Positions 1 through 54,832 of a DNA stretch of 54,832 nucleotides are shown here, piece by piece. The notes beneath the pieces are model-generated. The model was not told where the DNA came from, made no database searches, and saw only the letters and a list, made by a program, of their open reading frames with translations. Each line of letters begins with the position of its first letter. The first letter of the stretch is position 1. The stretch comes from Oscillatoriales cyanobacterium PMM_0080 (lineage in GTDB: Bacteria; Cyanobacteriota; Cyanobacteriia; Cyanobacteriales; Microcoleaceae), in NCBI GenBank assembly GCA_949127775.1, contig CASBQF010000092.1, positions 1 through 54,832 on the forward strand. The letters run 5' to 3'. A program made the translations under genes and the position numbers.

Positions 1-558
1 AACCTGCGTGGCTCAATGGCGAGGGAAGTGAATATGAGCAAGGCAAACTTGACTGAAGCTAATTTGACTGAAGCCAACTTTACCGAAGCGAATTTATTTG
101 CGGCCAACTTAACGGACGCTAGCATGATTCGGACTAATTTGATGAAGTCAAATTTGAGTTGGTCAACTCTCAAAGCGGTAAACCTCACAAATGCCATTCT
201 CAGCGAGTCGCTTTTGGAAAGAGCAAACTTGACAACTGCCATCCTCAGCGGGGCGATGCTAAGCGGGGCAAATCTTACTGGTGCAGACTTGCGCCAAGTA
301 ACGATGGTTGGAGCTAATCTCACCGATGCTAATCTGAGCAATGCTAATTTGAGAGTTGCCAATGTGAGTTGGTCAACGCTGGTAAAAGCTAATTTGAGCG
401 GTGCTAATTTGTACCGGGCAAAGCTATGCTGGTCTAATTTGAGCGGGGCTATTTTGGTGGAAGCGGTTTTGATTGACGCTAATCTCAATCGAGCTAACTT
501 CCGCGATGCAGATTTGAGGCGGGCAATTATGCCTGATGGCTCAACTAATGAGTCTTAA
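1..558 (+). CDS. Pentapeptide-repeat protein, 5' end outside window
   Basis: Nearly the whole sequence is A(N/D)LXX-type pentapeptides (NLTEA NLTEA NFTEA and so on), which fold as a right-handed quadrilateral beta-helix. There is an ATG at 16, but the five codons before it (N-L-R-G-S) are open, in frame and in pentapeptide register with what follows, so the gene very probably begins to the left of the window and is partial. The visible part is about 185 residues and ends with a short non-repeat tail. There are no membrane segments or other domains. Pentapeptide proteins are abundant in cyanobacteria and mostly of unknown role; nothing nearby points to one. The family call is firm; the function is unknown. 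Confidence 0.85.
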   Translation, partial: NLRGSMAREVNMSKANLTEANLTEANFTEANLFAANLTDASMIRTNLMKSNLSWSTLKAVNLTNAILSESLLERANLTTAILSGAMLSGANLTGADLRQVTMVGANLTDANLSNANLRVANVSWSTLVKANLSGANLYRAKLCWSNLSGAILVEAVLIDANLNRANFRDADLRRAIMPDGSTNES

Positions 559-560
559 CA

Positions 561-660
561 GTTAACAGTTAACGGTTAACGGTTAACTGTTAACTATTGA
601 CTGTTAACTAATACCATGCCCAATGCCCTATGCCCAATGCCCTATGCCCTATGCCCGTAC
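561..660. repeat. Short tandem repeats (GTTAAC-type and TGCCCTA/TGCCCAA heptamers)
   Basis: Two simple arrays sit between the pentapeptide gene and the permease. The first is built on GTTAACAGTTAACGG-like units, the second on the heptamers ATGCCCA and ATGCCCT. Both resemble the short tandemly repeated repetitive (STRR) sequences known in filamentous cyanobacteria. A further GTTAACT array lies at 14195-14233. Confidence 0.8.
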
Positions 661-693
661 AGGTTTTATTAGCAATTAACCGGACTTGATATA

Positions 694-1545
694 ATGACTG
701 TCAGCGAATTATTGATTTTGGGTGTGGCCGGACTTTTTGCCGGAATTCTAGCGGGTTTTTTGGGTATTGGTGGCGGTACGGTGCTGGTGCCTTTGTTGGT
801 AGCTCTCAAGTATGCTCCGGTGCAAGCGGTTGCTACTAGCGGTTTGTCGATCGTCATTACAGCTCTTTCTGGCAGCATCCAGAATTGGCGCATGGGCTAT
901 CTCAGCTTGAATCAAGTCGCCGGTATCGGATTTCCCGCCGTCATCACAGCACAAATCGGTGCTTATTTGACAGGGATATTTCCGCCTTACTTGCTATTAG
1001 TTTCTTTTGGGTTGTTGTTGTGGCTGAATATTTATTTGATTGAAGTTCGCAAGCGCCTGACAGCGCCGAAAGCGGAAGAAGAAGACAGCCAAGAATCAAG
1101 CTCAATTACCAACTCCGAATTACCCATTACCAATTCCCAATTACCAAATAATTCAAATATTCTATTCAATCCAACTTTTGCTAAAATTGCGACGGGCAGT
1201 GCGGCGGGTTTATTAGCAGGTTTGTTCGGCGTAGGCGGTGGCGTAATTATGGTTCCCCTACAAATTTTGCTGTTAGGGGAAAGCATTAAAAAAGCAATTC
1301 AAACGAGTTTGGGTGTCATTGTGATTACGGCAATTTCGGCGACTGCTGGCCACGCGGCGCGCGGGAATGTTTTGTGGGTTGTGGGGTTAATTCTGGGCGG
1401 GGGCGGTTTGTTGGGCGCGCAAATCAGCACGCGGTTTTTGCCGAAATTGCCCGATCGTACTATTAGTTTAGCTTTTCGATCGCTCTTAGCAATTTTATCG
1501 ATTTATGTTTTCTGGCAAGCTTGGCAAAAATTTAGCAATGGGTAA
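694..1545 (+). CDS. TauE/SafE family membrane permease
   Basis: This 283-residue integral membrane protein belongs to the TauE/SafE (DUF81, COG0730) family, whose members are implicated in export or uptake of sulfite, sulfonates and other organic anions. It has two homologous halves, about residues 1-115 and 167-283. Each opens with a glycine-rich helix typical of the family (AGFLGIGGGTVLVPL in the first, AGLFGVGGGVIMVPL in the second). The halves are joined by a polar loop that is probably cytoplasmic. That loop contains low-complexity ITNSELPITNSQ sequence encoded by ATTACCAATTCCCA-type repeats (1103-1152), so it looks like a repeat expansion tolerated in a linker. The substrate cannot be told from sequence. 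It appears to be a single-gene transcription unit. Confidence 0.88.
   Translation: MTVSELLILGVAGLFAGILAGFLGIGGGTVLVPLLVALKYAPVQAVATSGLSIVITALSGSIQNWRMGYLSLNQVAGIGFPAVITAQIGAYLTGIFPPYLLLVSFGLLLWLNIYLIEVRKRLTAPKAEEEDSQESSSITNSELPITNSQLPNNSNILFNPTFAKIATGSAAGLLAGLFGVGGGVIMVPLQILLLGESIKKAIQTSLGVIVITAISATAGHAARGNVLWVVGLILGGGGLLGAQISTRFLPKLPDRTISLAFRSLLAILSIYVFWQAWQKFSNG
1103..1152. repeat. STRR-like heptamer repeat inside the permease gene
   Basis: AATTACCAACTCCGAATTAC-like units (core ATTACCAATTCCCA) occupy the sequence coding for the loop between the two halves of the permease. Similar ATTACCAATTATC units occur between genes at about 45825-45865, so this is probably an in-frame copy of a dispersed repeat. 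Confidence 0.65.
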
Positions 1546-1600
1546 TCGGGAATTGGTAATCGGGAATTGGTAATCGGGAAATACTTGGGTTCGGTGCGCA
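1546..1600. repeat. 14-bp tandem repeat between convergent genes
   Basis: About three copies of TCGGGAATTGGTAA lie directly after the permease stop codon and are followed by a GTGCGCACTGCGCACC-like palindrome (about 1588-1612). No gene is visible here. Confidence 0.75.
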
Positions 1601-1619
1601 GTGCGCACCCTACGAAAGA

Positions 1620-2420
1620 CTAATTTTCTGATAGTTTCTTGACGGCGCGAGTTAGGCGCTGCAAATAAGGCTTGACAATTTCTTGATTTTGGCGCTGCAA
1701 CTCGGAAACTTGCTTCTGCAAATGCTGAATCTCGGTTTGCAGCGTCGCTGTGTCTATTGTCGGTCGATCGAGCAAATCCTGCAATTGCTTCAGAGAACCT
1801 TGGACTAGATCCAAGTCTACTTCAGTCGATCGCTCCTGCAACTGAGCTGTAATAGTTTTAACTTCAGTTAGCTTCTCGTCGAGCAACAAAAATCGGACGT
1901 TGACATTTTCCCAATCATGCTCTCTGAGGGCGCTATTTTCGAGAATGCGGAGTTTTTGCTGCAAATCCGACAAGATGGTGTGGAATTGCTGAGAGTCTGC
2001 CGGAAATGCCTGCGCTTGGCGTTCCAGAGAAGCCACAGCAGCTTGTACCTCAGCGATGGCGCCGGATTCCAAAATGCGGAGTTTTTGTTTCAAATCGGAG
2101 ACGGTTGTATCGAGTGCTGCAACTTCTCCAGGTAGTCTCTGAACTTGCTGCGATCGACATTCTACTGCGGCCTGTACCTGTGCGATCGCCGAATTTGCCT
2201 TTTGTTGCATTTTTTGCTCGAAACGCTGGCGATTGGCGATATTCAACGAAAGTGCTGCGGTTAACGGGGCGGCAGCGTAGAGAATTTGCCCCGACAATCC
2301 CGCTGCGATCGTGCCAATCGTCGAACCGACAATAGAGGCGTATTCTGCCAATTCTAGCCAATCTGGCTGGTTTGGGGAGATTCTCAAAGCTGGGAATGAT
2401 GCGTTTTCGATCTTCTGCAT
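1620..2420 (-). CDS. Coiled-coil protein with N-terminal hydrophobic hairpin
   Basis: 266 residues. Residues about 25-65 carry two hydrophobic stretches separated by a short turn and ending in TAALSLNIANRQ, a module I recognise at the start of many cyanobacterial coiled-coil proteins. The rest (about 70-266) is heptad-rich, Gln/Glu/Leu-rich coiled coil with two similar blocks (AQVQAAVECRS and AEVQAAVASLE, each followed by a LQQKLRIL-like segment), indicating internal duplication. The ATG at 2420 is preceded by AAAAGG at good spacing. It is probably membrane-anchored with a cytoplasmic rod. No catalytic motif is visible and the function is unknown. It converges on the permease gene. Confidence 0.75.
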   Translation of the reverse strand: MQKIENASFPALRISPNQPDWLELAEYASIVGSTIGTIAAGLSGQILYAAAPLTAALSLNIANRQRFEQKMQQKANSAIAQVQAAVECRSQQVQRLPGEVAALDTTVSDLKQKLRILESGAIAEVQAAVASLERQAQAFPADSQQFHTILSDLQQKLRILENSALREHDWENVNVRFLLLDEKLTEVKTITAQLQERSTEVDLDLVQGSLKQLQDLLDRPTIDTATLQTEIQHLQKQVSELQRQNQEIVKPYLQRLTRAVKKLSEN

Positions 2421-2642
2421 AGCCTTTTAGTCGTAGTCTGATGGATTTCGATAGAGACATCATAAAAGCGATCGGGCAATAAATCAGAGCTATTTATCAA
2501 AACTTCGGGATTGTGCTATTGTCGTTGACCTTGCGCCGAATATTTTCTGCCTTCACAATGGCCAGTTTTTCGGTAAAATTCAGGGTGAGTCGATCGCACA
2601 ACAGTTAACCGATAACCACCGTCTGTCAGGAGTATACAGAAA

Positions 2643-2969
2643 ATGGGTCTCAAGATTATTGAAAGCTACGATAGCAGTTTTGTCCTCGAACCTGATGCCA
2701 AAGCTGCACTGTTCGATTCATTAACCGGCGAAAGCTTTCTGCAACAAGTAGCGATGCAATTGCAGTGCTCGCGGATTGAGTTTGCCGAGTTACTTTTTCA
2801 GCCAGTTCCTTACAGCAGCGAGACGCCGAAGGGAATGCCCGCGGAATTTCAAAAGTATCATGAATCGAGCGATTTTGCGATCGTCAACGTCCCGCCTAAT
2901 TTCATGTTTAAATCCAAAATATTTAAACCCAGCCGCCTCTGTGCCGTTTATCGAGTTTTCAAGAATTAG
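2643..2969 (+). CDS. Small protein of unknown function (108 aa)
   Basis: I do not recognise this family. The 108-residue protein starts at an ATG preceded by CAGGAG ten bases upstream, a good ribosome-binding site. It is mostly polar, with no signal peptide or membrane segment. It reads with ordinary cyanobacterial composition and codon use and contains a CGATCG site. The next gene begins 59 bp downstream on the same strand, so the two may be co-transcribed. Confidence 0.65.
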   Translation: MGLKIIESYDSSFVLEPDAKAALFDSLTGESFLQQVAMQLQCSRIEFAELLFQPVPYSSETPKGMPAEFQKYHESSDFAIVNVPPNFMFKSKIFKPSRLCAVYRVFKN

Positions 2970-2997
2970 TTAAAAGCTGGTTCATCTGTGGTTCAAT

Positions 2998-3028
2998 CTA
3001 AAATCTAAAATCTAAAATCTAAAATCGG
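2998..3028 (+). repeat. Heptamer array in the ribosome-binding region
   Basis: About four copies of TAAAATC run up to within three bases of the start codon of the GIY-YIG-like gene and replace any recognisable Shine-Dalgarno sequence. A change in copy number would move or remove the bases just upstream of the start. Confidence 0.75.
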
Positions 3029-3571
3029 ATGACAGAAGACATTCAACCTCTCGCCAGTTTAGAATTCATATCATACATTGACTCAGAAGGGAAATTGCCC
3101 GAATTCGTCCAGGGAAAAATCGGCGTGTACGCAATTTTCGACAACGACAAAGTGCTGCAATTTGTCGGCTATTCTCGCGATACTTACCTCAGCCTCAAAC
3201 AGCATTTGGTACGCCAAACCGAGCATTGCTACTGGCTGAAAGTCCAAATTATCGATAAGCCCAGCCGCACTATTCTCGAAAGCATCCGATCGAGTTGGAT
3301 TGCCGAAAACGGTGCGCAGCCCCAGGGCAACAGTGCCGATGCTGCTGCAAAATGGAACGATCCCATCGACACCAAAACAGTGATGACTGCCCAAGAAATC
3401 GCAAATTATGAAGGTATTGTCGTCGATGAACTTGCCAAAGATAAATTGTTGAAAAATGTAGCACGGCGCGTGGAGAATGAAATTTTATCACTGCTGAAAG
3501 TTCGCGGTGTAACTGAAGAAATTCGGTTCAATCCCAAGCTGAAAACTAGCGGCCTACTGGATTTAAAATAA
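3029..3571 (+). CDS. GIY-YIG-like domain protein
   Basis: 180 residues. Residues about 30-100 resemble a GIY-YIG nuclease core: KIGVYAIFDND holds the GIY-like strand (GVY), FVGYSRD stands for the YIG strand with a following Arg, and a helix with ILESIRSSWIAENG could carry the distal Glu. Cyanobacteria have a conserved family of this type annotated as GIY-YIG nucleases. The C-terminal third is alpha-helical and matches nothing I know. Both signature motifs are degenerate, so enzymatic activity is uncertain. The start is ATG directly after a heptamer array, and the stop lies 12 bp before a large minisatellite. Confidence 0.65.
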   Translation: MTEDIQPLASLEFISYIDSEGKLPEFVQGKIGVYAIFDNDKVLQFVGYSRDTYLSLKQHLVRQTEHCYWLKVQIIDKPSRTILESIRSSWIAENGAQPQGNSADAAAKWNDPIDTKTVMTAQEIANYEGIVVDELAKDKLLKNVARRVENEILSLLKVRGVTEEIRFNPKLKTSGLLDLK

Positions 3572-3583
3572 TACTACCAATCC

Positions 3584-4142
3584 TAGGGAAACGGCACTGC
3601 CGTATCCAAATCCCCGCATCCAAATCCCCGTAGGGAAACGGCACTGCCGTATCCAAATTCCCGTACCCAAATCCCCGTAGGGAAACGGCACTGCCGTGTC
3701 CAAATTGCCGTATCCAAATCCCCGCATCCAAATCCTCGTAGGGAAACGGCACTGCCGTGTCCAAATTCCCGTATCCAAATCCCCCGTAGGGAAACGGCAC
3801 TGCCGTGTCCAAATTCCCGCATCCAAATCCTCCTAGGGAAACGGCACTGCCGTATCCAAATTCCCGTACCCAAATCCCCCGTAGGGAAACGGCACTGCCG
3901 TGTCCAAATTCCCGTATCCAAATCCCCGCATCCAAATCCTCGTAGGGAAACGGCACTGCCGTGTCCAAATTCCCGTATCCAAATCCCCGTAGGGAAACGG
4001 CACTGCCGTATCCAAATCCCCGTATCCAAATTCCCGTAGGGAAACGGCACTGCCGTATCCAAATTTCCGTATCCAAATTCCCGTAGGGAAACGGCACTGC
4101 CGTATCCAAATTTCCGTAGGGAAAAGGCTGCCGTATCCCTAC
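3584..4142. repeat. Hierarchical minisatellite with palindromic head
   Basis: Eleven clear units plus one degenerate unit. Each unit begins with TAGGGAAACGGCACTGCCG, containing the odd palindrome ACGGCA-C-TGCCGT. It continues with one to three 14-bp modules of the form TATCCAAATCCCCG (variants TGTCC, CATCC, TACCC; CCCCG, TCCCG, CCTCG). Unit length is therefore 33, 47 or 61 bp; most are 47. Because 47 is not a multiple of three and the units contain no stop on the minus strand, all three minus frames stay open over long stretches. These frames are artefacts, not genes. The head sequence is shared with dispersed repeats elsewhere in the window. Confidence 0.95.
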
Positions 4143-4161
4143 GTTATATCAACTCCGTCTG

Positions 4162-5484
4162 TTAACATTTAACAGATATCGGAATCTCCAAAATGAACTC
4201 TGCCCCTCCGCCGGGAGCAGAAATACAACTAATTTGACCTCGATGTTTTTCCACTACAATATCATGACTGATAGCCAATCCTAATCCTGTGCCGCTGCCG
4301 ATAGGCTTCGTAGTAAAAAATGGGTCAAATATTCGGTGGCGCACTTCCTCACTCATCCCACAACCATTATCAGCAATGTGAATGACAACTGATTGATTGT
4401 TTTGATTTGGAAATTTTGAATCTTGATTTGGCAATACAGGTTCCGACTCATAAATTACTGAAGTGCCGATCGTAATTTTTCGGGGAGATGCTTGATTTTC
4501 CAGGGCATCAATAGCATTAGTTAGCAGGTTCATGAATACCTGATTTAACTGACTGGCATAACAGGTGACTTTTGGCAGTTGACTGTAGTGTTTGACGACT
4601 TCAATCTCACCGGTCTTGTTTGCTTCTTTGAGCCGATTTTGCAAAATAACTAAAGTATTGTCAATGCCTTCATGAATATCCACTGGCTTGTGCTTTTCTT
4701 CCCCAAGGCGGGAGAAATTACGCAAAGAAAGCACAATCTTGCTAATCCGAGAAGCACCTTCTTTCATCGAATTCAGCAGTTTTGGATAATCATCTGCGAT
4801 GTAGTCTGGTTCAATTTTATCCAATTCATCGCTAATTTCTGTAACTGGGTGCGGGTAGTAGTGTCGGTACAATTGGACGAGGCGAACCAAATCTCTGGCG
4901 TAGTCCGCCGCCAGAGCAATATTGCCGTAGATAAAGCTGACGGGATTGTTGATTTCGTGAGCAATCCCTGCCACAAGTTGACCTAAAGAAGCCATTTTTT
5001 CCTTCTGTATTAACTGAGCTTGAGTCTTCTTGAGTTCAGTTAAGGTTTGTTCTAGTTGCTGGGCGTAGGATTGTGTTTGTTGGAACAACTGGCGCTGCAT
5101 GAGTTGATTTGAGACGCGGGCCAAAACTTCTTGTTCCTGAAACGGTTTTGTGATATAGTCTACACCGCCAACTTCAAAGGCTTTGACTTTATCTAATGTT
5201 TCATTCAAAGCACTGATAAAAATAATGGGAATGTCCTTGGTTTGGGGAGAAGCTTTCAACTCTTTGCAGACTGTGTAGCCGTCCATATCGGGCATCATGA
5301 TGTCCAGCAAAATTAAGTCGGGAGGAGTTAATTCGATCGACCTCAGAGCCAGTGGGCCGTCTGGTGCGGTGCGTGTTTTGTACCCTTGCTTCGAGAGTAT
5401 TCTAGATAAAAGGTGCAAGTTAGTCGGAATATCATCAACAATTAAAATATTCCCTTTTAAGACGGGAGTTGCTTCGTAATTCAT
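4162..5484 (-). CDS. Response regulator-histidine kinase hybrid
   Basis: About 440 residues: an N-terminal receiver (about 10-130; ILIVDD, phosphoacceptor Asp near 58 in [17 protein letters not shown] near its end), a coiled-coil linker (about 135-165), a HisKA-type domain with the H-box [16 protein letters not shown] (His near 176) and a C-terminal HATPase (NALTNAID-like N box, [17 protein letters not shown]). It is soluble, without sensor or membrane segments, so the receiver probably takes phosphate from a partner kinase. The ATG at 5484 sits just before the receiver. The frame stays open to 5559, but the extra residues are partly encoded by a dispersed GGAACAGGCATCCTGCC-type repeat; an ATG at 5514 is the alternative. 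It lies 179 bp downstream of the large kinase gene on the same strand, a likely phosphorelay partner. Confidence 0.88.
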
Positions 5485-5534
5485 ACTTATTCTGCTATAA
5501 TAATTTTTAGACATCTCCTGAAAAACCAGTCTTA

Positions 5535-5645
5535 AACAGGCAGGATGCCTGTTCCACAAGAATTATTGAAGATGTCTTTTGTAGGTTTGTAGTGAGGAAT
5601 ACAAGTCCTTCAGGATTTATGAGGACTAAAGTCCTTAATGGCAAC
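5535..5645. repeat. Dispersed palindromic repeats between two kinase genes
   Basis: Holds AGGCAGGATGCCTGTTCC (same type as the GGGCAAGATGCCCGTTCC units in trpE) and a degenerate copy of the TGAGGACTAAAGTCCT inverted repeat that is intact at 51671-51716. Confidence 0.65.
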
Positions 5646-5662
5646 CCGATCTAATATCATTG

Positions 5663-8600
5663 CTATTTTGTTTCGGGACGGATGAGAGCTAGTATTTGAT
5701 TGAACTGAAACTCGTTAGCTAAGGCGGCGAGAGCGCTACCTAAAGAGTGATTTCGATCGCGAATTTGCTCAATTTGACTGAGAATCAACTCTAAATCGCA
5801 CTCAATTGTCGCTTTCTCTAAAGCTTTCAGCCAATCGGCTGGTAATGCTGCCAGAGACTCTGGAGTCGGAGCCTCAATTTTAGTTGACTCGGGGACAATC
5901 TCAGGTTCATCGTAAATGTAACGCACTCCGAGATGTTTGTGGATGGTGGCAAATATTTCTGTATCTCGAAAGGGTTTGTGGATAAAGTCATCGGAATCAT
6001 CTGATACAGTAACGGTTCGCGTTTCCTCGGCGTTTGCGGCACTGACGGCAATAATCACGGTAGTTTCACCTTTAACGGTGGCTTTAATCCGTTTCGTGGC
6101 TTCATGTCCATCCATCACGGGCATCCACATATCCATAAAAATTAAGTGCGGCTCAAAACTCGTCCACACTTCAATGGCTTCTACACCATTACAGGCTTCT
6201 TTGAGCTCAAAGTCAAAGGCTGCGAGGATTTTGAGCAGCAGTTGGCGGTTGTCCTGGCGATCGTCCACAATCAATATACGATAGCGCGGTTGGTTGGGCT
6301 CTAGGGCGATCGCCCGACGCGACGGCTGTACTGGTTCAATCACAGTCGCATCAACCGCGCTGACGGGGATATCAAAGGCGAAGGTGGTGCCGTGTCCTAC
6401 TTTACTATCCACGGTAATGATGTCGCCCATCAGGTTGACAAAGTGTTGGCTGATGGCCAACCCCAAACCTGTTCCCTGCTGAGAGTTTTCCCCTGTTTTG
6501 GTTTGGATAAAAGCTTGGAAAAGCTGATCTAACTCATCACTCGCCATACCGCAGCCGGTGTCTTCTATTTCAAAATGTAATTTATAATTGATTGGTAATT
6601 GCTGATTTTCTGGCTCCTTAACCAAACTTACTCTTACTGCAATTCCTCCCTCTTTCGTAAACTTAATGGCATTAGAAAGCAGATTAATTAAAACTTGGCG
6701 CAACTTAACTTGATCGGTACGCAGGTATAAAGGAATATCGCGAGAGTAGCTAAATATTAACTCCAATTGTTGCTCGTGGGCCTGGAGTTGAAACATCTCC
6801 TCGACTTCTTTTAGCAGGCTGCTTAATTTAAAGTTTGTTGGGTTCATAGTAATACGTCCCGCCTCTATTTTGGCTAAATCTAATATTTGATTGATCAGAG
6901 TTAGTAAGTGTTCTCCGCTGCGGTTGATGATGCCGATATTTTCCTGTTGTTCGGGATTGAGGTTGGCAGAGCGCTGCATCAATTGGGAGAAGCCGAGAAT
7001 TGCGTTGAGAGGGGTGCGTAATTCGTGGCTCATATTTGCCAAAAAAGTGCTTTTGGCGAGGTTGGCGGCTTCTGCTGCTAAGGCGGTTTGTTGGAGCTGT
7101 ACTGCTTGCTGTTGAGTGGCTTCGAGCAATTGAGCTTGTTGTAAGGCGACTTCGAGTTGAGTGCTAATTTGCAGGGCAATATTGATTTCTGCTTGGCGCC
7201 AAGCGCGGGGGCCAGAATTTTGATAGCTGGCGAGTAAACCCCAAAGTTGAGTGCCGCAGAATATGGGACAAATAATGTAGGCTCTAGTTTGAAATTGCTC
7301 TAAAACTTCCACGTAACAAGGAGTAAATCCAGCGGTGTATATATCTTCAACCATGCGGTAAGAAAGGTCTATTGAATCGTAGAAACCGCCTTGATTTTCT
7401 TGTAGATAGGTATCCCGTAGTCCTTCACTGGAGGCTTGCAAATTTTTCGCCGCACAGCTAAAGTCTATCACGAGATTGTTTGGCAAATTAGGAGCGTCCA
7501 ATTGTTGTTGCATCACAGATATCCAGCCCTCCCCCATTGACTCGGCAACAAATTCGCCACTCCAATCAGGATTGAAACTATAGATGGCGACTCGATCGCA
7601 CTTTAGGGTTTCTCGCAATTCTGAGGTTGTGGTTTGGAATATGGTATCAATATCTAAGGACTGACGGATGCGATCGATCGATCGCCCGATCGCTTGTTCC
7701 CTCTGGGCACTTTCTCGCAAAGCTGTCTCGGCTTGTTTGTAAGCGGTAATATCCAAGACAGTGCCGAACCAACGGATCAACTGCCCTTTGTTATCAAAAA
7801 CTGGTTTTCCTCTGACTTCCATATAAGTGAGCGAGCCATCTCTGCGGATCAGCCGCAGATCGAGTTCAAAGCTTTTTTTGTGGATACATCGCTCCTCAAG
7901 CATTGTCAGATAGGGCGATCGATCTTCGGGATGAAAACGCTCGATTAATTCTGCGGTTGCTAGCGGTTTTTGAGTCGGATCGAGCTCGAACATACGATAG
8001 AGTTCTTCACTCCAAGTGCTTGTTGCTGTGGCTATATCGTATTCCCAACTACCAATACGGGCAATTTTTTGGGCTTCCACCAGTCGGGCTTCGGCCAACT
8101 GGCGATCGCTAATGTCGCGGGCTACCCAAACCGCAGAGCGATCAGACAATGGCGAAATTTTAGCAGCAAACCAAACTTCTTGGTTGTTAATCTGCATACT
8201 GTAATCAAAATTTATAATTTGCTGGGTTTCTAATGCCTCTCTAACTTGAGCGAAATAAATGTCTTGGCCGCCCTCATTAAAAATTTGTTCCATGATAGAA
8301 TCGACCTGATTTGTCTGATTGTTATCTTGAAAAATTCCCTTAGTAGGTATAACTTCAATTGTTTGGTATGGCAACTCTAAAATGAGTATAATATCTGCAA
8401 TCGACTCAAATATTTTTAGGATTTTTTCGGTAGAACTTTCAAGTTTTTGTTCTATCAATTTGCGCTCTACAACTTCATCGTGTAATAGTTCGTTAGCACG
8501 ATCTAAGGCGGAGATACGTTCAGCAACTTCGGCGGCTAAAGTGCGATTATAATCAGTTAAAATTTTTTCAGATTGTTTGCGCCCTGTGATGTCAGTAAAA

Positions 8601-9808
8601 GCAGTTATGGCATAAATAATATTGCCGCCTGCGTCAAAAATTGGTGTGGCGCGCACTTCAAAAGGAATAATTTCCCCATCTCGATGAATTTCTAAATCGT
8701 CAACAAGTACGGTTTCGCCCTGCAACGCTCGGAATGCGGGCAGTTCTTCAGTTGGATATGGCTGGTTTTGGCGGTAGACTTGATAAACTTCTGCTATTTC
8801 TTGAGAAGTCGCGTCGGGGACATTTTCTAGGCAGAGCAAACGCTTAGCAGTTTGGTTTAAGTACACGACTTGACCGGAGGTATCGTGGATAGATATCCCC
8901 GCTGGTATGGCTTCTAAAAATTGCTTGAGTTGGCTCTCACTCTGCGCTAAAGCTTCAGTTAAATATTTTTGTTCGGTAAAAGCCTGTTGGAGTTGCGCGG
9001 CCATCAGATTGAAGGAATTGGCGAGTTCTCCGACTTCATCGAGGCGTTTAATTTCTAAAGGTTGATCCCATTCGCCTTTTGCTAGATTTTTGGCTGCGGT
9101 ATTCAAGCGCAGAATTGGCTTTGTCACCCAACGGGCAGTCAACAAGCCGATCGCACTTGCCAACACCAGCGTACCGGCACACAACCACAATGTATTGCGG
9201 GTATTTGCGTGAATGCGAGTGATGAAATCCGACTCTGGCACCACCACCACAATCAACCAATCCAAGCCACGGGCATCTCCATAAGGTGTGACTTGTACAA
9301 ACTGGCGAGATCCCTCGATCGTCAAAGTAAATTGCTGGGATGTTTGCAGCGCCCGCAAGTTGCCAAAGCGGTTGGTGAGTTGGCGAGCAATATCTCGGGT
9401 GCGGATATTCTGGCTGTTGGTGGGTAGCAATGGCATCGGCTGCTGTTTTGGCTGCTTCACAAAAGGCGTTTCTGGGGTGGATGCGGCAACCAGATTACCC
9501 GATCGCTCCATAATAAAAATCTGTCCCGACGAGGAGAAATGCAGGTGGGTCAAAAAAGTGCTAATTTCCGAGAGCCTAGGATTATCGGTGAGGCGATCGC
9601 GGGCACGCTCTCCGACTTGTTCGATCAACTGATGCGCTAGATCCTCGATCGTTTCCTGACTACTTTTGAAAGAAAGATAGCCTACCAGCGCGACGGCGCT
9701 GACTGTTTGCAAAACAAAGGGAACAATCAGAACGGTTCGTAGGGGAAGCTTGCTAAAAAGTTTGGCGACTTGGTGGTTGAGGGGATTGATAGGCATAGGA
9801 TCAAGCAA
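5663..9808 (-). CDS. Membrane hybrid histidine kinase (HAMP, PAS, GAF, receiver)
   Basis: 1381 residues. In order: transmembrane helix (about 25-47), extracytoplasmic cache-like sensor (50-205), second transmembrane helix (207-227), HAMP (228-280), three PAS segments (about 290-412, 455-570, 580-695; the last two followed by PAC-like ends DISDR and DITAYKQ), GAF of the phytochrome-like type (about 710-890), HisKA with MSHELRTPLNAILG (His 928), HATPase (about 1030-1150; [15 protein letters not shown]) and receiver (about 1177-1295; phosphoacceptor near Asp1226, HKPF). The GAF lacks an obvious bilin-binding Cys-His pair. I prefer the TTG start at 9808 because GAGGG lies four bases upstream, while the ATG at 9796 has no ribosome-binding site. 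An ENQQLPINYK stretch (about 1067-1077) in the HATPase is coded by ATTACCAATC-like repeat sequence. Confidence 0.92.
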   Translation of the reverse strand: MLDPMPINPLNHQVAKLFSKLPLRTVLIVPFVLQTVSAVALVGYLSFKSSQETIEDLAHQLIEQVGERARDRLTDNPRLSEISTFLTHLHFSSSGQIFIMERSGNLVAASTPETPFVKQPKQQPMPLLPTNSQNIRTRDIARQLTNRFGNLRALQTSQQFTLTIEGSRQFVQVTPYGDARGLDWLIVVVVPESDFITRIHANTRNTLWLCAGTLVLASAIGLLTARWVTKPILRLNTAAKNLAKGEWDQPLEIKRLDEVGELANSFNLMAAQLQQAFTEQKYLTEALAQSESQLKQFLEAIPAGISIHDTSGQVVYLNQTAKRLLCLENVPDATSQEIAEVYQVYRQNQPYPTEELPAFRALQGETVLVDDLEIHRDGEIIPFEVRATPIFDAGGNIIYAITAFTDITGRKQSEKILTDYNRTLAAEVAERISALDRANELLHDEVVERKLIEQKLESSTEKILKIFESIADIILILELPYQTIEVIPTKGIFQDNNQTNQVDSIMEQIFNEGGQDIYFAQVREALETQQIINFDYSMQINNQEVWFAAKISPLSDRSAVWVARDISDRQLAEARLVEAQKIARIGSWEYDIATATSTWSEELYRMFELDPTQKPLATAELIERFHPEDRSPYLTMLEERCIHKKSFELDLRLIRRDGSLTYMEVRGKPVFDNKGQLIRWFGTVLDITAYKQAETALRESAQREQAIGRSIDRIRQSLDIDTIFQTTTSELRETLKCDRVAIYSFNPDWSGEFVAESMGEGWISVMQQQLDAPNLPNNLVIDFSCAAKNLQASSEGLRDTYLQENQGGFYDSIDLSYRMVEDIYTAGFTPCYVEVLEQFQTRAYIICPIFCGTQLWGLLASYQNSGPRAWRQAEINIALQISTQLEVALQQAQLLEATQQQAVQLQQTALAAEAANLAKSTFLANMSHELRTPLNAILGFSQLMQRSANLNPEQQENIGIINRSGEHLLTLINQILDLAKIEAGRITMNPTNFKLSSLLKEVEEMFQLQAHEQQLELIFSYSRDIPLYLRTDQVKLRQVLINLLSNAIKFTKEGGIAVRVSLVKEPENQQLPINYKLHFEIEDTGCGMASDELDQLFQAFIQTKTGENSQQGTGLGLAISQHFVNLMGDIITVDSKVGHGTTFAFDIPVSAVDATVIEPVQPSRRAIALEPNQPRYRILIVDDRQDNRQLLLKILAAFDFELKEACNGVEAIEVWTSFEPHLIFMDMWMPVMDGHEATKRIKATVKGETTVIIAVSAANAEETRTVTVSDDSDDFIHKPFRDTEIFATIHKHLGVRYIYDEPEIVPESTKIEAPTPESLAALPADWLKALEKATIECDLELILSQIEQIRDRNHSLGSALAALANEFQFNQILALIRPETK

Positions 9809-9945
9809 TTGCCCTCGTGGGAGGTTGATTGTTTTGAGTCTTTGACCTTTTTAGTTTAACGGGTTTCAGTTGATGCTGAGCTCGGACGAAGAAAAGTTCC
9901 TGAGTACGGGTACACAATTGATACTAATTCCGTGGAAAACCACAT

Positions 9946-9989
9946 CTTAGGAATGAGAATTAAATAACTTAGGAATGAGAATTAAATAA
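9946..9989. repeat. Exact 22-bp tandem duplication
   Basis: CTTAGGAATGAGAATTAAAT plus AA is present twice in succession, about 140 bp upstream of the start of the large hybrid kinase. It may be a promoter duplication or a paired binding site; no known motif is recognised. Confidence 0.8.
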
Positions 9990-10035
9990 CTTACAATAGA
10001 CAAGATTGCAAAAGTCCTTTTAATCAAATTTTGAA

Positions 10036-10097
10036 ACGGGATCTCCGGCCCATTCCACAAGAAAAAAACTTTTTGTGGGATGGGCCGGAGATCCCGT
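10036..10097. repeat. Long inverted repeat, 25-bp arms
   Basis: The left arm starts ACGGGATCTCCGGCCCATTC; the right arm ends GGGCCGGAGATCCCGT. The arms pair over 25 bp with one mismatch around a 12-base A/T-rich loop. It could form a strong hairpin on either strand and may be a terminator-like or mobile repeat. Part of the arm (GGGGGATCTCCGGCG) recurs at about 10336-10351. Confidence 0.85.
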
Positions 10098-10236
10098 CAT
10101 ATCAATTCCGGTTGCACTCCTTATGATATAGAGGAGACGGCAGTGCCGTGTCCCTACCGCGATTAATTGTAGGGACACGGCACTGCCGTCTCCTAATTTC
10201 GGTTAATAATTCCGATGCAACCGGAAACGATATCAT
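10098..10236. repeat. Nested inverted-repeat element, family A copy 1
   Basis: The outer arms carry TCAATTCCGGTTGC on the left and GCAACCGGAA on the right. The inner arms GGAGACGGCAGTGCCGTG and CACGGCACTGCCGTCTCC flank a core with ATTAATTGTA. Copies of the same plan and nearly the same length lie at 19914-20055 and 53947-54085. There is no coding capacity; it resembles a MITE. Confidence 0.85.
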
Positions 10237-10241
10237 ATCTC

Positions 10242-10379
10242 AATACGGTTCACTTAAGACAGATATCCCTGGCACACCCCTTAAAAAAGGGGGGACAAGA
10301 ATGCTCTCAAAGTCCCCCGACTATCCGGGGGATTTAGGGGGATCTCCGGCGCATAAATAGTGTTAAGTAAACCGTATTG
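10242..10379. repeat. Nested inverted-repeat element, family B
   Basis: The outer arms are CAATACGGTTCACTTAA and TTAAGTAAACCGTATTG. The inner part contains C-run/G-run hairpins (CCCCTTAAAAAAGGGG; CCCCCGACTATCCGGGGG). The outer arm sequence occurs again at about 45292-45310 (CTCAATACGGTTTACTTAAG). The element abuts family A copy 1, and the pair fills most of this intergenic region. Confidence 0.75.
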
Positions 10380-10431
10380 CGTCATAGCTATTTTTGCAAG
10401 ATATCTAGTCCTCGCGATCGGTGCTTGCACA

Positions 10432-10474
10432 AAAAAAAGAGTTGAGATTTTGGGGAAAATCTCAACTCTTTTCG
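10432..10474 (-). terminator. Rho-independent terminator of the sigma gene
   Basis: On the minus strand, AAAGAGTTGAGATTTT and its complement form a 16-bp stem around CCCC, followed by a run of eight T. It lies immediately after the sigma-factor stop codon. Confidence 0.92.
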
Positions 10475-10477
10475 TCA

Positions 10478-11482
10478 CTAACTCGCCAAGTATTCTCTGA
10501 CTTGAGATTGGCGCCGCCGCAGGTGGGCTAGGGCTTGATGTTCTAGCTGTCGCACTCTTTCGCGGCTGAGATTTAGCCGTTCTCCGACTTTCGCCAGAGA
10601 CATTTCGGTGCCGTCTTCCAAACCGAAGCGTAGAACAATTACATCTCGTTGCTGGGGGGTAAGTTCTGAGATCAAAGTATTGAGGTCTTGCCGCAGTAAT
10701 TCCGAAGTAATGTAGTTATCTGGAGATGCAGTTTCGTCCTCTAAGAGTTCTTGCAGTTCGGTATCTTGGTTATCTCCTACCCGCAAGTCCAAAGAAACTG
10801 GATGTCTTGCCATCAGCAGGTATTCCCGAATTTGGGAAGGTTGCAGTTCCAGGGCGGTGGCAATTTCCGCAGGCGAGGGAGATCTGCCCAACTGCTGGGT
10901 GAGTTCTCGCTGCACTTTTTTGATTTTATTCAGTTTTTCGGTGATGTGAATTGGTAATCGAATGGTGCGGGCGTGTTGGGCGATCGCGCGGGTGATTGCT
11001 TGCCGAATCCACCAGTACGCATAGGTAGAAAATTTGTATCCCCGCATCGGGTCAAATTTTTCGACTCCTCGTTCCAAACCGAGAGTGCCTTCTTGAATTA
11101 AATCCAAGAATTCCATATTACGTTTCTGATATTTTTTGGCGATCGCAACTACTAGGCGCAAATTCGCTTCAATCATCTTTTTCTTAGCGCGCCGTCCTAT
11201 TTGCAATATCCGGTTCAATTCAGCTTCCGTCAACTCCATTTCCGCAGCCCACTCTTCATTCGTCAGATCGCGCTGCCATTCTTTCGCAAGTGCCTGTTTT
11301 GCTTCAATTAATTTCATCATTTGCTGTACCTGCTTCCCGAAAATAATCTCTTCTTCTCGGGTTAGCAAAGGTACTCGACCGATCTCGTGCAGATAGGTAC
11401 GAACCGTATCCGTTGAGGAGTATGGCCGGGTGCCCAGGCGATCGGCTTTCACTGTTTTGGTTTTCGAGGTTGTGGTGGACAT
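10478..11482 (-). CDS. Group 2 RNA polymerase sigma-70 factor
   Basis: 334 residues with the standard group 2 plan: region 1.2 (DTVRTYLHEIGRVPLL), region 2 (MIEANLRLVVAIAKKYQKRN, FLDLIQEGTLGLERGVEKFD, the promoter-melting helix around FSTYAYWWIRQAITRAI), region 3 (LPIHITEKLNKIKK) and region 4 (helix-turn-helix LAKVGERLNLSRERVRQLEHQAL). It lacks the long acidic region 1.1 of the primary sigma factor. It resembles the cyanobacterial SigB/SigC/SigD group; I cannot assign which. The ATG at 11482 is the likely start; the frame is open back to a TTG at 11509, and AAGGAG lies 14 bases before the ATG. The gene stands alone behind a long upstream region and ends at a strong terminator. Group 2 sigma factors usually serve stress or nutrient responses. 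Confidence 0.93.
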   Translation of the reverse strand: MSTTTSKTKTVKADRLGTRPYSSTDTVRTYLHEIGRVPLLTREEEIIFGKQVQQMMKLIEAKQALAKEWQRDLTNEEWAAEMELTEAELNRILQIGRRAKKKMIEANLRLVVAIAKKYQKRNMEFLDLIQEGTLGLERGVEKFDPMRGYKFSTYAYWWIRQAITRAIAQHARTIRLPIHITEKLNKIKKVQRELTQQLGRSPSPAEIATALELQPSQIREYLLMARHPVSLDLRVGDNQDTELQELLEDETASPDNYITSELLRQDLNTLISELTPQQRDVIVLRFGLEDGTEMSLAKVGERLNLSRERVRQLEHQALAHLRRRQSQVREYLAS

Positions 11483-12377
11483 GGGTGAGTATTGCACTCC
11501 TTGTAACAACAGATAGAAAGTTGGTGATACCCTGTCCCACTCCTAAAAGTGGGATGAAGACTGCGACAGGGGGGATATTTCCCCTTCTGTTCATCGGTAA
11601 CGATCGGTATAAGCTTGTGGTTTGGGATTACTTTTGTGCTGGAAAATCCAGTAATTCCCGTCGATTTTCGGTAACTCCCTAGCTTTAACGGCTAGTTCAA
11701 GGCGAAGTGAAATTAAGTTTACTTTTCTCAATATTATTCCCAATTTTGAGGATCGTAAAGGGTAAAAACCTCTGTCTTAAGGTCAAGATTCTACATTTTT
11801 CCTTAAGGTTTTAAATTCCCTGCTAGTTTTAACTGCAACTCAACTTCACAATACTCATGCAAACAGACTCATGCAATTCGAGAACTTTTTTTGCTCTCTG
11901 TTCCATCATCGCTTGAATTTTTCTCACTGGCTAGATGCTGCGATGCGAGATAACCGAACCCGATCGCGTCGTATCTACCGGGATGTGGAATAAAGGGAAA
12001 GACGGCGAGATAGCGAGATTTAAACAAATATAAGAGCTCGCTATGGAATTATTTAAGCTTACCGATGGCGATCGGCTTAACAATACTTAACTTTATCGAA
12101 ACATTTATGGATGAGGGGTAAGAGGGTGAGGGGTAGAGACTCCTTACCCCTGGCTTGGGAATTATTTTATTTTACTTTTTTTTAGGGTGAGACTTAGCTT
12201 TCGTCCTTTTTAACCATTGTATTCAGATATATGATTCAACATTGCTAAGCACTTCTACATTTAAATTGTGTGCAAATCATCAATCAAAATCTTGTGGAAC
12301 GTTGCTCCTAGCCTGTTCCGAATTTCCAATTTAAATGCGTAACAGCTTATATCAATTATATCGATCGCCCATCCCAA
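11483..12377. other. Gene-free region upstream of the sigma gene
   Basis: About 0.9 kb without a credible reading frame. It is AT-rich and should hold the sigma-gene promoter near 11500-11750. A GAGGGGTAAGAGGGTGAGGGGTAG / CTACCCC-like segment near 12112-12160 can fold. I recognise no known RNA or element here. Confidence 0.5.
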
Positions 12378-14111
12378 CTAAAACCCCAGATCCATCTTAG
12401 CGGCTTCAGCCTCGGCAAATACTTGTTCATCAGGCATTTCTTGCCAGTCAATATCGCCGATTTCCCGATAAAATTGTTCATCGTAAGGACGAGTTTGCAC
12501 AACTACTGGCATCGGTACGGCGTGCCCCAAAACTAATGCTTGCTGTTTCGAGTCGAGTTTGGCCAAAACCGATCGCAAACTCTGGCCTCCCGAAACGCCG
12601 GTGAAAATAGCATCAATGTCCTTATCGTCGTTGAGCAAGGCTGTGATGCGAGTCCCGACTTGCGACATGACTTCGGCGTCGATGCCGGACGGGCGCTGGT
12701 CTACAATCAGCAGAGTTACGAAGTATTTTCGCATTTCGCGGGCAATTGTGCCGAAAATAGTCGATCGGACGATCGCCGGATCGAGAAAGCGGTGAGCTTC
12801 CTCAATGGTAATTACTAACGGTTGCGGCTTGTCGCACGGATTTTTGCTCTGCAAAAACTTCTCAGCTTTCCGCACGTAAGATGCGTGAATGCGGCGAGTA
12901 ATCACATTTGCTGCTAACATATATGACAGCAAATCCGAGTGCGAACCAAACTCAATTACTACATTTTTCCCACTATCCAAACACTGCAAAACTTCACTTA
13001 CATAATTTTTGGGACAGCGTTTGCGAATGTATTTCAAATCGTTTAATCGCTCTAATTTTCGCTGCAAAGCCATAATCGAAGACTTATTTCCCCGCTTTTC
13101 TTCGCAAAACATTTGAATATCTTCGTTGGTCATTTCCAGCAACTTATTGATCCAACCCTTACCCAACTCGTTGCGCAAAATAATCGCATTTTCGATACTA
13201 GCTTCCGACAAATTCAACTCGCGCTGCACCAGCGAGATATCTTCGACTTCAATTTCCTCGAAACTCAAAAACAACTCTTGAGCGTCGCGGACACCCCGGC
13301 GTTTTGTAGACTCAGGATCTAGTGTATAAATCTGAATTTTATCTGGAAATAACTGCCGCAAACCTTTGACAGTGCTGAACTGTTTTCCTTCCGAAACTGC
13401 TTCCCAGCCGTACTCCGAGTGCATATCAAAAATTAGATTAACAGCAGCTTGCTTGCGAATAATTCCCGACAGCAGCAAGCGCGTCAGAAAAGATTTTCCG
13501 GTTCCCGACTTGCCAAAAATGCCGTTGCTGCGTTCCACAAATCGGTCTAAATCCAAGCATACAGGCACGTCCATGTCAATCGGTTTGCCGATCGTAAAAT
13601 TGCGGCGATAGGGGTCATCTTCCCAGCCAAAAACCGCCCTAAAATCGGTTTCTTTGGCATCAAACACCTGGGAAAAGTGGCTGGGAATAGTTTTAACCGG
13701 CAGCAATTCAATATCGGCGCCACTTTGGGCATCAAAAGAACCCAAATTTCCTAATGCCGACTTTTTTTCGACTCCGTTACCTGTGGGATTGAAGATTGCT
13801 TGAGATTTTTCTTTTTCCGCAGTCAGCATCAACATGGGCGCAAGCTCGATCGTACCGTAGGTGCTGCTACCGGCGAGGACTGCGATCAGAAAATCGTCGT
13901 TGGGGTTGGGAGGGTTGGATAAAATGCGTCCGCTGGATGTTCCGAGAGACACGTCGGTAAGCATACAGAAAAAGTGCGATCGGACTCCGCGCACTACTAA
14001 AAATTTCCCTACTCTCATATCTTCTACCGAAACGTCGGCGTGCAGTCGCACTTCTAATCCCTTGCTGAGGGAACCTTGAATAACAGAGCCTAACGGTTTA
14101 TCAGTAGTCAT
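12378..14111 (-). CDS. HerA-type DUF87 ATPase
   Basis: 577 residues. The N-terminal about 180 residues form a beta-rich HAS-barrel-like part. The ATPase core follows, with Walker A GKSGTGKS (200-207), DMHSEYGW just after it and a Walker B-like strand with catalytic Glu in PLVITIEEAHRFLDP. An Arg-rich tail segment VGTRITALLNDD fits the arginine-finger region of the FtsK/HerA family. HerA proteins are hexameric DNA translocases, in archaea paired with the NurA nuclease for end resection; no nurA-like gene is visible nearby. The ATG at 14111 is followed by MTTDKPLGSV. It lies 124 bp downstream of the pentapeptide gene, separated by GTTAACT repeats. The role in cyanobacteria is unproven; DNA repair or segregation is plausible. 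Confidence 0.85.
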   Translation of the reverse strand: MTTDKPLGSVIQGSLSKGLEVRLHADVSVEDMRVGKFLVVRGVRSHFFCMLTDVSLGTSSGRILSNPPNPNDDFLIAVLAGSSTYGTIELAPMLMLTAEKEKSQAIFNPTGNGVEKKSALGNLGSFDAQSGADIELLPVKTIPSHFSQVFDAKETDFRAVFGWEDDPYRRNFTIGKPIDMDVPVCLDLDRFVERSNGIFGKSGTGKSFLTRLLLSGIIRKQAAVNLIFDMHSEYGWEAVSEGKQFSTVKGLRQLFPDKIQIYTLDPESTKRRGVRDAQELFLSFEEIEVEDISLVQRELNLSEASIENAIILRNELGKGWINKLLEMTNEDIQMFCEEKRGNKSSIMALQRKLERLNDLKYIRKRCPKNYVSEVLQCLDSGKNVVIEFGSHSDLLSYMLAANVITRRIHASYVRKAEKFLQSKNPCDKPQPLVITIEEAHRFLDPAIVRSTIFGTIAREMRKYFVTLLIVDQRPSGIDAEVMSQVGTRITALLNDDKDIDAIFTGVSGGQSLRSVLAKLDSKQQALVLGHAVPMPVVVQTRPYDEQFYREIGDIDWQEMPDEQVFAEAEAAKMDLGF

Positions 14112-14194
14112 TTGTCAGTTGTCAGTGGTTAGTGGTTATTTGTTAATGGTTATTTGTTATTTGTGAATGGTTAGTGAGTTGTTATTCCGCTGTC

Positions 14195-14233
14195 AACTGT
14201 TAACTGTTAACTGTTAACTGTTAACTGTTAACT
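14195..14233. repeat. GTTAACT tandem array
   Basis: About five copies of the 7-mer GTTAACT lie between the pentapeptide gene and the HerA-type gene. They are the same type as the array at 561-610. Confidence 0.8.
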
Positions 14234-14235
14234 GA

Positions 14236-15672
14236 CTATTCTGATTCTGGTGGCAATTTAAGGAAACTCGGACTCAAGTCTATATCAGTCAAATCGGTTT
14301 CGCTCAAATGAGCGTCAGTCAAAAATACGAGCTTAAAACTTGCACCTTTTAGGTTAGCACCTTTTAGGTTAGCACCTTTGAGATTAACTCGAAATAAATG
14401 AGCATCGCTCAAATCTACCTCAGTTAAATCTGCTCCCTCCAAATTTACTCTCATCAAGTCTGCTTTTCTGAGATCAGCTTCGTTTAACTTAGCGCCACTG
14501 AGGTCAGCTTTTGTTAAGTCTACACCTCTCAAGTCTGCGCCGCTCAAGTTAGCAAACAGCAAAGTAGCTCCGGTGAAATCTGTCTCTCTCAAATCGGCAT
14601 CGCTTAAATTAGCGCCGCTGAGGTCAGCTCTGGTTAAGTCTACACCCCGGAGATCGGCAGAACTCAAGTTTACTTCGTGCAAAATTGCACCGCTTAAATC
14701 GGCTCCTCTCAAGTCTGTTCCTTCCAAGTTTGCACCTTTGAGGTAAGCTTTTTTTAAGCTGGCTCTGCTGAGGTCTACATTTTTGAGATTGACTGAACTT
14801 AAGTTAGAACCGCTCAGATTAGCTCCGCTTAAATCTGACCCGTTTAAGTCGGCTCCGGTTAAGTTGACTCCTTGCAGCGATACATTGGGAGCAATTAAAT
14901 AAGCTCCGGCTTTCTGGGGGTCAATGTCTTCGGAAAATAAGGTTTGGTTGCTATAAACTGCTTTTTCTAAAATGGTGCCGCTCAAACTTGCTTCTCTCAA
15001 ATCTGCTCCGCTGAGGTTGGCTCCTACTAAGTTTGCCCGATCGAGCTTTGCTCCAAATAAAATAGCTTTGTATAAGTTTGTCCGCCGCAAATCAGCTCCT
15101 TGTAAATCGGCTCCGGTCAAATCTACCATAGCCAGATTTAATCCTGGGAGCGAGGTATTGGGAGCTAGCAAGATTGCTCCCATTTTGCCTGCGTCAATAC
15201 CTTCGGGAAAGACGGTTCGATTGTTGTAAACAGCTTTGTCTAAAATAGCGCTAGTCATTTGAGCGCCGCGAAAATCGGCGCCGCTGAGGTTGGCTCTGGT
15301 TAAGTTAGTTTCTTGGAGATTTGCTCCAACTAAATTGGCTTTGATTAAACTTGCTTGTTGGAGGTTGGCTCCGGTGAGTTCGGCTCCTACGAGAGTGGCT
15401 TCTCGGAGGACAGCACCAGTCAAATTGGCTCTGGTGAGATTGGCTAAATTTAGAAATGATTCAGCTAAATCGGCCCCGCCTAGATTCGCCCCAGTGAGGT
15501 CAGCTTCGATCAGGTCTGCATACTTGAGAATAGCCTCGCTGAAGTTGGTTTCTCGGAGGTCTGTTCCTCTGAGGTTCGCTCCCCGGAGTTCCGCACCTCC
15601 GAGGTTGGTGCCTTTAAGGGCTTGTCCTCTGAGGTCGAGCCGGTTGAGAAAGTCACCAACATTCCTGTCCAT
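14236..15672 (-). CDS. Long pentapeptide-repeat protein
   Basis: 478 residues, about 80 pentapeptides of A(N/D)LXX type. Two non-pentapeptide inserts interrupt the helix, and they resemble each other: ILDKAVYNNRTVFPEGIDAG near 135-165 and ILEKAVYSNQTLFSEDIDPQ near 235-265, each followed by an APN(T/V)SL segment. This shows that a block of about 100 residues was duplicated within the gene. It has no signal peptide or membrane segment. The ATG start lies 27 bp downstream of ribBA on the same strand, so co-transcription is likely. The function is unknown; the beta-helix may bind a partner protein. Confidence 0.9.
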   Translation of the reverse strand: MDRNVGDFLNRLDLRGQALKGTNLGGAELRGANLRGTDLRETNFSEAILKYADLIEADLTGANLGGADLAESFLNLANLTRANLTGAVLREATLVGAELTGANLQQASLIKANLVGANLQETNLTRANLSGADFRGAQMTSAILDKAVYNNRTVFPEGIDAGKMGAILLAPNTSLPGLNLAMVDLTGADLQGADLRRTNLYKAILFGAKLDRANLVGANLSGADLREASLSGTILEKAVYSNQTLFSEDIDPQKAGAYLIAPNVSLQGVNLTGADLNGSDLSGANLSGSNLSSVNLKNVDLSRASLKKAYLKGANLEGTDLRGADLSGAILHEVNLSSADLRGVDLTRADLSGANLSDADLRETDFTGATLLFANLSGADLRGVDLTKADLSGAKLNEADLRKADLMRVNLEGADLTEVDLSDAHLFRVNLKGANLKGANLKGASFKLVFLTDAHLSETDLTDIDLSPSFLKLPPESE

Positions 15673-15699
15673 TTCAATTTGCCCTTTCTATTTGTGAAC

Positions 15700-17514
15700 C
15701 TAGCTTGACATTTCGAGGGCAGAATCGGGAATAGTGACAAAACTGTAGATTTTTTGAGGTTTGAGGTTATCAAAAATTCCGACTAATTCCGACAAAGGGA
15801 ATGTCTCGCGATCGAGCTGTACTTGCAGGAGTTTGAGCGGATCGGAACCGGTAGAAACCATGAATTCTAATGTTTGCAAATCTGGCCAGGTGCTGAGGTC
15901 GCCGAGAATTTGGACGATCGCCTCTAGGTAAGGATGGTTTGTTTGTTCATACCAGTCCGGGGCTGCGAGTCCAGCTTGATCGAAGCCAAGGTGAACGATC
16001 GTGGAGCCTTCTCCGAACAAAGCTATACCCACCGGTCTGGCTTCTTCTTTCAGCAATAAATCGTGTTTTGCAGCCAAATGCCGTAGTTTTTCGAGGTGTT
16101 CGTACCGATTTTGGATGGCAGAATCTTCCTCTTTTCCTTCTGATTTATACGTTCTGCTTTCTGCCTTGGTTTCGTTCCACTGAATTGCGACTGTGATTAA
16201 ATAAGTTTGCAATAGCAGATGACCGAGTTTTTCGGCTTTTGTTGCGAGATAGATGGAGTTGTAATCGTTGGCTTCAATGAGTAGGGGAACGCGATCGACT
16301 ACTTCAATGCCGTAACCTTTCAACCCGGCGATTTTGCGGGGGTTATTGGTAATTAACCGGATTTTTTCGACTCCCAAATCGTTGAGCATTTGTGCTCCGA
16401 CACCGTAGTTTCGCAAGTCGGCGGGAAATCCCAATCGCTCGTTGGCTTCTACCGTATCGTATCCAATATCTTGCAGGGAGTAAGCTTTTAGTTTATTAAT
16501 CAGTCCAATACCCCGACCTTCTTGGCGCAAGTAAACGACGACGCCGGAACCGACACTTTCGATCATTTTCAGTGCGGCTTGCAGTTGCATCCGACAGTCG
16601 CAGCGGAGGGAACCCAAAGCATCACCCGTCAAGCATTCGGAGTGTACTCGCACCATCACGGGTTTGTCTTTAAATTCTGCTGGATCGCCTTTAACAATGG
16701 CAACGTGTTCGGAGTTGTCTTTGATGTCGCGGTAGCCGTAAATCATAAACTCGCCAAATTGAGTTGGCAATTTGGTGACTGCTTCGCGGCGGACAAATCG
16801 ATCGTGCTTGAGTCTGTAGGTAATTAAATCAGCAATGCTGATCAGTTTGAGATTGTGGGTTTTGGCATACTCGATTAATTCCGGCAACCTCGCCATCGAA
16901 CCGTCGGGGTTTTGAATTTCGCAGATCACGCCGCTGGGATACAATCCGGCGAGTCTGGACAAGTCAACGGAGGCTTCGGTGTGGCCGGCGCGTTTGAGGA
17001 CACCACCGTCGATCGCGCGTAGGGGAAAAATATGACCGGGACGACGCAAATCTTGAGGTTTGGTGTCGGGGTGGATCGAAACTTGGATGGTGCGAGCTCT
17101 GTCTTCGGCGGAGATGCCGGTGCTGACGCCGTTAACTGCATCGATGCTGACGGTGAATGCTGTTTGGTTGTTGTCGGTGTTTTTGCTGACCATCAGCGGC
17201 AATTCGAGTCGATCGAGTCGATCGCCCGTCAATGCCAAACAAATCAAACCCCGCGCCTGTACAGCCATGAAATTGATATTGTCAGGGGTGGCGAATTGGG
17301 CGGCACAAATCACGTCGCCTTCGTTTTCGCGGTTTTCGTCATCGACTACTACAACCATCCGACCTGCTTTGAGGTCTGCGAGGGCGCTGTCGATCGAGTC
17401 AAATTGAAAGGGTTGAGTTGAGGTGTGGTTATTTGGCACTGAGGAGTTCAAGCTATAAACTGTAATGTTATGGAAAGCAAACGTAGTTTGATTGTAACCT
17501 GTTGCTTCGGGCAC
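15700..17514 (-). CDS. ribBA: Bifunctional DHBP synthase / GTP cyclohydrolase II
   Basis: This enzyme supplies both entry points of riboflavin synthesis: RibB makes 3,4-dihydroxy-2-butanone 4-phosphate from ribulose 5-phosphate, and RibA opens the ring of GTP. The RibB half (about 40-235) shows VVVDDENRENEGD and RRPGHIFPLRA with GHTEASVDLSRLAG. The RibA half (about 240-430) shows the zinc-binding ECLTGDALGSLRCDCRMQL and RQEGRGIGL. An extension of about 170 residues follows, as in other cyanobacterial RibBA proteins. It includes a polar stretch (ETKAESRTYKSEGKEE) that may be repeat-derived. The GTG at 17514 is the most upstream start and has no clear ribosome-binding site; an internal GTG about 25 codons in is possible. 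It heads the pentapeptide/HerA run. Confidence 0.95.
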   Translation of the reverse strand: MPEATGYNQTTFAFHNITVYSLNSSVPNNHTSTQPFQFDSIDSALADLKAGRMVVVVDDENRENEGDVICAAQFATPDNINFMAVQARGLICLALTGDRLDRLELPLMVSKNTDNNQTAFTVSIDAVNGVSTGISAEDRARTIQVSIHPDTKPQDLRRPGHIFPLRAIDGGVLKRAGHTEASVDLSRLAGLYPSGVICEIQNPDGSMARLPELIEYAKTHNLKLISIADLITYRLKHDRFVRREAVTKLPTQFGEFMIYGYRDIKDNSEHVAIVKGDPAEFKDKPVMVRVHSECLTGDALGSLRCDCRMQLQAALKMIESVGSGVVVYLRQEGRGIGLINKLKAYSLQDIGYDTVEANERLGFPADLRNYGVGAQMLNDLGVEKIRLITNNPRKIAGLKGYGIEVVDRVPLLIEANDYNSIYLATKAEKLGHLLLQTYLITVAIQWNETKAESRTYKSEGKEEDSAIQNRYEHLEKLRHLAAKHDLLLKEEARPVGIALFGEGSTIVHLGFDQAGLAAPDWYEQTNHPYLEAIVQILGDLSTWPDLQTLEFMVSTGSDPLKLLQVQLDRETFPLSELVGIFDNLKPQKIYSFVTIPDSALEMSS

Positions 17515-17720
17515 GGACGCGCGATCGATATCTGTTTGACAAGATTTCTGGACTTACTTACTACAATTACTGAATTTTGTCAATCAAAGATTGCCGGAGT
17601 ATTTCATGAGTTCGATCGAGATTGCGAGGTTCTTAGGGAAAGAGAAGGATAATTATGTTCACTCTAAATCGGAATTTTTTCGATATTGAGTAGGTCATTG
17701 CGAAAAAATAACAGTATCTT

Positions 17721-17787
17721 GTAGGGGCGGGTTTAGCTAATAATCACGAGATAAAAGCCAGTTTGTGAAGGCAAAACCCGCCTCTCC
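17721..17787. repeat. 67-bp inverted-repeat element, family C copy 1
   Basis: The end arms are GTAGGGGCGGGTTTAGCT and GGCAAAACCCGCCTC. Copies of the same plan and size occur at 23020-23085 (opposite orientation) and 45311-45375. It contains no gene and looks like a small dispersed hairpin element. Confidence 0.8.
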
Positions 17788-17973
17788 CATCTTATGTCTA
17801 CTTAATACGATCGCTCTAGCGCAGTTGAGTTGTTGATTTAGCAATTGTGGCGATGACGAAAACAGCGACAAGCGATCGGATTTGCAATTTTTGGGCACGC
17901 TTTTGGGGCGATCGAGAGTGCCCGGATGTAGCGCTATTCTTAAAACATGGATCGGTCGAACAGAGGTGACGTA

Positions 17974-18240
17974 ATGAATATTACTTTGAGTCCAGAACAG
18001 ATGCAATTGATCGAGGCGCAATTGGCGCAGGGGCCGTTTAGTTCGCCCTCCGAGGTGATTACCAAAGCCCTCCAGACTCTGGCGAAAACCCAGAAGCATT
18101 ATTGGGAGTGGGAGGAGGAAGTGCGTAAGTCGATTGAGCAAGCGGAGGCGGAACTATCGCGGGGTGAGGGAATTCCCTTAGAAACTGTGCGAGAACAATT
18201 GCAGGAAAAGTTTCGCAAAGCACGAGAGGTTAACGGATGA
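17974..18240 (+). CDS. ParD-like type II antitoxin
   Basis: 88 residues. MNITLSPEQMQLIEAQLAQG and the following FSSPSEVITKALQTLAK form a ribbon-helix-helix DNA-binding domain of ParD/CC2985 type. The charged helical tail (about 45-88) would wrap the toxin. The ATG at 17974 is preceded by GAGGTGACGTA; nine upstream codons are open but unlikely to be used. The stop overlaps the start of the toxin remnant as ATGA, the normal translational coupling of such modules. Because the toxin is destroyed, this is an orphan antitoxin. It may still bind DNA at its own promoter or block a related toxin elsewhere. Confidence 0.85.
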   Translation: MNITLSPEQMQLIEAQLAQGPFSSPSEVITKALQTLAKTQKHYWEWEEEVRKSIEQAEAELSRGEGIPLETVREQLQEKFRKAREVNG

Positions 18241-18340
18241 GCCAATGGTTTGTATCTCCCACTGCTAGCCGAGATTTGGATGCGTTTTGGGGCGCGGAAT
18301 ATAGAGGCCTGAGAGCGGTTGCTTCGGGAGTTTGAGGCAA
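18237..18340 (+). pseudogene. ParE/RelE-like toxin remnant
   Basis: The frame starting with ATG at 18237 gives MSQWFVSPTASRDLDAFWG, the usual beginning of a plasmid-stabilisation (ParE/RelE) toxin, then runs to a stop at 18335. From about 18292 the next frame gives ARNIEA, a TGA stop, then ERLLREFEAINLL. This matches the expected continuation (RNIEAGERLLREFE) with the Gly codon changed to TGA. The gene therefore carries a frameshift, probably with loss of several codons, plus a nonsense change, and the C-terminal half is missing. What follows (about 18365-18405) is CGCAGATAATGGCAGATAAA-type repeat sequence. It cannot make toxin. Confidence 0.85.
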
Positions 18341-18548
18341 TAAACCTGTTGCATAAATCTTTGATTGATACAAAAACCGCAGATAATGGCAGATAAACGC
18401 AGATAATTTTGAGATCGTTTTCGACTGAATGCAAGATGTCTAATGTTTCCCGACGAAACCTGAGCGGTGGAAAAACTTAACGCTAAAGCTATTGCCCAAG
18501 CTCAAGTGTAGTGGGACAATATTCATATCCGCTTCAACAGTCCCTCTC

Positions 18549-19913
18549 ATGAATAACTGGCCGAAGTTCCTCCCCCTTCCTGCATCATGGGCAAAAGGTT
18601 TTGCATTAAGCAGTGGCTTTTGGCTGATTGTTTCGGTACTGCTGCCTGGATCTTATTACTACTACTACAGATTTAGCACAGCGTACTGGCGCAGCATCAG
18701 CAGTTCTGACTTTGAAGGCGCGATCGCATTTGCTTGGTTGTGCCAAATCCCGTTATTTGCTTTCTACCATTGGGGATTAGCTAAATTTGCTGAGTGGGTG
18801 GAAAGTCGCAGCCACAACCAGCAGCCGACAGTAACAGTATCGCCTTGGCTGCACTGGAGGGAAGGGTTTATCGCATTTGCTACGCTGCCGGCTGCGATCG
18901 TCATGGGAATTCCGGCTATCGCGCTTTTGATGCTGCCGCTCAGGGATTCTTCGAGCTCAATTATTGCTTTAATTCTCGGAAGTGCGATCGCATCTGCCTA
19001 TTTGTATCACTTCCGCTTTGCAAGGCTGCTTAAAATTCTTCTCAAATTTCTATGGATTTTTTATGCAGACTTGCTCAAGATATTAGAAATCTTGTTAGTT
19101 CCAACACTAACCGGTACGCCGTTTTTTCTGCTAACTGTTGCGACGGCCCAAATGATACCAAAACAACTACTACCGCTGACAACTTTTCTGTTAGTTATTT
19201 CTGTGTTTCTCAGTGGCATAGTCGGATATGCAGCTTTGCAGTATTGGTCGGCGCATTTAGTTAATTGGGCCGCGACATGGTGGCCGGCAGATTCTCCTGG
19301 TTACAGTCGGATTCAAGCTCGAAAATCTTGGAAACATAACAAAACAGCAGCCAGCCAATCTTTGGTTCGGCATACAACCAGTTGGCATTTAGCGGCGAAT
19401 GATACTACCTACCTAATTTATTTCAATTTTAGTGCGATCGTCTTTGGTGCGATCGGTTCTGTGGTGTTTGGAGAGGTGTCAACATGGTCTGCCACAGAGG
19501 AAGAGATGTTAGGATCTGTCGTGGCGCTTGTTTGGGTGGCGCAGTGGCATTTCCGGGGGTGGCCGCGCGAAGTTGAAATTGCTAGGGGTCAGCCCTCAGC
19601 CAACAGGCGATCGTCTAATCCTAATTTACCCGCTGCCGATCCGGTTGCAGTCGAACTCAACCAGCTTGCAGCCGAGTTCGGCGATACTCGGATGAGGCCT
19701 GTCAGAAAACCTGCGTCAGCAACTAAAAAGCCTAAGTCACAGCAGGCTCAGTGGTACGTATTCCGCAGCGGTAAAGCTGAGGGGCCTTATACTAAGCGGC
19801 AGTTGCGCGATGTGCAGAAGATTACCGATCGCACCAAAGTGCGGCTGGGGGATGCGGAGTGGCAACGCGCTGGTGAAATTCCACAATTAGCAGCGTATCT
19901 GACTGAGAAATAA
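18549..19913 (+). CDS. Multi-spanning membrane protein with C-terminal GYF_2 domain
   Basis: 454 residues from the ATG at 18549; the frame is open upstream, but without a good start. About seven hydrophobic segments lie between residues 15 and 330. After a polar linker comes a compact C-terminal domain (about 400-454), QWYVFRSGKAEGPYTKRQLR then LGDAEWQRAGEIPQLAAYL, typical of the GYF_2 domain that binds proline-rich partners in bacterial membrane proteins. A YYYYYRFS run follows the first helix. The substrate or role is unknown. The stop codon TAA directly abuts the family A element at 19914. Confidence 0.8.
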   Translation: MNNWPKFLPLPASWAKGFALSSGFWLIVSVLLPGSYYYYYRFSTAYWRSISSSDFEGAIAFAWLCQIPLFAFYHWGLAKFAEWVESRSHNQQPTVTVSPWLHWREGFIAFATLPAAIVMGIPAIALLMLPLRDSSSSIIALILGSAIASAYLYHFRFARLLKILLKFLWIFYADLLKILEILLVPTLTGTPFFLLTVATAQMIPKQLLPLTTFLLVISVFLSGIVGYAALQYWSAHLVNWAATWWPADSPGYSRIQARKSWKHNKTAASQSLVRHTTSWHLAANDTTYLIYFNFSAIVFGAIGSVVFGEVSTWSATEEEMLGSVVALVWVAQWHFRGWPREVEIARGQPSANRRSSNPNLPAADPVAVELNQLAAEFGDTRMRPVRKPASATKKPKSQQAQWYVFRSGKAEGPYTKRQLRDVQKITDRTKVRLGDAEWQRAGEIPQLAAYLTEK

Positions 19914-20055
19914 TTGATATCAATTCCGGTTGCAGGGCGAATTAATATTACCCAAAATCAGGAGACGGCAGTGCCGTTTCCCTACGTCAGATTAATTGTA
20001 GGGACACGGCACTGCCGTCTCCTCCATATCATTCCGGCGCAGCCGGAATTGATAT
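19914..20055. repeat. Nested inverted-repeat element, family A copy 2
   Basis: The outer arms TTGATATCAATTCCGG and CCGGAATTGATAT enclose the inner arms GGAGACGGCAGTGCCGT and ACGGCACTGCCGTCTCC around AGATTAATTGTAGGG. It has the same plan and size as 10098-10236 and 53947-54085. It begins at the stop codon of the GYF_2 gene. Confidence 0.88.
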
Positions 20056-20078
20056 GACTGCATGGCTTAAATTTTCCT

Positions 20079-20111
20079 AAAAAAAAGCCCTCAACTTTGT
20101 GAGGGCTTTGC
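20079..20111 (-). terminator. Rho-independent terminator of tRNA-Phe
   Basis: On the minus strand, AAAGCCCTCA and TGAGGGCTTT pair around CAAAGT and are followed by a T run. It lies three bases beyond the 3' end of the tRNA gene. Confidence 0.88.
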
Positions 20112-20113
20112 GA

Positions 20114-20186
20114 TGCCAAGACGGAGATTTGAACTCCGGACACGTGGATTTTCAGTCCACTGCTCTACCAACTGAGCTATCTCGGC
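20114..20186 (-). tRNA. trnF: tRNA-Phe (GAA)
   Basis: A 73-nt cloverleaf on the minus strand. The acceptor GCCGAGA pairs with TCTTGGC (one G-T), the D arm is GCTCAGTTGGTAGAGC, the anticodon loop CTGAAAA has GAA, the T arm contains GGAGTTCAAATCTCC, and the discriminator is A. CCA is not encoded. A terminator follows directly. Confidence 0.97.
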
Positions 20187-20315
20187 TTGTTTTTTTACGC
20201 TTAACAACCTTAGCAGACACATGGGATTTTAGCAAGCACTTTTCTAAAATAATTTGTCGATCGCCCGGAACCGCCCACCTGTAATGTAAAAGCTGCACAC
20301 AATCCAAAAATCGCA

Positions 20316-22976
20316 ATGACACAGCAACATCGGGGCAATGGGGGCAAGAGTCTGCTTGTCCTAGGGATAATTTGGCTGTTGGGGGCAATTAGCGATCGAC
20401 TCTGGTTTGCCCTCGATCGCGCCGTACCCGCCTGGGATCAAGCAGAATACCTGACTGGAACCCTGAATTACTTGCAGGCGTTGCAGCATCCTCAGTGGTT
20501 ATCGGGGGAATGGTGGACAAACTTCTGGCTGCTTTCGACGAAGATTCCGCCCCTAGTCTTTATCTTGACTACGCCGTTTTTGCGTATTTTTGGTGCTGCG
20601 GGCGATCGGGCAACCCTCGTTCATTTATTATTTAGTGCTATTCTGCTCGCTTCAGTCTACAGTCTGGGCGTTCAATTATTTAACAGGCAAGTCGGTTTGT
20701 GGGCTGCGGCAATTTGCGTTTTGTTACCGGGACTTTATCGCTTCCGCTTGCAATTTTTACTGGATTTTCCCCTAACTGCTGCGATTACTTTTTGTTTCTA
20801 TTGTCTGACTATGTGGAAGCAGGAAAGTTCGGCAGCGGATTTTGTACCGGATGTAAAGGATGGATATATCCCCGTAGGGACACGGCATTGCCGTGTCCCT
20901 AGGACTCGATCGTCTTTCTTTTGGGCGATCGCCTTTGGAATTTCTCTGGGCTTATCAATATTAGTTAAACATACTACAGTCTTATTTTTGTTTACTCCGA
21001 TTCTGTGGGTGGCGGTTGCTGCACTGTGGCAAAAAGCTTGGGGAAGATTAGCTCAATTGGCTGGTGCTTTGTTGTTGTCGGTAGCTGTATTTGGCCCTTG
21101 GGCAAAAACAAATTGGCTGTTAATTTTGACTGGGGGAAAACGGGCAACGCTGGATTCTGCGATCGCCGAAGGAGATCCGGGCCTGAATACGATCGATGCT
21201 TGGATCTACTACGCTCAACATTTACCAGAACACATTTCTTGGCCTCTGTTACTTATCCCCTTAGTCGGGTTGATACTTTATTGGCATCGTCGGCAAGATA
21301 GTTCGTCAATATTTCATCTCAACTCCTGTCGATGGCTGGCTGTTTTTTGGGTTGGAGCTTATTTAATTAACTCGCTCAATATCAACAAAGACGACCGATA
21401 TGTGATTCCTTATTTGCCAGTTTTATCTATTTTCTTAGCATACTGTTTGACGCTGTGGCCTCGCAAGTGGGGTTCGCAAATTCGTTGGGGAACAATTGGC
21501 TTAGCAATTGTGGGAATGCTGTTGCATATGTGGCCTTTGGGAGGTTCTTTCGGACATAACTTAGTTCAAACTATTAGTCCTGGAAATTCTAGTTATCCTT
21601 ACTTGGGGAAAGAGTGGCCGCACCGAGAGGTAATTGCCGAAATTATTGATACGGAACCTTATTTGCAATCGACTTTGGGCGTGTTACCTTCGACACCAGA
21701 AATTAACCAGCATAATTTGAATTATTACGGTGCTTTGGCGAATTTTCAGGTTTACGGGCGGCAGGTGGGAACGAATTTAAAGGAAGTGCCGCAGGATGTG
21801 CGATCGCTTTCTTGGTTTGTAAGTAAAACTGGCCCGCAAGGTTCGATTCGCGATCGGATTAAAAAAGCTCAAAATGCAGCGGTGGGGATGATTGAAAAAG
21901 GCGATAAGTTTTTGTTGCAAAAAGCTTGGATTTTGCCTGACAATACTAATTTGAATCTTTATCGCAAGCGATCGCACCCTGTGGAAGTACAGCCGTTGAA
22001 TGACGCGCGATCGCAAGTACAATTAGATCGAGTTACTGTGGCTGCTGCTTCAGTACCCGGAGTCCCGCTTCCTGTAACGTATACTTGGTCTGGGCCTTGG
22101 CAACAGTTGCAGTCTGGTTTAGTGTTGGTAACGTGGCAAAATCAGCAGTCTGGCGATATTTCAACGGGAAAGACTTTTAGGATTTTACACGATCGCGCGA
22201 TCGCCCAAGCAACTTTGCATCCGGGGATTCTGGGGGCTGATAAATTTGCTGTGGGGTTTCGGGTAGTCGATCGTACCGCAATGCTGACTCCGGCTAATCT
22301 TGCACCGGGAAGTTACAATCTAGAAGCGACTTATCTCGATCGGAAAACTGGCGAAACTTATCCGATGAATGTGCCGCAGGTAACTCTAAAAATTGACGCA
22401 GAGCCTCTCAATATGCGTTCCCAGACTCGAACCGGGAATGAAGATGAGCAAAAGTTGAAAATCGCCGATACTCAGCCTCAGAACGAGGAGCAGCCTGAGT
22501 TGGATTTGGTAACTCAATTGCGGGAGATGGCGGTTAATTTACCGAAAGGATTGCCCGGTTTAGAACCGGTGTTCGAGCAGATTGGACGCATCAATCAGTA
22601 CGATCCCACCCAAGATTATACCGTGCAAGCGGAACAAGCGTTAGAATATCGACTGAAGCAAGAACCGGATAATCTAGAACTCGCTTATGCTTTGGCATTT
22701 TCTCGGGTGTTGCAGCAGAATGTCGAAAGTTCGATCGCCGCCTTAGAAAAAGTCACTCAACTCGACTCACAAAACCCCTACGCTTACGCCTATCTTGCTT
22801 TCGTACACTTGTACGGCTGGCATCCCAAAGCCGCTGAAACTGCCTTAAAACCCGCTCTGGATATCAACCCCAACCTACCGGAAATTAGAGTTTTAAATGG
22901 TTTAGCAACTCTGCTGCAAGGCAATCTCATCCAAGCATGGCAAGATTTGCAATACTTGAAAAAGTTGAAAATTTAA
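20316..22976 (+). CDS. GT39-like membrane glycosyltransferase with TPR tail
   Basis: 886 residues. Residues about 10-420 have ten or more hydrophobic helices. An early acidic motif in the first extracytoplasmic loop (VPAWDQAEYLTG) fits the Asp-containing catalytic loop of ArnT/PMT-type (GT-C) enzymes that transfer sugars from polyprenyl-phosphate carriers. The part from about 430 to 720 is soluble and beta-rich, probably periplasmic. The last about 130 residues contain TPR-like repeats (ALAYALAFSRVLQQN, NPYAYAYLAFVHLYG). Residues about 186-196 (IPVGTRHCRVPRT) are encoded by a dispersed palindromic repeat inserted in frame between helices. The ATG at 20316 lies 130 bp from the divergent tRNA gene. 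It is probably involved in envelope or protein glycosylation; the substrate is unknown. Confidence 0.82.
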   Translation: MTQQHRGNGGKSLLVLGIIWLLGAISDRLWFALDRAVPAWDQAEYLTGTLNYLQALQHPQWLSGEWWTNFWLLSTKIPPLVFILTTPFLRIFGAAGDRATLVHLLFSAILLASVYSLGVQLFNRQVGLWAAAICVLLPGLYRFRLQFLLDFPLTAAITFCFYCLTMWKQESSAADFVPDVKDGYIPVGTRHCRVPRTRSSFFWAIAFGISLGLSILVKHTTVLFLFTPILWVAVAALWQKAWGRLAQLAGALLLSVAVFGPWAKTNWLLILTGGKRATLDSAIAEGDPGLNTIDAWIYYAQHLPEHISWPLLLIPLVGLILYWHRRQDSSSIFHLNSCRWLAVFWVGAYLINSLNINKDDRYVIPYLPVLSIFLAYCLTLWPRKWGSQIRWGTIGLAIVGMLLHMWPLGGSFGHNLVQTISPGNSSYPYLGKEWPHREVIAEIIDTEPYLQSTLGVLPSTPEINQHNLNYYGALANFQVYGRQVGTNLKEVPQDVRSLSWFVSKTGPQGSIRDRIKKAQNAAVGMIEKGDKFLLQKAWILPDNTNLNLYRKRSHPVEVQPLNDARSQVQLDRVTVAAASVPGVPLPVTYTWSGPWQQLQSGLVLVTWQNQQSGDISTGKTFRILHDRAIAQATLHPGILGADKFAVGFRVVDRTAMLTPANLAPGSYNLEATYLDRKTGETYPMNVPQVTLKIDAEPLNMRSQTRTGNEDEQKLKIADTQPQNEEQPELDLVTQLREMAVNLPKGLPGLEPVFEQIGRINQYDPTQDYTVQAEQALEYRLKQEPDNLELAYALAFSRVLQQNVESSIAALEKVTQLDSQNPYAYAYLAFVHLYGWHPKAAETALKPALDINPNLPEIRVLNGLATLLQGNLIQAWQDLQYLKKLKI
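20871..20905. repeat. Palindromic repeat inside the glycosyltransferase gene
   Basis: GTAGGGACACGGCATTGCCG followed by TGTCCCTA is a nearly complete palindrome of the ACGGCACTGCCGT family. It sits in frame in a loop between predicted membrane helices and keeps the reading frame open. Confidence 0.9.
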
Positions 22977-23019
22977 CAATTATTAGGAATTAGACAAAAG
23001 TTGGACTGAAAATGAATGA

Positions 23020-23085
23020 GAGGGCGGGTTTTGCCGTTTATTTAGTGATTTGTATCATAGATTTTTAGCTAAACCCGCCCCTACA
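23020..23085. repeat. 66-bp inverted-repeat element, family C copy 2
   Basis: The arms GAGGGCGGGTTTTGCC and AGCTAAACCCGCCCCTAC flank an AT-rich middle. It lies between the glycosyltransferase and the BtuF-like gene and is followed by TGATGAC heptamers (about 23091-23115). Confidence 0.85.
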
Positions 23086-23132
23086 AAATGCTGATGACTG
23101 ATGACTGATGACTAATAACTAATGACTTCCCA

Positions 23133-24053
23133 ATGAACCAACTCAGAATTGTCTCCCTAATTCCCAGCGCCACCGAAATTGTAGCAGTTTTAGGATTAAC
23201 TGATGCCATTGTCGGTCGTTCTCACGAATGCGATTATCCGCCAGAAATTCAAAATCTACCTGTTTGCACTCAGCCTAAATTCAATCCCGAAGGAACTAGC
23301 AGCGAAATTCACAACCGCGTGACAGAATTGTTGCAAAATGCGCTCAGTGTCTATAAAGTAGAAATAGATACTTTGGAAAAATTGCAGCCAACTCACATTA
23401 TTACTCAAGCTCAATGTGAAGTCTGTGCTTGTTCTTTGGGAGAGGTTGAACAAGCAGTAAGCACGCTGGTAAATAGCAAACCAGAAATAATTTCTTTGCA
23501 GCCGAATTTGCTAGCAGAAATCTGGACGGATATTGAACGAGTTGCAGATGCTTTGGGTGTCGATGCCAAAAGTACGATCGATCTTTTACAATCCCGCATT
23601 GATGCTATTATCTTAAAAACCCAAACATTAACCGTTAAACCCACAGTAGCCTGCATCGAATGGATTGAACCTTTGATGGCTGCGGGTAACTGGATTCCCG
23701 AATTAGTCGCTATGGCGGGAGGAAATTCACTGTTTGGGGTTATCGGCGAACATTCCCCTTGGTTAAAATGGGAATCCCTAGTAGAAGCTAATCCCGATAT
23801 AATTATTTTCATGCCCTGTGGCTTTGATTTGAATCGCACCCGCATCGAAGCAATGCAGATAACTAAATATGCAGAATGGTCAAATTTGACAGCAGTAAAA
23901 ACGGGGAAAGTTTACATAACTGATGGGAATGCTTACTTTAATCGCCCTGGGCCGAGATTAGTTGATTCGTTAGAGATTTTAGCAGAAATTATCCATCCTG
24001 AAATCTTCGATTTTGGTCATAAGGGTGAGCGTTTGCAGCATTTCCTACCATAA
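23133..24053 (+). CDS. BtuF/cobalamin-binding-like periplasmic-type binding protein
   Basis: 306 residues of the helical-backbone metal/corrin-binding family (COG0614). RIVSLIPSATEIVAVLGL is the usual first strand and helix, followed by GRSHECDYP, and QCEVCACSL near residue 92 is characteristic of the 'cobalamin-binding protein' branch. The C-terminal lobe has ANPDIIIFMPCGFD and a final VDSLEILAEIIHP. There is no signal peptide, so it is probably cytoplasmic or a non-transport relative, unlike classical BtuF. No ABC permease or ATPase is adjacent and no cobalamin riboswitch is visible upstream. It is likely monocistronic. Confidence 0.8.
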   Translation: MNQLRIVSLIPSATEIVAVLGLTDAIVGRSHECDYPPEIQNLPVCTQPKFNPEGTSSEIHNRVTELLQNALSVYKVEIDTLEKLQPTHIITQAQCEVCACSLGEVEQAVSTLVNSKPEIISLQPNLLAEIWTDIERVADALGVDAKSTIDLLQSRIDAIILKTQTLTVKPTVACIEWIEPLMAAGNWIPELVAMAGGNSLFGVIGEHSPWLKWESLVEANPDIIIFMPCGFDLNRTRIEAMQITKYAEWSNLTAVKTGKVYITDGNAYFNRPGPRLVDSLEILAEIIHPEIFDFGHKGERLQHFLP

Positions 24054-24055
24054 AA

Positions 24056-24262
24056 ATCAGGACACAACAATGTTGTGTCCCTACAGAATATCTGTATTTC
24101 ACCAAATATCAGTTAATTGCAGATGATATGTGTAGGGAAACGGCACTGCCGTCTCCGGGGCTTCGCGTTCATTTCCTGCCATAAAAATCAGGACACAACA
24201 GTGTTGTGTCCCTACAGAATCGGAGATAATGTTTGTAGGGAAACGGCACTGCCGTCTCCTGA
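24056..24262. repeat. Two direct copies of paired hairpin repeats
   Basis: The unit AGGACACAACA(A/G)TGTTGTGTCC followed about 60 bp later by TAGGGAAACGGCACTGCCGT is present twice (first hairpins near 24059 and 24190). The second part is the ACGGCACTGCCGT family also seen in the 3584-4142 array. Confidence 0.85.
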
Positions 24263-24321
24263 CTTTTGCTTTGGGTTAATTAAACCAAATCTGATATCAG
24301 TTGATGCAAAAATTGCTATTC

Positions 24322-24933
24322 TTACTTGGCTGCATTAGCAGGCATCAGCACCTTGTCAATTACGTGAATCACACCGTTGCTAGCTTTGATGTCAGCTTTC
24401 ACAACATTAGCGCCACCGACAGTAACTTTGCCACCGCTAACTACCACCTTCAACGAACTGCCTTCAACACTTTTGACATCGCTGGACTTCAGGCTAGTAG
24501 ATAAAACTGCACCAGACACAACATGATAAGTCAAAATCTTGGTAAGTTTGGCTTTGTTGGCTGGTTTCAGCAAATCATCCAAAGCTCCTTTTGGCAAAGC
24601 TGCAAATGCCGCGTCTGTTGGTGCAAAAACAGTGAAGGGGCCTTTTCCTTGCAAAGTTTTCACCAAACCTGCTGCTCCCAAAGCCTTTGTCAATGTCTTG
24701 AATTGAGGGTCGCCAGATGCAATTGCGACAATATCCTGAGCAGCAGCAACTTTTTCCGGTGAAGCAGCAGTTTTCGGATTTCCTGCAACTTGTTGAGTTG
24801 GAGTTGCACTCGCAACATTGGTGTTGGAGTTGATGTGAGCCCAAGCTGGGAAACCAATCAACGCGCTAGCGCCAATTACTCCTGCGAAACCTGCGAGTTG
24901 TTTCATCAAGTTAGGTACGTTTTGATTTTTCAT
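24322..24933 (-). CDS. Secreted fasciclin (FAS1) domain protein
   Basis: 203 residues. Residues 1-33 are a signal peptide (hydrophobic [18 protein letters not shown], likely cleavage after AWA). A low-complexity linker (to about 65) leads to a single FAS1 domain (about 68-200) with the H1 motif [19 protein letters not shown], the YH motif TYHVVSGAV and the H2-like [16 protein letters not shown]1 domains mediate adhesion or surface interactions; single-domain secreted versions are common in cyanobacteria and often stress-induced. It is a single gene, with ACGGCACTGCCGT repeats beyond its 3' end. Confidence 0.93.
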
Positions 24934-25102
24934 TGCGGTTGAAATTCCTTATTACTAAGTAAAACAGTGAACATGAATTCTTATGTTAGCCAAATTTCCA
25001 CAAAAGGTAAGGTTGGGAGAGGCTAAGGTAGAGAGAAAAATCTCTGGCATTCCCGATCGACCAAAACTCCCTTACTATAGCGCAAGCTTGGGGAAAAGAG
25101 CT

Positions 25103-25885
25103 TCAACCACTAAATCTATAACTTAGTACCTCAATCACCGAACCTGTTTGGGGTAAGTCAGCAGATTTGACTGAAATCGTATCATTATTCGATCTTCGTA
25201 CCGATGTACCATCCATCAGGGCCAAGAATTGATCTAGTGGCACCAAATCGCACGCAGTAGCATCTGCGGCTTGGGTTTTGAAATGCGTCGGAATCACCAT
25301 TTTTGGTTTGAGAAGTTGCAAAGTTTGCTTTGCTTCCGCCGGAGTGTAAGCTTTCGGCCCTCCGCCCACAGGAATTAGCAAAATATCCGGCCGCCCAATC
25401 AGGATTTGTTCTTCAATGCCGATCGGGCCAGCGACTCCACCCAAGTGTAAAATTTTAACACCAGCTTGCTGCCACAGCCAAGCCACGTTAACCCCAAATC
25501 GCCTTCCTCCCTCACGGTCTTTTTGCGTCCGAATCCCTTGAATCCTGAGCCCGTTAGACCTATAAGCACCAGGTTCGTACAAAAGACCGGGATTGCCCGA
25601 AAATCCTTCTACCGCCCCTTCATCAAGCAATCTGCTGCTAATCAGAATCAAATCTGTAGGTACTTTGGGAGCTCGATAGCCTGCCGTACAGCCTAGGGGG
25701 CGAAATGGATTCACCAGCACCCTCGCACCGCCTCCTGTAAACAAAAAGCAAGTGTGCCCCAACCACTGAATCGACAAAGAACCAGTAGTTTGAGCTTGAT
25801 AACTTTCCCATCCAGATGGCAAACCAGTGAAGAAAGCTGCTAGCAAACCCGTCTGTGCGTAACGTATTAATTGTCGCCGTTTCAT
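25103..25885 (-). CDS. Metallo-beta-lactamase-fold protein lacking the usual histidines
   Basis: 260 residues. The N-terminus MKRRQLIRYAQTGLLAAFF with a hydrophobic stretch looks like a Tat-type or other signal sequence. The rest follows the UlaG/YycJ-like fold: SIQWLGHTCFLFTGGGARVLVNP, then TDLILISSRLLDEGAV where an HxHxDH metal motif is expected, LHLGGVAG, and VIPTHFKT near the end. The first metal site is therefore not conserved. A His at GHTC, one at LHLGG and one at PTHF remain. It may be inactive, or bind metal differently. It is probably exported; no partner gene is evident. Confidence 0.78.
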   Translation of the reverse strand: MKRRQLIRYAQTGLLAAFFTGLPSGWESYQAQTTGSLSIQWLGHTCFLFTGGGARVLVNPFRPLGCTAGYRAPKVPTDLILISSRLLDEGAVEGFSGNPGLLYEPGAYRSNGLRIQGIRTQKDREGGRRFGVNVAWLWQQAGVKILHLGGVAGPIGIEEQILIGRPDILLIPVGGGPKAYTPAEAKQTLQLLKPKMVIPTHFKTQAADATACDLVPLDQFLALMDGTSVRRSNNDTISVKSADLPQTGSVIEVLSYRFSG

Positions 25886-26074
25886 CTTGTGATTGGGGTT
25901 GTCGGGTGTTGGTCGTTTGTTGTTATACCATAAAACACCGTCCGGTGCGAAATGTGCGATCGAGTTTTACCGTAAGGTGCGCACTGCGTACTCTACAAAT
26001 CCAGAGAAATTCAACTAAGCAAATCCACTTGATTAAACGTAAAATACGGCTCGCGCTCAAGCTGGGTGTGTATG

Positions 26075-26120
26075 TCTTCTTTCTTCTTCCTTCTTCCTTC
26101 TTCCTTCTTCCTTCTTCCTT
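26075..26120. repeat. CTTCCTT heptamer tract
   Basis: About six copies of TTCTTCC/CTTCCTT lie just beyond the trpG stop codon. This is a simple STRR array. Confidence 0.85.
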
Positions 26121-26124
26121 CTAC

Positions 26125-26712
26125 TTAAAGTCTTTCTAAGAAATTTCGCAATAATTGCTTTCCCGAAGTCGTCAAAATACTTTCCGGGTGAAACTGTAGA
26201 CCTTCAATGTGCGGATATTCCCGATGCCGCACACCCATAATTGTGCCATCTGCCACCCAAGCCGTAACTTCCAAAACTTCTGGACAACTCTGCTTTTCTA
26301 TTACCAAACTATGATAACGAGTTGCAATCATCGGCGATTCTACTCCCACAAAAACTCCGACTCCTGCGTGTTCTACCTGAGAAGTTTTGCCGTGCATTAA
26401 TACGGGTGCAGAAACAATTTTGCCACCAAATACTTGACCGATGCTTTGATGTCCGAGACACACACCTAAAATTGGTAAAGTCGGCCCCAATTCTTTGATT
26501 AATTCCAGGGAAATTCCGGCATCTTCCGGCCGCCCTGGGCCTGGAGAAATTACTACTGCTGCGGGCTGCAATCGGCGAATTTCTGCTAAGGAGATTTGGT
26601 CGTTGCGGTAAACTTGCACTTCGCTGGCTACGGGCAACTCAGCACCTAGTTCTCCTAGATACTGTACCAAATTGTATGTAAAACTGTCGTAGTTATCGAT
26701 GACTATAATCAC
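26125..26712 (-). CDS. trpG: Anthranilate synthase glutaminase subunit
   Basis: 195 residues of the class I glutamine amidotransferase family, supplying ammonia to TrpE (and possibly to aminodeoxychorismate synthase). It shows IDNYDSFTYNLVQYLGELG at the start, the oxyanion strand PGPGRPEDAG, nucleophile Cys in LGVCLGHQSIGQ, the MHGKTS motif, and the catalytic His/Glu pair in LQFHPESILT. Cyanobacterial trpG often doubles as pabA. It is the last gene of the DUF3285-ybeY-dgkA-trpG run; the gap from dgkA is 254 bp, so it may have its own promoter. trpE lies elsewhere, at 47442. Confidence 0.94.
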   Translation of the reverse strand: MIIVIDNYDSFTYNLVQYLGELGAELPVASEVQVYRNDQISLAEIRRLQPAAVVISPGPGRPEDAGISLELIKELGPTLPILGVCLGHQSIGQVFGGKIVSAPVLMHGKTSQVEHAGVGVFVGVESPMIATRYHSLVIEKQSCPEVLEVTAWVADGTIMGVRHREYPHIEGLQFHPESILTTSGKQLLRNFLERL

Positions 26713-26966
26713 GGGTTAAGTTGGATTTTAGGTTTAAGATTTTAGATTTTATATCAAATCCGCTCTTCATCGGAATACTAAATTTGTGTTAACTCTCAAC
26801 CGTTAGCCGTCAACATCATCTGACAGTACAACCAGAATTGATTTTAGATTGATTCGCTGCCTAAATGCAATATTCTCAAGATTTTAGATAAATGCCAAAT
26901 CTGAAAATAGCTACAATTTTTACGAATAAAACTAAAAAATTCAAATTTGTTGGATCAAATAAGTTG

Positions 26967-27476
26967 TTAACGGGAGGTTGCTAGTTGAATGACTGCCGAC
27001 AAGGGAGGAAGTAGGAGTGCAGCAGCGACGATCGCAGCGGCCATTGCTGAGACCAATACAGCCCCAGCAGCGCAGTCTTTAGCAATTTTGGCGAGTTCGT
27101 GGTAAGATTGCCCAACGCTTAAGTCTACCACCGATTCGATCGCCGTATTCAACAATTCCATTGCTAAAACTATACCAATTGTGACACCGATCACTGATAT
27201 TTCTACAGGTTTTAGCTGCAAAAACAGTCCGAGTCCGATCGCGAAAGTGCCAATAATAGTGTGAATCCGAAAATTGCGCTGAGTTTCAAAGGCATAAGTC
27301 AGCCCACCCCAAGCGTATCTGAAACTCGTCGCTAAACTAGAGGCGATTTTCCAGGACAGTTCTCGTCTGTATTTCAAGGGCTTTTTTGACTCGTGGACTG
27401 TCGGGCTGGAAGAGTCTTGAGGCATGATCGCAAACGGTGGGATGTTTGGTGAAATTGACGGTCTATCTGTTGTCAT
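26967..27476 (-). CDS. dgkA: Diacylglycerol/undecaprenol kinase
   Basis: About 169 residues from the ATG at 27476; the frame is open to 27530. A polar N-terminus of about 50 residues precedes the membrane kinase: SSLATSFRYAWGGLTYAFETQRNFRIH (split here by a short amphipathic helix), then three hydrophobic helices with the signature AMELLNTAIESVVDLS carrying the catalytic Glu, and AKDCAAGAVLVSAMAA. Gram-positive-type DgkA phosphorylates undecaprenol or diacylglycerol at the inner membrane. It follows ybeY by about 160 bp on the same strand, an order I know from many cyanobacteria. Confidence 0.9.
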   Translation of the reverse strand: MTTDRPSISPNIPPFAIMPQDSSSPTVHESKKPLKYRRELSWKIASSLATSFRYAWGGLTYAFETQRNFRIHTIIGTFAIGLGLFLQLKPVEISVIGVTIGIVLAMELLNTAIESVVDLSVGQSYHELAKIAKDCAAGAVLVSAMAAAIVAAALLLPPLSAVIQLATSR

Positions 27477-27636
27477 AACAACCAACTTTAAGTTACAAAA
27501 ATGAATGCAAGCTTGACTTGTAAAATTCACTTCATCAAGTCTAGGTAACTTTCCTCAGCTTTTGGTAAAGTTTTGATGTAATTTTAGAGAGTTATGTTGA
27601 GCTTGGCATAATTGGTTAAATCAGTATTAATGTCAG

Positions 27637-28161
27637 TTATGGTGTTTGGATATCAAGACCGATCGCCCGCAGCAATGTTTCTTGTCGATCGAGCATTTGA
27701 GTCAGACTGTCTTCATCCGGGTGATCCCAGCCCAAAAGATGTAGAAAACCGTGGGATGCCAGCCAAGCTAGTTCAGTCTTCAGGGGATGTCCTTGCTGCT
27801 TGGCTTGTCGCTGCGCTGTGTCGATCGAGATGATGATATCACCCAAGTATAAGGGCTCGGACGACTGCATCTCCTCTAGCTGAGGACAGTCTACCTCCAA
27901 AGCTGCGAAAGCTAGGACATCGGTCGATCGATCTTGCTGACGATATTGGGCGTTGAGGGCTTGGATATCGGCATCGGCGGTGAGACGCAAACTGACTTCG
28001 TAGCCCGGGGCGACTGGCACATCCGCCTCCTGGTTTTCCAGCCAAACGCTAAACCAATTTTCCCAAGTTTCGGCGGCAATCTCGCCGCTGGGTTGATTTT
28101 CCGGGCGGTTGTCAGCGTCGGCGAGTCCATAACAGTCTTCGACATTCACCTCAATTATCAT
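27637..28161 (-). CDS. ybeY: Endoribonuclease YbeY
   Basis: 174 residues. YbeY is a zinc-dependent single-strand RNase acting in 16S rRNA 3'-end maturation and ribosome quality control. The metal motif HGFLHLLGWDHPDED (three His) lies at about 135-149, preceded by STDVLAFA and LGDIIISIDTA. The N-terminal part contains a poorly conserved, acidic insert typical of cyanobacterial versions. The ATG start is clear. It is upstream of dgkA and downstream of the DUF3285 gene. Confidence 0.94.
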   Translation of the reverse strand: MIIEVNVEDCYGLADADNRPENQPSGEIAAETWENWFSVWLENQEADVPVAPGYEVSLRLTADADIQALNAQYRQQDRSTDVLAFAALEVDCPQLEEMQSSEPLYLGDIIISIDTAQRQAKQQGHPLKTELAWLASHGFLHLLGWDHPDEDSLTQMLDRQETLLRAIGLDIQTP

Positions 28162-28289
28162 TTTTGGGTTCTTTTGTCAAGGGATGTATTGAATTTTTTA
28201 CAATTTCAAATTAGGCGGGCTAATAGACTTTTTGCTTTTAGCAGGCAGATTACAGCAATCTGTTGAAGATTGCAACGGGTCGATCGCGC

Positions 28290-28386
28290 GATCGGACAAA
28301 ACGGCGGTTAAAACCGCCGAGTCTTCAACCCGCGCACCATCCGGGTTTTGTCTGTGTAGACGCGGTTTCAACCGCCGGGTGTTATA
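28290..28386. repeat. GC-rich hairpins between ybeY and the DUF3285 gene
   Basis: CGGCGGTTAAAACCGCCG forms a perfect hairpin (28302-28319) and is followed by GTGTAGACGCGGTTTCAACC. The latter unit recurs twice at 38895-38985. Confidence 0.75.
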
Positions 28387-28400
28387 TCGCCACATTGAGA

Positions 28401-28622
28401 CTAAGAGTTGAAATAGTGATCGAGAAAAGCCAAACCGACGAGTACGCCCAAAAGTCCACCCGCCGTCAAAGCAAAATGGAACAGAGAAGTCGCCCGCTTG
28501 CGAACCATATTCCGCATCGCCAGCTTCACATAACTCGGTGGAGGTGCATTGTTTGTCGGCGGTGTCGGCGTTTCGGCGACGGACTCTTCGGAGGCGGGAG
28601 TTGTGGAGGGAGGTTGATTCAT
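28401..28622 (-). CDS. DUF3285 small membrane protein
   Basis: 73 residues: a Pro/Thr/Glu-rich N-terminus (1-30), then YVKLAMRNMVRKRATSLFHF and one membrane helix (about 48-66). This is the cyanobacterial DUF3285 family, commonly found next to ybeY. The function is unknown; a single-pass thylakoid or plasma-membrane protein is likely. It is the first gene of the minus-strand run. Confidence 0.85.
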   Translation of the reverse strand: MNQPPSTTPASEESVAETPTPPTNNAPPPSYVKLAMRNMVRKRATSLFHFALTAGGLLGVLVGLAFLDHYFNS

Positions 28623-28898
28623 AGTGGTTAGTTTAGGAGGTTAACAGAGAGGCTGCTGAGCACAGACTCGCCACGATGTTAACAAATTTGTAACGTTTTG
28701 TGTAGGATTTTTGAGCTTTCAGCCTGCCGCCAGCCTGTTTAAAAGAGATTATACCAACAGATTAATGTGCGATCGGGCTGATTATAACTTCGATATTTTC
28801 TTTTCATCTTCAGATACACAAGGATAAATTTAATTGGCGATCCGTGTTTATCAGGGGTTTAACAAAAATGTTTAAATTGTCAAGTCGCACAATCGAGC

Positions 28899-28930
28899 GA
28901 CACTCATTTGAGTTAACTCAAATGAGTGTC
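28899..28930. promoter_or_regulatory. Perfect 32-bp palindrome
   Basis: Half-site GACACTCATTTGAGTT followed at once by its exact complement, with GTTAAC at the centre. It lies in the 434-bp divergent gap between the DUF3285 gene (minus) and the gene at 29057 (plus), about 130 bp before the latter. It may be an operator for a dimeric repressor, or a cruciform. No poly-T run follows, so it does not look like a terminator. Confidence 0.6.
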
Positions 28931-29056
28931 ACCAGAAAAAGCGACTGTTAACCAACCGCGAGCGGCAGTTATTCATAGATATAGCCACGGAAAAACAGAA
29001 ACAAAATTTTCCGGCTAAATAACCCAAGCTAAAAGTTAAATTACTCGCACAAAAAC

Positions 29057-29875
29057 ATGGAAGTTTCCACCTTTGAAATCCTCACCACACCGATCGCACC
29101 TGTGATGGGCCTCCCTCCACAACTCATCCCAGTGGCTCGTCGAATCGTTCAGGGATATTTTCTCACCATCTCCAATCTCGAAGCATTCGACTTGCGATAT
29201 CGGATTGAGTTTACCGTCAGCTTACCCGTACCGGCAGATCCTAATAAAATATTGCTCAACAACGCTTTCTTAGTTGTTGACGTTGAAGGCACTAACACCC
29301 CTATCGCTCTGACTCAGCAGCCAGGGAAACCGAAGGTATATCGCGGATTTTTCACAATACCCGCTCACAAAACTGCATCTGTTCAATTGTTGCCCATTCT
29401 GCCAAAAACTCTGACTCCAGGTTTGTTGGAAGTGCGTGGCTATGTCTCGCTATTTGTGCCAGCGCGCTCCATCTTTCCAAAGCCTACACCCCAAAGCAAG
29501 AAACCAGTCAAGGTGTTATTGAATCCCGAAATTCGCGGTACTTTCTTGCCAAACGATTTCCCATCAGAAACTCCAACTTTACCAGACTTCGATCAAATTA
29601 ATTACACTTTAGCGATCGCCAGTGGAAAAGGCTTGAACGAGATTACGCCTGAACCAGGTAAACCAATTATCATCGATTTACCAATTGTTACCCCAATTTT
29701 GGAAGAGCTACGCAACGGTAATTTGGACATAGCCAGTTTGGAAGCAGACAATTCAGAGAAAGCTCAACTGCTAGTGCAACTGCTGGCCCAACTCGATGCC
29801 AATGATGTCAATTTGAAAGAGCTCAATACAGTCATGGATAAATTCGATATTCCTGTCAGAATGTCTCGCAGCTAA
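29057..29875 (+). CDS. Protein of unknown function (272 aa)
   Basis: I do not recognise a named family. The protein has an N-terminal half that reads like beta-sandwich (alternating hydrophobic strands, YFLTISNLEAFDLRYRIEFT, FLVVDVEG, YRGFFTIPAHKTASVQLLP), a Pro-rich middle (about 145-185) and a helical C-terminus (AQLLVQLLAQLDANDVNLKE). There is no signal peptide or membrane helix. It starts at an ATG with weak upstream A-rich sequence and ends near a GGTGGGCAATGCCCACC hairpin (29899-29919). The next gene on the same strand starts 99 bp later. Confidence 0.7.
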   Translation: MEVSTFEILTTPIAPVMGLPPQLIPVARRIVQGYFLTISNLEAFDLRYRIEFTVSLPVPADPNKILLNNAFLVVDVEGTNTPIALTQQPGKPKVYRGFFTIPAHKTASVQLLPILPKTLTPGLLEVRGYVSLFVPARSIFPKPTPQSKKPVKVLLNPEIRGTFLPNDFPSETPTLPDFDQINYTLAIASGKGLNEITPEPGKPIIIDLPIVTPILEELRNGNLDIASLEADNSEKAQLLVQLLAQLDANDVNLKELNTVMDKFDIPVRMSRS

Positions 29876-29895
29876 AACTGTTAAATGCTAAGTAA

Positions 29896-29922
29896 CTGTA
29901 AGGTGGGCAATGCCCACCTTAT
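29896..29922 (+). terminator. Hairpin after the 272-aa gene
   Basis: TAAGGTGGGCAATGCCCACC pairs as an 11-bp stem with CTTA and is followed by a T-poor stretch (TGTTTGATT). It could act as a weak terminator, or it may just be another member of the TGGGCAATGCCCA dispersed hairpins. Confidence 0.45.
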
Positions 29923-29974
29923 GTTTGATTACGTTTAATCAAGCCTAATTATACACTCACTGAGCTTTATTGAA

Positions 29975-30910
29975 ATGTCGAACTCCTTTAAATTTCAGCC
30001 TGTTTCTTTTAGTTGGGTGGCTGTTCATCCGCAGCCAAAAGGTGTTGTTCAATTTATTGGTGGAACTTTTTTTGGTAGTTTGCCAACTTTGTTTTATCGA
30101 TATTTTTTACAGCAGTTGTTTGAAGAAGGTTATACCGTAGTTGCTTTGCCATTTAGATTTACTTTTCGTCACTGGCCAATCGCTATTGGGCTATTAAAAG
30201 AGCAGGAGATACTGAGAACAGAACTGACCAAAATTGCTCAAAGATTAGGCTATGAAAGCGAAATTTATCAACAACCATCAAGTTATTTTTGGGTTGGTCA
30301 CAGTCTGGGGTGCAAGTACATTGCTCTTTTAGAATTTTTAAGCGACGATCGGTATCCAAATATTGTGAATAAATTCTGCGATCGCCCTGACTACGAACAG
30401 ATTCACAGCTTAATCGAAAATTTGGGCATCGACAGACCTTCAATTAAAGACCAGCCCTCGTTATTAATTGCTCCAGATATCAGCAATACAGAGAGCGCTA
30501 TTCCAGTGCGATCGCTAGCAAAACTGTTAGACAAATTCCGTTTAGGAGTGCTACCAACCAGAGAACAAACTCAATGCTTTATTGCTAATAGTTCTCTGTT
30601 TAATTTAACCGCAATCATTTCTTTCGACCGAGATGAAATCGCTGGCTCTACCAATGATATCAACAAAAGTCCAGAACAACAAAAAAACAGCGATGTACTT
30701 TGGCTCATACAACATCTAAGTAATAGAAAATTGCCTTTATTGAGCCAGGAAATAGAAGGCAAACATTTAGAGCCGATTTGTATCAAAATCGGTAATTATA
30801 TTGTTGATCTCAATCCTTGGGATAAATTCGTCAAACCTCTGAAAAGCCGAGTTTTTGAATATTGGTCTGTTCATTTTTTGGATGCTTTGAAAAACCGGTT
30901 AGGCGCTTAA
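29975..30910 (+). CDS. DUF1350 alpha/beta-hydrolase-like protein
   Basis: 311 residues of the DUF1350 family found in cyanobacteria and plastids. GVVQFIGGTFFGSLPTLFYR is the conserved start, and the nucleophile-elbow-like WVGHSLGCKYIALLEFL (Ser near 113) suggests an alpha/beta-hydrolase fold. A long middle region leads to VDLNPWDKFVKPL near the C-terminus. No substrate is known. It is soluble, with an ATG start and no strong ribosome-binding site. It is convergent with the DUF4058 cluster. Confidence 0.85.
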   Translation: MSNSFKFQPVSFSWVAVHPQPKGVVQFIGGTFFGSLPTLFYRYFLQQLFEEGYTVVALPFRFTFRHWPIAIGLLKEQEILRTELTKIAQRLGYESEIYQQPSSYFWVGHSLGCKYIALLEFLSDDRYPNIVNKFCDRPDYEQIHSLIENLGIDRPSIKDQPSLLIAPDISNTESAIPVRSLAKLLDKFRLGVLPTREQTQCFIANSSLFNLTAIISFDRDEIAGSTNDINKSPEQQKNSDVLWLIQHLSNRKLPLLSQEIEGKHLEPICIKIGNYIVDLNPWDKFVKPLKSRVFEYWSVHFLDALKNRLGA

Positions 30911-30984
30911 CTATTCGTTGTTATTTGCGATCGCCCTTTCAATCCCCTTTCCCGCAACCAAGCATCAGCCCAAACAGCATCCGG

Positions 30985-31719
30985 TTAAGACAGCGCAGGA
31001 ACTAACTCAGCCGTATAATCGATCGTAAAATCATATCCCGCGCGATCGTACAATTCATTCAACAACCCTTGTAAATCTACAAGTGGTTCCACATCGCCTC
31101 CCTGCAAAGGCAGCGCAAAAGCCGGAATTGCATCAGGTAGATTAAACAAATACAAATCAGCCATAGGGCGACAATCTCCCCGACTCACCAAAATTCGATA
31201 ACTTCCGTCAATATTTTCACCAAAAACTGGCAGAGGTTGGTAGCTTCGCAGCAAGTCAATTTCCACTAAGTGCGATCGACTTCCGAACACCTGATCCCGC
31301 TTTTCCTCATACATCTCGCGCCCTTTTCCCGGACGTTTATTAGCAGGTGAAAGCACCTCAATCACCGTCACAACTTCCTTACTTGCCATATCTCTAATCT
31401 CCAAATACGCTTCTCTCACCTCCTCAAACATCGGTAATCCGACTTTCAAAGGCGTAGCAGTTCGTGTCGCGACAGCTACATTAGATGAATTTGAATTTCT
31501 GGGAGTAGGATTGCGCACAATTGAAACATCAGGAATCCCAACTAACAGAGATTGTTCACCCTTGATTTCATAAATCCGCTTTTCGATCGCAACTCGATAT
31601 TTTGGCACAAGTTGAGGCACCAAAGCATCCGCAATCGCCACGATCAAACGACTGTGTACTTCCGGCCAAAAGTCAGGACTTTCTAAATAGGGATTCATCC
31701 CCGGAAATGGATTAGGCAT
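30985..31719 (-). CDS. DUF4058 protein 1, C-terminus cut by a stop codon
   Basis: 244 residues, third in transcription order of three tandem DUF4058 genes. It begins MPNPFPGMNPYLESPDFWPE, like its neighbours. Core motifs are VVTVIEVLSPANKRPG and HLVEIDLLRSYQPLPV, which recall a PD-(D/E)XK-like arrangement (my inference). Translation stops after VPALS. The bases after the TAA continue in the same frame as PDAVWADAWLRERGLKG, matching the ends of the two paralogues (EADAVWADSLLREMGLRG in the second), so a Glu codon became TAA and removed about 17 residues. The second half is nearly identical to the second copy, while the first half is closer to the third. It may still be functional. Confidence 0.8.
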   Translation of the reverse strand: MPNPFPGMNPYLESPDFWPEVHSRLIVAIADALVPQLVPKYRVAIEKRIYEIKGEQSLLVGIPDVSIVRNPTPRNSNSSNVAVATRTATPLKVGLPMFEEVREAYLEIRDMASKEVVTVIEVLSPANKRPGKGREMYEEKRDQVFGSRSHLVEIDLLRSYQPLPVFGENIDGSYRILVSRGDCRPMADLYLFNLPDAIPAFALPLQGGDVEPLVDLQGLLNELYDRAGYDFTIDYTAELVPALS

Positions 31720-31749
31720 AGTAATATATTGTTGAAATTTTCCACAGCA

Positions 31750-32535
31750 TCAACCTCTCAATCCCATCTCCCGCAACAGAGAATCAGCCCAAACAGCATC
31801 CGCTTCAGACAGTGCAGGCACGGGTTCGGTGGTATAATCGATTCTAAAATCGTAGGCGGCGCGATCGTACAATTCATTCAACAACCCTTGTAAATCTACA
31901 AGTGGTTCCGCATCGCCTCCCTGCAAAGGCAGCGCAAAAGCCGGAATTGCATCCGGTAGATTAAACAAATACAAATCAGCCATAGGGCGACAATCTCCCC
32001 GACTCACCAAAATTCGGTAACTTCCTTCAATATTGTCCCCAAAAACAGGCAGAGGTTGGTAGCTTCGCAGCAAGTCAATTTCCACTAAGTGCGATCGCCC
32101 TGCGAACACTTTATACCGCTTTTCCTCATACATATCCCGCCCTTTACCGCGCTTGTTAGTCGGCGAAAGCACTTCTATTACTGTAACTACTTTCCGAGTT
32201 TCCTGTTCGATTACCTGCAAATAACTCTCTCTAACTTCCACTGTTGTGGGCACTCTCACTCTCACAGCCGTCACAGGCGGTGCTATAACAGCGGCATTTC
32301 CAGTGCTAGAAGTTGCTTGAATTGGCGATCGCTGCACTGCCACATCGGGAATACCGACCAATAAAGCATCTTCCCCGCTGATTTGATAAATTCTTTGTTC
32401 AATGTCCACTAAATACTTCGGTAGCAGTTGCGGAGTCAAAAAATCTGCGATCGCCACTATCAACCGATTATGAACAGCCCGCCAAAAGTCAGGACTTTCT
32501 AAATAGGGATTCATCCCCGGAAATGGATTAGGCAT
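31750..32535 (-). CDS. DUF4058 protein 2
   Basis: 261 residues, intact. The start is MPNPFPGMNPYLESPDFW; motifs VVTVIEVLSPTNKR (about 114-127), GRSHLVEIDLLRSYQPLPV, RILVSRGDCRPMADLYLFNL and a C-terminal ADAVWADSLLREMGLRG. DUF4058 is expanded in filamentous cyanobacteria and has no established role. The intergenic sequence to the next copy (30 bp, with TAGTAATATATTGTTGAAAT) is the same as between copies 1 and 2, so the duplications carried the spacer. Confidence 0.85.
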   Translation of the reverse strand: MPNPFPGMNPYLESPDFWRAVHNRLIVAIADFLTPQLLPKYLVDIEQRIYQISGEDALLVGIPDVAVQRSPIQATSSTGNAAVIAPPVTAVRVRVPTTVEVRESYLQVIEQETRKVVTVIEVLSPTNKRGKGRDMYEEKRYKVFAGRSHLVEIDLLRSYQPLPVFGDNIEGSYRILVSRGDCRPMADLYLFNLPDAIPAFALPLQGGDAEPLVDLQGLLNELYDRAAYDFRIDYTTEPVPALSEADAVWADSLLREMGLRG

Positions 32536-32565
32536 AGTAATATATTGTTGAAATTTTCCACTACA

Positions 32566-33354
32566 TTAACCTCTCAATCCAGTCTCCCGCAACAAAGTAT
32601 CAGCCCAAGCAGCATCGGGTTCAGCAAGTGGCGGCACGGGTTCGGCGGTATAATCGATTTCAAAATCATATCCCGCGCGATCGTATACTTGATTAATCAG
32701 CGCCTGTAAATCCAAAACAGGCTCTACATCTTCTGGACGCAAAGGCAAGAGAAAGGCAGGAATTGGATCGGGAAGGTTAAATAAGTATAAATCTGCGATC
32801 GGACGTTGATTGCTGCGACTGACTAAAATGCGACAGTCGCTTTCATTGGAATCTCCCAAAACTGGCAAAGGTTCCCCGCCCCGCAACAAGTCTATTTCGA
32901 CTAAATGCGTACTGGTATCAAATATTTTCTTTCGCTTATTATTATACTTTTCTCGACCTTCCCCCCGACGTTTATTTGCAGGCGAAAGGACTTCAATCAC
33001 TGTAACAACCTCCTTTGTCGCCATGTCGATGACTTCTAAATATCCTTCACGAAATTCTTCCGACACTGGAATTCTAACTTTTAGAGGTTCCACGGTTCGG
33101 GAAGCGACAGCAACATTAGATGATACTGCATTAGTGGGATAGCGTTTCTGTTGAATAGAGACATCAGGAATCCCTACTAATAGAGAATTTTCACCTGGGA
33201 TTTCATAAATTCGCTTTTCAATAGCGACGCGGTATTTAGGCCGCAATTGCGGAGTTAGCGACTCTTTAATCGCACTAATCAGTAAATGATGAACTTCTGG
33301 CCAAAAGTCAGGATGTTCTAAATAGGGATTCATCCCCGGAAATGGATTAGGCAT
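32566..33354 (-). CDS. DUF4058 protein 3
   Basis: 262 residues, intact and the most divergent of the trio, first in transcription order. It carries the family start MPNPFPGMNPYLEHPDFWPE, VVTVIEVLSPANKRRG, HLVEIDLLRGGEPLPV, RILVSRSNQRPIADLYLFNL and LAEPDAAWADTLLRETGLRG. The three genes are co-directional with 30-bp gaps and probably co-transcribed. The promoter should lie in the 167-bp gap before it, which also contains CTCGCCC-type hairpins. Confidence 0.85.
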   Translation of the reverse strand: MPNPFPGMNPYLEHPDFWPEVHHLLISAIKESLTPQLRPKYRVAIEKRIYEIPGENSLLVGIPDVSIQQKRYPTNAVSSNVAVASRTVEPLKVRIPVSEEFREGYLEVIDMATKEVVTVIEVLSPANKRRGEGREKYNNKRKKIFDTSTHLVEIDLLRGGEPLPVLGDSNESDCRILVSRSNQRPIADLYLFNLPDPIPAFLLPLRPEDVEPVLDLQALINQVYDRAGYDFEIDYTAEPVPPLAEPDAAWADTLLRETGLRG

Positions 33355-33394
33355 AATCGTACCTCCCGTTGATTACTATCATTTTAGCAAACAG

Positions 33395-33505
33395 ATTAGA
33401 AAAACGCAGACAATATCAAACTATCATCTGCGTTAAGTTAATTGTGGAATGGGCGTCTCGCCCCTTCTAAAAAATGTGGAATGGGCCTCTCGCCCGTTCC
33501 CAAAT
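33395..33505. repeat. Dispersed repeats between thrS and the DUF4058 cluster
   Basis: Two copies of GTGGAATGGGC(G/C)TCTCGCCC lie in tandem (33447-33500), after AACGCAGACAATATC...ATCTGCGTT, which forms a short inverted repeat. Confidence 0.7.
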
Positions 33506-33521
33506 CAGAAATCAACCCCTC

Positions 33522-35348
33522 CTAAAAATCGCCGTAACTACTAATAGCAGACTGCAACCTCCCAAGAACTTCATCAACTGAAATCGACCCCAACTCTCCA
33601 GAAGCACGAGTCCGAATATTCAAACTATTCGCCTCAATCTCCTTAGCTCCCACAACACACATCACCGGAATTTTATCCTTCTCAGCATTGCGAATTAGCT
33701 TACCCAAACGCTCGCTACTCTCAACTTCCGCGCGAATATTCAGCGCCTTCATCCTGGCTTCTACTTCCTTAGCAAACGGCAAGAACTCTTCGCTAACAGG
33801 CAACAATCGCACCTGAATCGGCGCTAACCATATCGGGAAATCACCCGCGTACTGTTCGATCAAAATTCCGATTAAACGCTCCAAAGAACCGAAAGGAGCG
33901 CGGTGAATCATCACCGGACGCTTACGCGTGCCATCTTCAGCGACGTATTCCAAATCAAAACGTTCAGGTAAATTATAGTCAACCTGAACAGTTCCCAATT
34001 GCCATTCTCTATCCAACACATCTTGGAAAATGAAATCGAGTTTCGGGCCGTAAAAAGCTGCTTCCCCAATTCCCTCAAAATAATTCATTCCCAAACTTTC
34101 CACCGCGCGGCGAATCGCACCTTGAGATTTTTCCCAAGCTTCATCGGAACCGATGTATTTTTCTAAATTGTTCGGATCGCGGAAACTCAAACGCGCCTTA
34201 AAGTTTTTCAGTTGCAAACTCTTGAATACTGACAGAATCAAATCCACCACACTCAAAAATTCTGCATCCAACTGTTCCGGCGTGACAAATAAGTGGGAAT
34301 CATCCACCGTAAAGCCGCGAACTCTGGTTAAACCGCCCAATTCTCCCGATTGTTCGTAGCGATAAACTGTGCCGAATTCCGCTAAGCGCATCGGCAATTC
34401 CCGATAGGAACGCAGTTCACTTTTGTAAATTTGAATGTGAAAAGGACAGTTCATCGGTTTCATCACAAAACCCTGTTCATTTGCTGCTGCTTCCTCATCC
34501 TCTGCCATCAGCGGAAACATATCTTCTTTGTATTTCTGCCAATGTCCAGAAATTTTGAACAAATCAACTCTGGCAATGTGGGGAGTCACAACTTGTAAAT
34601 AGCCGCGCTTGATTTGTTCTTGTTTCAAGAAATCTTCTAAAATACTTCTCAAAATTGTGCCTTTGGGTGTCCACAAAGGTAAACCGGGGCCCACCGCATC
34701 GGCAAAAATAAACAAGCCTAATTCTTTGCCTAGTTTGCGATGATCTCGCCTTAAGGCTTCTTCTTTGCGGTGTTTGTAGGCGGCTAATTGTTCGGGAGTC
34801 TCCCAAGCTGTGCCGTAAATTCGCTGCAATTGAGCTTTGGTTTCGTCACCACGCCAGTAGGCGCCGGCGAGACTCTCTAGCTCGATCGCCCTGCCATTGA
34901 TTTCACTGGTATTATCCAAATGGGGCCCAGCGCACAAATCCCACCATTCGTCACCCAAATGGTAAAGAGTAATCGGTGCGATTAAACCTGCCAAAATTTC
35001 TAATTTGTAAGGTTCGTTAATCTCCTTGATTCGGCGCTCAGCTTCCTCGCGGCTGACTTCTTCGCGAATTACAGGCAATTTGCGGTTGATGATTTTGATC
35101 ATTTCTTTTTTAATTGCCTTGAGATCCTTTTCAGTAAAAGGTTCTGGACAATCAAAATCGTAATAGAAACCGTTTTCAATCCAAGGGCCAATTGTGACTT
35201 GGGCCTTGGGGAATAACTTTTGTACCGCCATCGCCATAACGTGAGATGTGGTGTGACGAATTTTTTTTAGTTGTTCCGACTCACTCGTGCGGGGCAACTC
35301 AATCTTAACGGACTCTTCTGGAGCGGAAATGGATTCTGAGCTAGACAT
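33522..35348 (-). CDS. thrS: Threonyl-tRNA synthetase
   Basis: 608 residues from the ATG at 35348; the frame is open to a TTG at 35363. It charges tRNA-Thr. The editing domain comes first (RHTTSHVMAMAVQKLFPKAQ, then DEWWDLCAGPHLDNTSEI), followed by the class II catalytic core with zinc ligands in MKPMNCPFHI, DDSHLF and MIHRAPFGSLERL, and the C-terminal anticodon-binding domain (LAPIQVRLLPVSEEF; RAEVESSERLGKLIRNAEKDK). The N-terminal TGS domain found in the 640-residue E. coli enzyme is absent, as in other cyanobacterial ThrS. The upstream gap holds a long inverted repeat; I see no T-box-like leader. Confidence 0.96.
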   Translation of the reverse strand: MSSSESISAPEESVKIELPRTSESEQLKKIRHTTSHVMAMAVQKLFPKAQVTIGPWIENGFYYDFDCPEPFTEKDLKAIKKEMIKIINRKLPVIREEVSREEAERRIKEINEPYKLEILAGLIAPITLYHLGDEWWDLCAGPHLDNTSEINGRAIELESLAGAYWRGDETKAQLQRIYGTAWETPEQLAAYKHRKEEALRRDHRKLGKELGLFIFADAVGPGLPLWTPKGTILRSILEDFLKQEQIKRGYLQVVTPHIARVDLFKISGHWQKYKEDMFPLMAEDEEAAANEQGFVMKPMNCPFHIQIYKSELRSYRELPMRLAEFGTVYRYEQSGELGGLTRVRGFTVDDSHLFVTPEQLDAEFLSVVDLILSVFKSLQLKNFKARLSFRDPNNLEKYIGSDEAWEKSQGAIRRAVESLGMNYFEGIGEAAFYGPKLDFIFQDVLDREWQLGTVQVDYNLPERFDLEYVAEDGTRKRPVMIHRAPFGSLERLIGILIEQYAGDFPIWLAPIQVRLLPVSEEFLPFAKEVEARMKALNIRAEVESSERLGKLIRNAEKDKIPVMCVVGAKEIEANSLNIRTRASGELGSISVDEVLGRLQSAISSYGDF

Positions 35349-35446
35349 CGGCTGATTTAGCAATTAATGAGAGTTGCAGTTGCTTCCATCTTACTCAGAA
35401 TGGGACGGCAACCGCCGACTTCCGGCTGCGGGACTACAATCTAACC

Positions 35447-35515
35447 GTAGGGTGCGTCAGCGGGGCAAAGTCTTGAGTCTGGGCCCGTCATATTCAGCCC
35501 GCTGACGCACCCTAC
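35447..35515. repeat. Inverted repeat with perfect 18-bp arms
   Basis: GTAGGGTGCGTCAGCGGG and CCCGCTGACGCACCCTAC are separated by 33 bp. It lies between thrS and the divergent DUF2605 gene. The total of 69 bp and the GTAGGG/CCCTAC ends resemble family C elements. Confidence 0.85.
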
Positions 35516-35652
35516 AAGAGCTGCTGACACGGTTAAGTTTATGCACACTCACCTACTAATTGTTGTTAAATCGTTGAATTTTTGTTATAATTATGTTACA
35601 AATTGTAAAGAGTGTCTAAGATTAAAATAAATAAATAACCCAGTTTTAATCC

Positions 35653-35982
35653 ATGCTTAATTCCAACTTGCCCGAATCAGAATTGCTCAAAGCGTTACTG
35701 GAACCGCTATTAGAGGATTTTAATTACTGGTTCGATCGATCGACTAAACTTTTGGAAACTGAGGAAATTCATTTTCTGAGCAGGGAAGATCAATCTGACT
35801 TACTGGCGCGAGTCAAGCAGGCTCAGCTAGAAGTAGCGGCTGCTAAAGCTCTATTTCAAGCAACCGGAGGTCAAGTTGCAATTGAAACCGCAGCACTGAT
35901 GCCGTGGCACAGACTGCTCGCCGAATGCTGGCAAGTATCGGCGCGCTTTCGATCGTTGCAGTCGGCTCCCCCTGGAAAATAA
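35653..35982 (+). CDS. DUF2605 protein
   Basis: 109 residues, soluble and alpha-helical: LLEPLLEDFNYWFDRSTKLL, FLSREDQSDLLARVKQAQLE and MPWHRLLAECWQVSARFRS. I recognise the cyanobacterial DUF2605 family, usually adjacent to DUF2973 as here. The function is unknown. The start is ATG and no strong ribosome-binding site is visible. Confidence 0.85.
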   Translation: MLNSNLPESELLKALLEPLLEDFNYWFDRSTKLLETEEIHFLSREDQSDLLARVKQAQLEVAAAKALFQATGGQVAIETAALMPWHRLLAECWQVSARFRSLQSAPPGK

Positions 35983-36135
35983 AAAGGCAAGTTCAAGTTA
36001 AACGCACAGTCTGATCCTAAACAGGAAATGTCGTGGCTCACTTGACAACCTCAAAAAAATTTCCAGTTAATAAGTCATTACTTGCTGAAACACATCTGTA
36101 AATTGCTGTGGCTGTTTAGCCCGGAGGAGAAAATA

Positions 36136-36447
36136 ATGTTGCATTTGCTTTATATTTTAGCTTTTACCGTTCTGGCTTTTCTGGCCGTCGGGAACTTAAT
36201 CCGCAGTCTAGTCACAGTAGGTATGGAGTCCCAGCGCCCTCAACAGTTCAGGGGAAATAATCGCTACGCATCCTATTCTCGCTCTCAGGCTGTACCCCAT
36301 CCAGAACTTTTGGATGAATACGGAAACATTGTTAACGAACCCCTGCTAGTGATGCGTTCGCTGACTGTCCAAGACGCCCGCGAACAATTGGATGCTCTCT
36401 ACAAATCATCTCCCGGCGGCAGCGACGAAGGTGGCGAACTGGCCTGA
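36136..36447 (+). CDS. DUF2973 membrane-anchored protein
   Basis: 103 residues: an N-terminal membrane helix (MLHLLYILAFTVLAFLAVGN), then a soluble tail with HPELLDEYGNIVNEPLLVMR and SLTVQDAREQLDALYKSSPG, typical of cyanobacterial DUF2973. The ATG at 36136 has GGAGGAG nine bases upstream, so the longer frame from 36082 is not needed. It is probably co-transcribed with the DUF2605 gene 153 bp before it. The function is unknown. Confidence 0.88.
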   Translation: MLHLLYILAFTVLAFLAVGNLIRSLVTVGMESQRPQQFRGNNRYASYSRSQAVPHPELLDEYGNIVNEPLLVMRSLTVQDAREQLDALYKSSPGGSDEGGELA

Positions 36448-36628
36448 TTCGATCGCATTCCCAGCATTTATACTCAGGGGCGATCGCCCTGAAAAAAATA
36501 ATTGGCCGTTAGTTTATCGCTAACTGCCAATTTGTAGTTAATTTTGAGAGATACTAAGAAGGGATCGATCAAAAACTTTTGTCGATCGCTCCCGTTTTGT
36601 CATCGGCAAAAATGCACGCTTAAGGCTA

Positions 36629-36832
36629 GTTGACATACTCACCGCACTTTTAGGGCGGTGATTCCCAAATATCACTATTTGGGTTCCTGTTGTCACGAGC
36701 AACTGCCTCCACCGACTCGTAGGGTTTTCCGGTCTTACGCTTGCTCCACAGGCTTTGGCTTTCGCCTCCCGCAAGCCCTGCGGTACATGAATTAGCATAC
36801 ACTAACTAAAGTCCCCCTAAAAGGGGGAGGTT
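36629..36832 (-). mobile_element. Internally deleted IS200/IS605-type element
   Basis: On the minus strand the element begins near the hairpin TCCCCCTTTTAGGGGGA (36812-36828) and ends near CACCGCCCTAAAAGTGCGGTG (36640-36660), the subterminal palindromes expected of this group. Between them a short frame from an ATG at 36798 runs MLIHVPQGLREAKAKACGAS then VRPENP, the ending of a cyanobacterial TnpB protein (GASVRP is its recognisable tail). Only a few N-terminal codons remain ahead of this tail, so almost all of tnpB, and any tnpA, has been lost. At about 200 bp it could be moved only by a transposase acting in trans. Confidence 0.75.
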
Positions 36833-36848
36833 TCAGACCCTTTTTTAG

Positions 36849-38840
36849 ATGATCGTTCCTATTTCATTACTGGCAGAACTCCTGCAAGCTTTGCCCCAAC
36901 TGCGGGCACAGATTTATTTCAAATCTTCCATGACGGCGCTATCTCACGCGATGGAAGACTTGGTTTTGGCGGGTTCCGACGAGGAACCGCTGGTGATTGC
37001 CAGCTTTCAACATGAGCGATTCTACCGCGAGGAAGCTCACCGCTACCGACGAATTGCCGATCGAACCTCTCAGGTATACGTGCTATCAGCACCGGAAACT
37101 GAGTTCAAAAATTCCTCGGAATCTCACGAAACAGTCGCGTTTGCACCGGAGGACGCACTAAGTAAAGAGTGGCATTTAGTGGTTCTGGGCCAACACTACT
37201 CAACTTGTCTGATTTGTCATGAAAAAATTGTGCCGATCGACCACCAGGACGATCGCGATCCACTATTGATCGATCAAGCTCGTAGATTTGAGGGAATTTG
37301 GACGTTTGATCGCGAGGTAAGCTGCAAAGCTGCCGAATTGTTGCTCGATAAAATTCTCAAATATCGCCCGGAATTGGCAGAAAAGATCGATCGAGCGCGA
37401 ACAACCTACAATCTTGCCAAAATCAAAAAAACGCGAAAATCCAGCGCTTCCAAATCCGCAAAACCCGACAAAAATGCGGCAAAAGACTCAAAGATTCCCA
37501 ATCCCAAATTGAGCGACGCTTTTGCTGAACGCTTAGTAACCTACTTGCAATCAGGCCAGCACAAACTGCTCAGAGCATACGCCGCGATCGCCGCCCAGGA
37601 ACGCAAAGAACGCCTGATCAACCTCATTACCACGGCAATGCGGCGCTCTCTTAACCCGCAAGAAATTGTCGAAGTCGCAGTCCAAGAACTGGGAACAGCC
37701 CTGTCAGCAAGTCGCTGTTTAATTTATCGGTGCAAAGCCGCAGATATTGCAGCTAAAATCGATCGCGAATTCTTGCGTCCAGGCACCAATTCCTTGCTCG
37801 ATCAGACTTGGCAGTTGCAGAAAAATCCCATATTCCGCGACGCGGTGACACGGCAAGAGCGAGTTTATATCCAAGAGACAGCACAAGACCCGCTGATTGT
37901 CAATACAAAATCCCTGGCAGAAACTGTCAAAAATTGGCAGATTGTCTCTTGGTTAATGGTGCCGGTGCTTTATCAGGGGCGGGTGTTGGGCATGGTGGAA
38001 ATGCACCAATGCCGATCGGCTTCGCCTTGGGAAGAAGACGAAATTGCTCTCGTAGAGGCGATCGCCACCCAACTCGGAGCAGCCTTAATTCAAGCCGAAA
38101 CCTACGCTAATTTAGAAGAACTAAATCAACAATTAGAAGCATTAGACCGCACTCGCAGCAATCTAATCGCCATCACTGGACACGAACTCCGCACTCCACT
38201 TTCGACAATTCAAGTATGTCTAGAAAGTCTGAACTCCGAGCCAGATATGCCCCAAGAATTGCGGCAAATCATGTTAGAGACAGCCCTCGGTGATGCCGAT
38301 CGAATGCGGAAACTCGTGCAGGATTTCTTAACACTTTCTCATTTAGAAAGCGGGCGAGTTAAATGGAATGTTGAATCGTTGACACTGCAAGAATGCGTTG
38401 ATTTGGCTCTCAGCAGCGTGCGATCGCGCCGTGTGGTCGATCGACAGTTGCCGAAAATTATCGCCGAAGTATCCGCAGAATTGCCTCTAGTGGAAGCTGA
38501 CGGCGAGTGGTTGGTGGAGGTACTGTCCAAACTGCTAGACAACGCTTGCAAATTCACCACACCCCAGGGAACCGTGACTATAAGAGCGAAATGCAACGGT
38601 TCTCGGATGGTGGAAGTCCTCGTAACTGATACGGGGAGGGGCATAGAGGCTAGTAGTTTAAAAATAGTGTTCGATCGATTTTATCAAGAAGAAGGATCGC
38701 TGCGGCGCAGCGCCGGCGGTACCGGTTTGGGATTAGCAATATGCAAGCAGATTGTCACTGGCTGGGGCGGCAACATTTGGGCAGATTCCGCAGGAAAAGA
38801 TCGAGGAAGTGAATTTCATTTTACGATTCCGATTGTTTAG
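36849..38840 (+). CDS. DICT-GAF sensor histidine kinase
   Basis: 663 residues, no membrane helix. Residues about 1-165 form a DICT domain (SHAMEDLVL, ASFQHERFYREEAHRYRRIA, VVLGQHYSTCLICHEK), a sensor linked in other proteins to two-component systems and diguanylate cyclases. A basic linker (about 195-225, KKTRKSSASKSAKPDKN) leads to GAF (about 257-417), HisKA with ITGHELRTPLSTIQ (His445) and HATPase ([28 protein letters not shown]). No receiver is attached and no response regulator gene is adjacent. The ATG at 36849 follows the IS remnant by about 17 bp, so the promoter may lie within or be separated by the element. The signal sensed is unknown. Confidence 0.9.
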   Translation: MIVPISLLAELLQALPQLRAQIYFKSSMTALSHAMEDLVLAGSDEEPLVIASFQHERFYREEAHRYRRIADRTSQVYVLSAPETEFKNSSESHETVAFAPEDALSKEWHLVVLGQHYSTCLICHEKIVPIDHQDDRDPLLIDQARRFEGIWTFDREVSCKAAELLLDKILKYRPELAEKIDRARTTYNLAKIKKTRKSSASKSAKPDKNAAKDSKIPNPKLSDAFAERLVTYLQSGQHKLLRAYAAIAAQERKERLINLITTAMRRSLNPQEIVEVAVQELGTALSASRCLIYRCKAADIAAKIDREFLRPGTNSLLDQTWQLQKNPIFRDAVTRQERVYIQETAQDPLIVNTKSLAETVKNWQIVSWLMVPVLYQGRVLGMVEMHQCRSASPWEEDEIALVEAIATQLGAALIQAETYANLEELNQQLEALDRTRSNLIAITGHELRTPLSTIQVCLESLNSEPDMPQELRQIMLETALGDADRMRKLVQDFLTLSHLESGRVKWNVESLTLQECVDLALSSVRSRRVVDRQLPKIIAEVSAELPLVEADGEWLVEVLSKLLDNACKFTTPQGTVTIRAKCNGSRMVEVLVTDTGRGIEASSLKIVFDRFYQEEGSLRRSAGGTGLGLAICKQIVTGWGGNIWADSAGKDRGSEFHFTIPIV

Positions 38841-38894
38841 AAGACCGGGCCGTTAAAATTGCGTTATTTTCTTTACACCCTCGCTAGGAGAGGA

Positions 38895-38985
38895 CATCGT
38901 TTGTGTAGACCCGGTTTCAACCGCTATCTGATCTTCAACCTGCGGAGGCAGGTTTCGTTTGTGTAGACGCGGTTTCAACCGCCGT
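38895..38985. repeat. Two copies of the GTGTAGACGCGG hairpin unit
   Basis: TTTGTGTAGAC(C/G)CGGTTTCAAC occurs twice about 57 bp apart, and AACCTGCGGAGGCAGGTT lies between. The same unit occurs at 28352-28378. Confidence 0.75.
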
Positions 38986-39055
38986 CTTATCTGAAGAGAA
39001 AAATTTTTAACTCATTAGAACAAATAACCAATAACCAATAACAAGTAACCAGTAA

Positions 39056-42000
39056 TTACATCGGAATACAAATTGCAAACTCTGTCCCACCTTCTAGCGA
39101 AGACAAACATTCCAAAGTTCCCCCATGTATTTCGGTTACTATCTGATGGCAAATAGACAGTCCCAATCCCGTACCCTTGCCTTCTGCTTTTGTTGTAAAA
39201 AAGGGCGTAAACAATTTTTCTCGAACTGATTCTGGCATTCCCAGCCCGCTATCAGCAATCTGAATCACAATCGTGTCGATGATTTCCGGTTGTTCCTGGC
39301 AAACGCCCACCGTAGAAATTGTAATTGTATTCGGATTTTGTTCAATTTCTGCGTAGGTTTTGCCCGCGTTAGACTCTTCCAAAGCATCGATCGCATTAGC
39401 AATCAAATTCATAAATACTTGATTGATTTGCCCCGGATGGCATTTTAATGTTGGCAAATCGCCGTAATTTTTAATAATTTTAATGGCAGGTCTGTTGTGC
39501 TTAGCCTTGAGGCGGTGAGACAAAATCATTAAAGTAGTTTCAATACCTTCGTGGATGTCAACGGCTCTTTTTTCAATACTGTCGCTACGGGAATAGTTCC
39601 GCAGAGACTGCATAATGTCGCGGATGCGATCGATTCCCATCTTCATCGACGCCGTAGTTTTGGGCAAGTCGGCTAATAGATATTCTAGATCGATCGATGT
39701 AATTTCCTCCTCAATTTCGGCTCCCGGTTTGGGAAATTTTTCTTGATAAAGATTCACCAACTTAATTATATCAGCAATATATTCTTGAACGTGGTGTAAG
39801 TTCCCAGAAATAAAGCCAATAGGATTGTTCACTTCGTGAGCAACTCCAGCAACCATTTGTCCGAGTTGCGAGATTTTTTCAGTTTGAACTAATTGTGCTT
39901 GAGTTTGTTGCAGTTCGATCAGTATGGTTTCTAAATTTTCAGCTTTCTCTCTCAGTTTAGATTCTGATGTTTGTAGAGCTTGTTCCACTGCTTTGCGCTG
40001 GCTGATATCGCGACTAATTGATAAAGCATGGGGTTTCCCTTTGTGTTCAAAAAGCTTGGCTCTGATCTCAATGTCAAATTGTGTATCGTCTTTTCGCAGC
40101 ACCACAGATTCACAATGAAATTCTTGCCGCAAGGTGACGGTTGTCATAAACTCGTCGAATAAATTTAGGTACTTTGGGTGCATGACTTCAAGGGGACTTA
40201 ATCTCAAGAATTCCTCCACAGAATAACCATACATTTCGCACACTACGGGGTTTGCTGCCACGAATTTTCCGGTTTCCAAATCTACTAAGGTAAGTCCGTC
40301 GGCTACACTCTCAAAAATAGTGCGGTACTCCTCTTCTTTTTGGGCGAGTTCGACTTGAGATTTTTGTAAATTTTCTAGGGATTCAGCTAACAGACGAGAT
40401 TTATCTTGTTCGCTAGCGTAGAAACGGGCATTTGCAATGGCAATTGCTGCTTGTGCAGTCAACATTTCTAACAGTATCAAACCTTCGTGAGTGAAGGCTC
40501 CAGCCACGAAGTTATTTTCTAAATAAACTATACCGATTGACTTCCCTTGATAGACCATTGGCGCGCACAAAACTGACTTCGGTTGATAATTTTGAATGTA
40601 ACTATCGAATTGGTAAAGTGTTTCTTGAGTTGCATCGCTCAGCACCAGCGATTCCTGGGTTCTCGCCACGTAATTGATGATAGAAAGAGGCACTTGGCAG
40701 TTCTTTTTAACTGGCTGCAATTCTTCAAATATTGCATAATCTTGCTGGTCACTATCCGAGACTTCAACGAACAAGTAACCGTCTCGTTCTAAAAGAATAC
40801 ACCCGCTTTGCGCGCCAGCATTTTCTAAAATAATGTGCAGCAGTTTTTTTAACAATTTTTCTAAGACGATTTCGCTAGAAATTGCCTGAGAGGCTTTGAT
40901 TACTGTTCTCAAATCAAAGATATTGGCATCAGCGGCTGTACTCGCAGTTGTGGTTATCGGTATCTGATTGTCGCTAATTTTGTTAAACCAATCGGGATAA
41001 GATTGTTCTAGTTGATGAACCTTGGCAGTTGCACCCCACTCGATATAGCAAAAGCGGGCATCATTGAGATAAATCTTGGCGAGATTGTAACGATTTTGTG
41101 CTAGATAAAATCGGGAAGCTAATTCATTGGCTAGGGCAGCATTTTGGACGAAGCCATTTTTGAGCGCAGAGGCGATCGCCCAATCGTAATGTTTTGCTGC
41201 TGTATAGCTGTCTCCTGACAGCCTCGCGACTTCTGCTTGAATTAATGAATATTTGTGCAGGTAGTTAGCTGGACAGTGTTCTGCCAAATCTCGAAACTTT
41301 TCCAGACTAATATTTAGCTGTTTTCGGTAGAGTTTGGACTCGATATCATTGGCTTTTGTGCAAGCAGCAGCTAGGGCGATCGCGTGATGGAACTGAAAAA
41401 CTGGGTTGACAAAATGACCGGCACCCCCTTTTAAAAATTCCGCGCCTTTCAGAGCATACTCTAAGGCCAAATCGACCTCGCCAAACCAATTAGCAACGGT
41501 CAGCTTGTAAAGATAGATGACAAAAGCAGTGGTAAGATCGGCGCTGGTTTGAGCAAATTCTAAAAGCTGGTGTTCGTCGATGAAGATTTCAGGCTCTAGG
41601 CTGATTTCTGGTGGGCTGGTGAGTTGGGCGATCGCATTTTTGGTCAGCAGGTGATAAGCTAGCATATTGCGATCGACCTTTGAGAGTACGGGAATAAACT
41701 TATCCGCAATTTCTGTAGCTTTGGGCAAAGATGCGTTCCCAAAAAAGCAGATCCACAGATAATTAATCGAAGCATATCCCGACCATTGATAAGCACCTAT
41801 TTCTAAGCTGCTATTAAAAGCTTTTAGCATAAAAGGTTTGCACTCATCGATATATTTGATGTAATGCAAAGTCAAAGCGCCCCACATATGGAAAATACAA
41901 TAGCCTAACTCTTTATTTTCGCAGCGCTCGTAGAGATTCAGCGAGAGTTCTCCGGCGGCGCAACCAGCCTTGATTTCGCGATATTTGTTGACCAAAGTAA

Positions 42001-44938
42001 ACGCATATAAACTGTAACCAAAGGCGGAAAGTTGCGAATTGCCGTATTGAATACTCGTCTGCACAAACTTCATCGCGCAGAGATATTGAGCGTTGGGACT
42101 GGTAAAATAGGCGATCGGGAAAAGTTCTTTCAAAATCCGATGGGCTGCGAGTTGTAGCGGATCGGTAAGTTCTGGTAAATCTGCTAATTTATCGATCGAG
42201 CCGCCAATCATCGCCTTCGTTTTGGCTAATTCACTGGCTAAAAAGTCATCATCAGGGTATGGTTCAATCTCAATCCCCAAATTGTTTAATATGTCAATCC
42301 CTAATTTATAAGCGGCAGATAAATCATTCTTCATCCGCAGACAAGTTATTTTAAATTCAACAATATAAGACTGTTCTAACAAAGTCTGAGTTTGGGGCAG
42401 AATCATGTCAAAAATTACTAAAGCTGCATCATTCCTGCCATTCAAATATTCCGCTTCACCCAGTTCTAAATTTAGCGCCAAACTCAAGGTATAATTATCT
42501 TGCCAACTTGACATCGACAAACAGTCACACCCAGCTTGAAAAAAAGTAAGCGCATCTACAAAAGCCGAAGCAGCTTTGGCAGTTTTCCCTGCTTGTAAAT
42601 TTAATTTTGCTAATTCATAAAGTTCTTCAGGATTAGCAATCAATTCGCGACCAAAGTTCAAGTGATTGACAATATCAAAAATCTGTGATTGACGTTCAGC
42701 TTCGCTGCTTTCTTGCAACAACAAACGTCCCAGTTTCCAGTGCATGGATTGTTTTTGCGAGTCAGAAATCATCAGATAAGCGGCTTGTTGAACCCGATCG
42801 TGCAAAAACTTATACTGCACTTGGCCAGCTATTTTACCTAATTTTTCTAATTCCTGCTGCTCAAATACTTGAGGTACTCGATAAGCACCGTCTACAGGCA
42901 AAATCAACCCTACTTCCAGCGCTTCCCACAAACTTTGTGCTGTTTTAGTTAAAGATTGTTCATTCAATACTGACAATATATCAAGACTAAATTGGTGATC
43001 TATACAGGCAGCCAACTGTAAAATCTTCTGAGTAGCGCCGGACAAATGTTGAATTTTTTTCACCATTAAATCTACCACATTCTCGGAAATATCCTGCTGC
43101 TTAATTTGTTGGATATCCCACTCCCACGCGGCAAAACTTACGTTAAATGTTAGCAGTTTTTCTTGGTGTAACGAGTTTAATAGCTGCTTGAGAAAGAATG
43201 GATTGCCGTGAGTTTTTTCTAGCAGCAATTTTGCCAAGGATGCCGCTTTTCTAGGACAACAGTTTAAGCTGTCAGCAACTAATCGAGTTACATCAGAAAT
43301 TGCTAAGGGTTTTAGCTCAATATTTGCGATCGAAATTCCTGTTGCCCGAATTGCCTCATTGGCGAGCATGAAGGGATGCGTAGGGATGACCTCATTATCT
43401 CGATAAGCAAGAATAAGTAGCAAGTAGGGAGTTTTTTCGATGCAATTTTGTTGGTACAAATTGACTGTTGCAGCATCTATCCACTGGCAGTCATCGATAA
43501 ACATTACCAATGGATGTTCGACAGTGGCAATTGCTTGGATGAACTGCTGCATCACTCGACAGAATCGCTTTTGAGATTCAATAGCACTGAGTTCGGGCAC
43601 GTCTGGCTGCTCCCCTAAAATCAACTCTAATTCCGGGATGGCATCGATCGCAATTTGGGCATTTTTCTGCAAAGCTTTTAGTAGTGTTTGTCGCCATGCT
43701 GCTAGCTGAGTTGGGCTTTCCATTAAAATTTGCTGCACAAAACTGCGCATAGCTTGAATGAAACAAGCGTAGGGAACATTGCGCTTAAATTGGTCGAATT
43801 TCCCGGAGATTAAATAGCCACGCTGCTGCGTTATATTGCGGACAATTTCCTGCACTAATACTGATTTGCCGAGGCCGGAGTAGCCACCGATCAGGGCAAT
43901 TTCACCGCTGCCTTTGGTGACTAGATCGAACACTTCTAATAGTTTGGCTATTTGCGTTTCTCGTCCGTATAGTTTCTGAGGAATTGACAACTGACTCAGG
44001 GTATCTAGTTGTCCGGGGATCAAGTTAGAAATTGTACCTAACTTCTCAATTTGATTTTGGCATAGTTCTAAATCTGCTAACAATCCTGTAGCACTTTGAT
44101 ATCTATCTTCGGCATTTTTTGCCATAAGTTTTGCCACAATCTGGGTCAAAACTGGGGGAACTTGTGGATTTAATTGTTGCAGGGGAGGAGGTTGCTTGGC
44201 GATGTGACAGTGTACCATTTCTAATGGATCGCTGGTGGTAAATGGTAATTGTCCTGTCAGCAGTTCGTAAAAGGTGACACCGAGAGAGTAGAAATCGCTG
44301 CGGTAGTCTAAATGGCGGTTCATCCGCCCGGTTTGTTCGGGCGACATATATGCTAGAGTTCCTTCTAGGCGATCGGGATTTTTTAAGTCTGGTTGTTCTT
44401 TTCTTAACCGGGAAGCGATGCTAAAATCAGCAATTTTTACTTGCTTTATTTGGGGATTTATGATAATATTATGTGGTTTGATGTCTTTGTGAATAATCTG
44501 ATTTTGATGCAGGAATACTAAGGCTTTTGTCAATGGTATGACTGTATTAAAAAAATCGGCAATTGATAATTGGTAATTGGTAGCCGTCGCTGGTAGATGA
44601 TCTGTTTCTGGAGTGGCGAACTGTTGTTGATTTCCTAGGGTGTTCATCCATTGTTTCAGGGATACCCCTCCGATATCTTCTAATACTAATACTAAATGAT
44701 TTTGATGAGTTTCGAGTCGATAGACTTTGATGATATACTGAGAGTCGAGATGTTCGGTGATTTGATATTCGTGTTTAAAACTGGCAACCTGTTCGAGGCT
44801 GGGACAGTCGGTGTTTAAAATTTTGAGAATGACTAACTGTTGGTCTGCTGTCGATATTGCCCGATAAATAAGTGTGTTATTTGTTTGGTGAATCAGTTCT
44901 TGTAAGTCGTAACCAGAAATTCCTGCAACTGACAGCAT
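39056..44938 (-). CDS. Ser/Thr kinase-ATPase-GAF-PAS histidine kinase
   Basis: About 1960 residues from the ATG at 44938 (GGGGA nine bases upstream). In order: Ser/Thr kinase (about 8-265; HKDIKPHN with Asp152, ADFSIAS where DFG is usual, [10 protein letters not shown]), AAA-type ATPase (about 330-520; [11 protein letters not shown] with Lys358, [10 protein letters not shown]), a long helical region (about 600-1330), GAF (about 1345-1505), PAS (about 1530-1655), HisKA with [13 protein letters not shown] (His1701) and HATPase ([13 protein letters not shown]). The architecture is the HstK type known from Anabaena. The DFS variant is usual in this group as far as I recall. [10 protein letters not shown] stretch in the kinase domain is coded by ATTACCAATTATC repeat sequence (about 44562-44585). 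No response regulator is adjacent. Confidence 0.93.
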
Positions 44939-45966
44939 AGTTGATATTCCCCAGTTTATAATCAATTCCTAATTCTACAATGCCACATCTTAAACAAATA
45001 TCGATCGCGTACGATCGACCTTTAGCAGACAACCATGTTTAAATGAGGTATAGATTAATCGCATAACTCAAAAATTACTTACGTATTCAAGGGTGTTTTG
45101 TTAAAATGAGGTAGAGCGATCGAGCAATTGCCACGATCTATTTTTTGTTCTTCCTGTCCAAATGTAACAGGTATTTAATGAAAATTTACAATATTATGCC
45201 GATCGCCATAAGTTAAGTTCATCAAAAATTAATAATCAAAATGATAAGCTGTTCCGCATCTGAATTGTATTTTTTGTGCCGGCTCTTATGCCTCAATACG
45301 GTTTACTTAAGAGGGCGGGTTTTGCCTTGATACAGTCGATTATTTCATAAATTCCGAAGCTCAACCCGCCCCTACGAGATACTATTGTTTTTTTCCAATG
45401 ACTTACTTAACTGTCAACCGTCAACAGTTAACTCTAATTTACTATTCCGATGCAGAGAGGATTTGATACTACTTACGTGTAAAATCTCGTTTTTGGGTGC
45501 ACGGTGTGGATATTACTTAGGCAAAAAGTCCTTTTGTCGGATGCTGGCGGTGCAGATAGACAAGACTTGCAGTAAAAACTGGGTTTTTGAGCGTTTGAGT
45601 GCGGCAGTTGCGATCGCCCTGATCGATCGCCCAACGTAGGATAGCACAGAAAAGTTTTTACTGCAAAACCTGCCTCTGCGGCGGCATGACCGAACGAAGC
45701 ACGAAGAAGTCGATTTTCAAAGAACAGGGCGGTAAGGCTTTGCCATAGGCACCAATGGGCGTTTTTGATGCTGATTTTGTATTTATTCCTGCTGGCTAAT
45801 TCTGTTTTTGGGCATTCGTAGAAATTACCAATTATCAATTACCAATTATTAATTACCAATTATCAAAAAAGATCGATCGGCAAACAACTGTTAATTTTCC
45901 TTACAATTTCGAGAACAGCGTACAGTCTGAATGATAGGATACCCTAAAAATCCTTTGGATATATCT
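44939..45966. other. Long gene-free region before psaD
   Basis: About 1 kb without a credible gene. It holds an AT-rich stretch (44960-45290), a family B arm (45292-45310), a family C element, degenerate repeat sequence (45590-45760) and an ATTACCAATTATC tract (about 45825-45865). The last about 80 bp (from CCTTACAATTTCG) should contain the psaD promoter; TAGGATACC is a possible -10 region. Confidence 0.55.
45311..45375. repeat. 65-bp inverted-repeat element, family C copy 3
   Basis: The arms GAGGGCGGGTTTTGCC and AACCCGCCCCTAC have the same plan and length as 17721-17787 and 23020-23085. A family B arm lies directly before it, so elements of two families are adjacent here. Confidence 0.82.
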
Positions 45967-46392
45967 ATGTCAGAAGAACTCACTGGACAACCCCCTATCT
46001 TCGGCGGCAGCACCGGCGGCTTGCTGACTAAGGCGCTAGTTGAAGAGAAGTATGCGATCACTTGGACTAGCGCCAAGGAACAGGTGTTTGAAATGCCGAC
46101 TGGCGGCGCTGCAATCATGCGTCAAGGCGACAACTTGCTGTATCTGCCCCGGAAGGAGCAGTGCATCGCTTTGGGCGGCCAGCAACTGCGAGCAAAATTC
46201 AAAATCACGAACTACAAAGTTTACCGTGTATTTCCCGACGGCTCTAATGAGTACCTGCATCCCAAGGATGGCGTGTTCCCTGAGAAGGTGAACGAAGGTC
46301 GTGTTGCTATCGGTAGTGTCCCTCGCAATATTGGCAGCAATCCAAATCCGATTAAGGTGAAGTTCACCAGTAAGAAGACCTACGAAGTTTAG
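45967..46392 (+). CDS. psaD: Photosystem I subunit II (PsaD)
   Basis: 141 residues, the usual length. PsaD is a stromal-side (cytoplasmic) extrinsic subunit of photosystem I that docks ferredoxin and holds PsaC and PsaE in place. It begins [20 protein letters not shown], contains [20 protein letters not shown] and [17 protein letters not shown], and ends [17 protein letters not shown]. The ATG at 45967 matches the conserved N-terminus; the twelve upstream codons belong to the leader. It is a single-gene unit with a strong hairpin downstream (46461-46519). Confidence 0.98.
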
Positions 46393-46460
46393 GTTTTCAG
46401 AACATTGCTGAGTTCTCCTCGGATAGTATGTCCTAAGAAGCTCAGCTTGTATTTTCCAAG

Positions 46461-46519
46461 TTTGTAGTAGCGCTTGGGCGGGAGAGATTTTTTCTACATC
46501 GCCCAAGCGCAACTACAAA
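46461..46519 (+). repeat. Inverted repeat downstream of psaD
   Basis: TTTGTAGTAGCGCTTGGGCG and CGCCCAAGCGCAACTACAAA pair almost perfectly around 19 bases that include GATTTTTT. It could serve as a transcription or mRNA-stability barrier for psaD, or it may be another dispersed hairpin. Confidence 0.75.
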
Positions 46520-46564
46520 TTTCTAATCTTATTAAAAATTAATAGTTAATAATTAAAATTAACA

Positions 46565-47421
46565 ATGAATCTGGTAATCAGGCGAGCAACTCATCAGGAT
46601 CTAGATGTTTGTGCTCGAATTAATTATGAAGCTTTTAAGGGTATTTCCGATCGCCATCAGTTCCCTACAGATTTTCCAACGCTGGATTTTGCCACTGAAA
46701 TCACTGGTCTTTTAATCGAAAATTCGTCGTATTTTGACATTGTAGCTGAAGCTGAGGGTACGATTGTTGGCTACGGTTGTATGGATGAACGGAACCCGAT
46801 TCGCGGCATTGGGCCCGTTAGTGTCGATCGCACTTTTCAGTCTCAGGGAATGGGACGAAAAATCATGGAAGCCTTACTGGAAGAGGGAAAAAAAGCTCCC
46901 GGTATTCGTTTGGTTCAAGAATCTTTTAACTTGGCTTCGTTGTCGCTGTACATTTCCCTGGGTTTTGAGGTGAAGGAACCTTTGTTGTTGGTGGAGGGGA
47001 AGTTTCGCAGTCAGCCACAGTATGACTTTGAGGTGCGGCCACTGAGATGTGAGGATGTTGACGAATGTGAGGCTTTGTGTAATAGAGTGTATGGGTGCGA
47101 TCGAACTTCCGAGATTCAATACGCCCTAAATCACCTTTCTCCTTTGGTTGCTTGCAAGGTGGGATTGTGGCCTATACTTGTGCGGTGTCTACCTTCGGTC
47201 ACAGCGTCGCGGAAACTGAAGCTGATATGCAGGCTTTACTCTTGGGTGCGGCTGCGTATAGTCCCGATGAAGTGCTTTGTTTCCACTTACCGGTACGTTT
47301 TGCAAGTTTGTTTCGCTGGTGTTTGCAAGAGGGGCTGCGTGGCCTCAAGCCCTTAGCGGTGATGGCAATTGGTGACTATCAACAGCCTGCGGGATGTTAT
47401 TTTCCGTCTTTTCTTTATTGA
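46565..47421 (+). pseudogene. GNAT acetyltransferase with a frameshift
   Basis: The first 195 or so codons give a GNAT domain: VIRRATHQDLDVCARINYEA, the acetyl-CoA loop RTFQSQGMGRKIMEALLEEG and LASLSLYISLGFEVKEP, then the start of a second GNAT-like half (RPLRCEDVDECEALCNRVYG). After LNHLSPLVACK (about 47158) the frame turns to nonsense, while the next frame continues GGIVAYTCAVSTFGHSVAET and ends with LRGLKPLAVMAIGDYQQPAG CYFPSFLY. One missing base near 47156 explains this. If real, the protein ends in a wrong tail at 47356. A sequencing error is the alternative. It lies 20 bp before trpE. Confidence 0.88.
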
Positions 47422-47441
47422 TTGTATAGCAAGATTAATAT

Positions 47442-49022
47442 ATGATATTTCCGAATTTCTCACAATTCTCCGAACTGGCCAAACAAGGCAATTTTGTACC
47501 GGTATATCAAGAATGGGTTGCCGATTTGGATACGCCGGTTTCTGCTTGGTATCGCGTGTGTGCCGGTCAACCTTATAGTTTTCTGCTGGAGTCGATCGAA
47601 GGTGGGGAAAAAATTGGGCGTTATAGTTTCTTAGGGTGCGATCCGCTGTGGATTTTGGAAGCAAAAGGCGATCGCACAACTCAAGTTTACCGCGACGGTT
47701 CCCAAAAAGTATTTACGGGCGATCCGTTTGTGGCTTTGACTGAATGTTTAAAGTCCTATCAACCGGTCAAATTGCCGCAGTTACCAGCCGGAATTGGCGG
47801 GTTGTTTGGGTTTTGGGGTTATGAACTAATTAAGTGGATTGAACCGCGTGTTCCGGTGTATCCGGCTGGGGAAAAGGATTTGCCGGATGGGTTGTGGATG
47901 CAGGTTGATAATTTGTTGATTTTCGATCAGGTGAAACGGAAGATTTGGGCGATCGCCTATGCGGACTTGCGCGAGACTGGGGTGGATTTGGCAGAGGCTT
48001 ATGCGACGGCGTGCGATCGGGTTTCTCAGTTAGTTAACAAGCTGAAATCGCCACTTTCTCAGCAATCTACTCTCATAGAATGGACTCCTCCCAATGACGG
48101 GCAAGATGCCCGTTCCACAAGTGATAAAGATGGGCAAGATGCCCGTTCCACAACAGACAATCCACAATTGAGTTACACCAGCAATACTACTCCCGAAAAG
48201 TATTGTGCCAATGTCTTAAAAGCTAAGGATTATATCAAAGCGGGAGATATTTTTCAGGTAGTTGTTTCGCAGCGTTTGGAATCTGAATATAGCGGCGATC
48301 CTTTTGCACTTTACCGTTCTTTGCGGCTGATTAATCCTTCTCCATACATGGCTTATTTCAATTTCAAAGATTGGCAGATTATCGGTTCGAGTCCAGAGAT
48401 TATGGTGAAGGCAGAAAACACTGCGGATGGTAAGAGAATCGCAACTTTGCGGCCGATCGCCGGTACTCGCCGCCGGGGCAAAACTGTTAAAGAAGATGAT
48501 GCTTTGGCTGCTGAATTGTTGCAAGATCCGAAGGAGATTGCCGAACACGTCATGTTAGTCGATTTGGGCAGAAATGACTTGGGCAGAGTTTGTCGCAGTG
48601 GTACGGTAAAGGTTGATGAATTAATGGGAATTGAGCGTTATTCTCATGTGATGCACATTGTGAGTAATGCGATCGGAGAATTGGCTGAGGATAAGACGGC
48701 TTGGGATTTGTTGAAAGCTGCTTTTCCGGCGGGTACGGTTAGTGGTGCTCCGAAGATTCGGGCGATGGAAATTGTCCACGAGTTGGAAGGTTGTCGCCGG
48801 GGCCCGTATTCTGGGGTTTATGGGTATTATGATTTTGAGGGACAGTTGAATAGTGCGATCGCGATTCGGACTATGGTTGTTCGTTCTTTAGATGGTGACA
48901 AGCATTCGGTTTCTGTGCAAGCTGGTGCTGGTTTGGTGGCTGATTCTAGCCCGGAAATGGAGTATGAGGAAACACTGAATAAAGCCAGGGGAATGTTGCA
49001 GGCAATTCGCTGTTTGAAATAG
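47442..49022 (+). CDS. trpE: Anthranilate synthase component I
   Basis: 526 residues. It converts chorismate and ammonia (from TrpG) to anthranilate, the first step of tryptophan synthesis. The N-terminal regulatory domain has PYSFLLESIEGGEKIGRYSF, whose LLES motif binds tryptophan for feedback inhibition. The chorismate-binding domain (about 250-520) has FQVVVSQRLE, SPSPYMAYF-like NPSPYMAYF, RPIAGTRRRG, MLVDLGRNDLGRV, GTVSGAPKIRAME and GAGLVADSSPEMEYEE. Between the domains, residues about 219-238 (DGQDARSTSDK repeated) are encoded by two 33-bp copies of a dispersed GGGCAAGATGCCC hairpin repeat, inserted in frame. Confidence 0.96.
   Translation: MIFPNFSQFSELAKQGNFVPVYQEWVADLDTPVSAWYRVCAGQPYSFLLESIEGGEKIGRYSFLGCDPLWILEAKGDRTTQVYRDGSQKVFTGDPFVALTECLKSYQPVKLPQLPAGIGGLFGFWGYELIKWIEPRVPVYPAGEKDLPDGLWMQVDNLLIFDQVKRKIWAIAYADLRETGVDLAEAYATACDRVSQLVNKLKSPLSQQSTLIEWTPPNDGQDARSTSDKDGQDARSTTDNPQLSYTSNTTPEKYCANVLKAKDYIKAGDIFQVVVSQRLESEYSGDPFALYRSLRLINPSPYMAYFNFKDWQIIGSSPEIMVKAENTADGKRIATLRPIAGTRRRGKTVKEDDALAAELLQDPKEIAEHVMLVDLGRNDLGRVCRSGTVKVDELMGIERYSHVMHIVSNAIGELAEDKTAWDLLKAAFPAGTVSGAPKIRAMEIVHELEGCRRGPYSGVYGYYDFEGQLNSAIAIRTMVVRSLDGDKHSVSVQAGAGLVADSSPEMEYEETLNKARGMLQAIRCLK
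48096..48153. repeat. 33-bp tandem hairpin repeat inside trpE
   Basis: GA(C/T)GGGCAAGATGCCCG followed by TTCCACAA occurs twice with a period of 33 bp (11 codons). Each copy holds the palindrome GGGCA-AGA-TGCCC. It sits in the interdomain linker, so the frame is kept. A related copy lies at about 5535-5560. Confidence 0.92.
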
Positions 49023-49077
49023 GGAGTTATCAGGACTAAAGCATTGGTATCAATAATCGCTTAAAACCCTTTTGAAC

Positions 49078-49200
49078 TCTCGGCTATAAACGAGGCCTGA
49101 TCCCCCTAAATCCCCCTTAAGAAGGGGGACTTTGAGGACACTCCGGTTCCCCCCTTCTTAAGGGGGGCTAGGGGGGATCTGGCCTCGTTTATAGCCGAGA
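49078..49200. repeat. 123-bp nested inverted-repeat element, family D
   Basis: The outer arms TCTCGGCTATAAACGAGGCC and GGCCTCGTTTATAGCCGAGA are perfect 20-bp complements. The inner hairpins CCCCCTTAAGAAGGGGG and CCCCCCTTCTTAAGGGGGG lie on each side of the centre. There is no coding capacity. It resembles family B in its C-run/G-run inner part. Confidence 0.92.
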
Positions 49201-49246
49201 AATAAATATAAATTGCTGACTACAAACTATTATTAAAGGAGAAAAT

Positions 49247-50131
49247 ATGAATTTTTACATAGTAGATGTGTTTGCCGAGTCAAAATATGCTGGCAATCAG
49301 CTAGCCGTCTTTTGCGGTGCGGGAGTTGCCGAACTATCAGAGGCCGAAATGCTGATGATAGCAAGGGAAATCAATTATTCGGAAACTACATTTATTCCAT
49401 CAAATCACCCACAAAACGGCGGCTACGACGTGCGAATATTCACCCCCAAACAGGAGTTACCTTTTGCAGGTCATCCCACACTAGGAACAGCATTCATTTT
49501 GCAGCAAGAAATCATCAATCAACCCGTACAACAAGTTATTTTAAATCTAGCAGTTGGTCAAATTCCAGTTACTTTCAACTATCAAAATCAAGTTGCAGAT
49601 GTTTTGTGGATGCGACAAAACTCACCAACATTCGGTCAAGTTTTATCAGCAGAAACTCTCGCAAATGTACTGAATTTAGAAATCAATGAAATTGATGAAA
49701 AATTCCCAATTCAAGAAGTTTCTACCGGAGTACCATTTATAATAGTACCGCTAAAAAATGTGGCATCGCTCAAGAAAGCTCAAGTCAACTTAGATAAATA
49801 TTTTGAACTAATTGCAACAACAGAAGCCAAAGATATTTTGATATTTTGTCCAGAGACTTATCACGATGTCAATGACTTGAGCGTGCGAGTTTTCGCCCAT
49901 TCATTAGGAATTCCCGAAGATCCAGCGACGGGAAGTGCTAACGGCTGTTTGGCTGGATATTTGGTCGAGTATTCATACTTTGGTAAGAATTCGATTGATG
50001 TGAGAGTTGAACAGGGTTATGAAATTAGTAGACCTTCTTTGCTATTATTGCAATCTGAGCAAAAAGATGGACAAATAGAAGTTTTGGTTGGCGGCAAAGT
50101 TGTGATGATTGCGAAAGGAGAATTTGTGTAG
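49247..50131 (+). CDS. PhzF-family isomerase-like protein
   Basis: 294 residues of the PhzF/diaminopimelate-epimerase fold. MNFYIVDVFAESKYAGNQLA is the family start, the catalytic-type Glu lies in INYSETTF (about residue 46), FAGHPTLGTAF follows, and the second half has EDPATGSANGCLAGYLVEY. Family members isomerise small metabolites; PhzF itself acts in phenazine synthesis, but no phenazine genes are present, so the substrate is unknown. The ATG at 49247 has AAAGGAG eight bases upstream, a strong site. Confidence 0.92.
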   Translation: MNFYIVDVFAESKYAGNQLAVFCGAGVAELSEAEMLMIAREINYSETTFIPSNHPQNGGYDVRIFTPKQELPFAGHPTLGTAFILQQEIINQPVQQVILNLAVGQIPVTFNYQNQVADVLWMRQNSPTFGQVLSAETLANVLNLEINEIDEKFPIQEVSTGVPFIIVPLKNVASLKKAQVNLDKYFELIATTEAKDILIFCPETYHDVNDLSVRVFAHSLGIPEDPATGSANGCLAGYLVEYSYFGKNSIDVRVEQGYEISRPSLLLLQSEQKDGQIEVLVGGKVVMIAKGEFV

Positions 50132-50154
50132 AATATTCAAATATAGGTTCGTAT

Positions 50155-50210
50155 ATAGTAGGGACACGGCACTGCCGTCTCCTAATTTCTAGTGCTGCCG
50201 TCTCCTAATT
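50155..50210. repeat. Partial family A inner arms
   Basis: GTAGGGACACGGCACTGCCG TCTCCTAATTTC is followed by a second truncated copy, GTGCTGCCGTCTCCTAATTTC. It looks like half of a family A element with a small duplication. Confidence 0.8.
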
Positions 50211-50305
50211 TCTTGTCCCAAAATTTAGCTAACATGAGCTAGATCATATTCGTTGCTACGCGTCAATGGCATAGTAAAATAGTCATTTCTACCAGATACT
50301 TTCCA

Positions 50306-50794
50306 ATGCTAACAATATTTTCTCGGACTTTAAATTTATCCCCTCGCGCTTCCGAAGCCCTGCTTTCACTTCCATTAACTAGCTTGCTAGATTCACCGGA
50401 ATTCAATCAACTTTTGGGAAGTCTGGACACTACTTTGCTCAAAGAAAGTTTGCCTACTGCTGGCGCTGTCTTAGCCCAAAAACTCCCAGCTTTTTATGAC
50501 TGGTTGCAAACAGAATTAGGCATTAAGAATGTCCCTGATAGTCCCGATCATGCTACCAAATGGGTAGTCGGTTTTCTGAAGAATCAAGAAAGTTTAACTC
50601 GTTTAGTTGAGATGCACAAATCGATTCCAAGACTTGCATTAGATCGATCGATTCCTCGCTTGGTTAGCGCCTTTGATGAGGTTCAACCCACCGCCGTCAA
50701 GGAAGAGTGGCAAAAAGCGATCGCAGCGCTTTGTCTGGTACTCGCCGTCGCAGCGCGTCAAAATCAGCCATCTAGCGATTTGGTGTCAGTTTAG
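50306..50794 (+). CDS. Protein of unknown function (162 aa)
   Basis: I do not recognise the family. It is soluble and mostly helical, with Leu-rich segments (PRASEALLSLPLTSLLDSPE, KEEWQKAIAALCLVLAVAAR) and a hydrophobic C-terminal helix that might bind membrane or a partner. Its start is ATG at 50306 without a clear ribosome-binding site. It ends 4 bp inside the 3' end of the convergent hydrolase gene. Confidence 0.65.
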   Translation: MLTIFSRTLNLSPRASEALLSLPLTSLLDSPEFNQLLGSLDTTLLKESLPTAGAVLAQKLPAFYDWLQTELGIKNVPDSPDHATKWVVGFLKNQESLTRLVEMHKSIPRLALDRSIPRLVSAFDEVQPTAVKEEWQKAIAALCLVLAVAARQNQPSSDLVSV

Positions 50795-51624
50795 GTAAAA
50801 TCGCTGTTTCGGAAAAGTTGTAATTGGTTGGGGTATATCTGAACTACGACGGGCTTTTTCCTGTTTAGGACGATCGCATTATGCCGATTTAGCAAAAGCC
50901 AATGAGCCAACATTACCACCAACACCCGCCTTTTCCGAAACTTTTGATCAAAACTGGCCATTTGGACGATCGCCTCTTCAATCTTATACCACCAGTTTTT
51001 CCCTTTCTGAGAAATTACAAAAGTCGTTCCCGGTATATAATCCCCTCGATTCGCCCAGAAAGCATACCTTTCGCCTAAAGTAAAGTAGTGAAAAACATTC
51101 ATAGCTGTAGAAGCTTGAACCAATTTTTGGGAAACACCCAAAGCATTAAAAGTGACAGTCGATCGCATATAATCTGGGTATGTAGCAGCAATTTGCTGAG
51201 CAACTTTCCCGCCCAAACTTTCTCCGATCACATCAGCCGGATTCCCACTCTCAAACTGCTGCTTTAGCCAATCAATAGCGCCCACAGTCTCCGCCGATTT
51301 TAACTGTCGCTTCAATCTTGCCATAAACACATCTGGCGTATCTTCCAAAACGCGATCGAAAGGATACCATGAACCGTAGCCTCGAATTACCAAAATCGGC
51401 GTAGCTTTATATGTTATACTAGAGCGAGCTTCAGCATAAAAACCTGTTTTACAATCTTCAAACACTTTTTCTACTAGATAATCATGCACGAATTCTCCTT
51501 CCTGATGTCGGACATAAATTGAAGGATTATTCGGCTTGAAAGTATCGTGTAGTTGGGGTTTGGCAAACTTTTCATAGATCGCATCTAGTGAATGCCTTCC
51601 GGTTTTGCGATCGACAAAATTCAA
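50791..51624 (-). CDS. Alpha/beta-hydrolase (lipase-like)
   Basis: 277 residues. PILVIRGYGSWYPFD is the strand and oxyanion region, and VIGESLGGKVAQQIA carries the nucleophile elbow G-E-S-L-G (Ser near 139), as in lipases and esterases. The C-terminal third is basic and has no obvious catalytic His context. There is no signal peptide. The only usable start is a TTG at 51624 without a ribosome-binding site. Just upstream, ATGGATCAATAAAG would give a normal start if one base were restored, so a frameshift at the N-terminus is possible. It converges with the 162-aa gene, overlapping by 4 bp. Confidence 0.72.
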   Translation of the reverse strand: MNFVDRKTGRHSLDAIYEKFAKPQLHDTFKPNNPSIYVRHQEGEFVHDYLVEKVFEDCKTGFYAEARSSITYKATPILVIRGYGSWYPFDRVLEDTPDVFMARLKRQLKSAETVGAIDWLKQQFESGNPADVIGESLGGKVAQQIAATYPDYMRSTVTFNALGVSQKLVQASTAMNVFHYFTLGERYAFWANRGDYIPGTTFVISQKGKNWWYKIEEAIVQMASFDQKFRKRRVLVVMLAHWLLLNRHNAIVLNRKKPVVVQIYPNQLQLFRNSDFT

Positions 51625-51670
51625 CTTTATTGATCCATACTAAACTAAAAACGATCTAAAAAAGGTTCCT

Positions 51671-51716
51671 AGTGAGGACTTTAGTCCTCAGAAAAAGAAG
51701 GACTAAAGTCCTCACT
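51671..51716. repeat. Inverted repeat with perfect 18-bp arms
   Basis: AGTGAGGACTTTAGTCCT and AGGACTAAAGTCCTCACT flank a 10-base loop. It lies between hom and the hydrolase gene. A degenerate copy lies at 5590-5635. Confidence 0.88.
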
Positions 51717-51734
51717 ACGAACCTTGTACAACTT

Positions 51735-53033
51735 TTACAAAACTCGCAACGTGCTGGCAATACTATCGACTGCTTCCATCGCGCGAATTTCATCAAGTGC
51801 TTGTTGGAAATTCCCTTCCTTAACATCGTGAGTCACGACGACAATTTCTGCTAAATCGCCGTGAATTCCCGTCTGCACAATTGATTCCAAACTAACTTGG
51901 TGGTTGCCAAAACAAGTGCCGAGTTTGCCAATAACCCCCGGAGTATCCCCAGTCAAAAAACGAGCATAAAAGCGCGTTACAAGTTCCTGCATTGGAGCTA
52001 TTTTGCAGTAGTGTTGGTGACTGCAACTCAGCAAAGGATGGGGAATGGGAACAGTTTCGGTTTTCAGGATAGCAGCCACATTCAAAATGTCCGATACCAC
52101 CGCGCTAGCTGTGGGCCCAGCACCTGCACCGCGCCCGTATAGCATCAATTGCCCGATCGCATCTCCTTCGACTAAAATTGCGTTATAAACACCATTAACA
52201 CTCGCCAGCGGATGAGTTTTCGGTACAAAAGTAGGATGCACTCGAATTGAAAGCATCTCTGTATCCGTTGTTGACTGGATATTTTGAGCAATAGCCAACA
52301 ATTTAATCACAAATCCCAGCTTATCGGCGTAGTCAATATCAGCCGCACTAACTTGTCTGATACCTTCGCAGTGAATATCTGCTAAATTGATGCGCCCGCC
52401 AAAAGCTAACGAGGCTAAAATAGCAATTTTATCAGCCGCATCTAATCCATCCACATCTGCTGTGGGGTCAGCTTCAGCATAACCTAATTGCTGAGCGTCC
52501 GCGAGGACTTCGCCAAAGTCTGCACCTTCTGTCTGCATCCGCGTCAGGATGTAATTAGTTGTGCCGTTAACGATGCCCGTGACACTTTTGATGCGGTTTG
52601 CACCTAAAGATTGTTTGAGGGTTTGAATGACCGGAATGCCGCCGCCCACAGCAGCTTCTAACATCACATAAACACCTTTTGCATTAGCCGCGTCGAAGAT
52701 TTCACTACCGTAGCGGGCGATAACTGCTTTGTTGGCGGTGACTACGTGCTTCCCGTTGGCGATAGCTTGCAGAATGAGCGATCGCGCCGGTTCCAATCCG
52801 CCAATCAACTCTACTACAATATCAATTTCTGGGTCAGTGGCGATCGCCTCTAGGTCAGTTGTCAGCACATTTTCTGGCAATTGTAAAGACCGAGTTCGAG
52901 AAATATCGCGCACTCCCACCCGACAAATTTCCAATTCCTGCAACAGCGGATGACGGCCATCTGGGGAGAGCAAAATCTCTGCTGTTCCCGCGCCAACTGT
53001 ACCTAAACCTAGCAAACCAATTTTGAAAGCCAC
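51735..53033 (-). CDS. hom: Homoserine dehydrogenase
   Basis: 432 residues, the normal length for the ACT-containing form. It reduces aspartate semialdehyde to homoserine on the way to threonine and methionine. The NAD(P)-binding site is GLLGLGTVGAGTAEIL, followed by VVELIGGLEPARSLI and ANKAVIA. The catalytic part has EAAVGGGIPVIQTLKQSL, GIVNGTTNYIL and GYAEADPTADVDGLDAADK. The last about 80 residues form an ACT domain (VIGKLGTCFGNHQVSLESIV), the usual site of threonine feedback. The ATG at 53033 is clear. It is monocistronic by appearance. Confidence 0.96.
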   Translation of the reverse strand: MAFKIGLLGLGTVGAGTAEILLSPDGRHPLLQELEICRVGVRDISRTRSLQLPENVLTTDLEAIATDPEIDIVVELIGGLEPARSLILQAIANGKHVVTANKAVIARYGSEIFDAANAKGVYVMLEAAVGGGIPVIQTLKQSLGANRIKSVTGIVNGTTNYILTRMQTEGADFGEVLADAQQLGYAEADPTADVDGLDAADKIAILASLAFGGRINLADIHCEGIRQVSAADIDYADKLGFVIKLLAIAQNIQSTTDTEMLSIRVHPTFVPKTHPLASVNGVYNAILVEGDAIGQLMLYGRGAGAGPTASAVVSDILNVAAILKTETVPIPHPLLSCSHQHYCKIAPMQELVTRFYARFLTGDTPGVIGKLGTCFGNHQVSLESIVQTGIHGDLAEIVVVTHDVKEGNFQQALDEIRAMEAVDSIASTLRVL

Positions 53034-53165
53034 GACTTTGACCCGTAGAAACTCTAATCTACAATCATTGTATGCTAATCAAGCAATTTGTCATTTAACT
53101 AAGCTCAATATCCAGATACCAGACTTTTTCAAGAAATCTGGTATCTAATTTGATATGATGACAAT

Positions 53166-53879
53166 CTAAAGTTCTGAATCTATGTCTACCCCCATTTCTC
53201 GGAGTCGCTGGGCCAATCTTTCAACTTGCTGTCCTAGTTCCTGATTTTGCTGTTCTAGCTGCTGTAGCTGTGCTTCTTCTGCTCGAATTAAATCTTCTAC
53301 TAGCGGCGGACATAGCACTTGATTTACCGATAAAATAAATTCAGCGAACTGTACAGACTGAAGTTGCTGTCCCGGCAAAAATTCTTGGTGAGAATAACTC
53401 CCTTCATTTTCGGGACGGCTACACACTCGTATTTTCAGTAAATTGGGGTCTACAATCCAATATTCAGGGATATCAATTAAGTCATATTCTGCCCGTTTAC
53501 GGATGTAGTCGTCCCGCCAATTTTGACTGGTAACTTCAATCACTAACAGCGGTTTTTCTTCAAATTCCAGCACTGCGGAACCAGGTTGCGCGCAGACTTG
53601 TTCCCAAAGACTCCGAGTGCAAATCACCACATCAGGAACGCGCGAAGAGTTTTCCTCGGTTCGGACTGCGGTAGTCACAACTGCAACTAGCGGTAGATTG
53701 TGTGCTGCAAAGAAGCGTCGAAACTGGCAAACCAAAAATTCAATGATTTTGATATGTATAGCTGTGGGTGTTGGCATTTCAATTATCTGTCCCCGATATA
53801 ATTCATAACAAACACCCGATTCTCCCTCATAGTCGAGATACTCTTGAAATGTGAGTTTTTGGGTAGAAATTAATACCAT
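53166..53879 (-). CDS. Uma2-family PD-(D/E)XK protein
   Basis: 237 residues of the Uma2 (DUF820) family, greatly expanded in cyanobacteria. The nuclease-like core shows FQEYLDYEGESGVCYELYRG, RVPDVVICT and LVIEVTSQNWRDDYIRKRAE (the D...E-x-T/S pattern of the PD-(D/E)XK fold), then EYWIVDP. The C-terminal about 45 residues are a coiled coil (EEAQLQQLEQQNQELGQQVE). Biological targets of the family are not established. ATG at 53879. The 3' flank shows ATACCAGACTTTTTCAAGAA / TTGATATGATG AT-rich sequence without a clear terminator. Confidence 0.9.
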   Translation of the reverse strand: MVLISTQKLTFQEYLDYEGESGVCYELYRGQIIEMPTPTAIHIKIIEFLVCQFRRFFAAHNLPLVAVVTTAVRTEENSSRVPDVVICTRSLWEQVCAQPGSAVLEFEEKPLLVIEVTSQNWRDDYIRKRAEYDLIDIPEYWIVDPNLLKIRVCSRPENEGSYSHQEFLPGQQLQSVQFAEFILSVNQVLCPPLVEDLIRAEEAQLQQLEQQNQELGQQVERLAQRLREMGVDIDSEL

Positions 53880-53946
53880 GTTTAGTCATCTCCCTTTTTC
53901 GGTGAGCTTACTGTAGTATATTGTACTCTTTTTATTGGGGATTGCT

Positions 53947-54085
53947 ATATCATATCGTTTCCGGTTGCATCGGAATTATTAGCAGCCCAAATGAGGAGAC
54001 GGCAGTGCCGTGTCCCTACAATTAATCGTAGGGACACGGCACTGCCGTCTCCTCTATCTCATTCCGGCGTAGCCGGAATTGAGAT
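53947..54085. repeat. Nested inverted-repeat element, family A copy 3
   Basis: The outer arms TTTCCGGTTGCATCGGAATT and ATTCCGGCGTAGCCGGAATT are each also a small hairpin. The inner arms GAGGAGACGGCAGTGCCGTG and CACGGCACTGCCGTCTCCTC enclose ATTAATCGTAGGG. It matches copies 1 and 2 in plan and length. Confidence 0.88.
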
Positions 54086-54115
54086 CAACTATCAACTATC
54101 AACTGTCTAAAACAA

Positions 54116-54147
54116 TTGTAGGGCGAGCCTAAGCCCACCCTACAAAT
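54116..54147. repeat. Small hairpin after petH
   Basis: TGTAGGGCGAGCCTAAGCCC ACCCTACA pairs imperfectly. On the minus strand it follows the petH stop by about 25 bp. It could act as a terminator, but there is no T run. Confidence 0.5.
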
Positions 54148-54168
54148 CACACTGAATTGCGCTACATA

Positions 54169-54832
<664 letters not shown>

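Follow-up and report, generated by a model that had tools for sequence, protein, structure and literature searches.

One of the questions raised by a 54,832-nt window of the filamentous Oscillatoriales cyanobacterium PMM_0080 (contig CASBQF010000092.1, GCA_949127775.1; "the window" is this whole stretch of DNA) is the nature of three short elements in which one inverted repeat is nested inside another. A first-pass annotation had described them as a three-member family of constant length, a defined mobile or RNA-structured unit and not chance hairpins, in need of a helper in trans. It had proposed looking for target duplications, for filled and empty sites and for a transposase with matching ends. 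We find all three, and these TNA duplications, empty sites and insertion sequences with matching ends identify the elements as MITEs. Our best explanation, which we hold with high confidence, is that the elements have insertion-sequence ends, carry a pair of REP-like palindromes as cargo and probably depend for their movement on an IS630-like transposase acting in trans.

Ends, copies and target duplications

The three elements are listed in Table 1. Both levels of inverted repeat and the ATTAAT core are present, and copy 1 lies in the opposite orientation to copies 2 and 3. The lengths of 139-142 bp first given for them have to be revised, as the true ends, TATC...GATA, give the shorter lengths of Table 1 plus a 3-bp duplication. 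The outer arms had also been taken as a perfect AATTCCGG/CCGGAATT pair; those of copy 1 are CAATTCCGG and CCGGAAACG, and copy 3 ends in GAGA where GATA is expected. Copy 2 sits between the stop codon of an ORF and a convergent tRNA-Phe gene. The window also holds several tandem and simple repeats.

Table 1. Positions of the elements, their inner palindromes and their flanking duplications in the window
Feature	Positions	Strand
Target site duplication TCA, left of copy 1	10097..10099	
MITE copy 1, 133 bp, TATCAATTCCGG...CCGGAAACGATA	10100..10232	+
Copy 1 inner GTAG-tagged palindrome, first of tail-to-tail pair, GTAG end inward	10133..10157	-
Copy 1 inner GTAG-tagged palindrome, second of pair	10169..10193	+
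Target site duplication TCA, right of copy 1	10233..10235	
Target site duplication TGA, left of copy 2, directly after the stop codon of ORF 18492-19913	19915..19917	
MITE copy 2, 137 bp; base-precise empty site in 2 same-genus genomes	19918..20054	-
Copy 2 inner GTAG-tagged palindrome, first of pair	19961..19985	-
Copy 2 inner GTAG-tagged palindrome, second of pair	19998..20022	+
Target site duplication TGA, right of copy 2; single TGA in empty sites	20055..20057	
Target site duplication TCA, left of copy 3	53950..53952	
MITE copy 3, 132 bp	53953..54084	-
Copy 3 inner GTAG-tagged palindrome, first of pair	53995..54019	-
Copy 3 inner GTAG-tagged palindrome, second of pair	54028..54052	+
Target site duplication TCA, right of copy 3	54085..54087	

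The three copies do belong together, in a family far larger than three. Across the assembly of 6.36 Mb the outer-arm pattern, with up to 3 mismatches allowed, has 400 matches and a reversed-pattern control has 3; the first 100 of these 400 places were listed and 40 of 459 candidates were scored in the genome search, so these are counts of a pattern and not of curated elements. In the window itself TTCCGGTTGCA has 7 matches with at most 1 mismatch (1.25 expected), and GGAGACGGCAGTGCCGT has 42 on both strands with at most 3 mismatches, at 21 palindromic sites (0.06 expected in shuffles). Copy 2 was matched in all 23 same-genus genomes searched (E <= 0.001, with at most 22 candidates scored per genome), although the inner palindromes by themselves may account for some of the matches.

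Terminal inverted repeats, here the TATC...GATA arms, are expected of MITEs, and so is a duplicated target. Of the 37 candidate pairs in the host genome, 25 have identical 3-bp flanks, all of the form TNA (TCA at 9, TAA at 7, TGA at 6 and TTA at 3); the candidate pairs may include overlapping or nested pairings, as may the cargo counts. At shifts of 1, 2, 3, 5 and 8 the number of identical flanks is 0, 1, 0, 2 and 0 out of 37. Several of the 12 host pairs that lack identical flanks are overlapping or spurious pairings, and there are true exceptions, e.g. L007 (TTA/CTA) and L022 (TAA/TGA). Identical flanks recur at 11 of 19 pairs in relatives from the genus, and at 48 of 63 pairs in loci from a scan of genome contigs, of which 80 of at least 103 stretches were listed. 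Sample contigs were chosen by number, without C2, C15 and C19.

The constant length holds for most copies and not for all: 20 of the 25 duplication-flanked host pairs measure 132-138 bp, in a scanned range of 60-180 bp. The elements are without coding capacity, with a frame open through the element and 150 bp per side at just one of 41 tested (125-145 bp only). Could these be chance hairpins, or palindromes grown in place by replication slippage? The tandem and simple repeats of the window would suit such an origin, but the common length and the excess of pattern matches over control and shuffles speak against chance, and the duplications, together with the empty sites described below, refute both forms of the idea, to which we give practically no credence.

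Empty sites, and insertion sequences with matching ends

For 4 host sites, including that of copy 2 in the window, relatives have an empty counterpart that is base-precise and holds a single triplet. The filled copy 2 site reads AAT-TGA-[element]-TGA-CTGC, and the empty site reads AATTGACTGC in L119 and L126. A further 5 of 19 listed host sites were compared with relatives. At the L031 site the element is absent from all five relative loci, four with one TCA and the fifth with TGA; the L012 site is empty in one of five relative loci, with one TAA, and the L025 site in two of two, with TCA in one and CCA in the other. A clean empty site was not found in relatives for L004 and L020. Copy 3 is absent from the orthologous spacer at 12 relative loci (11 genomes) that have both anchors, where the junction is not base-precise because the spacer is too diverged, and the flanks of copy 1 are too little conserved in relatives for a site comparison.

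These sites also bear on the RNA-structured half of the original description, that is, on elements conserved as terminators or mRNA stabilisers under selection and immobile as units. The palindromes are strong, 40 of the 41 tested elements lie outside any frame open as above, the place of copy 2 would suit such a role, and in 12 of 41 sequences both partners of the inner pair at columns 39/101 have changed with the pairing kept. Double changes occur in only 2 of 28 pairs, however, and the consensus fold, with a covariation term of +0.32 kcal/mol, gains no net support; at Rfam gathering scores the tRNA alone is detected in the window. TNA duplications, clean empty sites and absence from orthologous sites likewise run against this reading, which we consider very improbable. 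Of "mobile or RNA-structured", it is the mobile unit that is borne out.

Where do the ends of the MITEs come from? Other genomes of the genus contain insertion sequences, about 1,155 bp long, that have matching ends and encode an IS630-type transposase. The first 32 bases of copy 1 are identical to one end of that in L268 (32/32), and the best identities of the six window arms to insertion-sequence ends, over the first 25 bases, range from 20 to 25; for 300 random 25-mers of the window the mean is 8.1 and the maximum 15. Among the transposase loci scanned, 7 of 30 hold a full-length element that has TATC ends and lies between identical TNA triplets; the ends are near-identical in L267 (TAA), L268 (TGA), L269 (TAA) and L274 (TAA) and kindred in L272 (TGA), L273 (TGA) and L286 (TAA). 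At L270 both ends are present, 846 bp apart, without identical triplets, and TATC ends were not found at most of the remaining loci of the 30.

The transposase of the L269/L272 type has D, D and E motifs and is encoded in two overlapping frames at an A8 run. The second frame scores 147 bits (L272) and 122 bits (L269) against the IS630 profile NF033545, above its cut-off of 100; taken by itself, the first frame reaches 71 and 59 bits and stays below it. The IS630 target duplication is TA. The seven elements have TNA instead and the empty MITE sites have no added TA, and we therefore term the helper IS630-like. The proposed helper in trans stands for the genus and not for the host assembly, where no IS630 relative was matched (G000; 84-aa query piece, 431 contigs, 96% completeness), which may mean that the host family is stranded by now. 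Viral contigs (2 of 8 scans) and plasmids gave 0 matches; records near the window's genome were possibly left out of both.

The TNA duplication also prompted a search for an IS5-type helper, a candidate we rejected. In the host PF13359 has 0 matches and PF01609 has 3, none with convincing TATC ends. DUF4096 occurs in 21 of 29 genus genomes, and 30 of its loci were scanned without finding TATC-starting inverted ends with identical triplets; one of them, L163, has TGA triplets and ends unrelated to the MITE.

We propose the following mechanism. The outer arms (TATC-R-N-TTCCGG..., about 25-35 bp) are the two ends of the insertion sequence, and the tail-to-tail GTAG-tagged REP-like pair with its AT-rich core stands in place of its interior. 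Judging from sequence comparison, the IS630-like transposase probably moves the MITEs in trans: it would recognise the ends, move the element and insert it at a TNA triplet, which would be duplicated. The palindrome pair travels along with the ends as cargo. That this transposase is the mover, and the chemistry of the step, we infer. The pair may have come to lie between the ends by insertion of a REP into a small internally deleted element or by template switching.

The inner palindromes and other cargo

The nested inverted repeat is real, and its inner level is something other than a second set of transposon ends. Like GTAG-tagged REPs, the inner unit is a short palindrome beside GTAG that occurs in many copies and in dimers. 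Two such REP-like palindromes, placed tail to tail, make up the inner arms and are carried as cargo. Numbered cyanobacterial families of GTAG-tagged REPs include GTAG-12, -15 and -16.

REPs are associated with Y1 tyrosine transposases, and such an enzyme might have made the inner pair the mobile unit, inserting it into pre-existing outer palindromes as targets. There is a precedent in the accessible part of PMC3733652, where GTAG-15 dimers lie inside long palindromes in Anabaena variabilis. Moreover, GTAG palindromes occur in the window beyond the outer arms (3583-4107, 20874, 24132-24259 and 50158), and a lone one in the copy 3 spacer of two MITE-free relatives (G014 and G020). Y1 transposases are common in the genus (28 of 29 genomes), and five of their loci, L337-L341, are surrounded by palindromes of the GTAG-TGAGGACTTTAGTCC type. 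Nevertheless, the outer arms are missing from the empty sites along with the inner pair, which disfavours this account for the whole unit, and they are insertion-sequence ends. The host gave 0 Y1 matches, in a search whose control gives matches in 5 of 14 genomes, and the GGACACGGCA-type palindrome lies in none of 30 Y1 loci inspected in relatives. We reject a RAYT as mover of the whole unit on the last two grounds, and regard the inner-pair account as improbable.

In other cyanobacteria, elements with the ends of the window MITEs enclose heptamer arrays, other palindromes or CTCTGTG repeats. The share of each cargo is biased for L001-L030 and the relative loci L082-L099, as their query was the GTAG-bearing element; for L031-L060 it was the outer arm alone. 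We tentatively suggest, as a possibility somewhat short of even, that one set of IS630-like ends serves as a shuttle with interchangeable cargo in filamentous cyanobacteria. Repeats with no relation to one another would have been acquired by these ends, namely dimers of GTAG palindromes, arrays of the TTGACTG heptamer, CTCTGTG repeats and GGGCGCAAGC palindromes, and each would have been spread through different genomes. A DDE transposase with a TNA target would then have moved a large part of the dispersed repeats that lack an explanation in these genomes, among them REP-like palindromes in genomes that have no RAYT of their own.

Comparison with known systems

MITEs are already known. What appears to be new here is a REP-like dimer inside a MITE, a TNA target in place of the TA duplication, and differing cargo between the same ends. 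A literature search, mostly without subscription papers, found none that deals with the window element, with a TNA-targeting IS630-like element of cyanobacteria or with MITEs whose shared ends enclose differing cargo; its limited coverage makes it weak evidence of novelty.

With the IS630 family, or the IS630-Tc1-mariner group, the presumed helper shares its profile match, its D, D and E motifs and its two overlapping frames, and it differs in giving a 3-bp TNA duplication. According to the accessible part of PMC7386202, TA is classical for Tc1/mariner, and TAA and TAAA are used by Fot and Fot-like pogo elements. The base-precise empty sites link a TNA target of 3 bp with a transposase of the IS630-like kind.

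As far as the accessible part of the review PMC10969869 describes bacterial MITEs derived from insertion sequences, our elements resemble them in being short, non-coding and mostly intergenic, with terminal inverted repeats, a target duplication and a full-length relative with the same ends. They are unlike them in their core, a tail-to-tail GTAG-tagged REP-like pair in the window and heptamer arrays or other repeats elsewhere in cyanobacteria. The inner unit is in turn like the GTAG-tagged REPs in the part of PMC3733652 available (Di Nocera et al. 2013), a short, repeated palindrome in tail-to-tail dimers, which in Anabaena variabilis are nested in outer palindromes. Unlike those dimers as described there, ours lie within outer palindromes that are transposon ends with duplications, in a host in which no Y1 transposase was found. 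This suggests a concrete reading of the outer palindromes around the Anabaena variabilis dimers. Carriage by MITEs is also a possible explanation for the abundance of REP-like pairs in a genome where no REP transposase gene was found.

Nezha (Zhou et al. 2008) is likewise described as a cyanobacterial MITE. In the accessible parts of the sources, QMITE2 of Coxiella burnetii (PMC10969869) encloses a GTAG REP, and a minisatellite-bearing MITE of Porphyromonas gingivalis (PMC4596501) encloses a tandem repeat. These are single families in unrelated bacteria, for which those parts do not state differing cargo between the same ends. One repeat riding on another is a route of spread through a genome, and the window elements are an example of it.

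Location, copy number and structure of the elements

The nested elements of the window belong to a family of MITEs whose ends are IS630-like, whose target is TNA and which carry a REP-like dimer as cargo. The first-pass annotation had placed three of them at 10098-10236, 19914-20055 and 53947-54085; these places were borne out, and the ends were refined (see table). The three-element pattern is not due to chance, since the inner motif has 42 matches in the window versus 0.06 expected, and the outer-arm pattern (at most three mismatches) occurs at 400 places genome-wide (199 + 201) versus three for the reversed pattern. With looser thresholds, a sample of twenty host contigs picked by number (180,553 bases), to which the window was added, contains 20 outer arms along with 51 inner palindromes. 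From these counts we estimate that the host genome (6.36 Mb in 431 contigs, the window being C92) holds on the order of 200 elements. Element matches begin at base 7 of four host contigs (C106, C113, C238 and C311), therefore the element repeats break the assembly.

Among the 80 listed of 103 scanned stretches, the outer arm is found in Microcoleus, Tychonema, Oscillatoriales MAGs, Symploca, Microseira and others, suggesting that the host is a filamentous Microcoleus-group cyanobacterium. Also listed are contigs labelled as Archaeoglobi and Burkholderiaceae MAGs (L206, L229), where binning contamination is the likely source.

Each inner arm consists of GTAG and an imperfect palindrome, GGACACGGCACTGCCGTCTCC. 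The GTAG ends of the two point inwards, which corresponds to the tail-to-tail dimer of Di Nocera et al. (PMC3733652). This palindrome is also present elsewhere in the window, both singly and in tandem. Variation between the arms is overall not compensatory: the covariation term is +0.32, with any double change in 2 of 28 pairs. One of the two, columns 39 and 101, covaries (21 G-C, 11 C-G, 1 U-G and 8 unpaired).

Features of the window and full-length insertion sequences of relatives
Feature	Location	Length	Description
Element, copy 1	window 10100-10232		refined ends
Element, copy 2	window 19918-20054		refined ends
Element, copy 3	window 53953-54084		refined ends
Possible fourth, degenerate element	window 26752-26843		TATC start, TTA both sides, no GTAG pair; weak end identity, 15/25 and 17/25 (random maximum 15)
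Tandem array	window 3583-4118	units ~47 and ~61 bp	11 GTAG-tagged palindromes
Duplicated unit	window 24038-24259	~131 bp, twice	palindromes of TTGTGTCC and GTAG types
Tandem paralogous ORFs	window 30985-33354	244-262 aa	three ORFs, period ~816-819 bp
ORF	window 14236-15672		covers a series of 15-bp repeats; probable pentapeptide-repeat protein
Insertion sequences	L267, L268, L269, L274	1,153-1,156 bp	near-identical ends; TATC, identical TNA triplets
Insertion sequences	L272, L273, L286	1,152-1,176 bp	kindred ends; TATC, identical TNA triplets

Target triplets and empty sites

When candidate pairs from the host are aligned on TATC...GATA, 25 of 37 have identical flanking triplets, all TNA; with shifted flanks as a control, at most 2 of 37 do. 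Identical triplets also flank 11/19 candidate pairs from genus relatives and 48/63 from the loci of a wider genome-contig scan.

The filled site of copy 2 reads AAT-TGA-TATC...GATA-TGA-CTGC, and six relative loci have both anchors. Two of these (L119 in G017, L126 in G008) lack the element and read AATTGACTGC; L124 and L128 have AATTGACTGC unbroken, preceded by different sequence, and L129 has unrelated sequence. The sixth, L127 (G004), hosts a different element at exactly the same TGA (the orthologue of window 19915-20057).

Five further host sites were queried with joined flanks, followed by locus extraction. At the L031 site all five relative loci are without the element, four with a single TCA and one with TGA. 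Both relative loci of the L025 site are empty, one with TCA and the other with CCA. At the L012 site one of five is empty with a single TAA, and three others have other sequence. L376, at the same site, has its own insertion in the opposite arm of the same hairpin, i.e. two independent insertions in different genomes lie in the two arms of one terminator-like hairpin. These queries and extracted loci gave no clean empty site for L004 and L020. The copy-3 element is absent from all 12 relative loci with both anchors (11 genomes), where the junction is not base-precise; in G014 (L304/L326) and G020 (L309) the copy-3 spacer holds a lone inner-type palindrome of the GGACACGGCAGTGCCGT type, without MITE ends. 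No added TA is seen beside the single triplet of the empty sites, and this argues against TA having been duplicated in these insertions.

A candidate helper and the range of cargo

Among the stretches listed, Microcoleus sp. FACHB-61 (L184) has a 1,154-bp element that is bounded by two arms and flanked by TAA at either end. Its reading frame is broken, and the pieces resemble HTH and DDE_3 models but score below the curated cut-offs. One 84-residue piece, used as a query, found relatives in 19 of the 29 genomes of the genus and none in the host assembly. Of 30 transposase loci fetched, seven are full-length elements (see table); in L270 the two ends lie 846 bp apart and have non-identical triplets, and in most of the remainder no TATC ends were found. 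L267 and L184 share their flanking bases and are apparently one and the same copy. In both L272 and L269, the second frame scores above the cut-off of the IS630 model and the first below it. The D, D and E motifs can be recognised, with 31 residues separating the last two; an A8 run marks the overlap of the frames, and we infer a programmed frameshift. The left arm of copy 1 is identical to one end of L268 at 32/32 positions, including that element's variant CACTCCTTATGATATAG.

The cargo between these ends varies from genome to genome. The 52 duplication-flanked pairs from the wider scan, nested pairings included, host heptamer arrays (19), the GGGCGCAAGC palindrome (11), CTCTGTG-type repeats (9), the GTAG palindrome (7) or something else (6). 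Cargo is of the GTAG type in 25 of 28 cases from host loci (3 other) and in 12 of 12 from relatives, both sets largely found with a GTAG-bearing query. One 77-bp host element (L049) has no inner pair; it represents either an empty form or the outcome of a deletion.

Parallel and known systems

The ends of the L127 element resemble those of L286 and L273, it carries a GTAG-TGTGGACTTTAGTCC dimer, and five Y1 transposase loci (L337-L341, 203-aa frames in four of the five) have kindred GTAG-TGAGGACTTTAGTCC-type palindromes. Because of this, a second REP family, as a head-to-head dimer, seems to be carried by a second set of IS630-like ends. The five loci are candidate RAYT-REP pairs in the genus. 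Two other loci, L351 and L352, have another GTAG palindrome, GGTGCGCAATGCGCACC.

MITEs, IS630, GTAG REPs and REP dimers inside palindromes are already known. As far as we know, and within reach of the literature searched, this MITE family is new. So are the recognition that the outer palindromes are transposon ends, the use of empty sites to show the TNA target, and the variety of cargo that these same ends enclose.
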